Shown: positions 1 through 64,000 of the stretch, one piece after another
Numbering within the stretch: the first letter of the stretch is position 1
How the letters are laid out: every line of letters begins with the position of its first letter
Assembly (NCBI GenBank): GCA_017506865.1
Contig: JAFCMP010000042.1
Coordinates: forward strand, 358,971 to 422,970
Direction: 5' to 3'
DNA from: Tribonema minus
Lineage: Eukaryota > Sar > Xanthophyceae > Tribonematales > Tribonemataceae
DNA length: 64,000 nucleotides
Position numbers and translations under genes: made by a program
The notes under the pieces: model-generated
The model's input: the letters and a program-made list of their open reading frames with translations, nothing else
What the model was told of the DNA's origin: nothing
Database searches by the model: none

Positions 1-108
1 ACTCACTCAATGACTCAATGTCGTGCGCTTCATGCAGCAGACATTTCATTCAATTTTTACGCAATGCCGCTGCTCCGCTGCACGCTGTCGCGCCCGTGCC
101 TCGTGCAG

Positions 109-3100
109 GTTGAAGTTGAAGCCGCGCTCGACGCGTACACCGCCAAGGTGAGGCTCGCGGCGCGCGCCTGGTCAGCCTACTCGAGTACTCGAGTACTCGC
201 ATGACTCATTGCTGCACAGTGCCGCCACACAGCTCTGTTGTGTGAGCAGCAGCATACTCATGTGTTGAGAGAATTATTATATCAGTTTGATCATATGTTA
301 CTTGTATCACGCGCTTGGTCGGCGTACTCGACTCGAGTACTCGCGCAACTCATGGCTGCTGAGCGCCGCCACACAGCTCTGTCGCACGAGCAGCAGCGTG
401 CCAGCATGTTCGCCCAAACAAGCGCCAAACTTCAGCACCCGTGTTGAGCTGCGATCGCAGTGCAATACACCAAGTCAGGAGCGCCTGTGACGCTCGTCGC
501 CTGCTGGTCGCGCTGCACCATTCCCAACAAGGTGCTGACTGTCCGAGGCCAAACGGCGCGCGCTTGTCGCCTCGCTGTCTGTCTAGCAGAAAGGGGGGGG
601 GGGGGGGGTCACCTTAGTGGGAGGAGGGGAAGAGGGGGGCAACGAGGCAATGGTGCAGAAGTGTTGTGGTCGTTGGACAGGAGTAGCCATCACCCCCAGA
701 CCGTGTTCTTACAAGGTCTGCACTCCGCTGCGCTGCGATGCCAAGGCACACAGACACAACCAGAGCTTTGCCATGCATGAATACGGCGCATGCCGTGCGT
801 CTCAGGCGTGCGAGATGCGCTCACAACAGTCCACTCACCCCTTACTCCCACCCTCGTGATGGCCCGTTCCAGCTTCAATGTGTCAGTAATGCTCCACCTA
901 GTGATTGTCATAGCCGCTGAAGAGCGGTTCGGCGGTCCGAAGTGCCGATCTGAAAACAGCGCTTCTTGCGATCAAGTTCAAGTTGCTGTAGTATGAGATG
1001 CGCAAGAAGAAATAATTCCATGTACCAGCTCGTTCAGCGTTCTGATTCCTGAAACCCCCCTTCCCCTCTTCCCCGCTCTCCCAGGACTGCTGTCGCCTAG
1101 AGTCCCACGACTAGGCTCAAGTGGTCGAAGCACGTTGAATTTCTTCATCGAATCACATGGCTTTGCATCCATCGTGTTCACAGCGATTTTTTGACGCTCC
1201 CCCTCCCCCCCTGTGTCTCGCTCCCCCAGGACTACCTCGGCTGGAACCCGCTTGCGGGACCGCCGCCGGAACGAGTGCTGGTGAGCCATTTCTGCATTCT
1301 ATGACACCAGTGATAGTACGCCGCCGCAACGTGCGCGCTGCTTGTGCATCTGCAGCGAGCTGTGTCGACACTGCTTGGTACTGAAAGCGAAGGCAGTGAA
1401 TGCAGAGGGGAGGGTGATAGTCGGTGTGGGGGGGAGGGAGAGGGGTGAGTGCTGATGAGCGGTTTCGTCATTCTGTGACGCCAGCATCAGTACCTTGCTT
1501 CAATGTGCGCACTGCGTGAGCATAAGACTACAATGCAGGGGAATGGTAGTGGTGGGGGGGACCTTAGCCACGAATGGATGCCCTGTGCCGGACACTGTAT
1601 CTTGGGTTACCTAACCCTAACCCAAAGACGTGCGGGCGCATCATCTTCCGACGGTTGCTGACATGTCGCGGGGCATTGGCGAGGTACTTCCCCTTGGAAC
1701 AAAAATGACATCTTGCTTGCACGACATGTGCTCAAGCACGTGCCAATCACTCCTCGGCGCGTTGGGGCAGCACTTAGGGTTAGGGCTAAGGTCCTGAGTG
1801 GGGACTCTTGACGTTCTACAGCACGCGCCAGCCATCAGGAACAAAGAGTACTGTGTGACTTGTCCGAGCTGCTGCAATGGATTGCAATTTGCGACTCCCA
1901 CTCGTTGCTCGTAGAACCTGTACACTTAGGTTTAGGGTTGGGGGTGAGCAGAACCTGTACTGGGACGCCAATCATAGCTGAGACTGACTTGTAAAGCATC
2001 AAGGCCCCTTGCCAGAGAATGTCGAGGGGCGCTGCAGGCAAACACCCCCCCTGGCCCTTCCCACGTCAGCACAAGCGCGGGAGTCGTTTCAGCTGGCTTG
2101 TGAATGCCGCATGCATCGCTTGCAGGATGTGCACAAAGGCGCAGTGCGCCTTGGTTGCTTGCGGAATAAGCATGAAGACGCAGTCCATATTTGCAGACGC
2201 TGAATGCGTCACTTACAGGCCGCGCACACGGCACTGAACGAATTGCCAGTTACGTGCCCATCACGGCGTGGCGCGCCTTGTCTAACGCAACCATTGCTGA
2301 ATGATTGATTTGTTGAGTGGACAAATGAATGAACGCGCCGAGCGCAGGATTTGTTTATGGATGTGTATATGGGCGATCACGCCGTGGCGCGCCATGACCC
2401 CCGCTGACACAATGTTTGATTTAAAAAGTGAATGAATGAATGAAGTGAATGAATACCACGCATGCAGGACGTGTACACAAACGCGCCCATCACGCCGTGG
2501 CGCGCCATGTCCAACCTGATCAACGCTGAATGAATATTTGTGACTGAATGAATGAATGGTTGGGTGAATGATCATGTTGTGCGCAGGACGTGTACTCGGG
2601 CGCGCCCATCACGTCGTGGCGCGCCATGTCCAACATCACCGCGCATGAATGAATGAACAAATGAATGAATGAATGAATGAACACGTTTGGGCGCAGGACG
2701 TGTACACGGGCGCGCCCATCACGCTGTGGCGCGCCATGTCCAACATGACTAGGGATGTGCGCAGCGTATATCGTATATATAACGTATAGATATGTATAGC
2801 GTATATATAACGTTATAATGCGAAAAGCCTATACGCTCTATACGTTTCGCTAAAACGTCATTATTTCGGCTTTTCAGGGTTCTGTTGACCTGCCACATCA
2901 TCGGAAGGCCACTCTATGACCTCTGACATCGCGTCTCTTGGCCACGTCGCTAAGGTTACCGGCTGTAGCTGCTGCTGTTGCTGCTGCAGCGTACAGAGGT
3001 AGAGGGCAAAGTCGTGCTTGCTTCCAACAGTAAGCGTCAGAACTGGTGGGCCATGAGAGGTGCCCTGTCGTTTCCTCACATGGCCAAGGTGGCGGTCAAG

Positions 3101-6100
3101 ATGTTGTCGTTTCATGTGACCAGTTGTGCCACTGAGCGCAACTGGTCTTTGTGGGGGGATATTTTTGTCAAGGGCCGCAACAGACTTGCACTACAGCGCG
3201 CTGAGAAGCTGGTGATGATCAGGGGGAATGCAAAGAACATTGAGCACCGCAGGTCAGAGGAGGAGGTCGTGCTGTCTCTGCTGGCTGAGAAGTAGAGTGC
3301 TCATGTAGGTTGAGAACACACAGATGCCACGTGGCAGGCCTGCATTTGTAATCACTACAGCGTTTTTGCTTTGATCTGGATCTCGCTTCTGGTGCCTGTT
3401 CTGCAACGCCTGCGATTGATGCTACAATGCATAAAGAAAAATTAATTGAAACGGAGTTGAAGTTCAGGTTTTGCCATTAAATATACGTTTGTATACGTGG
3501 TATAACATTATAAGGGGTTATAATATACGTTATACATAGTATAATTTTTGAAATTATACGCTCGTGCACATCCCTAAACATGACCAATGCTGAATGAATA
3601 ACTGTGACTGAATGGATTAATCAATGAACACGTAGGGGCGCAGGACGTGTACACGGGCGTGCACATCACGCGGTGGCGCGCCATGTCCAACATGACCAAT
3701 GCTGCACACTTGTACATATTTTGACTAAATGAATGAATGGATCAATAAATGAACACACTGGGGCGCAGGACGTGTACACGGGCGCGCCCATCACGCAGTG
3801 GCGCGCCATGACCAACCTGACCATGAATGAATGAATTGACAAATGAATGAATGCACGCGTTGGGCGCAGGACGTGTACACGGGCGCGCCCATCACGCCGT
3901 GGCGCGCCATGTCCAACAGCCTCATCTCCACGTTCTACGCGCACCGCGTCGGCGTTCGCCTGGGCTGCGGCTACGAGGACGTGTTCCGCTGGCTGCGCGC
4001 GCTGCGCCCGTACCGCGGCCCGCGCGAGCTCAAGTGGCAGGAGTACATGGACCAGGTGCGTGTACGGCGAGAGTACATGCCTGGTACAGTGAACTATATG
4101 AAGTATTCCGCTAGCTGCGCGCGCTGCGCCCGTACCGCGGCCCGCGCGAGCTCAAGTGGCAGGAGTACATGGACCAGGTGCGTGAACTGCGTGAGAGTTC
4201 ATGCTCGGTACAGTGAATTGTGCAACTTCATGCGTGATACGGTGAACTATGCAATGGTTTGCGAGGATGTGCTACGCTGGCTGCGCGCTGCGCCCGTACC
4301 GCGGCCCGCGCGAGCTCAAGTGGCAGGAGTACATGGATCAGGTGCGTGAATTGTGAGAGTACATGCTCAGTGAACTCTGCAAGGTCATGCCTGATACAAT
4401 GATGTGTGCGATGGTTTGTAAAGGATGTGCTCTGCTGGCTGCGCGCGCTGCGCCCGTACCGCGGCCCGCGCGAGCTCAGGTGGCAGGAGTACATGGACCA
4501 GGTGCGTGAACTGCGAGAGTACATGCCTGGTACAGTGAACTTGGCAAGTTCATGCCTGATGCAGAGATGTGGGCAATGCTTTGCAAAGGACGTGCTCCGC
4601 TGGCTGCGCCGCTGCGCCCGTACCGCGACCTGCGCGAACTCAAGTGGCAGGAGTACATGCACCACGTGCATGACTTGCGAGAGTACATGCCTGGTACAGC
4701 GAACCTACGGCAACAGCGAACTCTGCTGCGGCTACGAGGACGCTTGCTGGTGGCTGCGCGTGCCGCGCTCGTATTGCGGCCGTCGCGCGCTCGTGAGCTG
4801 AGGGTGGAAGTAGTATATAGACAACGAGTTTGCAACGAGTTTGCATGCTGGCTGCAAGCGTACAAGTGTACGCATTCAAGTTGTCAAGCGTTCAGGTTGT
4901 TGAGCAGCATTACACATGCCATGCAATGATGTGCCATTGAACCGGCTTCTTGCTGCTGCTGTGCGGCCTTGTGCCGGCAGCACCCAGTCTGTTCAACTGT
5001 CACTGGTAACTGAACGCTGCGCGCGAAACAGGAAGTGAACATTGTTTCCACACGTTTTGCTGTGGCGCAGTGCTACCTGGTGGCCCATGTCATCCTGACG
5101 CTCAACAGCTGGGGCGAGCTGCGGCTGGAGCCGGAGTTGCTGCCGCACGAGTACCTATTTGTCAGAGAGGTGAGAGCAGGTGGACACAACATCTTCAACT
5201 CTTATGGGCAGCGCAGAGCTGCAAAGGTAGTCTGCACTGCATGCAATTTGCAGCATTCATGTACTTTTCATCAACGCTCAGGGCGCCGAAAAGCCCAGAT
5301 GGTGGATGTCCAGCTTGCAACCAGAATCCACATGTCTTTGTGAACACCTTAAAAGTGCCTCAATACGCATTGCCGATCACGTCTTTCTACTCAAGCCCAT
5401 GGTGGTGAGAGCAATGCAAATCAATTGAGTTTCACTTGCATCTCCGCTTGAGAACGGCAGCTTCAAATATGGGTGTAGATCAGGCCAGTCACGGCTAGTC
5501 AAATCACGCTGGGCGATTCTGCTGACACTGACTAAGCTGCGACATTTCCACGGTCCTGAAAGCGAGTAGGAGGGACGGCCTTGCTGCTTGCAATGCGACA
5601 TTGTCATGAATGCACTTTGGTGTGGCGGACCGGGCTCCGCTCTTGCCGCAGTTGCGACATTATGACCTTTCTTTTTGCGGATTGATAGTGGCAGCATGAT
5701 TGCTCAGATGGAGCACGCAAATCACACTTAATAAAAGTGGCAACCCACCCACCATGCAGCTGAGGGGGGTACATTAGGCAAGGCTCCATTCACATGTATA
5801 GCTTGAGCCTTGCCATGTGCAACTCGTATTCCACATTCCTTGAATGTTGTGGCCATGACAACGCACTGCACGTGCAGCTTCTGCTGCTGGTCCGATCATG
5901 GCATGCAGCAGTGCCAAACCCTGTTGTATGTGTTGTGGACCGTAGAATGGTGCAGGTATCACTCTGCCATATCGGCTGATCGACATGGCAGTTGTGCTCC
6001 ATAAACTACGACGCCGCGGAAGCCTTGCGGCAGCGGCCGACACACATTTGCGTCATCTCCAACGACATGGAGTGCAGCGCAAACGGCTTCATCGGCCTAC

Positions 6101-9100
6101 CTGCCTGCACATGTTGCAAGCCGATAATCGTTATGTTTCGCCAAGGATCTGTGAACCAGAGGAATGTGAAAGTCTTCCGCTCTTCCTCCGTCGTTCCTCC
6201 ACCGCCGCAGCACTTGGCAGTGCAAATAACGCAGCGGGATGTGCACCTGGTGGGGCAGTTCATCGAGGTCAGCGTTGTCGCATCGTCTGATCATTGGTTT
6301 GCCTGAAGTCACGCGAGTAGTTGGGGCTAAGCATCGGGGCATGACATCAGATGGCTCGAATTTGCCCTTATTGTATCATGGGGTTATGGTGTAGTGGTTA
6401 TCACGAATCGTTTGCAACGATTAGGTCGTGGGTTCGAGCCCCACTAACTCCTGTTTTTTTCCTTTCTTGCTTCACCGTTCTTCACCTCAATTTTTGCATG
6501 TGTCATCTGAGTGTGTTGTAGTACGAAGGGGGGTGCGAAGTTAAAGTAGGAGGGTGTATACAGTCTGCCAATGTTTGGTCTGCACCCAAATGATGAACCC
6601 ACTGCGCCATTGCGGAGCCTGCGCCTGCAATGAGATCATGAAATTGCAGCATAAAACGGGACTTTTCAAAGCCTCCTAAAACTCTCATATCAGCTCCCAC
6701 ACAATGCGCTACACACCAGACAAGGGACCATTGCCAGGACATTCACTGTGCGATGGTGACAGGATTCTCGCTGCGCGCTGCCCTCATTGGCTGCATCGTT
6801 GCCTGGCAGGTGCTGCGCGTCTTTGGCGCCGCCGACTCCGACCCCCTCATACAGGTGAGGCGCACCGATGGCAGCGCTCAAAACGCACACATCGCGGCGC
6901 TTGCATCCAGCGCTTGTGCTTGAGCAGTCAGCAGCAGTACCGCACTAGCTTCTATACTAGTCAGTGCGTGTACTGAAACGTGTGTCACGCGACAAGGCTC
7001 TCGCGCTGCGCTTGTGCATGAGAGGCATGAGAGCAGCCACCAATATCCATCTGCATTGTACTTCCTATTAATTCTCGCTCAGGGCGCAAAAATCCCAGAT
7101 GATTGATATCAAAGCTTAGACATAGTACAGAATCCACGTGCCGTGTGGCAGTCTGAAAGTGTCTCGATGACAATCACTTCAGTGTACTAATGCGCGCGCG
7201 CGCTATCGACGTCTCTCGTTGTTGTTGGGACCAGGCCGGCATCACCTTCCTTCTGCAGGCGCAGGAGGAAGACGGGTCCTGGGACAGGGGTGAAGACAGG
7301 GTAAGAGTTCTACTTGGTACTTGCTTTCGGCGCTGTTCCAGTTGCTGCCTGTTGGCCAACTGTGTATGTTGTGCACATGTCAGGAGGGTGATCACGTTGC
7401 GCCAGAGAAGGCGGCGGCGCGCGCCTGCGTGTACTCTGCAGGAAGGCGCTTTACTGTAGACTGTGTGCAATCAGGGTACGCGCCGAAACCCACCCATGTT
7501 TCCCCGAAACTAGTTTTGGCGATATGTCGGGGTCGGATCCATTGGAACTTGTTGGAATGGCCGGGATGCATTTGAGGGCGAAGGGACTCCGTCAGGGTGT
7601 TTGATACTGTTCTGTGCATAGCACAAGTGTAGGGTTGCAAAAAAGCGTATTTCCCCACACAAATACGCCTTATTCAAATACGCCGTATTTCCAGTACGTA
7701 TTTGATGTATTTGGCGAATCTGGGCATATGCTGGCACACGCAGTGTAGCTACAGCACACACAGCTCTCTGGTGTGCAACCTCAACCTCAAGTTGAGGTTT
7801 GACGCACTGTATGCCTCGTCTACTAGAAGGCGCTCAGGGTTAAGGGCAGGGTTAGAATGAGGGTCAGGGTTAGGTGTAGGAGCTGGAGCAGCCACGACGA
7901 CGACGAGGGTGGCATTTACGTGCACAAATCGTGAGGTGGCGATGGCAGACACCTTGGGCCTCTGATGATGGCGGTAGCGGTGCTGGCGAGGCTGCTGTAC
8001 CTGCAACAATTCCTGTCGAGCGAGCATTGCTGCCTGTGCAGCCATCCATCGGCTGTGTGGCCATCCATCGGTGTCGAAGGAAAACGCGGCCACACAGAAT
8101 AAACGATCATGTTGAAGTTCGGCTTCATCGAAGGAGAAGAAGAAGGCGAAGGCAGGCAAGGGGGAAGGATGCGGCGTTGCCCACACTGCCTTGTCAAGCA
8201 CTCCGTGGGCATTTGCAAAGGGGTCAGGCGTGAGGTCGCTCAAAAAGCACGTCCCAGTTCCTGGTGCTGCTGTCTCGCTGCTGATGTCAGCGTCAGCAAA
8301 GGAGCGCAGTTAACAGGCCTACGACAACACCGTATTTGCGGCGTATTTGCTCACACAAATACGTATTTAAATACGTATATACGCCCCCGTACTTAAGTAC
8401 GCATACGAAGTTTTGCAACCCTACACAAGTGTGTTTGCACACACCACGCTTCAAACTGGTATGACAGCGGTTTGGTCATTACTGTCAGCAGTTGTTGCGC
8501 CTCATCTCAACCCTCCCCCCGCCCATTCCCTAACCCTAACCTGTCGGAACTAAAGATCGGAACCTGAGGCAACGAGGCCTCGAGGTTTCGACGTTCACCC
8601 TGTATGTACGTACAGAATTGGCCTTGTAATCGAGGCAGTCGCTATCCTGGTTAGGAAGAACCGATTCTGGTATTTTTATCCGTTTTGAGGTGAGCTCTTC
8701 AGCCCGCATGGATACATAGTTTGTGGTTTTGACTTTTTACGGATGCACGCACACACAATCTCTTCTTGTGAAATGGATGCTATGTGTGTGTTCTTACCCT
8801 AACCCTAACCCTAACCCTAAACCTAACCCTAACCCTAAGTGTCACTATTGTGTATGTGTGGGTGTGTTCTGTCAGAAACTTTTCAACAGGTACTGTTTGA
8901 TCATGTGTTTATCCGTTTCTAGGCAACACGGGTCCAGCTTTGATAGAATGTATACGCTGGCACCTGCATGCGCACAGCTAGTAAAGCTGAACAAGACCAT
9001 CATCAATAATCGAAAACAGTACGATAATTATCGAAAAACTTCAATTTCGATCGGATTTTTTCCTATTCCGATGATTGTATTGGAACCTGGATTGAAACTG

Positions 9101-12100
9101 CTCAAAAAGCTTATCTTGAGCGATGCTCAAAAATGCTCATCTTGAGCAAAGAGGGTGGATTGAAACCCCTCTCCAGCACGGCTCTGCGCACCGTTGTTGC
9201 TCAAGATAAGCCTTTTTGAGCATCGACTGTGAAGCACGACAGAGGGGTGAATCACGTAGTTCAACTTGCCACACGTCAGTGCTTCATTGTGAGCCAGGAA
9301 CGCGGTACTGCACTGTTCAGCACGCGCGGACGCCCGAAGGAGCAGGTGGACCGATACGCACAAAATTCATTTGCGGCGCCAAATTCCTGTGAGCCTCGCC
9401 GCTGTCGGACCGGCATTATTATGTAATGTCAGCAAAGTATACTTATCAGTGCCTTTGCCACTGCCCGCTCTCGGTTCCCCGAATTTGCGCGGTGGGACCG
9501 AAGATTGAAAATTCGGCATGCGGAACTGACCTGTCTTGGGCATGTCGGCTGTTGTTCATGAACCAACTTCAACACTGGCTGCTTCATAAACCAACTTCAA
9601 CATGTGAACATGTGCTGAGCCGTGCGTTGTCAGTTTCAGATTTATCCATTATGATGCATTGCACTGCGATCGCTGACCTGGGTCTCATGGGCCGCTCTCT
9701 CGCTCGACTGCCGCTGCTGCCGCTGCCCGCCGTTGCAGGACGACTATACGACCTACCATGCTACCATGGTCGGCATACAGGTGCGCCAGCATGATTCAAA
9801 GCAGTACATTGTGAGTACACCACCGATGAATGTGAAGAATTATTTCCGATTTGTCGTGCCCCCAATGAGAACTGATACTTTGTCCAAGGAGTACACTCAC
9901 GCATATGTGCGTCTTCGCATCCGAATTGGAAATGATCAGAGTACACCGGTGCACTGCCGCTGATGTCGATCTTGTTGCCAGCCAAGCGGGCCACACGCGG
10001 TGAGTTGGTGTCTGGTGGGTCGATGGAAGGCCGAGCGAAGGCCATCCGAGAGAGATGGATAAGCTTAGACGCGCTGATGCGACGCCGGGTGCTGGCCTTG
10101 CGCAGCGCTCAGCGCTCAGCAGGCACGAAAAGGTTGTGGTTATCATGGAAAGTATACTTCTCCGGAGTACTTTCCCATACATTTCATCATCATTTACACA
10201 TATCAGAAATCCCAGTGACTTTGGCGCATATTGGCGAAAATTTCGGTTGAGGTAGTTGACACACAAGTACAATGATCTGTGGCACACACAGAAGTGAATA
10301 TCATACCTACGTACGCTAAGCCAGCGCTGCCAAGTTGAGGGTACCACCTGAAGAAACGCGCCTGGTGTCGCTGCTCGGGGTTTCCTGTCCAAGGCGCGCG
10401 ACGCGCGCGACGGCAAAGGGTCACGATTAGGGTTTGGGTTAGGGGTAGGGTCAGGGTTCGTGGCCTTGCGCGATGCTCTGCATTCGGGGGGGACCCTAAG
10501 GCACGGGACACTGTAAGGCGGCGAACGCCACGTGGACATTATAGGCATTTTCGATGGATCAGGGTCTCTAGCGCGGGGACCCCCTGTCCGAGGCGCGGGA
10601 CGCGCGCGACGGCAAAAGGTCATAGTTAGGGTTGGGGGTTGGGTCAGGGTTCGTGGCCTTGCGCGACGCGCTGCAATTGGGGAACCCTAGGGCGCGCGAC
10701 TCTGTAAGGCGGCAAACACCGCGTGGATGTTTGAGGCACGCGGATGTCGAGGCATTTTTGATTGATGAGCGTCTGTAGTGCGGGAACCCCCTGTCCGAGG
10801 CGCGAAATGTACGCGACGACAAAGGGTTAGGGTTAGTCTCCGAATTTGTGGGGGTGCGCGACGTGCAGCGTCTGCTGTGCGGCGCAGTTTGCGGAGCGCT
10901 GCTACGAGGCTGTCGCTGCTGAAGCTGATGGCTGTGATCGACAAAGTTTGTCAGCGGTGCGGGCCGCAGAGCGCTGCCTTTGAAGCCTTCGCTGCTGGCG
11001 CTGATGGCTCTGGTCAACAGAGTCCCTTTTTGTCAAAATTTCTCTTTGACTCCTAGTCGGCTAGCGTCTGCTGCGCGCGCTGTGAGAGAAGGAATCGGCG
11101 GATTCCGAAGCGGGTGCGAGCGCGATGTGAACGAGTGAATGTGTACATACCAGTGGTGCATGTTGCGTGGCACTACATTTTGTCGCGCGCGCTTGTTCCG
11201 CGGCAGTGTTCCAGCACGCAAACTCCACAGGGCAACGTGCGATCACATGAGTTTACTCGAGAATGCTGTATGGTATGTGCGCCCAGGCGGTCAATGCAAC
11301 GCATTTCGACCTGTACGATTGTCATTTCGACCTGTACGATAGTCGTACAGGTCGAAATGCGTTGCATTGACCACCTGGGCGACAATCGTACAGGTCGAAA
11401 TGTGCTGCATTGACCACCTGTCTGCAAGCACGCAGGCAGGGTATGCGCGCTTCTCCCACCATACCCAGGCATGCACGATGCTCACCCCGTGCCCCGCACC
11501 CGCCTGCCTGCTCACAGGCGCTGCTGGTCCACGTCTACAGGGGGAGCGGACCGGGCATCACCAGGTACGCATTTCAGCAGCGCCCAGCGACGGCATGAGT
11601 GTGCTCCGTGCCCACGAGCTCCTCAGCAGTGCTCAAAACCAACCGGGTTCCGTCGCTTGCCCCGCATGCCCCCCCCCCCGCCCCCTCGCCGGCGCCCCTT
11701 CTCCTGCGCGCACCCCCCCCCCTTGTGATCCTCCACGAGAGCCACTCTACTCCTTTGATGCCTACATCCCTTATACCAAGCTCATATCATCGCTGTTACC
11801 CCCCCCCCCCCCCCCCCCCGCCCTCCCCGTGTGCGACCGCCCTGCAAACCCCCCTGCGAAGCCTGGCGCCGCTGCTCGAGGAGTGGTACGCGGAGGAGAT
11901 GTGCCGCGAGTCCAAGCCCCTGTCGAGCACTGCCGCCGTCGACGAGGCCAACGATACGAGGTGAGCGCTGCCACCATCTTCAATGCTTCAACAACTTCAA
12001 GGCTGACGTCACTTCCGTTTGCAGGCTACGGTGACGGGGTGCACGCGGCTTGCCAAGCCCCAGAAATGTGCCATTTCGCATCCATGTAGAGTGCACTTCA

Positions 12101-15100
12101 CTTTCTGTTGTAGGGCGCCGCGAGGGGGTCCAAGGCTCACCGAGCCCCAGATATTAGCAGGTCCTGCGCATCCGGTCTGAGGGCATTCAGCAGCGCGTGT
12201 GCTGTGTGAGCACGCTGCAGCTGGTGTCGCCAATCGCGCACCAACTGCTGGCCAATGCGTCAGAGGACATGATCTCAGTGCTGTCATGGTTTCAAACAGT
12301 GCCCAGTCATGGCACCTATGGCTATGCCAGCATGAATCCTGCACATTGGCGGAGCTGCACGCCAACTTTGCGAAGCGGAGGCAATCACGATGGAAACAAA
12401 AGAGGTCACAGCGTTCAAGGCTTGGCAACAGCAAAGCGCAAGTGCCAGTGGTGACGCTCCCGCGAGCGCACAGCTCAGCGCGCGCTGGCGCGCAGCACAT
12501 CACATTCATGCTGTCCTCGCAGCCGCACAAGCGACGTGTGCTGTCTGCGCACAGGGCTCCGCCCAGTCGCGCCGCTCCCGCCATGCGATGCTGGCATCAC
12601 TGCCTGAGCGTTGCTATGCAGTGGTGACGCGCCCGCTCAACCCTCTGACGTCATTGTTGCAGCCACACACACATTGTGCACTTGCATGCAGAGGTCGAAA
12701 CAGTGACCAGCCGCTCAGCTGTGACTGAGCAACACTGCAACCGCTTGCCGAGCGTGGCTGCGCAGCCCTGCTGAGCAGCTCTGTGAGCTGAGCGCCGCTC
12801 GGCAAACGTGACTCAGCCTCACTATGACCGCTAGCTGAGCATGCTGCGTAGCCCGGACTGAGCACCACTTGTTGAGCGTGGCTGTGCAGCCCTGACTTGT
12901 TGAGCATGGCTGTGCAGCCGTGACTGAACGTTATTGCGACCGCGTGATGAGAGCCGCTGTGCAGTCCTTGCTGAGCATCACTGTGACCGCTTGCTGAAAC
13001 TTGCTGCGCAGTCCCACGTCGTCGGACTCCGAGTCCCGCAGCCCGCGCAAGCGCGCCCTCTGCAAGGAGCAGAAGGCCATCAAGGTGAGGGGACTTCACA
13101 CGTTGCACTTCAAGTGCGTCGACCGCACCCATGGCAAGTGCGTCGGCCGCAGCCATGGCGGTTTCAGCCAGTACCAGCCGGAAACTCCACTGTGAACACG
13201 CTCCGAGCTTCCATGATGGTTGCTTCAGCCAATGCTGCGCAGGCGGCGGACCTCACACATCTCAGACAGGCATAACCCCTGCGTACCGCTGACCGCTCTC
13301 ATGTCAGCGTTCAACGGCGTTAGGCCGCCTTCAAAAGTGCACGACATCCGCAACACTATTGCTGCAGTGCTGCGTGGCCCTAGAAGTGTAAGTTTTTTTG
13401 TGGAGATGGTTGCGCAGATTGCCGCTCTGATGACCCCTGCTGTGCATATGCTTTAGCACCCAGTAAACAGAGGGAAAGTGTGACTTTAGAGCAGGCTCCA
13501 GAATGATGCTTCACCTGGGTTACTTGATGCGTATTAACATCGTGTGCACACATTGCTGAATCATCAGAGCGCACCTCGAGGAATCCCGATGACAATTGGT
13601 GCAGAGTTTCAGTGCCCGCACTCATCGCCTTATCCCCGCACCCGCCCTGACATGTCGCTACACGCGCGTGCCGTGCGCAGCACAGACTCGTGTGAATTTC
13701 TGTGCGCATTTCCACGCGCGCCGCTATGTCTGTCGCCATTCGCTCTACGAAGAGTGCTGTCCGTCACCATTTGCCGTGCATGCAGTACTTCGACAGAGAA
13801 TGCGCGTGCAATTGGTGTAATTTAGCGACGCGCATGCTCTTGAACACCACACTGCGCCACGCGTCTGTTTGAGCTCGTAGCGGTGTTGCCGTCTTGCCCA
13901 ATTCGCTTTGAACGAAGGCTGTGCATGGTTTGACGCATGCGCATCGACGGCAATTCCACATCATCAGTGTGCACAAAAATGGTACACGTCTGCAGTGCAA
14001 GGCCGTTCAAGAATCTCGTGGCAGCACGTGTTCACCTGAGCTGCCAGTGGCACCATCAATCTTCTCCATCTTCTCACCACTTTCTATCGCTGCCTGTGCC
14101 ATCCGTCACGTGCGCAGGCGGTTCGCAGCATGGCTCAGGACATCGGCAGGCGCGCCAAGATGCAGGACTGGCAGGTATGTATGTATGGGCAGGCATGTAA
14201 CAGGCGTACAGATTTTGCACGACGCAATGCATTGCGTTTGCGCCGCGTGTGACTGCACACCAAGACCATCGCCTCCCCCTCCTCGTGCCCCCTGCTGGTT
14301 CCTGGTTTTTGCCTTCTTTTTGTGCCAAAAGTTGCCAAAACTCTGAGCCCGAGGAGCAGGCTTATAATTACCACTGCTGTGTGGAGTCAGTGGACTGCGA
14401 GGTGCTGCAGCACTTGGATTGTGCTGGAGGTAGTGCGCAAGTGTCGCGGGGTGCATGCTAACAATACATACACAGCGCTTACATGGGAGTCCCAGGAACA
14501 CTGCCAATGACGGCAGCACTCAGTTTGGCTGCTGTTGATGAAAGGGTATCGAGACGCTGCAGCTTCAGTTGCTCTTCGAATCTGTTCATTGGCTGCACCG
14601 ATCCACTTCAGGCAGTACATAGAAAGCACGCCAAAAGTGTCGGAATCCTTGGCTTGCCCCCCCCCCCCCCCCCCCCCCCCTCCCCCCGCCTTCTGACACG
14701 CCGCTCATCAACATGGGGTTCTGATGCGGCAACACATCTGCAGCGGCAGCGAAAGCGCTCGCTAACTGTTAATCGTCAGCGGCTTTGTCAACAACTGCAA
14801 ACCGTCACCCTGCAGACCACCCGTCAACACACACGCTGCATTTGGCCCTGTTGCTGACAGGGTGTCGAGGCGCTGGTGCTGGTTTTCGCCTGTAGTCCTT
14901 CCGGCATTCGAGGCGCCGCCCGTAAATATGGTTGTGATGGGGCGACTCACTTGCGACGAAAGCACTCGCCTAATTTCCGTTGATGACAGCTTTGTCAACA
15001 GTGCGAACCGTCACCTTGAACGAACCAGCTGTCGACAACCACGCTGCATCCAACCTCTTTGCTGGCAGGGTGTCGAGGCGCTGCTGCTGGAGCTAGAAGG

Positions 15101-17014
15101 CCGGAGCGATGTCGGATGCAGCGTACTGCAGGCCACAAGCATCGGCAAGACGGTGAAGAAGCTGCGTGCAGGTCAGCAAACAGCAGCAGTGATCATTCGA
15201 TGATCTGTTATCAGTCAATACTATCAATACCTTCGACCAGAACTTCGATTGGATCCGATAGTATCGGTTAGAAATGACCGAAACGGAAAATGGGATGAAA
15301 TTTCCATTTAACCTACTATACTCACATACATGGTCACAATGTCACCTTGTGACCCCAGTGTGAGAGTTCAACGCACTGACAAACGAAACAGAAAACTTCG
15401 CGGACAAATTGTGTTTGAACCCTGTTAATATGACCGAAACACAAAAACGGAACCGATCATAGTTTCGGTTTCCATTTTTCCGTACATAGTTTCGGATTCC
15501 GTTTTCTGTGTTTGATTCACACGGAAAACAAAAAACAAAACTAAATGGAAACCGCAATGCCTGTAGGGCCAAAACACAGAAACCCAAGAAAAAAGAATCC
15601 TTCTCAAACATTCCATTTCTCACCTCTATCCGATGCGACACAATGTCGACAGTGTTGAGCCAGCTTGTCCCGTGGCAAAGAAGAACACACCGTCCCCTCC
15701 CCCTCTTCTATTCCTTGGAAGAAGAAATGTACAGTAGAGCGGGCAGCCACGGCAACGCACCACGAAACTGACAGCGCCGCTTGCATGCTCATGCCTGGCG
15801 TGCTTCCATTGCACCTAGGTTTGCTTGGGGTTAGGAAGGTGAGGGTTAGGGTTAGTCAGAGTGGCCGGCATGCAACAAATGTCGGGGGGGCGCGCATTGG
15901 AATGCTCTCAGCATGACATTGTTGCGGATGCACCTGACACAAGAGGTCAAGTCTCACCCCAATCGCCAAGGCCAGACGCCTGCCTGGAAGAGGCGTGCGC
16001 AAGGTGCTGGTTCGCTTCTCACATCATGTTTGTCCACATCATGAGGTCGGCGCAAGACTGGCAGTGTGGCAACCGTGCAATGGGAGATCATCAGAAACTT
16101 AATTCCTCATGGAAACGAATCAAAAGTTCGTAGAGCTAGTAGTCTACATTCTTAGTTCTTAACTTACACATCGACCCTAAATGAAGCTCCAAGAGCTGAA
16201 ATTGTGCAGAGCAAAAAATTATAGGCAGCACAGCGTGTGTGATGTGACCCATGGTAAATAATTGCGGTGTGAATGTAGCGGGCCCGGCCGTGGATGTGTG
16301 TTTGCTACTGCACTCGCTGGCTTATGGCGTTAACGTCCAGCGAAGGGCTACAGCTCTGCCCGCCCTTGCGCAGCGGTGGTCAACCTCATGACCAGAGCTC
16401 GACCCACCGATTCCATGCGATGGGAAGAAGCGCAAAAATCAACAACGTTACTACCTCACAGGCGCAACCTTATGCCCGTCACCACTTCGCCGCGTGTTCG
16501 ATTCCACGCGACGTGAGGCTTGGGGTTGTCACTACCTTACATACCCACCCGTATGCCCACCACCCCATCACCCCCTAGGGCATGTTCAAATATGGGCGCA
16601 GCGCAGGCGGCGCGGCGCCTCCTCGAGCGCTGACGCGAGCGGTTTCGGCCACACTGTCTGGTCGGCACAGCCCAAGTCTTTTTCGTGCGCACCTGGCTTA
16701 CGAGCGCATATTTCACCCTCTTTCGGTGCTAATCACCCCCCTCCCCCCCCCCCCCTCTGTGCGCATCGCCCCCGCTCTCGCAGCCTTGCATCTGCGCATG
16801 GCCTCAAGTGACACCAAACAAATCATTGGTTCTCGCTCACAGCATGAGGACGCCCAGTTTCCGCACACCGCAAACCTTTCTAACCCTATGCCCGACGGCA
16901 TTGCCCATACCCCCCTTTGCCGCAGTTGCGGATCTGGGCGTGGCGGAGGCCGCGCGGCGCCTTGTCGAGCGCTGGCGCGAACTGGTCTCGGCCATGCTAT
17001 CGCATCCGCCGTGA
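109..17014 (+). CDS. Multi-exon unrecognised protein with C-terminal TFIIS N-terminal-like (LW) domain; 5' end not resolved
   Basis: Fourteen exons, phases consistent: 109-147, 1230-1280, 3870-4055, 5071-5169, 6211-6267, 6810-6854, 7235-7300, 9739-9780, 11518-11564, 11862-11960, 13012-13084, 14118-14174, 15069-15171 and 16926-17014 (TGA), about 350 residues. The start lies left of the window or was not recognised. The middle exons carry motifs such as HVILTLNSWGELRL, DVHLVGQFIE, LRVFGAADSDPLIQ, FLLQAQEEDGSWD and YHATMVGIQ. The Q-x-x-DGSW pattern recalls alpha/alpha-toroid (prenyltransferase/terpene-cyclase-like) repeats, but I cannot name the family. A Ser/Arg/Lys-rich linker (SDSESRSPRKR) follows. 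The last exons give GVEALLLELEG, TSIGKTVKKLRA and AARRLVERWRELV, the helical pattern and IGK-x-VxxL signature of TFIIS/IWS1-type LW domains, which dock nuclear transcription-elongation factors. A nuclear, transcription-linked role is inferred. The first two exons are the least certain. Confidence 0.62.
308..420 (+). repeat. Copy of the exon-1 donor-side intron sequence
   Basis: The sequence just after the donor at 147 (GCGCGCCTGGTCAGCCTACT, then GAGTACTCG motifs and CCGCCACACAGCTCTGT) recurs here with small changes. It is a direct duplication of about 90 bp at a spacing of roughly 155 bp. It fits the junction-duplication pattern seen in the rest of the window. Confidence 0.6.
2750..3576 (+). 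mobile_element. hAT-superfamily transposon, internally deleted, with perfect 8-bp target duplication
   Basis: The element begins TAGGGATGTGC (2750-2760) and ends with the exact inverse GCACATCCCTA (3566-3576). AGCGTATA recurs a few bases inside both ends, so the inverted repeat is about 20 bp and imperfect. The flanks are AACATGAC at 2742-2749 and again at 3577-3584, the 8-bp target duplication typical of hAT elements. Ends are rich in CGTATA/TATACG motifs, plausible transposase-binding repeats. At 827 bp it is too short for a full transposase and keeps only a C-terminal fragment. It is inserted inside a decayed exon copy. Confidence 0.93.
2978..3295 (+). pseudogene. hAT transposase C-terminal dimerisation domain fragment
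   Basis: This 105-residue open frame lies inside the 2750-3576 element. It contains NWWAMRGALSFPHMAKVAVK followed by MLSFHVTSCATERNWSLWG and a GRNRL segment. The W-W...P-x-x-A-x-x-A-x-x-x-L...S-x-x-x-E-R-x-F/W-S pattern is the hAT C-terminal (hATC) dimerisation region. The RNase H-like catalytic core and BED zinc finger are absent, so it is non-autonomous. It could still be translated as a fragment. Confidence 0.85.
4100..4805 (+). repeat. Tandem decaying copies of the 3' end and donor of exon 3870-4055
   Basis: The exon end encoding CGYEDVFRWLRALRPYRGPR through EYMDQ, with its GTGCGTGAA donor, is repeated downstream at about 4110-4180, 4261-4342, 4422-4502, 4582-4662 and 4730-4800. The unit is about 160 bp and includes an intron piece (GAGAGTACATGCCTGGTACAGTGAAC). 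The last copy is the most diverged (CGYEDACWWLRV). The copies retain GT donors and so are decoy splice sites. Confidence 0.88.
5260..5365 (+). repeat. Dispersed ~110-bp repeat family, copy 1
   Basis: Shared core: TCTCGCTCAGGGCGC, then AGCCCAGATG, an ATC/GTC-x-A-x-CTTGC stretch, and AGTGTCTCAAT-like right end. Further copies are at 7058-7168, 35837-35949, 56255-56364 and, inverted, 46354-46468. No terminal inverted repeat or target duplication is obvious. It could be a SINE fragment or a short MITE. Confidence 0.6.
6380..6451 (+). tRNA. tRNA-Ala (anticodon UGC)
   Basis: The 72-nt sequence folds as a standard cloverleaf. The acceptor is GGGGTTA/TAACTCC. The D-arm region is TGGTGTAGTGGTTATCAC. 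The anticodon stem is AATCG/CGATT with loop TTTGCAA, giving anticodon TGC. The T-arm is GTGGG-TTCGAGC-CCCAC. The acceptor has a G3-U70 wobble pair, the main identity element of alanine tRNAs. A T-rich run (GTTTTTTT) follows as a Pol III terminator. There is no encoded CCA, as usual for eukaryotes. It lies in an intron of the 109-17014 gene, same strand. Confidence 0.93.
7058..7168 (+). repeat. Dispersed ~110-bp repeat family, copy 2
   Basis: ATTCTCGCTCAGGGCGC is followed by ATCCCAGATG and CAGTCTGAAAGTGTCTCGATG. It is most similar to the 35837-35949 copy, with which it shares both ends. It sits in an intron of the first gene. Confidence 0.65.
7630..8423. mobile_element. hAT-like non-autonomous transposon with perfect 8-bp target duplication
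   Basis: The left end TAGGGTTGCAAAA (7630-7642) is matched exactly by TTTTGCAACCCTA at the right end (8411-8423). The flanks are CACAAGTG at 7622-7629 and 8424-8431. Both ends carry repeated AAATACG/CGTATTT subterminal motifs, typical of hAT transposase-binding sites. I see no convincing transposase. The longest internal frames look like noise, apart from a short CPHC...H stretch near 8170 that could be a zinc-finger remnant. The interior includes two CCATCCATCGG repeats and degenerate GGGTTAG tracts. Confidence 0.88.
8797..8838. repeat. Interstitial telomere-like repeat (CCCTAA)n
   Basis: Seven near-perfect CCCTAA units with one variant (AACCTAA), in an intron. This is among the longest of the many telomere-like tracts in the window. 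Confidence 0.9.
9101..9222. repeat. Inverted repeat, ~22-bp arms
   Basis: GCTCAAAAAGCTTATCTTGAG near 9101 pairs with GCTCAAGATAAGCCTTTTTG near 9200. A further partial copy (GCTCAAAAATGCTCATCTTG) sits between them. It lies in an AT-rich stretch (8990-9230) and may be a foldback-element remnant. Confidence 0.6.
11281..11420. repeat. Long near-perfect palindrome plus an extra arm copy
   Basis: The left arm, about 39 bp from 11281, contains CAATGCAACGCATTTCGACC and TGTACGA. It is the inverse of the right arm ending near 11380, with one mismatch and a spacer of about 23 bp. The spacer itself holds another ATTTCGACCTGTACGAT. A further right-arm copy follows at about 11390-11420. The RNA would form a strong hairpin in the intron before exon 11518-11564. 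Confidence 0.85.
16600..16662 (+). repeat. Decayed copy of the terminal exon start (contains a stop)
   Basis: The GCGCGGCGCCTCCTCGAGCG tract matches the real exon segment encoding AARRLVERW at 16956-16985. The Trp codon TGG is TGA here, so the copy cannot be used in frame. It lies upstream of the real exon. Confidence 0.75.
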
Positions 17015-18545
17015 CGCGCGCGCTACGTTCGCGCGGCGGCGTGCGCATGCCCCGTGACTCCGGAGCTCCTGTTCGCGGGGCAGCGCGCACACGGCCCGCA
17101 AAGTCCCGCTTGCATTCCTGGAAACAGCGCTGCAATGGCTGACGCGCACAGCAGCAGCAGCAGCAGCAGCAGCAGCGCTCTGTTGGTGCGCATCCGTTGC
17201 GGTGCGTACGCAGCAGATGCGCTGTGACATCACGCTTGCGTCCCCTGTACGTGCGCCGCGATGGCGGACGCACGCACACTGGCAGCCGCAGCAGCAGTGC
17301 TCAGTGGGGATGCCGTGCTGAGCCGTGTTGCTGCTGCCATCGGCGGAGCAAGGCCCCGCACCGCCATGCAGTTTGTTTGTGATTGACCTTGTCACATTGT
17401 GGAGCGTTACTGGTGCGCCAGCTCCTGGGTTACAAGGACAGTCGCTGTCATGCCACCTTTGTGCTAATTGCTTGATGTGCTGCGGGGTGGGCGCAAGTTG
17501 AGCGCAGTTTTGCGCAGCGTTAGGTGCGTAATAGTTTCTGCGCACGCTCAGTCTGAAGCAGGCGAATGAGAGATGAGCTCTTTTCCTCATTCTGTGCGTG
17601 TTGAAGTTTCTCATTGGTGGGTTTGTGATGATCGTCGCTTCTTTCCTGTCAATCTGCCGTTGCCATCGTGTTCTTGACTGTTTCAATTGCAACGGTCATG
17701 AATGTGACCGATTGCATAGACATATCGGTTTCGGTTGAACTGCAGTGATGTCACTGCGGTCACACAATGTTGGTGGCCCTGCGTTTGATCACACTGTGTG
17801 CGTTGTCAAGCAGGCCACCGTAGTACAGCCAGCTAACACGGAACGAGAAAACACCCACCCACCCACGCCTATGTTTTCGTCAAGAATAGGTGCGGGGGGA
17901 GGAGCGGGGAAGGGGGGGGTTCTTCTTGGAGTCGGCGACCGGGCTCAAGGACCCCTCCGGCTCACGCCGGGGGGTCGGATCCTAGGGGCGGCAGGGGTTT
18001 GGGTTAGGGTATACCGGCGCGCCCAAACCCCCCCTCCCCCTCCATACATAATGCCAATATCTTGACTACAGTATACTACAGCACCTTGTTGCTCTTCTGT
18101 CTGTCTGTTTCTTGGCTGGGCATGCTTTGCATGACATCATGTATGCAATCCTGACTCGTGTACGAAAAAGTTGGCATCTGCACCTCTTTGCCTTAGGACA
18201 ACCTGAGTTCATGTAACAGTTGCAGTTGCCGGTGGTGTCTTGTAGGCTTGGTTGGATCTCTGAGCACCGACACAGGTAATGTCTCTGAACCCTGGTTGAA
18301 AAGCACCCATCAGTGGCTATCTCTGCAACGTTTACAGGGCACATACGCAACCCTTAGAGATCTTGGCAGGATGGTGTGTGCGCAGTTTTCCGTGATGTGA
18401 TGCATCATGTAGCCCTGACTATCTCCAGTAGTCGCAGGCATGCTTATGTTCACATATATATGATTTCTCGCTCGGAACAACTGCTTGTGATAGGCAAGCA
18501 GACATCAGCAGCGGAGCGGAGCGGCGAAGCTCGGGCCAGATTAGC
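17015..18545. other. Intergenic region between the LW-domain gene and the next plus-strand gene
   Basis: No gene supported. It holds a (CAG)n tract at 17146-17177, short GGGTTAGGGT telomere-like sequence near 18000 and G/C homopolymer runs. The promoter of the downstream gene must lie here, but I see no clear core element. Confidence 0.6.
17146..17177. repeat. (CAG)n trinucleotide repeat
   Basis: About ten CAG units in non-coding sequence just downstream of the first gene's stop codon. Confidence 0.9.
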
Positions 18546-21500
18546 ATGCCCAGAGGCGAAAGCAAATGGGATGGGGAGGAGAAGGGTGGGGAAGAAAAGG
18601 GTGGCGAGGAGAAAGGCGATGGAGCTGCCGTCGAAATAGAGCTGACAAGTCTGGATGTCTCTCCCAACAATTGCCCTGTCGCTGAGGTGAGCCTTGCTAC
18701 AGCTACCTACACAGGTGGGATGTGTGATTCGATTATACTGGGCACATAACATAGTCATGACATTTTCATACCGTTTGATGCAGCATGTGTGCAGCGGTTG
18801 CAACTGCGATCACTTGCAGCAATTTGAGTCACCAGCATCACGCACCCAAAAAGCACTATTAGTCCTACTGCTGCTGCCACGGAGGTGCAGTACATGCGGC
18901 CGTCACATCACCACAGCCTCATCTTCCACAAAGTCATTTCAATATAAAACACAACATCATTAGATATCTCCGATGGCATCGAAAATGTTCAATAAGTGAT
19001 TCTATGTCGAGTCCTGGTATTGTACAATGTTCGTGGTACTGTTCTCGCCCAGTCGCTACGGTATTACCCATGCAATGCGCACAAACTCTCTGTGATGGAA
19101 GGCATTGCCGTTCTCGGTGCTCCACGCATCTTCAGTGCGCACAAAATTGCCGCGAGCGTACGGCGTCGCATTCTCGCTGCTGGCGTCCACCCACGGTCTC
19201 CCTGGAGTACTAGTCCTAACCCTAACCCTAAAACTAACCCTAACACCAATGCTTTTATACAAACAAAGGTGCCGTGAGCCTGCTCATTCTTCCGTACGGA
19301 CGCGCTGTCTGCCTGATACACAAGCAAAGACTCAACAGCGCATACGGACACAAGCTGCGTTAGTGTTGCACTGCTCCGTATGCGACCATGATGACGTGGT
19401 GACGCTCAATGGCGCGTGCCCAAACGACTTGTTGGCGACGCCGCCAGAGCAGGGGCTTGCAGCCGCAGTTTTGCGCGCGCGGCGCTTGACCTAGGTTAGG
19501 GCTACATGGTGAATGGGCGTAAGGCAGGGGTGAACGCATTGGTCACGGTGTTTTCCGGCGCGATGATACGAGCCGCCTCTTAGGGTTAGGGTTAGATCTA
19601 GGGTTAGGTGCCTGTGCACAAGCGCGACCTGCAGACCGCCTGCCGAAACATCCTGCGGATTGCGCAATGCAGAGTTCAGCCCCCCCGCGTGACAATGCTG
19701 CTGCGAGTCGTTTTTTCTGCGACGGCTCAAAGACCGTCCTCTGCGCTAAGAAGCGCCATGTCTCAGTACCCGGCACGCCCTCCGCAAGCAGGTCTTGCGC
19801 TAGCCATTACGCTCTGCCTGACCTGGACACAACGCGGTGTTGTCACGTCTGGTGCCGCGCTCCGAGGGCTACTTGTGAGTCCCGAGACACTCTCGGCACT
19901 GCAAGCGGCTGATTGCACCACCCAGTCAGCTCCGCTTGACCTGGCCCTAACCCTAACCCTAGCCCTACATCTTGTCGCCATGTCGTATGTCCCTGGAGAG
20001 TGCCGCTGCTCAGAGGGCTACTTGTGAGTCCTCATAAACTTCCAGCGCTTTTCATCGCTGGGCGCTGCCACACCCTGTTGCCACCGAAACTCTTTACCTT
20101 TTGAAACAAAATACACAGTCGTTCCGACGCTCATCGCGTGTTTGTCCTGAGAGCACCGCGCCTCTCTATTTGATGTCACCAACTCGACTTCAATCGCATG
20201 CGCATCGACTGCTGAGGCGACTCCGCCTCTGTTAACCTTTTCCTAGGAGACTGATATCATCCTGATTCCAATCGCATGCGCATTGACTGCGCGCGCAGGG
20301 CCTGGACTTGAAGATGGGCTTCACGCTGAGCGCGCCGCTGCAGCACGCCGTGTGGAGCGTCAAGGTGGGTGTCTTGCCTCGCACCGCACAACTTCAAACG
20401 GCAAGGTGGCGACCCGCGCATGGTGGGCCTACTTCTGCTGACTTCAAGTCACGTCCGCAACAGACCCTGTGAAATTGTCTGCCTTTGCGCGCTCGCTGTG
20501 GGGGTCCCCAAGCATTCAGCTGCAAGATATGCTAGGTGACGGAGTATGAAACCTACATACCCTACTTGCATGTGTATGCATACCTACACAGGTTCTCACC
20601 ACAGTGGAGTTACTCTTGTTAGTCCACCATGTACTGGTCCAGCACCAGTTCAGCACCATTCCGACCCTGCGTCAGGACTGTTTCTCCACTTGCACAAGCA
20701 TCTACATAATAATCACTTCTTTGCAACTCCAGCCTGCCCTGGTCTAGTGCTGTTCTGCACTTTGCATTGGGTCCACCTTGGGTGTCCTATTCTGCCACGG
20801 TGTTTAGTTTCGTCACTAGGCATTGAAGAACTGATGGACATGCACATCGTGTTTACAAACTTGGTGAAGGCGTTAGCCATGCTCACAGCAGTCAAGCACG
20901 CAGTCTGAGTCTTGCGCCGATGCCCTCTGTCTCTCCGCCTCAAAACAGTTTGTGGTCGACTCTGTGAATGCCAGACACGTCATCGAGCTCGGGAACACGG
21001 AGCCCGAAAACCTTTCAGCAGGGCCTTCGCGAGTGCACTTCAGCGTAAGTCTTGCGCCTGCGCTCCTGTGGCGGTGTGACAAAAACCCTTGCAGTGGTGA
21101 CACAGTATTCTTGTGTTGAAGTACATTGTTGTGTCAGGCGCACGCCAAATCAGTATTGCAGTGTTGACGTACCGTGATATGTGTCGAAGTACAGGACTGC
21201 ATTGAACTTTCATGTGCGCCGGTGCAACCATGCGTCCTGCGCCTGCATTTTTTTGGAGCGTCGTCGTCAACGCACTTCAAATGCTGATGTCGACGCAAAC
21301 AGCGTCGGAGTGTTGGAGTTGTGTACACCCATGTGGCGCGCTTCTCCGATAAAGTTCCACTGGGAACGCCCTACTGGGACCTACATACATGAGCGCACAT
21401 CGACACAAGTCCGTCGCCAGCATACCCGGCGCTGTTGTCAATGATGTCAACAGTACCTCGGCGGCAGTTTCCAGTCGGTCCACACGGCGATTGACCACAC

Positions 21501-23893
21501 AACACTGGACTCGCTAGCACCGAGCTGGCGGTCTAGCACAGCCTCGACGGGTGCACAGACGCGTGGTCTGCGACCGCATTGCTTCCTGATATTTTGCGCA
21601 AACACAGTTTAAAACATACATAATCCACTTATCCGGATAAGGGTTGGGGTCGGGAATTGGGGTCAAGGTTAAGATGAAGGTAAGGGTTAGGTCAGAGCGC
21701 GCCATGCACTGACTTGAGGCTTTGCAGGCACGCCAGTTGGGCTCTGGCATTCATTTGGCACCGGCACCAACTGTTGTATTTCACAGGCCTCTTCCGTGTC
21801 ACTCTTCGGTCACATGTGCTTTGTGGGAGATGTTTGCACAATATTTGTGGCAACGTGCATGCGGAGTAGTGCAAGTCACTCTAATCATGACCCCCCCCAA
21901 GCCTTTGGCTTATGGCTTACCCTACTTCAATCCTCATGATTGTTTTTGTTCTTTTCCTTCTTTCGATTGCGCATCAGGTGCCGTCCATCGACGTCACTGG
22001 CGTAAAGCCCTGCACCCTCGCCAACATGGGCCTGATGGTGGCTTCGCTGACAGGAAGACAGGTGGGCAATTTTCCATACTTTCGAGTACTTCACGTAAGA
22101 ATGTAGTGACTTCAAGTGATAAGTTTGTGACTCCGAAGAGATGCCGCTGGCTTTTGCACCTTGAAGCACAGCCTATGTGCTTGAGCCACAGCGCAGCCTA
22201 TGTATGTACAATGCACTGCAACACACATTCGGTCCACACGTGCTGGGATAAGGCGGTCAAAGAGAAGGTGCAGTTCACGGACAGGAGGTGCTGCTCTAAC
22301 TCATCCTCTGTATCATGAAGGCACTGGCGATTCGCGCACTTGCCAGGGTTTTACCATGAGTGGCCCTATGCATGCGTGTACAACATCAGTTGTCAGCGCA
22401 TGCATCAGACAACATGCACATCAGCGTCATTCAGCAGCACCATCAATTCGAACCCTGACCCTAATTTGAACCCCAATACCAAGGGCGCGGGGACTACGGG
22501 TGACAGTCTTAGCCCCTAACTTATGACTTGCCGCACTCATGTTTCCCGTTGCACAATGAGAATTCTGCAGCATCAGAGACACATCATTTGTGACCTGGTC
22601 AAGCGACCGCTGTTAATCACTTTGGCGCCTGCTGTCAATTGATGATAGCGCGAAGGTCGTCTGCAAATCACGGTAGGCGGGAGTAGGCGACGCATCGTCA
22701 AGTCTTATCATGCACCCTGTTGCAAGCCTGTCATTGTGAGCGGCTTGTGTGCACAGAGGTACCTTGGCAAAGTGTGCGTGTTTCAGAAACAGTGTGCCGT
22801 GTGCTGAGAGCACCGCAGCGCCTGACCATGCGATTCCAAGACATTGATGTACTTGTTGTACTTGTTGGGCTGCAAGAGTGAGCAGGTAACGCTATAGTAT
22901 CGCCCCCGTCACATGAGTGCGAGACTTCTGCCCCTCGTATCCTCTTCGCGAAACTGCCAACTGCGTAACTGCCACTGCACACCACCTTTGCACGGCCTGA
23001 ACCTCAATATCCTGTTGTGGGATTTTACCTTACGTCATTTCTACTCAGTGGCTGAATACTTCAAAGTATGATTGAATTCTATGCGGGTGACGTTGCTCAT
23101 GTGCTTGCGCGTGCGTTCCTCTGTTCTCCTTGCCATCGCAGGGCGGTGGACGCGTCGACGTGGTTGATGTCAATATGGTGGTTCAGGTGGAGAAAAGGGG
23201 GCAGGAGCTGGTGCGCTGCATATACAGCCCCCTTGAATGACACCCTCTCCCCCCCCCCCTCCCCCTTTCCCTCTCGTGGTGCCCCTGGAGAAGCATGTCG
23301 TATTGCTGCCCGATGCCTTGTCTGCGGGCATTTGCCTTGCATGCTGGTGAGCCGCGCTTTGTCAGGGTTGGCGGTGCATGATTGACAGTCAAACGCTTCT
23401 CGATGCCCGCTGTGAATGGGGGGCTGGCATCAGGCGTGGGGCATTGTTTCCATGCATAAGTGAAGTCGTGCCTGTTTCCGCAACAGCCAGTGTGCTGCTT
23501 CAGTTGATTTGTTGCAGAGATGTGCTAACTCTTGATGCGTCATCAGCGGTAGCTGCTGAGGCACGCAGCACCCAAATTGACATGGTTGATGCAAGCACCT
23601 GATGATTCCGCACCAGTATGCCCTACTGCCACAAACAACTTCAACTTCAACTGTAGGGTCGATGAAAATTTCAAGGCTGATGATGCGTCTGTGGCATGCA
23701 TTGGGGCATATGGACATGACATGAACTTTGTTTTTCAGAGTAACAGGGGGGGCGGGGCAAATCAAACTTCAACTTCAACGGGCAGGAGCGTCAACTTCAT
23801 CGCGACCTGAAGCAGAAGATCATGTTCACATCCCGCGAGGAGCAGCCAAGGCTGAGCGCCTTCCGCATCGCAGCATTGCTGCTAGGATCTTGA
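18546..23893 (+). CDS. Small beta-rich protein, possibly ASF1-like
   Basis: Six exons, all phase 0: 18546-18686, 20299-20364, 20949-21044, 21978-22061, 23142-23186 and 23786-23893 (TGA), 179 residues. The N-terminus is Lys/Glu/Gly-rich (three GEEK-type repeats). Beta-strand-like segments follow: VEIELTSLDV, LDLKMGFTL, AVWSVKFVVDSV, RHVIELG and SRVHFSVPSIDVTGV. The C-terminus reads LKQKIMFTSREEQPRLSAF. Strand order, the W-x-V/I-x-F/Y-V segment and the C-terminal P-R-[LV]-[ST]-x-F-x-I pattern resemble the immunoglobulin-like core of the ASF1 histone chaperone, but similarity is weak and it could be another beta-sandwich family. The start is the Met opening the Lys/Glu-rich exon. It ends 24 bp before the next gene's ATG, same strand, which is unusually tight here. 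Confidence 0.55.
19214..19245. repeat. Interstitial telomere-like tract (CCTAA)n
   Basis: CCTAACCCTAACCCTAAAAC followed by TAACCCTAAC, in the first intron of the 18546-23893 gene. Similar short tracts occur near 19578-19605 and 19945-19962. Confidence 0.8.
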
Positions 23894-23917
23894 GGCAGCA
23901 GTCAGTCTAACAGCATC

Positions 23918-26900
23918 ATGAGAGCTGTGGCAGTGCTGGTGCTGCATCTGGCATGTACTCAGGCATTCACAGGAGCGCCTCAGCCATTGCCAGCAGCGCG
24001 GAATGCTGTGCCTGCTGGTCATAAGGGAGCGCTCTGGATGTCGGAGGCTGAAGCTGAAGGTACGCAGCTGGCATGGATGCTTTTTGGCTTAGAGAAGTTG
24101 ACTTTTGCTCCTGAGCGTCGAGTTGTGCGTGACCTGGCCCAGGAGCGGTTTTTCGTGATCATCTCTGAGACAGTATTGCAACTTGTGCTGTTTCGCTGTC
24201 GAAATGCCCGGTTCTCATCTGCATGAAACCTCATGGCTGGGAGATAAGCAGTACGACATGATGACGAACTTGTTGAACTTCCTCAAACCTCCTCACAGCA
24301 GCAGCAGTCAAGCCAGTAGCTTTGAGACAGTCCCAGCCTTCCCAGTGCCAATCATAGCCTTTGCCAAAGGGTCAATGGCTTCAGGCCTTTAATGTCCAAG
24401 CAAGCCTCAGCGAGTGCTGCTTCTCTTCAACCCCGACCCCCCACCAATAGAAGAGACGACAGGGGTGAGTTCATCGCCTCCAACCACTCACCGTTCACCC
24501 AATGCAGAATTGTCACAGCTTGCGCAAAGGCCTCGCTACCACTTCACGAGTACACGAGCCACTGCTGCGCACAACGGAGCAGCAAAGCACTCGCCTCCGG
24601 TCGCGTCATCACTGGCGCATGCCTGTGGACTCCGCTGGGCAGCAGCAGTGCTCAAACAAGACCGCAGAAATGACGTTGCGCTGTGCGTTGTGATGCACGC
24701 TGCTTTGTGCGCTCTGCATGTGTAGCTCGCGCATGAGCCACCAGCAGTGCGAACCAAAACCACCTCCTACTCAACACTCCAAGCATGAAATGTTCGTCTT
24801 GCGAGTTCAGACACGGTAGTTCCGTACGAGGTGAAATCGTGACACTTGGCTCGTCACTTCCAATAAATGTGACGGACTTCTAGTATAAAGGTAGATTGCA
24901 CGCAGCGAACAGGCCCACATTGTGAAGTTGTATATTGTCAGGAAACCATGAGGCATAGCACAGACACTGTGTTCGTGGTGTGCCGCACAGCAGAAATTGT
25001 TGAAATTTGCAGATCTTATTGAACAAAGACCTCCCGGTGTAAGGTTTGAGCAACGCTTGAATGTATCATGCAGCTGCAAACATTCCGGTGTGAAGTATGA
25101 GCAGAATTTGAGTGGCATAACAGTGACTGCGCCCCAGGTCTCCAGGCGAAAATGAATCGATGCCACCGACGACGCCAATATCTCATGCCTCAAGACAGTT
25201 AGCTAGGATCGTCCCCACAGCGTACAACATATGTAAAGTGCGCTTGGCGCCTGCTGCCTGACAGCAGGGGTAAGGGCTGGGGTCTGCATGGCACGTCGTC
25301 CGCGCACATGCGCAGTTCAATTAGCGATGTCTGTTGATCGGGTCCGATGTATGCAAGAGCAGCACAACATAATGCGGGAGGCGAGCAGTCGCATGCGCAA
25401 ATGGAGCGCAGCACGCTGGCTCAGCACTTTGACCTGCTGCAATTATGATAATTGAATTATCGGGTTGGCTTCCGCGCTTTTGCTGCCCGTGGCGCGCGCA
25501 GGGAGGTTCAGCCGGCGCGCGCTGCTGAACACTGCCGCAAAGGTCGGCGGCTACGCGGGCGCGATAGGCACTGCGCGCCTGCCCCTCATCACGGGCCCCG
25601 TGGCGCAGTTCCAGGACATGGCCGGCAAGCGCTGCGTCGTGACCGGAGGTGAGGCGCGCTACTACTGGAAGCTCTACTTGTTGAAGAAGCAGCGCATGTC
25701 ATATGTGTCCGGGAGCTGAGCCGCAAACATGCGCCAATAGTGCTGCTACTTTCCCCAGGCTCAGTATCATTTGACAGCACAGGCCGCCTGCATCAGTGTC
25801 AGCAACACTACTGCAATCACATCATGAGGTTCACTGTCATGTTGACGCCGCAGAGCACTTTCACCAGGATCCCAACAAGACTTGTGTGATACTTGTACGA
25901 TACGTGTACTACTTCAAGGAACTCACCTTGTCATGTACCACTCATGACCACATGCAGATTGTTGTGAGCTCTTCACCTCCGACCACGGTGCTTTGACCAC
26001 CATTGCCGCGTGCACTGGGCATCGTCACTGTGGTGTGCGAGTCATACATATGCGCACTATTGGCAGTGTAGAGCCCGGAGGCGCAGCGTGTCCTTGCAGG
26101 AATTCTCGCCTATCCAACCACGATGCTTCACAGGTTTTTGGGCTGTCATGATACCTTAAAGCACTGCCTGCATCAAGTCAAGCTTGTGCCTCTCAGCACG
26201 CTCTATTGCAGGTCATCACACTGCCTGAACCTCTAAAACACCCCCTCCTCTCGCCCCGTGCGCGCAGGCATCACTCAATTATCTTGCTCTAACCTGTCCT
26301 TTGCTCTACCCCTTGCTGATCGACTGTGTTGCGGATCCCAGTCTTGACCCTAGTGAGACCCCCCCCCCCCCCCCCCCCCCTCTCCTTGTTCACACCTTGG
26401 CCCGCAGGCAACACGGGCCTGGGGTACGAGACCGCGCTTATGCTCACCAAGATGGGCGCGGATGTCGTCATCGCCTGCCGTAATGCCGAGAAGGTACCTA
26501 ACCCTAAACATATATATAGAACGCTGCTCAGAACCTGTAGCATGGCAGCGGCGCTCGACATGGTGCTGCTCTGGCTAGCTATGATTAGAAGTATGTGTGC
26601 TCACGCGCATGTTTTCGACAGCACGCGTGTCAGCATCCTAACGCACACGGCGGCATGTTCTGCGTGAAATGCTTCTGATAGATGCGGAGTTGCCGATATC
26701 ATGCGCTGTGAGCTGTTGCATAGCACCAGGCCAGCATTGTGCATCAGACTGATCCGTTGCTCGGCTGGTCACATTTGACAGTGCGTTTGCTTGCTCAAGA
26801 GGGGTTTCCTCTCTCTGAGCGCTGCTGCAAAAGCTCAGATATGCGCATGCGCCCACATTAATATATGCACATACCCTCAGGTATCCCTAAAATGCGACAT

Positions 26901-29900
26901 TCCGGAGCACCTCGTAAAGCACATGCGGATTCACTGCAGCGCTGGACGAATGCAGCATGACTAGGCGAGAGCTCGAACACTTGCCAAAGGTTCGTCCAAC
27001 ACCATGTCATCCATTTTCCGTTGCTTGGACCTTGTTTTTTGCTGCCGCGCAAATGTGGCTGCCGGCTCCATACCTAACCTACCCTACTTCTGCCCCTGAT
27101 TGTGACCCTCAGGCCCAGCGCGCCGTGGAGAAGATCGCAGCAGCAGCTTCTCAAGGAGGCAAGTCACTTGAAGTTTGCTGTTGCGGTGCCCACACCAAGA
27201 AGAATGTCCTTCTTTTGACGTGCCTCTCAAGTTAGCCGCAGCCTGCTATGTTCACAAGGTGCTGCTGTAGTACCTTGAAACGCCGTCTTCAGAGGCGATG
27301 AGACTGCATGGCAGCGCAGCCCCGCCAGTCCTTTCGAAGCGCCACCTCTACTGGATTTTTCTCATAACCGTGGGTAGTGTGGAGCTGCTGCTGTTGAAAC
27401 TTGTGTTTTTTCCTGCTATGTTCCTTGCTATGTTACATGGCACAGGAACCTTCAGACCACTAACGGATGGCATTGCGCCCTTCGTTGCCGGAAGGGTTTC
27501 TCAGCGCCCATAGCCCAGTGTGTTTCCCTCGCAACGTGTCTGATCGGCCCACCTGCACGAGTGAATGTGTGGTACCCTAACTTCAACCCTAGCCTCCGCG
27601 CCCGGTACGAAGACAGCTGACGCTGACTTGAACTTCCTGGAATGCACTTGAGCTTCGTGAACTGCGCGCTGTGGACCTGTTCTTGACCACTTGAGGTACG
27701 CTTGGGAAGGGCACCCCCCTGTGCCTGCCTACTGTGCTTGTCAGTCAGAGTCATGTGCTAGTTTCCTGATTTTCATCTCGAGGACTTCGTGGGGGTGGCG
27801 GCGATGCAGTGGGCTAGGTGGGATTAGGGTTACTAACTTGGGGTGAGGATAACCGTAACCATACCAACATCAACCCTTACCATACAGAACCTGTCAGTGC
27901 AAGCCCTTGTCTCATGCTCGCACTGCATCCATCCCCACACCCTGACCTTACAACAAGCATTACCTCAACTGTGCAGGGCACAGGAGTGACGTGCCGGTCG
28001 GCACTTCGCGCGCGGCGGCGCTGGACCTGGGCTCCATCGCTAGCATCAAGGCATTCGCCGCGACGCAGACAGGTGAAATATGCTCTTCGGGGTAGGTATG
28101 GGTTAGGGCTTGGGGTCGCATGTAGGGTTAGAGCGCATGGAGTGAACGGCGGCGCGCTGGACATGGGGTCCATCGCAAGCATCAAAGCATTCGCCGCGAC
28201 GCAGACAGGTGAGATATGCGCTTAGCGGTAGGTATGAGTTAGGGCTCGGGGTCAGGGTTAGGCTTAGGGCAGATGAAGTGACCACGCTGGCACAACGCAC
28301 GAGGTGCGCTAGACATGGGCTCCATGACGAGCATCAGGGCGTCCGTCGCAACGCAGCGGGGTGAGCGCATAGTGGCACGACAGGCACAGCCGAGGGGTAG
28401 GGTTGGGGGTGCATTGCGCGCGCGCTGCACAGTCGGCGCCAGCGGCCTAACCCTAACGCTAACCCTAAGGACCTGTGCTCACCATGTGTCCCTGATCTGT
28501 TGCTTACGAGCCAGCGCTTAGGATGAGGGTTCAGGGTCAAGGTTAGGGCATGTGAGTGAGCTCGCTGGAGCTCGCAGCACATAGGATTACGGTTTGTTTC
28601 AGTGGTAAATTCAGGGCAAGTGTTGGGGCAGGCGGGTGAGCAAACAGTAGCACAACGTGTTAATGCATATGGTTTGTGTCAGGGGATTGGCCTTGGAGCT
28701 CGGATCAGAATGAGCCACGGTATCCACGGTCACCAGGTCAAGTGCGCAGCGCCAAACGACCAGGCTGTTGACGCACGACTGAACTCATATGCAGTTGAAT
28801 CGGTGTTGGCATCTTTCAACCATTACGATGTTTGCGATCGCAGTATATACACTTGCTGTCCACCGCCAGGGTCGAAGCATCGAAAGACAGGCAGGTAGGT
28901 ACTAAGCGCGTGTTGTAAAATGCGCACCAAAGGACAGGCTCATCACAATGAGCCGGAGCACCGCAGAAGCACAGGGTTAAGGTAGAGGTTAGGGTTGGTT
29001 CACATGCCGCGCGCCTGCAGCTTAGGGGTAGGGTTAGGGTTAGGGTTAGGGTTAGTAGTCCTGCACATGCACTGTGTTTCCGTGGATGCCACCTGCGTCG
29101 GGCATCCATTCGTCCGTGCCACTGCAACGCCGTCGCATACGCACGTCGCATATGGTATACTGAAGTACGTGCTGTGTGCTACAACAGCCTGCGCCCGGCT
29201 CCGCGAGTGCGCTTGTCAACAAGGCTTACTTCATGGCGGTCCTGACGCACGCATGCCTCAAGAGGCATGTCGAATAACTGTTTACTATGATTCAAGCACG
29301 TGTTACGCATTGGGCACTGCGTGCATGCGCCCACAGCAAGCCCCACAAATGTGCTCGTCCGCAACGCCAGCATCGCGGTGCTCTGTGCTGTCGTCGTTAT
29401 CCATCTGTAGTGCCATGATGTGTACTTGTTGAGCAATGCAACGCGCGCGCCCCTGCGGCAGGCCCCCTGGACGTTCTCATCAACACCGCCGGCGTCATGG
29501 CGCTATTCGCTGTAATTTGCAAAAAATCCTGACAATGTCAGCATCGTGGCGCTATGTGCTGCCGTGCACAAATATATACACAACTGTCACGGTCACATGC
29601 ACTTGCTGAGCGTTGCAACGCGCGCGTGCGCCCGCGGCAGGCCCCCTGGACGTTATCATCAACAGCGCCGGCGTCATGACGCTACGTGTTGTCGTTTACA
29701 AATATTTGGAGCTGTGTCGCTATGATGTGCACTTGCTGAACACTGCAACGTGCACGCAACTGCATGGCAGGCCCCCTGGACGTTCTCATCAACAACGCCG
29801 GCGTCATGCCGCCATGTGCTGTCATATACTTCAAGAAGTGCAAACGCTTTGAAATATCTGACTGTGTGGCGATCATGTGTACTTGCTGAACACTGCAACG

Positions 29901-32900
29901 CATGCGCCCCGCGGCAGGCCCCTTGGACGTGCTCATCAACAACGCCGGCGTCATGGCGGTGCCCACGCGCGAGCTCACGGAGGATGGCTTCGAACGGCAG
30001 ATCGGCGTCAACCACCTGGGCCACTTCCTGCTCACGGGGTGAGCCACCAACACTTGATTTTGTACTTGAACTTGTATTTTTGATTGGAGGTTTGATTGCA
30101 GCGGACAGCAGGCGATGCGGCTGATGCGGGGGGGAGGGGTGTGGGGGGGGGGGTACTGCACACTGTATGTCGTTCGTCGTCGCATATGCATGATAGATCG
30201 GCGTCAACCATCTGGGCCACTTCCTGCTGGCGGGGTGAGTGAAAAAAAGTTCTACGCTTAGTAAGAGTCCAAGCACAGGTGTGACGCGCCTGTTGTCAAA
30301 CAGCAGATCAGTGTCAAACACCTAGGGCACTGCGTACCGACGGGGTGAGCGATCGATTGGGGCCGCATCCTGTTCAGAGGGCGAGTGATGCAACGTCAAG
30401 TCACCGTGAACCACTTTCCGCTGACGAGAGGTGAGCCACAACCGCTTCCGTCAATCCTCAAAAGATCAATGTGTGTTGCTCCTCGTGCGGGCGTGAACGG
30501 AAGCAGGGGGCCACCTCGCGCTTGAGAAGTTGAAGTTGTCACGCACGTATGAACTGGCAGCGCGGCATCCGACGTCACGGTCAACGCGATACATGGCAGC
30601 AGACCGCTGATAAATGCTGCGCCTTTGCGATGTCCTCTCGCATCTGCAACTGCCAAAAGCCCCATGACGCTGCTCGCTCAAAAGTTTGTGCGACCCGTCG
30701 GATGCCGGCCGTTCCGGTTCAAGCCATTCCCATCGGAACTGGAGCAAATGTTACCTCTCTGCACTATAACTTACCTTCTCAAGTCCAGGGTACTGCCGTC
30801 CGTGCATTGCACGCCGACGCAGAACCGGCGACTGGCATCAGGCAGCCGCGCATTCACCTGCTTGCTCATGCTCGACCATCAACGTCACACTCCTTGGGTT
30901 GCCCACCATTCTACTGATATGAGGCACAGCTCAAGAGATGAATGCAGGGGGCAGAGATACAGTGTACGCATCCGCACCAGCGTAGGGTGAATATCGCGCA
31001 TAGAAGCATATATCCTGTCATGTGTTGCACGACATCTCTGCGACTCAATCACAAGAGGCGGCGCCAGCCCTGCTATGAGCACTGCTGCGCTGCGTGCTGC
31101 CGATCCCGCCATTCCGGACAGTCCGCCTGACAGTCTGCGTTTTGACAGCGTTGCTGGAGGAAGCCCACTAACGCTCACTCACTCCCACGGCCATGATGAT
31201 GCGCGTCGGAGGTATGGTGTGGCAGTCTTGGGTTTAAGGTGTCACGAATTGCACCCATGTTTTAAACGATCATGGAATCTTGGTGGTGAGGTGGTCAGGA
31301 CGCATTGCAGACTTCTTTGGGCTATTCGCCGACTGCTGAGCACCGCCTTGCACACGACGTACTGAAATCGTTGACATGATGGTGTTTGTGCGTCCCCTGC
31401 CGCTCATGCCAGGCTGCTCTTCGACAAGCTGAAGCGGTCGCCGGACGGCCGGGTGGTTTCGGTGAGCGCTGCTGTTGCAACTTGAAGCACATATCATTGC
31501 CTGAAGAGTGCTCTCCTGTAGCTTTGCAGCCTGAGAAGCGCTTCGAACATCACAGTGAAACCGTTGGACAGATGCCAACGGCAGTGCTCTGGTGCGATCA
31601 TGGATACCGGATGCCCTGAAAGCATTACGGGAAATGGGTGGCCTCTTCAGTTCAGCACTACCAGGTCGCATTCTCCATGTAGTAAGTAGCATTGTTTGAC
31701 AAGTGCCTGCTGTTGTGTGATATCTGTGCCCTGTGTGCAAGAGTAACGGCTGCCTTATGTATTCATGTGCATACAAAGTTTACAGTGTGCATGTATGCAT
31801 AAGCAGATGTATGTGAAGAATGGCGGTTTTAAATCAATCACGGGTCCGTATAACGGTACTTGACAGGCACCTCAGTGATCCGACACCTGTACTGCACACA
31901 AACAATCATCTGAATTCAAGCGCATGCCGATACAGGGATGTCTGCCAAACTCCATTTCCGCTCCTGCACTGACCACTGTACTGCCGCTCTTCCCGTGAAC
32001 TCTGTACGCTGAACTCTGCGCATGGTCAGGTCAGCTCCGAGGCGCACAAGATCCCGCCGGGGCAGCTCAACCCCGATGGCGACTTGAACTTTGAGAAGAC
32101 GCCGTATTCCGCATGGCCGGCCTATTCTCAGAGCAAGCTTGCCAACATCCTGTTTATCAGGCACGGTACAGTCCCATCCGCTGTGTTGCGTGCGCGTAGG
32201 CATCGCGCGGCGCGAGGCCTTGCGTCGAAAGGTTGTTCCAGGAACTGCTTTTGAGGCTCTGTATGTGATGTGCCGGGGGTTAGGGTTAGGGTTAGGGTTA
32301 GGGTTAGGGTTAGCACACGCGTGCTTGCAGCTGAGCAAGGCGACTCACGCCCTGTCATACTCACATGCGGAGACCCGGCCTGGTCTGATGCAGAGTACTT
32401 TAGCTTGTTGATTGGCGGATGCCATCCCCATGTGTGTGCATGTCACAATGTGACGTCCCTTGAAACAATCTCCTCATGCGTAGAAACTCCCCATGACAAC
32501 AACTCTCTCCAGTGTGCTCGCAAGTCAGTCGGTGCCCTGTCAATATCAGGCGCAGTGCTGGGGCGGAGAGGGGCGCCGGCAGCGGCATCGATGCCCTGGT
32601 TGCGCGGCCAATGTTGAGCGCTGCTGCCAGTCAGTGTCGTAGTCTTGTCAACGCGCGAGACTGTTTGAGCGCTGCCCCCACCCAGCTTACACCGACCAGA
32701 GAGTTGCACTTTGTCGCATCCTCCATCGTTCAATCGTCATCAAACCTGCTCAAGAATCGTAATATTCTTGTACAGTATCAAGTTCGAAAGGGAAAGTACA
32801 CACTTTTTTAAGTGCTTTACTGAATATTGAGACCAAATTGTGTGTGTGCTGCAATGCAGGGAGCTAGACCGCCGCGTGAGGGAAGCGGCCGGCGGCGGCA

Positions 32901-34696
32901 GGCCGGCTGTAACCGCCATGGTCGTGCACCCGGGCGCCTGCCGCACGGACCTCGGGCGCTACCTGTTTGATGCCAACAGCATCAATCCCGCCGCCGCGCT
33001 GGTGGCGTCGCCCATTCTGGCGTTGCTGGTGGCGACGACCAAGAGCGCCAATCAGGTGCGGTGTGGAGTGCTCTTATTTGATATGTACTGCTGTTTACGT
33101 CAAGATGCCTGAATTGGCACAAGCCGAAGTAGCAGCAGTATCAACCCCGCCGCCGCGCTGGTGGCGTCGCCCGTTCTGGCATTGCTGGTGGCGATGACCA
33201 AGAGCGCCAACCAGGTGCGGCGCAGAGTGCTCTTATGATATGTACTTCTGTTTGCGTCAAAATGCCTGAATCGACACGGGTTGAAGTAGCATCAGTACCA
33301 ACCCTGCCGCCGCGCTGGTGGCGTCGCCCATTCTAGCATTGCTGGTGGCGATGACCAAGAGCGCTAATCAGGTGCGGCGCCGAATGCTCGTACTTCGAAG
33401 TATATAACTTGTTTCCTGCATATTTCGAAGTACTTCACATACATCCAATATGTTGCTTGTATACGTCAAAGTGCCTGAACTGACATAGGTTGCAGTAGCA
33501 TCAGTAATCAGAAGCTGGCAGCTGCCTTGGGGGCGGTGCCTATCCTGGCGTTACTGGTGGCCACAACGAGGAGCACCAACCAGGTGCAGAGCTGCCTGCT
33601 CTCACGGCACCTTTTTTTTGGACACGCACGCGGCGAAAAAGTTCATAAATGGAGCCAGCATTAGAATGAACGTTGCATTTTTGAAAACAAACGCAACACT
33701 CAAATGCAGCTTCGTCGCGCGCTGCTGCAAGGCACCCAAACTGCGGTGCACTGCACCACGAGTCCCGCGCTCGGCAGCGGCGGGGGCGGCGGCACGTACT
33801 TCCTTGACACGCACGCAGCGCGCCCCGCTGCACCGGGAAACACCCTCTCTCTCCTGAATAAACTTTGCATTAGAATTTTGCATTGGATAAAAAAACATCA
33901 ATTCAAGACTCGAACGCCGCCGCTGCAGGGCGCGCAAACTGCGGTGTACTGCGCCACAGCCCCGCCCTCGGCAGCGGCGCGGGCGGCACGCACTCCCTTG
34001 ACACGCACACAGCGCGCCCCGCTGCACCGGGAAACACCCTCTTTCTCCTGCAAGTTTGCATTAGAATTTTGCATTGGATAAAAAAACATCAATTCAGGAC
34101 CCGAACGCCGCTCCGTCGCGCGCCGCTGCAGGGCGCCCAAACGGCGGTGCACTGCGCCACAAGCCCTGCCCTCGGCAACGGCGCCGGCGGCGGCATGTAT
34201 TTCCTGGACACGCACACGGCCTGTGTCTGAACGAGGAAAACACCGTCTTTTCCCTGAATAAACGTTGCAGTAGAATTCTGCATTGGGTTTATAACAAAAA
34301 CTTTTCAAGACGCAAACGCCGTTCCGTTGCGCGCCGCTGCAGGGCGCGCAAACTGCGCCACGAGCCCCGCCCTCGGCAGCGGCGCGGGCGGCGGCACGTA
34401 CTTTTTGGACATTCACGCGGCGAGAAATTTCATGAAATTAAGCCAGCATTGGAATGAACGTTGCATTTCAAAAAACAACGCACACTCAAATGCAGCTGCG
34501 TCGCGCGCCGCTGCAGGGCGCGCAAACTGCGGTGCACTGCGCCACAAGCCCCGCGCTCGGCAGCGGCGCCGGCGGCGGCACGTACTTTTTGGACACACAC
34601 GCGGCGCGCCCCGCCGCGCCAGCGCTCGACGCCGCCGCGGCGCGCGCGCTGTGGTCCGAGAGCGAGAGGCTCGTGGGGCTGCAGTTCCGAGTGTAG
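23918..34696 (+). CDS. Plastid-targeted short-chain dehydrogenase/reductase, retinol-dehydrogenase-like
   Basis: Ten exons: 23918-24059, 25502-25648, 26408-26493, 27113-27158, 27977-28072, 29918-30038, 31413-31461, 32030-32160, 32860-33055 and 34496-34696 (TAG). Together 1215 nt, 404 residues, with every phase matching. It is a classical [13 protein letters not shown] (cofactor loop), ACRN after strand 2 (the Arg favours NADPH), [15 protein letters not shown], the VVSVSS serine, the YSQSK catalytic Tyr/Lys and [11 protein letters not shown]. The order and C-terminus match the retinol dehydrogenase/WWOX-type branch; the substrate is unknown. The N-terminus is a signal peptide ending CTQAF|TG, then a transit-like stretch and [18 protein letters not shown], which looks like a twin-arginine thylakoid signal. 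Introns 4 and 8 use GC donors (CAG or GAG before GC). Several introns hold decayed exon-edge copies. Confidence 0.93.
28140..28365 (+). repeat. Copies of the 3' end of SDR exon 5
   Basis: The exon end encoding [17 protein letters not shown] plus donor (real 27977-28072) recurs at about 28148-28208 ([15 protein letters not shown], donor kept) and 28305-28361 ([15 protein letters not shown], donor kept). GGGTTAGGG-type tracts lie between copies. The more distal copy is more diverged. Confidence 0.85.
29022..29055. repeat. Interstitial telomere-like repeat (GGGTTA)n
   Basis: Five TTAGGG-type units in SDR intron 5, opposite in orientation to the 8797-8838 tract. Confidence 0.88.
29455..29815 (+). 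repeat. Copies of the 5' end of SDR exon 6
   Basis: The acceptor GCGGCAG and the exon start encoding [12 protein letters not shown] (real exon from 29918) occur upstream near 29458, 29638 and 29769, with small changes ([15 protein letters not shown]). Each unit also repeats intron sequence such as TGCACTTGCTGA and AACGCGCGCG. Each copy ends shortly after the GVM codons. Confidence 0.88.
30190..30435 (+). repeat. Copies of the 3' end of SDR exon 6
   Basis: The exon end encoding [14 protein letters not shown] plus GGTGAGC donor (real end 30038) recurs downstream at about 30197-30235 (nearly identical), 30302-30345 ([14 protein letters not shown]) and 30393-30432 (more diverged). Copies preserve GTGAG donors. 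Confidence 0.85.
32278..32313. repeat. Interstitial telomere-like repeat (TTAGGG)n
   Basis: Six uninterrupted TTAGGG units in SDR intron 8, the most perfect tract in the window. Confidence 0.92.
33130..33585 (+). repeat. Copies of the 3' end of SDR exon 9
   Basis: The exon end encoding [24 protein letters not shown] and the GTGCGG donor (real end 33055) recurs at about 33142-33214, 33297-33371 and 33505-33582. The last copy is the most diverged ([19 protein letters not shown]). The unit is about 157 bp including intron sequence. Confidence 0.88.
33700..34450 (+). repeat. Copies of the 5' end of SDR exon 10
   Basis: The acceptor side and the exon start encoding [19 protein letters not shown] through [11 protein letters not shown] (real exon 34496-34696) are repeated upstream in four units from about 33718, 33919, 34117 and 34326. 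The unit is about 180-210 bp and includes an AT-rich intron segment (GAATTTTGCATTGGATAAAA). Some copies stay open in frame and could be mistaken for coding sequence. Confidence 0.88.
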
Positions 34697-34906
34697 ACAG
34701 GGGGGGACAGGGGGGGCGGCGGTGTGGTGGCATGCCGCAGCGGTTGATGCGGCGCGTTGACCGCGAGCCTCTGAGGACTCAAGAGTCTGTTCAGAGCACT
34801 CAAAAAGGGGGGGGGGGGAAGAGGGGGGGGGTACAGGGTACCTGCAAGGGTTCGCTACGAGGTGGTGATACCAGTAGATGGCGCTGCATGCGCGCAGCGC
34901 GCTGCG

Positions 34907-34932
34907 TTGCTGCTGCTGCTGCTGCTGCTGCG
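34907..34932. repeat. (CTG)n trinucleotide repeat
   Basis: About eight CTG units in the 3' flank of the SDR gene. Confidence 0.9.
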
Positions 34933-35270
34933 CAGCGGACTCCACCCGTCGCGAGGCTCTTCCGCTGCGCCTCACGGCACGGGCGGACTTGCGGATTACA
35001 GTGCAGTTGACAACACAGCGATGACAACGGATTTGAAACACATGCCTTCGCACAACACATTACGTCAGCAAAGTCACTATCACACAGTAAAATGACGGAC
35101 TCTCGAGGCGACCCGCATTGTTCCCACGCTGCGCAGGTTGTGTTGAAGAGCTGAGTTGCATTGTAACAACACGGCTTCACGAGATGTGCCGTTCATTCTT
35201 TTCTCATGCGCCGCTTTGTCATCATACTTGTGCAGCTGAAGCATGGCGTGTGGGTTGAATGAGGGTTTTC

Positions 35271-35351
35271 CCTAACCCTGTAACCCTAACCTTCGTCCAA
35301 CCCGAACTGTAAGTGGTAGTCTAAACCCTAACCCGTTAACCCTAACCCTAG
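35271..35351. repeat. Degenerate telomere-like block
   Basis: Several CCCTAACCCT and TAACCCTAACCCTA pieces interrupted by other sequence, between convergent genes. Confidence 0.75.
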
Positions 35352-35836
35352 CCTGAAACCGAACCGGAAGTATGCTGGCGCTCGCCAATAGCATGTCCTT
35401 CTCTCCACTAAAGTGCGTCAGACCCAAACAAAGCCGTAACATGCGTTCAATTCGTTCATGATTGGCAAGACGCACATTTTGTAGACTACTCTCGCTTTCG
35501 TTGGTACCCTCCCGTTGGTGGGTTACTCACACAGTTAGTGGTTTATTTGCCTACGTGGTGCTGAGTTTGTGGTTTATTTGCCAACATGGTGCTGAAAGTG
35601 GGTACAAACTGGGGCTGCTTTCTACAGGAGGTTTATTGCATGCATAAAATCTCCAAGTCCAAGTTCAGTACATAGCCCATTTCATCACATCATGACGAAT
35701 GCAAAACGCACATCACAGGTGAGCTGCAGTTGCATGCATCTTTTGTAGAGAGTCGGACTGAATTGCATATAGCAAGCAAGCTGCGCCATGGATTGCTTCA
35801 AAGCTCAGCATCGGCAGCCTGCTGGTCCATGGTTTG

Positions 35837-35949
35837 TACTTTTTATTGATTCTCGCTCAGGGCGCGCAACAGCCCAGATGAATGGCATCTAACTTGAAGC
35901 TTGCTGTACGGGATCTACATGTCGTGTGACAGTCTGAAAGTGTCTCATG
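35837..35949 (+). repeat. Dispersed ~110-bp repeat family, copy 3
   Basis: GATTCTCGCTCAGGGCGC, AGCCCAGATG and CAGTCTGAAAGTGTCTCATG, closely matching the 7058-7168 copy. Confidence 0.65.
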
Positions 35950-36959
35950 GTTTGTACTTGCGTGAGAGCTCCAGCCTTCGTGATGTGCTTTGGGTGTTGG
36001 ATGCTTTACCAGCAGAGCAGGCCGTTCAGAATTCGTGACATGTGCGTACACGGTTGCGTGTATCAGCGAGACATGATCATGTCAATGATACTAAAACACA
36101 AACGTGCATCATACTCTAGCAAGAGCCAATGTGAAGCATATCCAACATTGGGGCTGTTTCACGCCTTCATGGAAAATCAGCCGAGTACATCAAGTCGCTT
36201 TGGAAAGGCGTGCCTGCATTTCCAAAGATGTCACGCCATGCATTGCATCATGAAATGGCGGTTTGGTGTGCGGCCGGCACTGACGAAGGTGTTGTACATG
36301 CATCTTCATGGTCATGTCATCTCTACAAACAGCACAGCCACACACGAGCATCAAACTCACAGGAATGCACAAAACACTTGAATGCATGCACTCCGAAAGA
36401 TGGTTTGCGTGAATGACATGTACTCCTCATGAATTCTCGAGCCAAACCAGAGCAGCCCACCCAGCGTGTCCCAACAGAACAGCACGTATGCTGCTGCTGC
36501 GGGATACTGAGCGATACCTCGCAATTGCCTACAGCGCTGTCAGATGAGCACTGCTTGCGGCACCCTGAACGCAGCCTTTGCGTAAGCTGCATGCGCTGCA
36601 CTGCGGCGAGGCGACGATAAGAGGACTTGTCGCATTGGTGACTCGCAGTCGATCTGCGGCATGCGCAGCGCTGTCTGCCGTCCATGCACTTGAGCTGGAC
36701 CTTGCGTTACTTCAGGTTGACCTTGCACGCACAATCAGCAGCAGGGAAGGCTGACCCGCCAGCTCTGACGGCGGCTGGCCTGTCGCGTGTTCCAGCGTGT
36801 GCAACGCCAGCGCCGTCTCCACCATGCAGGTGGTCTGTATATGGTCTAAACCGTGTCGTCATGTATGCGCGATGACCTTGCTCAGCGCGTGCGTGGCCTT
36901 CGCTCCCAAGTTATTATGCAGTGTGTTGTGTATGGTCTACAATGCGTCTTCGTGTGTGC

Positions 36960-37200
36960 ACAGGCGACAGCCGCGCCGGCGCGCTACGCTGCAGCGCGCC
37001 CGCAACCTTCACTTCGAAAATCAGCGATAGCGCCCCCGCCCCCTGAGCAGACGGCGCCGGCACCGCAATAACACAGCAGCAATGCTGAGCCCGTATCCCA
37101 TACGCGCTGCCTCTCGTAAGGTGCGGAAGCGCAACAGCGCTCAGTCCTCCGGCGCGATCGAGACCTTGCCCCGCACAGCAGCAGCGCGCAGCTTACACCC
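36960..37200 (-). repeat. Decayed copies of the MDR terminal exon end, beyond the stop codon
   Basis: On the minus strand at about 37141-37190 the sequence reads RGKVSIAPED and a stop, matching the real C-terminus RGKVAIAVAPED and stop at 37255. A more degraded copy occupies about 36965-37075. The copies lie downstream of the gene, so the duplication pattern also applies at a 3' gene boundary. Confidence 0.7.
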
Positions 37201-37254
37201 CCGCACGCGCTCCCTCTCACAAAATGGCAACTAGGTATGCAGCAGTGCTCAGGC

Positions 37255-39793
37255 TCAGTCCTCTGGCGCGACGGCTATCGCGACCTTGCCGCGCACGCGC
37301 CGTCCGCGCAGGTCCGCGAACGCCTGCGCGACGCCGTCCGCCGAGAGCGGGTGCACGCTCGCGACAGCAGGCTTGAGGCGCCCCGCGTCGGCCCACTCGG
37401 CGAGCTGGCGCAGCTCCTGCGCGCTGTCGGGGAACCTGGGCGCAACACGCGCACGCACACAAACGGCGGCGAAAAGGGTTGAGGGCTGACACCTGGGGCT
37501 CGGGATGACGCCTAGGGGGGTGGGCTCGGCGGTGGCATCAAGGCCAGCAAGTGCAACAGGCGCAGAGACCGGTGGCCAGGTGCGCTGCTGGCCAAGCAGC
37601 AACTTCAACTTGAGCTTCAGCTGCCGCAGCTCCTGGGCGCTTCTGAGAAACCGGCGACACGGACGCGTGCGCGGGCGACGGCAGGAAGGGTTGAGCGCTG
37701 ACACGCAGAGCTTACGGGGCTTAGGGGGTGGGAGTAGGCATGGGCAGTGGCACTAAGGCGAGCGAGCATGCAGAAGACTGGCGACGACGGGCGTCGAGGC
37801 ACGCCTGCCATGCGGTACGTCACCTTCGGTGTTGAGGGAAGAGTCACTCCCTGGAGTTCAACTTGGTTCACGCTGCAACTGCGTACACTGGCAGCGAAGC
37901 AAACAGGCCATGAGCAAGACATGGGGACGCGGAACTGCATTGCATCATGCCTGATTACTGGTGCCGACCTGAGTAGGCACATGATGATGGTTGTAGGCCG
38001 AGCATTGCAGCTGCAGTGTTTGACAACCGCAAAGGGGCCACACCACTCACAACAGGGCAGCAAGCAGGCTCTGCGCTTGAAGAGCCGTCGACGAAGCGCG
38101 CGGCTCTACGTCGTAAAAGTTGAGTGTCGAGCGTCGCTGCTGCTGCTGCATATTCAAAGAGAAAGTATGCGTGCACGTCACCGAAGCGCATCTGCGCGAG
38201 GAGCGAAGCGCACTTCGCACGACGGACATTGCGTGCACAGACGGACCGGGCCGTCCAGCCTACGAGTCAAGCATGAACTGAAGACATAACATACTGCGCT
38301 GCAGCGCTCACCGAACCCAGAACAGCTCGCGCCCCTCCCGAAACAAATTCACGCCGAGCGCGCGCTTGCACCCCGCGGTCGCCCAATCCACCACGCCACC
38401 GCCCAACCTCAAAAAGTCGCCGCGCAACAACTCCGGCTCGCCGCGGATCCTGGCCTCGTAGCCGAACGCGGCGTCGCGCGCGTCGCCGCTGCTGACGCAG
38501 TCGAGGGCGACGTCGAAGGCGCCGTGCTGCGCTGAGCGCTGCCGCAGCGTGGCGAGGAAGTTGGCGTCGTGGTAGTCGACGGCGTCGGCGGCGCCGAGGG
38601 CGCGCACGAAGTCCGCGTTGCGCGCGCTGCAGACGGCGGTGACGCGCCCGCCGAGTGCCGCCGCCACCTGAGCGATGTCGCAGCGGCGGCGTGTCAAGGG
38701 TTGAAGTTATCGCACTCCTTCTTTGGCATTAGTAGTACTGGATGATAAACTGCGCCGATAAGGTCGTTGTGGTAGGCGACGGCGTCGGCGGCGCCGAGGG
38801 CATGCACGAAGCCCGCGTTGCGCGCGCTGCAGACGGCGGTGACTCGCCCGCCGAGCGCCGCCGCGACCTGCGCGGTGTCACGACAATGACGACACCATCG
38901 ATTGGGACTGAGTGCGCGTTGCTGCGAACGGATGATTTGACGACCAGGCGGGTGCTGAGCGTTGCTGCTATCTGAGCGGTGTGCCACGACAGCAGATCGC
39001 AGTGTGATGCTTGGAATGAACAGTGGGCCAGTACTGCGCAGCACGGTGACGGCGTGGCTGCTGCGCGCCGCCGCCGCCTGAGCGGTGCCACAGCGGCGGC
39101 GTGGAGGGTTGAAGTTACTGCACTCTCTGGTACTAGTAGTACTGTATGATACAGTGCGTCGACAAAGGGACAACTGAGCGTTGCTGCCGCTCAGCGATGC
39201 CACAACAGCAAAACAAAGAGTTGTACTCACTGCATACAGTCACGGTTACTCTGTAGGACCATTTGGTGCAACGACATATTGCTACTTACACAGCAAGCAT
39301 GCCTCACCTGAACAGCTACGTGGCCTGTGCCGCCACTGGCCCCAATGATCAGCACGTTGGAGCCCGGCTTCACCCTGCCCGACAAGCTCTGTATGCTGGT
39401 CAGCCCGCTCAGAGGCAGCACCGCCGCTTCAGTGAATGTCAAAGCCTTGGGCTTGAGAGCTATCTGCGACACCGGGGCCACTACATACTCAGCGAAGGAG
39501 CCCTTGAAAGGCGGGACGGTGCCAAAGACGTGGTCTCCAGCGTTACATTGGGAGTCGCCAGCCTGCACTACCGTCCCTGCGAAGTCAAACCCAGGCGTAC
39601 AATCACGAACAAACCATTCCGTGAGGCGTTTGCAAGGCTCCCAGGCTGGAAGCTTGTCGCCTATGACGTTCTTGGCATCTACCGGATTGACCCCAGCGCA
39701 TACTACTTTGACTAGCACGGATCCGGGGACCAGGGACGGCTTCGGCAGCGTCACGACAGTAGGCACGCCCCAGTTGTACTTGGCGGCTTGCAT
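37255..39793 (-). CDS. Medium-chain dehydrogenase/reductase, quinone-oxidoreductase-like
   Basis: Three minus-strand exons: 39793-39308, 38667-38312 and 37435-37255 (TGA), phases consistent, about 340 residues, normal for the family. The first exon has the GroES-like domain (MQAAKYNWGVPTV start, CAGVNPVDAK, GFDFAGTVVQAG, GDHVFG, GSFAEYVV, PLSGLTS) and the Rossmann motif IGASGGTGHVAVQ. The second continues it (LGGRVTAVCSARN, LGAADAVDY, DVALDCV). The last holds the C-terminal catalytic-domain segment and ends GKVAIAVAPED. No zinc-ligand pattern is evident, which fits the zinc-independent NADPH:quinone oxidoreductase/RTN4IP1-like branch. Expected role is NADPH-dependent reduction of quinones or reactive carbonyls. 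No presequence is visible. Confidence 0.92.
37500..37705 (-). repeat. Copy of the 5' end of MDR exon 3
   Basis: Minus-strand sequence around 37620-37655 reads RSAQELRQL after a pyrimidine/CAG-like acceptor region, matching the real exon start FPDSAQELRQL (from 37435). The copy then dissolves into a CTTCAA-rich tract. Confidence 0.7.
38750..39215 (-). repeat. Copies of the 5' end of MDR exon 2
   Basis: The acceptor and exon start encoding AQ|VAAALGGRVTAVCSARN and LGAADAV (real exon from 38667) recur upstream at about 38755-38880 (well conserved, HALGAADAVAYH), 38940-39010 (HTAQIAATLSTR) and 39040-39100 (GTAQAAAARS), with a trace near 39180-39215. Decay increases with distance. Confidence 0.82.
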
Positions 39794-40465
39794 CCGATTC
39801 GCTCAAGATTCCTTCCCAGCCAAAGTTGCACACTTCATGCGCTGATAGAGGACGCAGCGGCAATGTGAATCAAGACAAGTCGCACAACGCCGCGTGGCGG
39901 TCTACGCGTCTCGTTTCCGCTGTAGCAAGTGCGTTTTCGCAGGCAACCTTGAAAGTTCAAGTTCAAAAAGCTTTTTCCCGGAGAAAGTAAATTCAATCAG
40001 AGAGGGCAGGGCAGGGCCTGGGGGGGGGCAGGCAAGGCACTGAATGCCGTTTCTGGCTAAGCACCTCCTTCCCGGAAGTTCAGTATGCAGTATGTAGGGT
40101 GACTTTCTTCCTGAAAATGGCATGAGGATACCATGGCTAAGTCTTGATAAACCAATAGAACGCCCGCTAAGCAAATTTGTTTGATGTATGCTATTGCAGT
40201 CAAACGGCAGACTAGTTTGCACAGAGCGTACCACATTCGTATGTGAGGTGTGCCATGCAATTGCAAGGTATCTTCTGCTGACACGCACAGCATCACATGT
40301 AGAACATCAACGCTTGCGCGACCGTTGCTCACATCTGTACAGGTTTTATTTACACCGGAGCACCATCGAAGTGTAGTCGGCCTTCCCCAGCCCTTCATGA
40401 CCACTTTGCATGCTCCCACGGCTCATCCAGACAAACAACACGTGAAATGCCAGCACCGCAAATAA
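39794..40465. other. Intergenic region between MDR and CCDC174 genes (both minus)
   Basis: No gene supported. About 670 bp must hold the MDR promoter/5' UTR and the CCDC174 3' flank. I saw no distinct motif beyond a short G run near 40021. Confidence 0.5.
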
Positions 40466-43400
40466 TCACGCCTCTCCTCTACTTGCGCCCCCCACTTTTC
40501 TCTCCTCGGCCTTGCGTCGTAGCAGCTCCAGGCGCCCCTGCTTGGCCCCCTTCCTGACCCCCTCGCGTTCGCGCGCGGCCTCCCCTTGCGCGCGCAGAGC
40601 CTCAATGTAGTCCTGCAATGAGCGTCACGGTGATGCGTGTACAGAGAATTGAATTGAGCTCATCTTTGCAACGCAATCGCAGCTTTTGAGGCTAAAAGCG
40701 TGGATGTCATTGTTGAGGTTGTTAAATGAGCAATGCTGCAACTACCTTCAGTAACGCTACTGCCAACATCAGAAATGGGCGCACAAGCACGGGCTCATCG
40801 TGACCCTTACCTGGTGGGCACGCAAGCGCAGAATCACTGATGCTACACACGGGCAGAGTGAGTGTGGTTGAACGGGCACAAGTCAGAAGCGACCCAACAT
40901 CAAACAATGATCAGATGAGCAATGCTGCATCTACTTTCAGTGACGCTACTGCTAACACCAGAAATGGGCGCACAAGCACAGGCTGACCATTACCCTTACT
41001 TAGTGGGCATGCAGGCGCAGCATTCACTGATGCGACTGAATGCGGTCGTACGGGCACAAGTCAGAAGCGAACCAATGCACTGTCGACAGCGGTCAGTGCT
41101 TGCACAGAGAGTATGTTCGCTGTGCAGGCGGTTGTTTCAAGCCTGAGAGGTGCTGCATACAGACTTCAACTCACCAGTTGAACTCGACAGCTGAACCTAA
41201 CAGTTGAACTAAAAAAAACTGCACCAGTGCTCATGAACACAAGCGCATGATCCATACACCCAGCACTGGGAGAGCGATGGCCTGTTGCATGCCCAAAGCG
41301 GAAGTATGGAGGAGTGTGCAACTTGAAGTTTCACTGAGTAGTGGTAGATATAATGCCACTCACTTTGTCGTCCTGCGCGAGCCTGTTCTCCCACCGGTCG
41401 CGCAGCCGAAACGAGGTCGTGCCGGCCTCTGCAGCGAAACCGACAACAGACATTGGAAGTCACGGGGGACAGTCAGGCTCTGTGGATACGAATAGAAAAG
41501 TGTGGCGTTTGTCAGCTTGGGCACGTTTCTTGACGGCATTGCAGTGTGCGCATGCGTTAGTTTGAAACATCACACTACTTCAACATCTCAAAACTTCAAC
41601 ATTGAGGCTGATGTGCATGCAGGCAGGCAAGCGCGCCCGCCGCGCCTGCGTCACTCGCCGCTTCCTCCTACAGCGCCACGCTATCACACATGATGATTCA
41701 ATGCCTGCAGTTCATCTGCTGAGGAGCAGTGAAGTTGCATACTTCATGAAGTACATAAATACATGCATAGGTACCTGTCGCGCCCGCGCTATTCGCCCCT
41801 TCCTCCTCCAGCAGCGTTGCAATGTCCGACTTAATGATTCAATGCCCGCAGTGCACCTGCTGATGAGGGGTACAGTCGCATCCGTTGATTCACACGAATT
41901 CTGTGCCAACATGCGTCGAGCTGAAGCTGCAAACATGACTACATACATACCTGCAGCACCTGCGCTATTCGCCCCTTCCTCCTCCAGCAGCGCCGCAATG
42001 TGGCGCCGTGCCGCCAGCGTCCCCTCCCCCCCATAGTCCCCCTCTCCGCCCCCCCCACCCCCCCCGCCCCCCCCTGTGCCCCCCGCGCCTGGACCCCAGG
42101 CCCACTGGCCGCTGCCATGTCGAGCGTTGTCACGATCGGGCGCGGATGTCGCGTCGGGCCTGTTCTCTGCGGTAGGGGGCTGCCAGGGGGCGGGGGGCGG
42201 GCGGTGGCGTAGCGTGCGCTTGTATTCCTGCGCGACGGCAGGGTAGATAGGTAGCTGCGTCAGGAATGATGCGCAGCACTGTTGTACGGGCAAAGGCACG
42301 GAGCGTACATACTTCTCATTACCGCGGCCAACTGTGCGCCGCAGCGCCTGTGTACACTGGCACCAGCGAGTGCCTCGTGCAGCACTGGCCCACCAACTCC
42401 TGCGCGCATCGCATCGGTCAGGCGATGCACCGCAGACGGCGCACACAATGCAGCAGCGCGCATTAAACACAGCGGTGATCTCTGGACAAGGATGCGACGG
42501 CGCGACTGCGGCGCTGACGCGCGAGAGCAGTGACGGGGCCCAGAGTATGCCGAGAACAAGATCTGATGATCGTGGCATGCACGGCCACCCATGTTGGGTT
42601 TAGGTTGAGGATCGGGTGCACCGCGCAAAAGAAGATTTGATGTCGCGGCATCGACGGCCATGTTGAAGTTAGGGTTAGGTTTGGGTGCATACCGCGCAGG
42701 GTGGTCAAGTGGGCCGTGAACCGCGTGCGTTGATGGAGCCATGGCCAACAAGCAGCGTCAGGAATGACGCGCAGCACTGCTCAGTGGGCGACGGCGCGAG
42801 GTGCACATACCCGAAAAAGGGTATTCGATGCATAGAGCGGGAGTTGGGGCAGGGGAGCGTGGATTTGCTCTCATAGCCAGCCTGAGGTCGCTCAGTACTC
42901 TGGAAGTCGTGCGCTGCGGACCTGTGCATCTGCACAAGCGTTTGGCATATGGCCAAGCGTGCGCACTTGCTGAGCCTCGTGGCAACGGGGGTCAGTCTTG
43001 CATCGAGTTCACGCACAGCGCTACACGAACTAATAGCTGAAGTACAGCGTGCGCTGCCGTGCTGAGCGATGTCATTGCTTTTCCGCTCGACTGCGCTACC
43101 CGTGCCCCTGACGGCCAGCGCCTTACCGTTCCGACACGTCACGGCAGCACAACGGCGGCGAGTGTGACTGTCCTGCCAACTGCTCACCTTGTACTGGCTG
43201 CTCGACTTCTTCACGACGCGCGTGCGGCCGAATTCATCAAGGATTTCTGCCTCATCACTGCCGTAGCCGTTGTCACCGTTCTGCGCCTCCAGTCTGTGGC
43301 GTGGCGGCGTTGCAGCAAGGACAGAGGCGGTCAGCACGGCACGCTGCAGCAGAAGAAATGGCGATGGCCTTGCTGCTTGAAGGCGAGCAATATGTGCACC

Positions 43401-46400
43401 AGTGCGCGTCACAGCCTGCTCCCGGCACATGTGGCGTGATGGCTAAATCTGACCCCGACACATACCAGTTCACAGCCATATTGTGAAAGGCTGAGGTTCG
43501 GGAGCTGAGCAGCGCCAGTTACCTATAATAAATATATACACAGTTCATGACAGCCGAGCGCTGCCTCGTGGTCAACTGAGCACTGCAGAGTGGAGCTGAG
43601 CGCTGCCGACTGTCAGGCGTTGAGCGCTGCCGCAATGTGTTCCAGCTGAGCGCTGCCTCACATTTCTGGCTGAGCGATGTCCCTTGTCAGGCGCTGAACG
43701 CTGCCGCACCGAGTGCTGCAGAGTGCGCTGAACGCTTGCCGCGCTGTCATCTGGCTGAGCACTGCCTCTGAGGTGTCATGTCTACGTACGTCTAGCTGAG
43801 CGCGGCGGGCTGCCTGAGATGCGCGACTCAAGCACACACAAGTTTCTGAGCGCTGCTAACGACCAAAGAGCTGAGAGCTGTCGACCAAAAAGCTGGAGCG
43901 CTGCTGACATTGATCAGACAGCTGGGAACTTGGCATAAACACAAGACTTGATGTCAGCACATCCAAATTCATCTCTCTTGCCAACAGAACGCTGTTGACA
44001 TTGATTAGACAGCTGAGCAGACCAGGAACTTGGCATATACACAAGACTCGATTTCCTCATATTCAAATACTTTGAAGTACATGTCTCTCGCCGACGAGCA
44101 GTGAAACATCAGACGCCATGCTTACATCGGACCCTGCCGACCACGAAGCAGTCAGTGCTGTAACCGTCAGATTGGCCAAAGTCACCAAATCACTGACAAA
44201 CTTCAAAGCAGACAAGACGAATCCTCAATTGTTTTTCATTCGAGCACCACACGTCACGCAAGAAGATGGTAGAACTAGAACTATCTAGTGTCCAGTCCAC
44301 GAACACTCTATTAAAGAAGATTTGAAGTTCGAAAGCTTTCGTTCATGTTCTGATATGTGTGACAGAACCAATTGAACTTGAGGCAGCGGGAATCAGAAAA
44401 AAAGACGGACAAATTATATCGGAAGAAAAGCCGGATGATGCGGGAAAACGCCGGAAACTAGGCAAGGATGGAATTAGAAAGAGCCGGAAAAAGCCGGACA
44501 CGAGTTAGCGGGGAAATCAGTTTGACCTTGCAATCTACTTGCACGTGTAGTTGGGCGGCGCTCGATCAGGCACTTGTGCAATACTTCATGCATTCGTCGC
44601 GAACTGGCCAAACGTGTATTTCACTCCTGACTCTCAAGCAACATACACCGCATAGAAGCCGCACTGACTACTGGCAACACGACATGAACACCGAGCACTC
44701 CTCAGCAACTCCGAGGCCTCATGCAGCGAATCGGATCACTCCAGCGATGACGACTCCCAGTTTTCCGTGCTAAGCGTTGACAGCCGATTGATCAGCCGAA
44801 GACCTAAACACTGTTGGCAACCAACGTAGCGCCCAGCAACGTAGCTGGGCACTGAGCTGAGCACTGTTACCACATGTGTGCGCCCAGGTGTCAGGTACCG
44901 AGATGCGTTGTATCGACAACACCCGGGCGCGAGGGCTGCGCGCAGTCCTCAGCAAACGAGCTGAGCGATGTCCGTTGCGCGCGAGAACTTCGAACTCCCC
45001 TCTTGAGCGCGCTTTCGACAAACCAAAGTGCTGCGCGCTGGCGATAACAATCATGGTTCGAGCTGAGCGCCGTCCACAGCAAAAGAACTGAGCGTTGTCG
45101 ACCGCTGAAGAGTCGAGCGTTGCATCAGTTTTCAAGCAACTTCTGCGTCTTGCGCAATTACTCGACCTTTGAGCGCGCTTTTGCCAAACCAAAATGTTGC
45201 GCGCTGGCGGTAACAACCAAGGTTCAAACTGAGCATCGTTGACCAGCCCAGCAAGAGCTGAGCGCTGTCAGCAAAGCAAGAGTTGAGCGCTGCTCACCTT
45301 TCAAGCTCCTCCTGCGTCTTGCGCGAGAACTCCACCAGCAGGCCGGACCCCTGCAAGCGGCAGCGCACAGCAACAGCAGCGGCAAGTCCTCAGGTACCCA
45401 CACAGGCAAGTCATCAAGCAGTGAGTACTTCCGAACAATCAGCATAATTCATACATTTGAATGTGTGTATACGTTTCATCACAGGATGTGATGAATGCTG
45501 TGAATGCAAATATTTAGGTATGCATGTACCCCCATATTTCAAGAATTACAACTGATTAGAGATAGATAGGGTACGGTAACCGTGGAGATATAGGTAGGAC
45601 AACAAGCGTGTGCGCACGCACGCACACCTCCAGGGCCGCCACTTCGCCACGTGCGATCTTGTTGCAGAGCTAAGCCTTGGCATACACGTACTTCAACGGA
45701 TGTACATGAATGTGTACATGTAGTGACAGCGTTGATGTGTATGAAAAGGAATTAAAAGATGGTAGAGCTCTTGGTGACAAGTGTATACTGCTTAGGTAGT
45801 CAGGCACAGACACGTGCTCCAAGTATATGTATACCTCCGGAGCTGCCACTTCGCCGCGCGCGATCTTGCCGTACAGCTGTGCCTTGGCGTACACGTCCTT
45901 CAACGAATGTACCAAGAATGTGTACACCCTGAGCCAGAATTGACAAAAAGTACATTGTGATAGCATGAATGAGTACTGCTTACGTAGGCAGGTACAAACA
46001 ACTGTGTATGCATATGCATACCTCTGGAGCCGCCACTTCGCCGCGCGCGATCTTGCCGTAGAGCTGCGCCTTGGCAAACACGTTCTTTAACAAAAGTACA
46101 AGACTGTGGACACCCTGAGCGACAATTAATAAAAAGTACATTGTGATAGCATTCTAATGTGTACTGCTTAGGTAGGCAGGTACAAACACATACTTCAAGT
46201 ATATTTATACCTCCGGGGCCGCCACTTCGCCACGCGCGATCTTGCTGTAGAGCTGCGCCTTGGCGTGCAGCGAGGTCACCGCCTTCCGTTCCCTGGCGCA
46301 TACACAGTAGGGGGAGATGCCATATGGCAATGTCATTCAGGAGTGATCGGCAATGCGCATTGAGACACTTTCAAGGTGTTCATAAGGACACGTGTAGATT

Positions 46401-49400
46401 CTGTTTGCAAGCTGGGCATCTACCGTCTGGGCTTTTTCGCGCCCTCAGCGAGAATCAATACAAGGTACAGTAGGCCACGCAACGTTGCAGCAAGGCTTCG
46501 GCATGACATGAGGCGGTATGCTGACACTACGACATCAGATTCGGATTGCACACTCATGACATTGTGGGTGTTGCAGCATACCTCAACTTGAAGTAAACAG
46601 CTGCAGACCACTGCAGGATCGCAGCACGTTTCAGCATTGGGCCAACGTGCTAACCTTGTTGTGATACTTCGAAGTGTTCGAGCTTATTCAAAGGGCTTTC
46701 TACGTACACCCTGTTGATCTTGTAAGCTTCGCAATAGAGCTCTACGAGCTTTCGATTCGTTGTTCATGCACATCTTGTAAGCATCGCAATATGCACATGA
46801 GCATTCCCTGACGTGTAATGCAGACCATAAGCGCGCGCAGCAGCAGCGTCCTGACCGTGGAGATCGACCTCTGATGGACGCCCTCCATTGAGATATACTC
46901 CAAAATGAAGTTGAAGTACAAGATGACACGCCTTGTGGGAGTAACTCGGTTTACCCTCCGCCAATGTCAAGGAAAGCGATGACCATAAAGATCAACCCTG
47001 ATGGACGCCTTTGCCGTACGAGATGACACGCCTCATGGCACAGCGGTCACATGCCGCCTGTACTCGAACCACACATGCCCCATTGCACCTGCTACTTCCG
47101 CTTATACGCTCATGGTGTAGGTGAGGTACTGTAAGCATGTAATGCATGCGCGCCATCCTGCCGCAGTGCGCAGAGCGACGTAAAAGCGGACAAAAAACAC
47201 CGCATTTCCGCTCGCCTGCTTAGGACCCTTCATCCGATGCGTAATTTTCTTGCTCTACACAAGTTACTTCCTGCTTGAAGCACTCAAAAACAATCCGAAC
47301 TTGAACTTCCGCAGTATCTATTGAGTGCACCAAACTTGAACTTCAGCAGTATGCCTTTCTTTCTCTGCTTGGAGTTGTAGAGTTAGGGCTAGGGTTAGGT
47401 TTGGAGTTAGGATTAAGGTCAGGGTTAGGGTTACACAATAGTACGCAATAACACTCCAAACTTGAACTTCGGCATCAAGTACCTTTCCTTCTCGGTCATC
47501 TGCTGGTAGTCCTTGGTCTCCTCGTCGCGCCTATCGCCGTCGTGCACGCTGCAATTCGCACCATAACTTTAAACTTGAACTTCAATAGCAGTTACCTTTC
47601 TTTCTCGGTCATCTGCTGGTAGTCCTTGGTCTCCAAAAATGCAAAACTTCAAATTGACCTTTAGCGGTGAGTACCTTTCTTTCTCGGTCATCTGCTGGTA
47701 GTCCTTGGTCTCCTCGTCGCGCCTGTCGCGGTCGCGTACGCCGCGTTTCGCACAACTTCAAACTTGAACTTCAATATCAGTTACCTTTCTTTCTCAGTCA
47801 TCTGCTGGTAGTCCTTGGTCTCCTCGTCGCGCTTATCGCGGTCGCGCACGCCGCCGTTCTCTCAACTTCAAACACTTGAACTTCAGCAGCAATTACCTTT
47901 CTTTCTCGGTCATCTGCTGGTACTCCTTGGTCTCCTCGTCACGCTTATCGCGGTCGCGGACGCCGCGGTTCGCGCGCGTGAAAACGTCCTTCCTGCGCGC
48001 TCAGCAACGACGCGTTGCAGAGTCAGCGGCGTCGCACGCTCACAGGTCGACATGCGGCGACGTCAAGTAGGCGCAACCCAAACGTAGCGCTGTGTTTCGT
48101 CGGGAGACTCTCAGGGGAGTAACCTCAGGGCAACGCTGACCAGCAGCGACGCGCCGCAGTATCGTCAGCAGCGGCACGCACGGATTGGCAATCCATCCCT
48201 CGCGCCATAGAGAGCAGGTACAAACGGAATACGGCGCTGCCTGTCGGCAAGAAACTGACTAAGCAGCAACAGAGGCGCGCAGCGAGCACGAACTCTCGTG
48301 GCGGCATGCCGACAACGCGTCTTTGCCCTCGCTGGACAGGGCATTGTCCCCTGGGACCCCCCCGCGCGCATGAACACGTCCTGCCTGCGTACTCAGCAAG
48401 GTGCGCCGCAGTTGCGTCAGCATCGGCACACACGGATTGTCCATCCCGTGCGACATTAAGCTATTGCAAACCACATGCAGCGCTGTATATTTGCCAGGAA
48501 ACTCTCAGGGGTGTAACCTTAGGGCTACGCGTGCCACAGAGTCAGCAGCGAAACGCACACGCGTGTCTATCTCTCACGACATCGAGATTGATACACACGC
48601 ACGTTGTCCATTGCGTGCAACATCGAGCAGGCGCAATCCAAATATGCGCTGTGTTTTGCCAGGAGACTCTCAGGGGAGTACCCTTGGGGGAACCCTGACC
48701 CCCAAAACGCGCCGCAGAGTCAGCAGCATCACACGCACATCGTCCGTGCCGTGCGGCACCGAGCTGCTACAAACCAAATGTAGCGCTGTATTTTGCCAGG
48801 AATAAGCAATCAGTGACGGTGGCGCATAGCGAGCGCACACTGTGGCACGCTGCGGCGGCGGCATATCGATGTAGCGTCAGCAGCGGCACGCACACGCATG
48901 TCCATCTCTGACGACAAGGAGATGGATACACACGTAGATTGTCCATCCCGTGCGATGTCGAGCCAGCGCAAACCAAATGTGGCGCTGTGTTTTGCCAGGA
49001 GACTCTCAAGGGAGTAACCCTAGGGCAACCTTGAACCGCAAGACGCGCCGCAGAGTCAGCAGCGTCACACACACATCATCCGTGCCGTGCGGCATCGAGC
49101 TGCTACAAACCAAATGTAGCGCTGTACTCTGCCAGGAGACAAAGCAGCCAGTGACGGTGGCGCGCAGCGAGCACACACTGTGGCACTGTCACGGCGGCAT
49201 GTCGATGTAGAGTCGGCTGCGACACGCACAAGCATGTCCATCTCTCACGACATGGACATGGATACACACGCACATTGTCGACACCGTGCGATGTCGAGCA
49301 GGCGCAAACGAAATGTAGCGCTGTGTTTTGCCAGGAGACTCTCGGGGCAGTAACCTCGGGGTCACCCTCCCTCACCTAACCTAACCTAACCTAGCCGTAG

Positions 49401-52400
49401 AGTCAGCAGCTACACACAATTGCATGTCCATCTCTCGCGTTATCGAGATGGACATACACGCACATTGTCCATCCCAGGCGACATCAACCGAAAGAAGCGC
49501 TGTGTTCTGCCAGGAGACTTTCAGGGTAACCTCAGGGTAACCCTCACCCTCACCTACCCTAACGTAGCCATAGAATCAGCAGCGACACGCATGTGCATAT
49601 CCATCTCTCATGACATTTAGATGGATAGACGATACAGTATCTGACTTTTTTTATGCCATGACAGAACGTGAACCAGTAACGGCGGCGCGCAGCAAGCACA
49701 TTCTCTGGCGGCAATAAGTTAACGACAGATCTTTCCCCGCACTCGAATGGATTTTGTCCTGCAAGCATTCTCCTTCATGCGCTCACGACGTTACGACGAA
49801 TCGGGCCTCACGATGCATATCCTTGACAACAGGGCGCAACGGCTATAGCATTAGATGCAAGGACAGGGTCGAGTGACCGGGCCAGTGTGACAGCGAAGAC
49901 TCTCCTAGGGTGAGAGCTAGATCACGTCGACATTGTATGAACAGGGTTGAATCTGACACGCAGACTGTGGGTAGGGCTGAGGTTTGGGTCCGCCGACCTA
50001 GGGCTAGGGCTAGGGCTAGGGTTAGGTTTACTCACCGTAGGCGCATCTCGCCCTCCGCGAGCACGCCCGCCGCGCGCTTGCCGCGCATCGCCCTGCAGAG
50101 CGCACCCAGTATTCGAGCAGGGCCACTCGCGCGTCAATTGTGGTTTGCAGCTGGGGTAAGAGGTAACGGCATCATTAGCGCCAGGCTCTCAGCAGGGGCA
50201 CTTGTGCGTCAATCGTGGCTTGGAGCTGGTATAAGAGGATAGGGCATATTTAGCGGCAGCCTCTCCATTCGCGCTGATGCGTCGCATATGTTCACGCCCC
50301 ATTTGGCCGAAAGCACAAGGCGCTGCCTGCGCGCACACGGGCGCCAGTGTGATGAGCGCCCGCTTGCTAAGCGTGGACACCCGTTCGTAGCCGATCGACA
50401 GACCGTTCGGGTTGAGGTTCCGTGCCGAAGCATTCGCGTTGAGGTTTGAAGTTGGGTTTTGGCGCCGAGAAGCGGGCGCGCATGTTAGCAAATACGCAGC
50501 TGAAATCAAAGCCAAGCGGCGCATCAACTAATTACCAGGCTCGGGTTGAGACATGCTGCGTGTCAGGAGGAGGCGGACAGCCAGCGCTGCGCTGTGGGGT
50601 GCAGGAGGCCAGGGGCGCGCAATGACCCCCAAGGTTCCAAGTGCACCAGCGCAGCGCACTTCAATGACAATGCAACAATGATGCTGCCAAGAGGGGTATG
50701 AGCGCTGGCCAATCTATAACGTGCTCCCACGCTCAAATGCACGCGCGCGCTCCTCACACACTGTGGAATTCACAGAGTACTTCCCTCATGTGTGCAACTG
50801 TGATCATGATGTACGTGTGGGTGCTCACATCTCCCTCCACAGGCGGTTCAGTACGCTCAAGAGGGATGGCGGACCAGGTAGGAGCCATGTTGCAAGGCGA
50901 CAATCGTCATTGCTCGTGTGAAATCCAACAGCAGTAACACTTGAAACTAAGCCGCATCCTAAGTGGCTGCGCGCAGGTTAAACTTCACTCTTGACGAAAA
51001 TTTTTCATCGCAAGACCGTGGCGAACGGCAAGCATCATGTCCCAACTTCAACTTGCTGCGCCGACAAGCAAAAAGCTGCTCTTGTTGACAATCTTTCAGG
51101 GGTTATCACGACTCCACACCCGGAGTCATCGCCCGACTCCGCTCCGACTCCGTTGCGGCCGGAGCAGATTCGGAGTCATTTGGGCCATCACTTTGCTCCT
51201 CGAAGTCGGAGTCGGAGTTGTAAGCACACGAGTCACAGCTCCGCGGAGCGGAGTCGGAGTCGTACAGATATTGTAGATTCTTGGTAACCCCTGCAATCTT
51301 TCATCACCGTGGTGCGCGGCAAGCACCTCATGAGTGATGATAATCGTCACCAGAATCTGTACATACATACACGGTGCGCGGCAAGCACCCCATGAGTGAT
51401 GATAATCGTCGCCAGAATCTGTACATACATACATACACACATACCTGAGGTTGCCGTCGCCCGCCTCGCCGCTGTCGCCGCCTTTGCCCATCTTCAACTG
51501 AGCAGCATTCGAGGCACACAGGGAGCGGCGGCACGGGCGCACCGTCAGTTGCTGTGACAGGCCAACAGCGTCGTTGGGTAGGCCACACGATGTGCAGCCC
51601 AATGAACACATGAGAGACAGTGCTCCTTTCGCATGTCTGAGAAAGCATGTGGATCGCGGGTCTTCCCCCTAGCCTCAACCCTATGCCCTAGTACTAACCC
51701 CAATCCAGACCCTGCTTGGGTTACAGCGGAATGGTGCAGGGTGCCCCCGTTTGACACACAGCGCACGCGGAGCGCTGCCACGCGGTGCACAGCGCTCAGG
51801 CACTTTGTGCAGCATTGCTCCGCCACCACCACAACGCGTGCCATCGCTCAGGCGGCGTGTGCAACAGCGCTCCACCAGCGCCGACGCAGTGCACTGCCGA
51901 TGTGAACCAAGGATATGTATGTATGGATGGCTGTGCAGCGGTGATTCATCGGCACCAGCGCCACGTCAGACGCATGCCTTTCATGGTGCCGCACTGTCGC
52001 AGTGGCGGGCGAGCACTGCCACTGAGCGCTGCCACGTGCACACTGGATTGACTGTCGCAGCAGCAGCGACAGCAGGTGCGCAGTGCACAGGCGGCAGTGC
52101 ACAGCAATGGGCTCTGGGCGCGCGTGCTCGCGCCCTGTTGCTGTGCACAACGCTTAAGCGTCTACTACTCAGGCATAAATGCACAGGTCTATCCATTGGA
52201 CCAAAGCACAAGTGCACGCATCCTACTCCTTCAAGTGCCGCATTTGGGCGGCAATCGGCCCACAAAGCGAGCCAGGGTAGACTGTGAAAGGTACAATGTG
52301 ACGTGATGCCACGAGAAATGCAATTCAACAGAGCGCTGAACCCCCCCCCCCAAACAGCAGTCGCAAACGCCTGTGCTTGATCTAGATGTATGTATGCATG

Positions 52401-52548
52401 GATGGATGGATGAATGGATGTATACATGTATGTATGCATATGTACGTTTGCATGTATGCATGTTACGTCAGGTGTATGTATGTATGTTCACCTGCTCCTC
52501 CTGCTGAGCCACCAGGGCCTTCAGTCCCACCATGGACCGGCCATCGAC
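40466..52548 (-). CDS. CCDC174: CCDC174-like nuclear coiled-coil protein; N-terminal exon not identified
   Basis: Ten minus-strand exons with matching phases: 52548-52492, 51497-51445, 50092-50036, 47992-47897, 46292-46211, 45350-45298, 43293-43188, 42227-41951, 41428-41364 and 40612-40466 (TGA), about 330 residues. The series matches CCDC174 order: SMVGLKALVAQQEEQ (family S-L-V-x-LKAEL), ANRGVRDRDKRDEE, HAKAQLYSKIARGE (family KAKLYEKMxxG), GLLVEFSRKTQEEL (family YLVDFTQK), EILDEFGRTRVVKK (family Y-V-D-x-LGRTRR), RDRWENRL and the basic coil EALRAQGEAAREREGVRKGA followed by LELLRRKAEERK. Human CCDC174 is nuclear and interacts with the exon-junction factor EIF4A3. The family's G-V-x-Y-F-A-F segment was not found. 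Exon 42227-41951 contains a run of ten glycines. Confidence 0.85.
40728..41077. repeat. Direct duplication of ~188 bp
   Basis: GAGCAATGCTGCAACTACCT... at 40728-40915 is repeated at 40917-41077 with scattered changes. Shared blocks include AGAAATGGGCGCACAAGCAC and ACGGGCACAAGTCAGAAGCG. It lies in the last CCDC174 intron. Confidence 0.88.
41620..41830 (-). repeat. Copies of the 3' end of CCDC174 exon 42227-41951
   Basis: The exon end encoding IAALLEEEGANSAGA recurs downstream on the minus strand at about 41780-41830 (nearly exact, GACAG|GTACC donor) and about 41630-41690. The second copy has TAG for the first Glu codon (41668-41670). Confidence 0.85.
43555..43960. repeat. Block dense in GAGCGCTGCC-type motifs
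   Basis: About fifteen variants of TGAGCGCTGC occur within 400 bp of a CCDC174 intron, irregularly spaced, mixed with GTCAGGCG pieces. A similar looser block lies at 12610-13010 in the first gene, and single copies occur beside exon edges elsewhere (for example 62179-62850). Confidence 0.8.
45640..46090 (-). repeat. Copies of the 3' end of CCDC174 exon 46292-46211
   Basis: The exon end encoding AKAQLYGKIARGEVAAPE with its GTATA donor recurs downstream at about 46022-46082, 45836-45900 and 45630-45685 (the last reads CNKIARGEVAALE). The unit of about 185 bp includes intron sequence with AAAAAGTACATTGTGATAGC. Confidence 0.88.
46354..46468 (-). repeat. Dispersed ~110-bp repeat family, inverted copy
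   Basis: On the minus strand this reads TTGATTCTCGCTGAGGGCGC, AGCCCAGACGG, then GAAAGTGTCTCAATGCG, the same order as the plus-strand copies. It lies just upstream (minus strand) of exon 46292-46211. Confidence 0.65.
47485..47865 (-). repeat. Copies of the 3' end of CCDC174 exon 47992-47897
   Basis: The exon end encoding RDEETKDYQQMTEKER and its GTAA/GTA donor recurs downstream at about 47787-47860, 47670-47740, 47596-47635 (short) and 47478-47545. AACTTGAACTTC tracts lie between copies. Confidence 0.88.
48070..49620. repeat. Minisatellite-like array, irregular unit of ~165-390 bp
   Basis: A compound unit recurs: GCCAGGAGACTCTCAGGGG, AGTAACC(CT)AGGG, CGCCGCAGAGTCAGCAGCG, a CCATCTC...GAGATGG inverted pair and CAAACCAAATGTAGCGCTGT. 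The GGAGACTCTC block occurs near 48102, 48492, 48657, 48992, 49330 and 49517; truncated units lie near 48795 and 49131. It occupies a CCDC174 intron. Confidence 0.85.
49998..50030. repeat. Telomere-like variant tract (GGGCTA/GGGTTA)n
   Basis: CTAGGGCTAGGGCTAGGGCT followed by AGGGTTAGG, immediately beside the donor of CCDC174 exon 50092-50036. Confidence 0.8.
51097..51293. mobile_element. Short hAT-like MITE with perfect 8-bp target duplication
   Basis: The 197-bp element begins CAGGGGTTA and ends TAACCCCTG. The flanks are CAATCTTT at 51089-51096 and 51294-51301. The interior is made largely of GACTCCGACTCC / GGAGTCGGAGTC repeats in both orientations and has no coding capacity. It lies in a CCDC174 intron. 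Confidence 0.88.
51311..51434. repeat. Tandem duplication, 2 x 62 bp
   Basis: GGTGCGCGGCAAGCACC... through AGAATCTGTACATACATACA occurs twice in a row with two or three differences, ending at the donor side of CCDC174 exon 51497-51445. Confidence 0.9.
52384..52490. repeat. Tetranucleotide tract (ATGG/ATGT)n
   Basis: Imperfect GTAT, GGAT and GCAT repeats downstream (minus strand) of the donor of CCDC174 exon 52548-52492. Confidence 0.85.
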
Positions 52549-54255
52549 CTGAGGGTGATGCGCGGCGAGTGATGGTGATGATCAGCACAAAAGAAAAAAA
52601 CCACAATCTCGAACATACATTGGTTTTGTACTTCAACACCGCGTCGACTTCGTAACTTGCACTCACCCTGACCCTGATCCTGCAGTTAACGCAGCAGCAG
52701 TGAGAAGGCAGGATAGGGCCGCGGCGATGCACGAAACTGCACCACTTAACTCTGGGCCTGCACTAACTTCTGTGTAGCGTGCGAAGTGAGCAAACTACAC
52801 GACTTCCTTCATTGCGCAAAAGCCCAACGGTGCTGTAGCAGCCGCAGCGAGGACGCCAACCACATACCAGATTCAGACATGGCAATGGATAAGACTGCTT
52901 CAACAAGAAAGCCCCAACGTGAATGCTCCAGCTTCTGGGTGGATTTCAGTGACTCCGATGGTGATCATGGTGAGTGCCGACAGGCGGTAGACACATGACA
53001 ATGTATGAAAGGTGGCGATGTAGACAGAAGCGCTTTCGCGGACAGGAGTTGTGTGGCTGAGGCATGACGTTACATGTAGCTGGCGACCTTAAGTACATGG
53101 CTTTCGCGGACTAAACACTGTGTGGTTGAGCGTGACACACAGTGTGCGTGCCATGTTGTGTGTGAGATATGGGACTTACACGGACAGGAATTGTGTGGCT
53201 GAGGCATGACACAACATGCAGTTGGCGATCTAAACCACAGCACCTTCAAGGACTGAAAACATGAGGCGTGACTCACATATTCGCGTACTATGGCAGCATG
53301 CGCGTTGGGCGAAAGTAGAGTCCTGCAAACAAGCTGCTTGGACACTGTGGACATGGCTAGCCACAGTTAAGAAGAGCCTGGGTGCGTCGAGAAAAATTCG
53401 TACAGTATGCATGAAACTGTCCATGTGCTGATGTATGCCATGTTCTAAGAAGCAGCGACCAATGGCATCAACCTTCTACAACCACACCGACAGCCCACAA
53501 CTCGATGACAGCAAAGGCTGCCAGCTAAACTGCAAACAAACAGCTACAAGTTCCTGACACAGTAACCCGCAAGTGTCAATAAAGACAGGCACTACATAGA
53601 AGAAAAAACTGCAAGGGCAGGTTGATTATGGTGCGAAAACAGAATTTGCGATGCTTTAACAGTGCAATTGCCGGGCATAAGCACGCTACAAAGCTTATGT
53701 GCAGCACTGCATAAGCAGTCACTCTGGTAGGCGGCAAGAGTCTCTAGGCCTGCTTGCTATATGAAAACTCAACTATTGAATGCGAGCACGCACACACCTG
53801 TATTTTCTTGCCTTTGCTAGGCAGCAGGGCACTCTCCGTCAAGAATCCGAGTGACATAATGCGTGTCTTGTAGTTCCGACGCTAACTGCTCCTCCGGAGG
53901 ATCCTCCAGCTCTTTGTTCCCTTCACGAGCTCAGATGTAAGTAGGCAAGACGCAAGACGCAGTGCCTTGCTGTCGCTGCGGCCGCAGCACCTGTCCGTCG
54001 AGTACGTCTGCTTCAGTTTAGGAACCACAGCACGCCAGCGCACGACGAGCTGAACCAGCTCCTCCACTTCTACAACAGAACACACTTCAACTCGGTACTT
54101 CAAACTTGAAGTTCTTCCTGCATATCTCATTGGAGCCGCGCTTGACATGCGCGTCCCGTTGCTAGCTGGTGTGGGGGGGTGGGCGATACACACACATACT
54201 GCAGTGTGCCACCGGTGGGACCATTCGCGGAACGGGCACAAGCTTCAAAAATAAA
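52549..54255. other. Divergent intergenic region between CCDC174 (minus) and the Prx-like gene (plus)
   Basis: It must contain the missing CCDC174 5' exon and both promoters, but I could not assign them. A repeated block (GGACAGGAGTTGTGTGGCTG... near 53041 and a variant near 53180) lies here. No other supported feature. Confidence 0.5.
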
Positions 54256-55569
54256 ATGGTCGCACTAGTAACGGGCTTGCTGACTCTACATGTAGCTGTA
54301 GCGCTGGTGCTGCAACTGGTTAGCCAGGCTTTCGTCGCGAGCTCCGGTTTTCTTAGTGCGGGCTTCCGCAACTCAATGAAGGCCAACGTGCTGCACTCTG
54401 GTGCGAGGTCCGACGCTCTCAATGAAGTGACTGCTTTCGACCTGCTGGCGGACTTAGAGTTGACTAGCACCGTGGATGGCTCGCCGGTGCCCTTCTCGTC
54501 TCTCTGGGGCTCAAAGAGGACGTTGCGTGGTGGCATTTCTGCGCAGCTTTCCCTGGTGAACGAGCTTCGCCCGCGAGCTCAGCACAGAGTGGCTTCCCGC
54601 ACTGCCACGCAAGTGCAAGCTGGTTGCCATCGGCCAGGTATGCTCATGTGCTGCCTTGCGCAGCGTATCAGCTAGATCTTAGGTGCGCCTGTATGCCCAG
54701 TATCCTGCTGGAGACCCTCAGCGAGACTTGTAGGCATATATACCACGGCGGTTGTTTTAAGTGCGCCGTAGCGCCCAGCTACTGCACATCTACCAAGCGC
54801 TGCGCTGCTGCTCTGTCGCGACCTGCTTGGATTGCTGGGCAACGCGGTTATACCTGCACCAGCGCGCACAACAGAATCAGCTGGCGGTTCTTAGGTGACT
54901 ATGTTAGCAATCTCACACAAAGCCGGTGAGTGTAAGAGTCACTTGTGAGGCACGATGCAATGCATGACACTACCTAAACATCACAACAGCAGTAGTATAT
55001 GAGTCAACACCATTGCTCATTTTTCTTGCACTTGCCTTTACCCTGCATCTGTGGTCATTGCAGGCCCCTGCAGCGTTTGCTGATCACATCGAGCTGCCCC
55101 TTGAGCGTCTCTTCCTGGACCACGAAGCGACGTTGCCAACCTACACAGCCCTTGATATGCTACCACACCCGGGCAGCAATCTGCGCCTGGACGTGCTCCA
55201 TGAAACTGAGCGGCGGCACTGGCGACCTCAAGACGGCCATACGCTGCTACAGGTTGATACAAGACACTTGGAATCAGGTCAGTGTGTCACATGCACACAG
55301 AGCGTGGGGATTGGTACGCTCGCACCTGCATGCACTCCCCGAGCTGCCTGGCGCGATAGTGGCTGCTGCGCACCAGTTCCCCTGGCCGCCTGCCCGGACT
55401 TGCACACATGTCGCAGTGAGCATGTGCGTGTGCACAGCCTGAGCGTACGGCGCCGACCTACGCTGCACCGCTGTTGTTGCTGGTGTGTGCTGTACAGGGC
55501 GGCGTGCTGGTGTTTCGGGGCCGCAAGCTTGTGTTCAAGCACATAAGCAACGCCCCATTCATCAAATAG
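54256..55569 (+). CDS. Plastid-targeted AAED1/PRXL2-type peroxiredoxin-like protein, candidate selenoprotein with frame breaks
   Basis: Exons 54256-54637, 55064-55277 and 55498-55569 (TAG). The start gives a signal peptide (LVTGLLTLHVAVALVLQLV) ending SQAF|VASSGF and a transit-like stretch, so a complex plastid is the likely target. The body follows the chloroplast AAED1-like family: LTSTVDGSPVPFSSLWGSKR, VVAFLRSFPW, KLVAIGQ, LPLERLFLDHE, TYTALDM, GGTGDLKTAIRCY and the C-terminal GGVLVFRGRKLVF. An in-frame TGA at 54557-54559 stands where the family has its redox-active Cys, so selenocysteine is plausible. Two apparent +1 frame changes (about 54526 and between 55150 and 55200) are unexplained: assembly errors, tiny introns or pseudogene damage. 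No SECIS element was recognised by eye. Expected role is thiol/selenol peroxide reduction. Confidence 0.68.
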
Positions 55570-56254
55570 CACGGGCACAAGCACCTAGTGGCGGCCCCCT
55601 CCACGCAGCCCAGTCTGCAGGATGTTCTCAACGCCCTGTCAGCCTAGCCAATGGCGCGCTTCTTGCGGACAGATTTGCTTCCTTTAATCAAGGTGAAGGT
55701 AGTGTGCAGGTGTAATTGTCGTTTGTCTGCGCACAGGCACGTTTGGGTACGTAATGATGCACGTGCTTAGCGGGCACGTGCACCTCATCAAAATGCCAGT
55801 GTTGAGCGCTGAGGCGATACGGCTGCCATAAATAGTCATATGCGCAGTGTGCGTCTGCTAAAAAACTGCTGCCTGAAAGGTCGAGTCACCAAGGCATTCC
55901 ATAACGACTGCCACATCAGCGATGCACTGCGATCACCGCACTGCATGTTGCGTGGTATCAGTCGCTCTGCACGTTTCTGCATGGCGATGCCTTACACGCA
56001 GCAGACATGGTGAGACGTGAGCGGCCGCACTGTACTCCTGTGCAAATGGCGTGGTTTACATGGTCTGCCCTGCACGCGACAGCGCATGTATGCCGTAGTG
56101 GTGAGAGCGACGAACGCAGATGCTGCACTGCGCACATGCGCGGCGCTCCTGCTGTCTGTAATACATACACGCCGCTTACTGTACGTCAGTTGCGCAAGTG
56201 TCCTGAGGACTTCTTCTGCTGCCTTGCCCCGCTTGGCTGGCCTGCGTGAACAAC

Positions 56255-56364
56255 ACTTCTTTAATGTATTCTTGTCTAGGGCGCGACAACGTCCAGGTGG
56301 TAGATGTCCTGCTTGCTACTATCATCTACATATTTGTTGTGAGAATTTGAATGTATCTCAACAC
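56255..56364 (+). repeat. Dispersed ~110-bp repeat family, copy 5 (diverged)
   Basis: TCTTGTCTAGGGCGCGACAA, then CAGGTGGTAGATGTCCTGCTTGC and TGTATCTCAAC: the same order of blocks as the other copies, with more changes. Confidence 0.5.
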
Positions 56365-56643
56365 TTTCACATGGCCTATGTGACGCAAATGACATTATAA
56401 TGACATAAATGTCACCACATCACTTAAACACATATTTGAACATGTGTGCTGCATTGCGCATATAGCAGCCTGTGCTAGCATAGCATAGCGCACTGATGGT
56501 AGTGCTCCATGTGTTGTGTGCTCCATGTGTTGTGACTGCAGTGTTAAAAGGTCATCCTGGCGACAACATGAACATGGGCAGTACCATGAAGCCTGTGCCG
56601 GCAGCTTGCAGCCCATTACACTGCCCGCAATACCACATGCATC

Positions 56644-56763
56644 CCAGCACAAACGCGCCTGCCTGCAAGAATTTGCTGGGCCCTGGCAATTTCAGTCAGC
56701 CGTATCAGCACAAACGCGCCTGCCTGCAAGAATTTGCTGGGCCCTGGCAATTGTAGTCGGCCG
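56644..56763. repeat. Tandem duplication, ~60-bp unit
   Basis: CAGCACAAACGCGCCTGCCT through GGGCCCTGGCAATT occurs twice in succession, nearly identical, so it is recent. Confidence 0.92.
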
Positions 56764-57217
56764 TATACGCAAGTCTTGAACTAGGTACGTCAATGGGTGA
56801 TCGTCACAATTTTGTCCTGTGCACCGCGGCTCTGTCGCATGTATTTGCGGCAGAAGCAGGGCAGCCGCATAAACCTACATGGAGACGATGAAGGTCATAC
56901 ATGAAAAGTTCGCGGCGCCTTGAAGGATGGCATTGGTGTCTGCAGTTTGGAGCTTTGGTTGCCATATTCGTTGCAGTGTATCCTGACGTGCACCAACCTC
57001 AGCTTTGATGTTGACAGCATCATCTGTAAAGTGGTGGCACTGATGGCAAGCGCAGGCTGGCTTGAACAATTTGCATCCTTCTTCTTCTCAGGAACTTCAA
57101 GCTCCAGCTTTCGAAGTTCGCAGGTCCGATGATGCTCAGCAGCACTCTCTCGCAAGTTTTTTTTTTTTGGATTCGGCACACACACAAATCGCCAGCTCCA
57201 CCGCACACAGTGACACG

Positions 57218-60200
57218 ATGCCTCAGCGATGCCTGACCACCCCGCTCGACATCCGCGTCCACGGACGCGTGCCTATGGAGGCTGAGCACATCCTGAGCCC
57301 GGATGCGCTGCGATTCTTGGGCTACCTGCACACCCGCTATGAGCAGAGGCGCCAGGCAAGTGCCTTGTAGCAAGTAATGACACAACGATGCTTGTTGCGA
57401 GGCATCCAGTTCGCTGATAAATAGGCAGCTGCACTGCAGGTGCTTGGATCCGCTAGCCACGCTGTGTGTTGCGTATCTAGCTGCGAAAATACGCACTTTT
57501 TGAGCGCTTTAGCCACCTAAGATATGTTTGACACCCAGCAGTACTGGGCCTTTCATCGTTGCACCTGCCGAATAATCAGGCATTTCGATACTTTGCTGCT
57601 GCACCGCTGCAGCTATACTGCTGCCTAGCGCGCGTGCATAATTGCCCGGCTCGGGATTGAAGCAGGTCAATGAGACGACCATGGCACACGACACAGGCTC
57701 TGCCACGATCTGATTGACTTAAATGACTGCTTTTACAGCAGTGATCGTTTGAAGGCCAGATGCCAGGCACAGCAGCTTACGATGCTGCTGTCGCCAGCCA
57801 TATTCCGCAATTTGAATGGCCTTCAAGTTGAAGTCATGGTGAATGATGCGTGAACCAGGAGCAGCGGCTTGCTGCCCTCGCTATTACGAACTTTATCAGA
57901 AAGATATCAATATCCGAGCTGAAAAAAAGGCCTGTAAGCAAGGTCATTCCCATCTCTCGTGCGATGGGACCAATCCCAGCGGAGCGTGTCCTGTTTTGAC
58001 ATGCGACAGATTGTTGTAGGGAGGCTTGTGTGATAAATGCCACGCCTGCCACAGCATAGCTGTACATGACAGATCAAACCGATCAACCATTGGTAGGTTT
58101 TCAGCGTGTGAGGCCGTGCACTGCCATCCTTCGCGGAGGTTGAAGCGATTTATTGAGTTGAGATTTCTCGCATCTCAAGTATATCGCTGCAGCAAGCATG
58201 AGTATGGCTCCAAACTGTACTCTAAAGTGTGATCAGTTCGCATCGATGGCCACCTGTTATAAGCCTTGCGTCAGATCTAAGGCAATTCTGGCAGTGGGTA
58301 AAATTTACCACCCCCGTCCTTAGTGTATGCCGATGCACCTGCTCGCTAACACGGTCTTCAAGATTACTGCAGGCTTGCCAGCCTGTAGCAATGTCACACG
58401 AATGATTCCGTTATCTGCCCTGTGGTGACGGTGCAGCTGTTTGGACTGCAGCAGGCCCTTTCAATTGTAGTGTATCATGGTGATATCCATTAGGCATGGA
58501 GCGTGCTTCTGCAAAACTTCTTCGGGGGCAGATGAAATAAATAGGGTGCATGTCACTCCACATGCGCATCGCAATCGTCAGTGGCACAGTTTGACTCTGA
58601 TGGTACTGCTGCAAGCCATTGTTCAGCAGACAATCTAGACGTTTTTACACAAGACAGCACAGGATCTGATCAGTTACTGGCACGTTTAATGCAGAGCATA
58701 GTCCGACAGTCGGGACACGTATTGGCCCAACAACTGGATTGCACTTTTTATCGATCCGTCCATTCTGTGCTAGATAAATTTGGCTCAGCAGAAAGCCACG
58801 CATCAAGCTAATAAGCTTATGCCATTTCACAAGCGAATCAACGAACTAACACTTTTGATCTATGTACCGTCTCATCCCTACAAAAACCACTTATAATTAG
58901 ACTCACAGCTTCTTCCATATTAATACCACGTTGAATTCCCAGGTTATAATGCTCTAAAACAAATATCTCCAACAGTTGTTTCATCCATTGCAGTTGATTT
59001 TGGTTTTCAGCATCCAGCTTGTCATGGAGTTCTTCGCTTAGTATCCAGATGAGTCCACCACAAAAACAGAACTCTTCAAAAATTCATTCCATAATGCAAA
59101 AGCATCCAAAAACGAAGAACCACTACTTATAGAAGTACAATGTACCGTCCTCCTCCATCGTTATCATTTTTAAAAAAATTATTGTGCGATGACGATGTGC
59201 CACTGCAGATGCTCCTGGCGGCGCGCGTTGCGCGGCAGTGCGAGTTTGACGCGGGCATCGACCCTTGCTTCCGCGCGGAGACCAAGTACATACGCGACGA
59301 CCCCGCGTGGAGCGTGCGCCCCCCGCCCAAGGACCTGGAGGACAGGTATGCATGTATGTGGTGTAAGTGCTTACCTGACTACCTACTGATGTGGAGGGGG
59401 AAGGGGGGGGGTGGGGGGTGGGGGTAACATACGCGACGACCCCGCGTGGAGCGTGCGCCCGCCGCCTAAGGACCTGGAGGACAGGTATGTATGTATGCAT
59501 GTAGCGCACGCGCCGAAAGTCCTACTTGTGCGAAGGGGAAGAGGGGGGGGGGGGGGGGGGGGGGGCTACATGCGCGACGATCCTGTGTGGAGCGTGCGCC
59601 CCCCGCCCAAGGACCTGGAGAACAGGTATGTATGCATGTAGCGCACGTGCTTACCTACCTACTGATGTGGAGGGGGAAGGGGGGGGGTGGGAGGGGGGGG
59701 GTAACATACGCGACGACCCCGTGTGGAGGGTGCGCCCGCCGCCCAAGGACCTGGAGGACAGGTATGTATGTATGTAGTGCACGTGCCTACTTACCTACTG
59801 ATTCGAAGGGGAAGGGGGGGGGTGGGGGGACATGGTTTGCAGGTGGAAGAAGGACGTGGAGGAGAGGTATGTATGTACGTGGCGCATGCGCCTACTTAAC
59901 TACTGATGGGTAGCGGAAAGGGCGGGTGGGGGGGACATGGTCGCAGGTGGTAAAAGGACCTGGAGGACAGGTATGTATGTATGTAGTGCACGTGCCTACT
60001 TACCTACTGATTCGAAGGGGAAGGGGGGGGGGGGGGGGGGACGTGGTTTGCAGGCGGTGGAAGGACGTGGAGGGAGGTATGTATGCACGTGGCGCATACG
60101 TGGCGCATGCGCCTACTTGCCTTCTGCTACGAAGGGGGAAGAGGGGGAGTGGGGGGACATGGTCTCAGGTGGAGAAAGGTCTTGGAGGACAGGTATGTAT

Positions 60201-63200
60201 GTATGACGCGATCGCGCCTACTTACCTGCTGATGCAAAGGGGAAAGGGGGGGGTGGGGGGCGGGACATGCTTGCAGGTGAAAAGGGGAACATAAAATCCT
60301 TACGTATCTGTCCCACGATGCGTACGGACATGGAGGACAGGGTGCGTCAGTGTGACCGAGCGCGTGTGCTAGGGTTAGTGCTTGGGGTCAGGGTTAGTGC
60401 TTAGGGTTAGGGTTAGTGCTGTGCTGCACCATCGCGTCGGACAGCAGCTCATTGGCAATCTGGACTTCATTTGCGCCCCTGGCGCGAAACACCAAGAATC
60501 ACCTTTGTTTTGAAGCAGAGAAATGTGAGTCTTCATTCGGCTAGATCACCCGAGTACGCATTCTTGGAGAGGAGTACATGCTCACCTACCTGCGCACTGG
60601 TGCGAAAAGGGATTGAGGAGGGGGGGGGAGGGCAGGACACGAGCAAGGATGTCAGGGGTGGGGGGATGTTTGAGCGTTGTACGCGCGCTCTGTCGTGAAG
60701 ACCAGGGGCGTGGCGGCGGCGTGGTGTGTCGAGCCAGCGCGCGTCCGCTCGCTGCAAGACAAGGCACTCACCGCACACGAGAATGGCAGAAGGAAAAAAC
60801 TTGGCGCGGATTGCAGGAAGACCGTCTGTGGGGGTAGGTATGCTATGAGCAATCGATGGCAGGTTGTCACCGAGAAGTGGGGGCTCAGATGTCGGAGATT
60901 TCGGCTGCTGCGGTCTTCGGGTTTGCTGGTAACATCAATCTATTGTCACCTCTGACAGCAACGGCCATGTCATGACGTAATCTGTCATCGCCTGACACTC
61001 GGTGTGCAATCACACATTGGAGTGCGATCATGAATGATCTCATTCGGATGGCCCACTGCGCTTGGTGCACCATGCGTGAACTCCGTGTGGATGGTATTTG
61101 AACTGTGGGTGGCCTGCCTGAGGGGACATTGTTGATCCATTTCACACGGTATGCAATCATGCATTCGAGTGTGATCATTTGGATGCCCCCACTGCGCTCG
61201 TGGTGCACCGTACATGCACTCTGTGCAGAGTGTATTTTGACCTGTGTGTGGCCTGCCTCAGGACACATTTTCTAATGACACACGGTGTGCAATCGCCCAT
61301 TGTGAGTGTGATTGATCATTTGGATGCCCCCACTGCGCTCGTGGTGCACCGTACGCGAACTCTGCATGAACTGCATCTGAACTGCGCGTGTCCTGCCCCT
61401 GTCCTCAGGCGCGTGGAGATCACCGGCCCCGTGGACCGCAAGATGGTCATCAACGGACTCAACAGCGGCGCCAGGTGAGCGATGCTGCTTGGCGAAGCAC
61501 TGCATGAAGGAAGGGGGGGGGGGGGGAGGGGGGGTAGCTACATTGATTCTTGCGAAAAAGGCGCAGCTGGGGGGGACCGGGCGGGCGGGGACGGGGGAGG
61601 GGGCTAAATGATTCTTGTGAAGAAGGCGCAGCTGGAGAAGGGGGGGGGGGGGGGGGGGCTAGCTGCATGCGTTCATATATGACGGATTTGGGGAATTCTA
61701 TGGTGGCTTGGCACGTCAAAATTACTAGAGGTAGGGCTTGCGGTCCTGCGTGCCCTGCTCTCAGAAAATGCGCCGCGCCTTGTTGCTCACAACACTTTGT
61801 TCGGCGTCCAGGTTTTGGCGTCTTAGTTAAGCAACGTCTTGCTGGTGTGGTCTACATCCTTTGCCACCTAGGTTTGGTGCAGACGTACCTCTTCACCTGC
61901 CAATCGCTGATGCAGCCTGCCTGGCTCCTGTGTCGTGCAGCACATACATGGCGGTTAAGCACTGTTGCATTCCTGCATCTGCTTGGCTTTTCACTGCGCA
62001 GCACAGACGTGCCATTGTTCACCGCCGTCACACATAATGATTGCAGTGTGCTGAATGTTGCTCTACTTCTCCGCTCCCCAGCACGTACATGGCGGACTTT
62101 GAGGACTCCACGAGCCCCACCTGGGACAACGTGCTGGATGGGCAGGTCAACCTGTACGACGCCACGCGCGGCACCATTGAGTGAGTCCTGAGCGCTGCTG
62201 TAATGCAATAATCATACACTCAGAGCGTCAATTACCACTAAAATAAGTATCATCGTTGTTGCAAGTGTTGCCCCAACAACTCCGTCGGCTGGGAGGAGCA
62301 TGTAGGGGGCAGAGCCAGGACAAGCTGTACGACGCCACGCGCGGCACCATCGAGTGAGTGCTGAGCGCTGCTGTAATACAAATAGCACTGAGCGTTGCTA
62401 CTATAGTGCAGTGTGTTGTTGTCGCAATGTTGCTCAACGACACCGTGGGCTGGGAGGAGTATGTAGGGGGCAGAGCCAGGACAAGCTGTACGATGCCATG
62501 CGCGGCACCATCGAGTTAGTCCTGAGCGCTGCTGCACATGTTGCGATGTAGAGAGCTGCACCTATGCAACAGGCTAGTGAGCAGTAGCTTTATTTTTTAT
62601 TTTTTGACTTTTGAACATTGAAGCAGGTCAACCTGTATGACGCCACGCGCGGCACCCGGCACCATCGAGTGAGTCTTGAGCGTTGCCATGGTTTAATAAT
62701 ATGAGAGAGTGTCGCTAGTACAATGCAGTGTGTTATTGTTGTCGCAAACGTTGCCTAATGACATGACACCCTGAGCTGGGGGGGTGGGGGGCAGAACCAG
62801 GGCTAGCTGTACGACGCCTCGCCTGGCACCATGGTGTGAGTTTTGAGCGCTGCTATGCCATCTGCTTTGACGCATGTTTTGCCGCAAGTGTTTTTAAGAT
62901 GAATTCCTGGGCTGGGGTCGAGGTTGGGTGAACACATTGCCCTGGGCAAGGGCAAGAGTCAGAGTCAAGGTCAAATCAACCTGTACGACGCCACGCACGA
63001 CACCATTGAGTGCATGAACCATGATGAACGTCACCATGCTGTGCTTGGCTAAGAATGCCTACATACACTCTGCGGTCGCACTAGCTACTTGTTTTTCCCG
63101 CATGTTGTTCAGTCCTTCAGCCTACAATGTGTTTGCACGTAGCTGCGACATCCGTGTTTTTCAGTACACTCAACGCTTTTACTCTCCCCCCACGCCCCCT

Positions 63201-63800
63201 TGCAGGTACACCAACCCCGCCAACGGCAAGGTGTACAAGGTCAACGAAAAGCACTCCGTGCTGCTGGTGCGCCCCAGGTGAGACGGCGCGCGCCAGCGCG
63301 ACTCCGCTACTTGAAGTACATCATCAAACCTGAAGTTGAACTGGAAGCTGAAGTTGAACTTGGAGAAGAAGTTCAGCTCTCTGCGGCGGTCGCCGGCGCC
63401 CACACGACGCGTGCCTGCGAAGCGCGCCGCACGCTCGCGCTTGAAGTGTTCGCCAGCTACCTGTGACCTTCGTACGCTAGCCTGCTTCAAGGGTTCGGCA
63501 GACACCTCTGACCTGAGTGCGGCATTTGATGAGGCCCATGTCACAGTCAACCACGACCCTCAAAGAGTCAAGACTGAAACACTGTTCAGCGGCTCTGACC
63601 ACACCCACTCTCCCCACGTAGCGCAACGACAGTACATCACTGCCATTGCTTTCGCACTTAAGTTTATGTGCCACTCTGCCTGCCGTTCCCTATTGCAGTA
63701 TCAACCCAAACACATTTTTTGTTTCGCCCCTGCCCTCCCCCTCTCCCCCCCTCTGCCAATGATACTCAGGGGGTGGCACCTGGACGAGGCCCATGTGACT
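57218..63800 (+). CDS. Malate synthase (A-type), 3' end beyond window
   Basis: Exons 57218-57355, 59209-59345, 61409-61474, 62082-62180, 63206-63277 and from 63770, all phases consistent; the rest of the protein lies outside. It follows bacterial/peroxisomal malate synthase A closely: [116 protein letters not shown] and [10 protein letters not shown]. The Arg in R-G-x-H-L belongs to the conserved active-site region. It condenses glyoxylate and acetyl-CoA to malate in the glyoxylate cycle. The start is the Met opening the conserved N-terminus; the frame is open upstream. Intron 1 uses a GC donor (CAG|GCAAGT). The C-terminal peroxisome signal cannot be checked. Confidence 0.95.
57830..59170. 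other. AT-rich island in malate synthase intron 1
   Basis: Base composition is clearly more AT-rich than its surroundings. At 58838-58984 the minus strand has a 48-codon frame starting [20 protein letters not shown] and continuing upstream without stop for about 30 more codons ([17 protein letters not shown]). It looks coding-like (amphipathic, AT-rich codons) but I cannot assign it. It may be a remnant of an inserted element. Confidence 0.45.
59346..60300 (+). repeat. Array of decaying copies of the 3' end and donor of malate synthase exon 2
   Basis: The real exon ends at 59345 (KDLEDR|GTATG). Seven further exon-end/donor copies end at about 59484, 59625, 59761, 59866, 59970, 60076 and 60192. 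The first three carry [17 protein letters not shown]-like segments of about 63 nt. Later ones keep only KKDVEER-, KDLEDR- or KVLEDR-like ends. Units are 104-141 bp, and each includes a GTATGTATG donor, a CCTACTTACCTACTGAT segment and a poly-G tract. Confidence 0.92.
60370..60418. repeat. Telomere-like variant tract
   Basis: CTAGGGTTAGTGCTTGGGGT followed by TTAGTGCTTAGGGTTAGGGT: TTAGGG units alternating with a TTAGTGC variant, in malate synthase intron 2. Confidence 0.75.
62290..63015 (+). repeat. Copies of the 3' end of malate synthase exon 4
   Basis: The exon end encoding [14 protein letters not shown] with GTGAGT donor (real end 62180) recurs at about 62320-62354, 62480-62516, 62625-62671, 62805-62837 and 62975-63011. 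Most keep the donor or a near-donor. One copy has GGCACCCGGCACC, an internal duplication. Each unit also repeats TGAGCGCTGCTG and a CTGGGAGGAG...GGGGGCAGAGCCAGG intron block. Confidence 0.9.
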
Positions 63801-63919
63801 TCACCCACGCCTCTGAAAGACTTGAACAGAATACGTATCATGACACCGATGTTGTTTTGCCCCTCCCCCAATCTGACGATGCCCCCCCCCCCCCCCCCTT
63901 CCCCCTTCGACGATGATGC

Positions 63920-63960
63920 TCATGGGGTGGCACCTGGACGAGGCCCACGTCACCATCGCT
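63920..63960 (+). repeat. Second copy of the [10 protein letters not shown] exon start
   Basis: GGGTGGCACCTGGACGAGGC matches the exon start at 63771, but here the preceding bases are CATG instead of TCAG, so no acceptor is present at the same place. Which copy, or a further one beyond the window, is used cannot be decided here. Confidence 0.7.
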
Positions 63961-64000
63961 TGCGCCTCTGAACTAGTTGAGACTAAAACTGTATCATCAC

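Follow-up and report, generated by a model that had tools for sequence, protein, structure and literature searches.

Exon-edge copies in the introns of Tribonema minus share the anatomy of avian exon stuttering

Introduction

Exon stuttering, or sequence stuttering, has been described on the dot chromosomes of the chicken, where a lateral part of an exon, together with its donor or acceptor, is copied as imperfect tandem repeats into the neighbouring intron (Hron et al. 2026, PMC12954441). Gerbil genes are mentioned there in the same connection, with data not shown, and in the portions of that paper drawn on here avian stuttering is reported without an explanation of its mechanism, and no discussion was found of one-sidedness or of better preservation of the exon core. 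In the AGGT tandem-duplication model, as set out in the portions of PMC3443670 used here, splice sites are likewise multiplied by tandem duplication, although the source lies within an exon and the duplication yields an intron, whereas in our case the source straddles an existing junction. A published case of intron gain, as far as the account consulted describes it, rests on one duplication over an intron-exon boundary that copied the 3′ splice site and made a new intron; here existing introns lengthen, and no new intron was found.

We have analysed 64,000 nucleotides of the xanthophyte Tribonema minus (hereafter the window), for which a sequence-only reading had proposed that introns are built from directional, decaying copies of the adjacent exon edges, in a manner matching no described system. 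That last claim does not stand, as chicken exon stuttering, in the portions of PMC12954441 used here, shares this anatomy: an edge segment with its splice site lies in the adjacent intron while exons remain intact, purely intronic arrays occur too, and a paralogue can be array-free. The same portions give an exon part of 20-187 bp and a median of 4 copies for chicken, against 34-104 bp and a median of 3 copies per array here, and place stuttering mostly on bird dot chromosomes, whereas our host is a photosynthetic protist with such copies on at least 11 contigs. Intron length polymorphism is shown in chicken; here paralogues were compared within one assembly.

Results

The sample comprised 29 exons, 20 from the window and 9 from another malate synthase gene, located on contig C335, with borders fixed by reading frame and AG/GT. 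One or both borders are approximate in four of the 20 window exons (the first SDR, first MDR, last CCDC174 and malate synthase 1), and the borders proposed earlier at 3870-4055, 41951, 46211 and 47897 were identical to those set in this way. All 20 window and 9 C335 exons were compared with their own surroundings of ±4 kb, and 19 window exons with the entire window on both strands.

Within ±4 kb of the 29 exons, 57 partial copies start or stop no more than 10 nt from an exon edge, all in sense orientation and belonging to 17 exons, so that direct repeats of partial exons in the adjacent intron, the first hallmark of stuttering, are present at 17/29. The 14 copies of 5′ edges all lie upstream of their exon and the 43 copies of 3′ edges all downstream; the proposed rule, 5′-end copies before an exon and 3′-end copies after it, thus fits 57/57 edge copies, and equal copying on both sides, which would have spoken against it, was contradicted by the absence of any wrong-side copy among the 57. 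Six further copies stop short of the edge, each placed on the side that its nearer edge faces, for a total of 63, of which 57 reach to within 10 nt of the border. Neither antisense nor whole-exon copies were found within ±4 kb of the 29 exons, three Markov-shuffled flanks per exon gave no matches for any of the 29, and 12 of the 29 had no copy at all within their own ±4 kb. In the whole window, both strands, the 19 exons had no significant sense copies elsewhere, and a single antisense match of 27 nt, 17.5 kb away (E 7e-4), is taken for chance. One of the 19 copy-bearing sides faces no intron, being the terminus of the last MDR exon, and the exon next to some of the end exons is unplaced.

The units are imperfect head-to-tail copies of an exon edge, usually with the splice dinucleotide and mostly with recognisable adjoining intron; the coding exons are intact, additional copies lie on the intron side only, and TRF arrays extend across exon-intron junctions. 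The exon part differs from its own exon by 0-25%, mostly 4-13%, and the flanks differ more. The suggested fall of identity with distance survives as a tendency, since the nearest copy exceeds the farthest in likeness to the exon for 13 of 16 arrays, with one tie and two reversed, and not as a monotonic gradient, for an LW copy at 98% sits 1.1 kb from its exon. To say that introns are built from such copies is too strong, as arrays account for 8,363 of 28,902 bases across 22 introns and 12 of the 29 exons are copy-free.

The LW-gene exon 3870-4055 (plus strand, set by frame and AG/GT) is copied on both sides, as had been claimed. In the window search seven copies of its 5′ edge (80-98%) precede it at 2253-3816, in clusters 2253-2745 and 3644-3816, six of them reaching the exon start and all five checked retaining AG; five copies from its 3′ part (81-96%) follow at 4100-4792, and all except 4725-4792 reach the donor edge. 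The plus-strand exon 16926-17014 has its predicted upstream copy of the 5′ edge at 16590-16651 (63 bp, 82.5%). SDR copies were likewise found where expected, all on the plus strand. Exon 27977-28072 has 3′-edge copies at 28149-28208 and 28289-28356; exon 29918-30038 is flanked by 5′-edge copies at 29462-29502, 29641-29681 and 29771-29811 and by 3′-edge copies at 30195-30234 and 30296-30344; exon 32860-33055 is followed by 3′-edge copies at 33133-33214, 33290-33371 and 33528-33583; and the last exon, 34517-34696, is preceded by 5′-part copies at 33605-33635, 33731-33834, 33929-34028, 34132-34220 and 34352-34422, three of which reach the exon start.

On the minus strand, MDR exon 38312-38667 has a 5′-edge copy at 38765-38867 (92%) and an additional decayed unit at about 39067-39165. 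MDR exons 2 and 3 had been read as copied on both sides; the upstream copy of 38312-38667 bears this out in part, and both-sided copying was not confirmed, the search of both strands of the window finding for this exon upstream copying and nothing downstream. On its downstream side the last MDR exon has a weak copy of 42 nt (79%), and on its upstream side one of 23 nt (91%). The 3′-edge copies reported for three minus-strand CCDC174-gene exons are all present: at 41780-41825 and 41639-41674 for 41951-42046, whose acceptor is approximate; at 46022-46075, 45835-45893 and 45628-45681 for 46211-46291; and at 47785-47859, 47675-47751, 47596-47634 and 47483-47559 for 47897-47992.

Copying of malate synthase exons 2 and 4 (plus strand) was also borne out. 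Exon 2 (59209-59345) has 3′-edge copies at 59427-59484, 59567-59625 and 59704-59761, with more units of the same array at 59762-60285 seen by their intron flank, the exon part being mostly gone; exon 4 (62082-62180) has them at 62316-62353, 62477-62514, 62623-62656, 62798-62832 and 62976-63009. At the end of contig C42 (63726-64000) stand two copies of the exon-6 5′ edge, 63767-63800 and 63921-63953, either of which may be the coding exon 6, which may otherwise lie past the contig end. Exons 2-5 are equally long in the C42 and C335 genes (137, 66, 99 and 72 nt), and these introns are therefore older than the paralogue-specific arrays. Outside exons the two genes share nothing but exon-edge copies and a tract of 31-36 nt at 60381-60416, and their arrays are unlike. 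Copies occur at 4 of 9 exons of the C335 gene; exon 4 has five copies in the C42 gene but lacks any in C335, so this array arose after the gene split or was lost from one gene.

Exon-edge copying is not confined to the window, as a check of other genes found it on ten other contigs. In a survey of 43 loci, the number left once L006 and L007 had been removed as intronic copies, 10 loci had copies, three of them (L001-L003) within the C335 gene; the pairs L020/L021, L033/L034 and L044/L045 probably represent duplicates, and L012 has an approximate donor. The CCT loci L056-L058 have copies in the expected direction and, having been picked for doubled Pfam matches, test direction and not frequency; L059, picked without doubled matches, has one clear and one weak copy among six exon matches. 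Three wrong-direction candidates (L017, L027, L031) fit the internal symmetry of LHC helices as well as the second LHC matches of the profile search and were not counted, nor was L037, a repeat inside one exon. That profile search gave 92 matches to the LHC family, on which the algal character of the genome rests. Of four LHC queries on the correct strand, three had their best match in the long LHCI chains of entry 9vfj and one in a diatom-type FCP, followed by chains labelled CAC and ACPI, names of cryptophyte or dinoflagellate antennae, so that these proteins do not single out a lineage; psbA gave no match over the cut-off. Genome-wide, in a search that passes over very common words, array 29380-30260 found, apart from itself, a single exon stretch of 57 bp on contig C9, and array 47380-48100 matched only itself and telomere-like repeats among the matches listed (40 of 90 candidates scored); within that scope neither has dispersed copies, and recurrence of similar intron sequence across many unrelated loci was not found. 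As in stuttering, the clusters are local, tandem and imperfect, and for these two arrays free of dispersed copies within the same scope. Stuttering in chicken is associated with very GC-rich genes; here GC content is 66.7% in the 29 exons and 55.1% in 14 window introns, and exon edges with arrays (0.671, n=18) are no richer than those without (0.653, n=40; p 0.33).

The splice dinucleotide is retained in 48 of 53 copies checked, GT in 37/40 donor copies and AG in 11/13 acceptor copies; the source, as in stuttering, reaches the border and includes the splice site. For 3 of the 27 donor copies in the window the frame stays open from the exon to the copied donor, and among the 40 exon-to-copied-donor distances multiples of three are not in surplus (10, 19, 11). 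Among copy-private changes 49/140 are synonymous, against 27% expected (p 0.036), with 4 stops and 87 replacements, and 7/10 exon-private changes are synonymous; codon-level change in the copies is nearly neutral.

Plain neutral decay sets, by simple arithmetic, a lower limit of 0.5 on the ratio of exon-arm to intron-arm divergence. Between exon and copy the arms diverge by 0.095 and 0.301, a ratio of 0.32 (52 copies), with the reservation that copies were detected via their exon part, which biases this and the following ratios; in a separate comparison, forced alignment overstates intron divergence. In 22 of the 52 the intron arm stands at 0.55, barely over the 0.52 of shuffled sequence, with the exon arm at 0.87, and about seven units recognised by their flank have the exon part decayed or missing. 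Between copies the ratios are 0.47 and 0.45 over all 15 arrays with at least two copies (51 copies), close to what neutral decay permits, and 0.35-0.38 in a selected 12 arrays that leave out three arrays and eight outlying copies. Symmetric extension reached 30 nt both ways in 21 of 40 copies and fell short in the other 19; the 21 gave 0.070 for exon and 0.144 for intron, which fits neutral decay. Gap openings number 2 in the exon part against 32, and this scarcity of indels goes beyond plain neutral decay. Preservation of the exon part is thus at or beyond the plain neutral limit, which counts against the tandem-duplication explanation proposed below.

Discussion

We propose, with good though not complete confidence, that local tandem duplications with a unit of mostly 100-200 bp straddle the splice junction and recur at the same junction. 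In a duplication over one junction, coding function could persist only in the copy that is continuous with the rest of the exon, and duplications within an exon or of a whole exon would mostly be purged; selection and geometry would thus give the polarity, because such a duplication, as long as the exon is preserved, has to put the additional exon segment into the intron. The polarity is then to be expected, and the sequence-only reading of it as something special is not supported. The copies would afterwards drift as intron sequence, and new copies may arise where intronic ones misalign with the conserved exon edge, making junction arrays self-renewing. Such duplication does lengthen introns and leave decoy splice sites, by their GT and AG, as had been suggested.

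Rather unlikely, in our judgement, is random tandem duplication without junction preference, with the pattern coming from selection and from detection, since an exon copy stays recognisable. It requires no special mechanism for polarity, and it accommodates both the 11 of 20 intron arrays that lie away from any junction and arrays without a curated exon in the window (e.g. 48538-49625, 51311-51433 and 56645-56766). Against it, with exons excluded from detection, 9 of 20 intron arrays lie within 10 nt of a junction, where uniform placement in introns predicts 1.42 and a laxer null, in which units may overlap exons, about 3-4 by simple arithmetic; this excess is only suggestive because the 22 introns include 14 from genes flagged beforehand. 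A further and somewhat more doubtful reading holds exon edges to be selectively conserved master templates, repeated recombination or gene conversion with the exon refreshing the copy cores while the flanks decay, so that self-renewing arrays would be a general eukaryotic engine of intron growth; we rate it lower since the excess preservation shrinks on passing from the selected arrays to the full set of 15.

It is improbable that selection maintains the copies as functional exons, whether alternative or poison. The exon-derived part is better kept than the flanks in 15/15 arrays, splice dinucleotides are largely retained and the synonymous share is a little above neutral, but whole-exon copies are absent, few read-throughs are open, the distances to copied donors lack frame bias, private changes include stops and replacements, and two LW copies carry deletions of 1-2 nt; the earlier idea of a route to alternative exons is on similar grounds unlikely. 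An assembly artefact seems very improbable: although we rely on a single assembly and contig C42 stops within an array, read or assembly errors would not produce copies that differ from the exon as these do, with flanks differing more, and the paralogues carry different arrays. Least credible of all are mobile introns (introners) or insertion of reverse transcripts, which would explain the splice sites in the copies, since every copy is sense-oriented and adjoins its own source exon, the genome-wide queries with two arrays, one with 40 of 90 candidates scored, argue against introners, and many copies contain intron sequence, absent from spliced RNA.

Recurrent junction-straddling duplication, on our comparison, appears to be a process of the same kind as avian exon stuttering; what is new is a very distant host, the anatomy having already been described in birds. 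For annotation the copies are a warning, as profile searches mistake them for exons (e.g. in malate synthase and CCT), and the compact 158-Mb genome would ease the tracking of intron length change. If the master-template reading were true, such renewal would mean intron growth across eukaryotes and not an avian peculiarity. The presence of the avian anatomy in many genes of a protist suggests that stuttering is not bound to the chromosome biology of birds.

Genes and exon borders

The window takes up the final 64 kb (bases 358971-422970) of the 422970-base contig C42 in a eukaryotic assembly of 158 Mb and 554 contigs, and self-comparison reveals many local direct repeats within it, with units of ~100-200 bp at the named exons. 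Exon borders were set from reading frame and AG/GT in the LW (an unnamed gene), SDR, MDR, CCDC174-like and malate synthase genes. The MDR gene matches Pfam ADH_N (4.8e-11), the CCDC174-like gene has a sub-threshold Pfam match only, and the malate synthase is named by its exon-by-exon match to a second gene, on contig C335, which itself matches PF01274. The SDR gene we take to be such from its assignment in the sequence-only reading and from its motifs. A tRNA-Ala(TGC) gene lies at 6380-6452, and short TTAGGG-like tracts are dispersed in introns and between genes (8796-8838, 29022-29055, 32277-32313, 47378-47433 and 60371-60420); the tract at 47380 matches many telomere-like contig starts that consist of this repeat.

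Direction and placement of exon-edge copies

We searched 19 window exons against the whole window on both strands, and 20 window plus 9 C335 exons against their ±4 kb surroundings, with results that agree. Across window and C335 exons, all 14 copies of a 5′ edge lie upstream of their source exon and all 43 copies of a 3′ edge lie downstream, placing 57/57 on the side that the sequence-only reading predicted; among the 29 exons searched there were no wrong-side and no whole-exon copies, and shuffled flanks gave no matches. A further six copies stop short of any exon edge. Of the 29 exons, 17 have copies, and of their 58 sides, 19; at one of these sides, where the last MDR exon ends, the copy is in downstream sequence. 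For the last SDR exon the whole-window search also returned a single antisense match of 27 nt, 17.5 kb off, which looks like chance. In 13 of 16 arrays the closest copy is more exon-like than the most distant one, with one tie and two reversals among the others. The C42 end (63726-64000) itself falls within an array, and such arrays may therefore break assemblies.

We infer that this polarity reflects geometry together with selection for an intact gene. Duplication of a segment starting in an intron and ending in the next exon would give intron-end, exon-start, intron-end, exon-start and exon remainder, in which the second exon-start alone is continuous with the exon body. The extra piece would then necessarily lie upstream; the donor side would be the mirror image.

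An intron-only search of 22 introns, with exons left out to remove the detection help of conserved exon sequence, found 20 arrays, nine of which reach a junction (≤10 nt) vs 1.42 expected under uniform placement within introns. A null allowing units to overlap exons has a higher expectation (we estimate 3-4), and the introns searched include 14, out of 22, from genes flagged beforehand; the excess is suggestive, not proven. Other repeats include an array upstream of the CCDC174-like exons (48538-49625), whose 336-bp unit is present in 2.4 copies alongside a related unit of 173 bp, and two young tandem duplications at 51311-51433 and 56645-56766, with units of 61-62 bp that are 95-97% identical and have no link to a known exon. 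In the malate synthase exon-2 array, long G runs (59400-60250) recur in the intronic portion of the units.

Copies in other genes

Absence from other genes, which the initial reading named as grounds for giving it up, was not what we found. Malate synthase exons 2-5 have equal lengths in the window and C335 genes, and outside exons the two match only in exon-edge copies and one short tract. The C335 gene has downstream 3′-edge copies at 4 of the 9 exons examined, and exon 4 has five copies in the window gene vs none in C335. Elsewhere, 10 of 43 loci around malate synthase, tubulin/FtsZ and light-harvesting Pfam hits bear copies in the predicted direction, as do three CCT loci, picked because of doubled Pfam hits; an unselected CCT gene gave one clear and one weak case among six exon hits. 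Many genes are affected by the copying process, not every gene.

Pfam profile searches score intronic copies as separate domains (L006, L007 and the CCT hits on C51, C5 and C135). Light-harvesting loci with identical scores on different contigs (L020/L021, L033/L034 and L044/L045; C296/C490, C70/C489) may represent haplotypes that were retained, or segmental copies of recent origin.

Preservation of the exon-derived part

Under simple decay, exon- and intron-derived divergence should be equal or at most two-fold apart, the latter being allowed because the source exon is constrained. Set against their exons, 52/53 copies diverge by 0.095 in the exon arm and by 0.301 in the intron arm. Between copies, in all 15 arrays with at least two (51 copies), identity is 0.845 over the exon-derived 30 nt, 0.669 on the junction side and 0.657 past the far breakpoint; the exon-derived part is the more identical in 15/15, with divergence ratios of 0.47 and 0.45. 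An earlier 12-array run, excluding outlying copies, gave 0.90, 0.72 and 0.74, with a step at the junction and no slope, the exon part exceeding the far flank in 11 and tying in one. Most striking is C335 exon 8, with three copies 97-100% exon-identical over 38-39 nt and intron arms at 0.53-0.63.

Neutral decay is strained, although not clearly rejected. A flank-based search gave 28 candidate positions, ~7 of them judged true units with the exon part decayed or missing, and the effect is therefore partly ascertainment. Exon-anchored homogenisation is a possible source of the preservation, as is slower change of GC-rich exon-derived sequence, GC being 66.7% in exons and 55.1% in window introns. 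Weak selection on splice signals is likewise possible.

As to use of the copies, 37 of 40 donor copies still carry GT and 11 of 13 acceptor copies still carry AG. At the protein level they look nearly unconstrained: in 24 of 27 window cases a stop interrupts the reading from exon through to the copied donor, and 49 of 140 changes private to a single copy are synonymous vs 27% expected without selection (p 0.036), with 7/10 among exon-private changes.

Relation to exon stuttering

The arrays had been put forward as a system not yet described, which no longer stands. Exon stuttering on chicken dot chromosomes is the copying of a lateral exon part with its splice site through the adjacent intron as imperfect tandems, accompanied by intron length polymorphism, and is stated to be missing from other vertebrates, gerbil genes excepted (data not shown) (PMC12954441). 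A literature covering few subscription papers and no bioRxiv preprints yielded no report outside vertebrates, and in it the chicken paper alone used the term. Compared feature by feature, polymorphism excepted, the Tribonema minus arrays share with the chicken system the repetition of an exon edge with its splice site in the adjacent intron as imperfect local tandems. We take the copies in this alga to be exon stuttering of the same kind as in chicken, and what is new is the alga as host.
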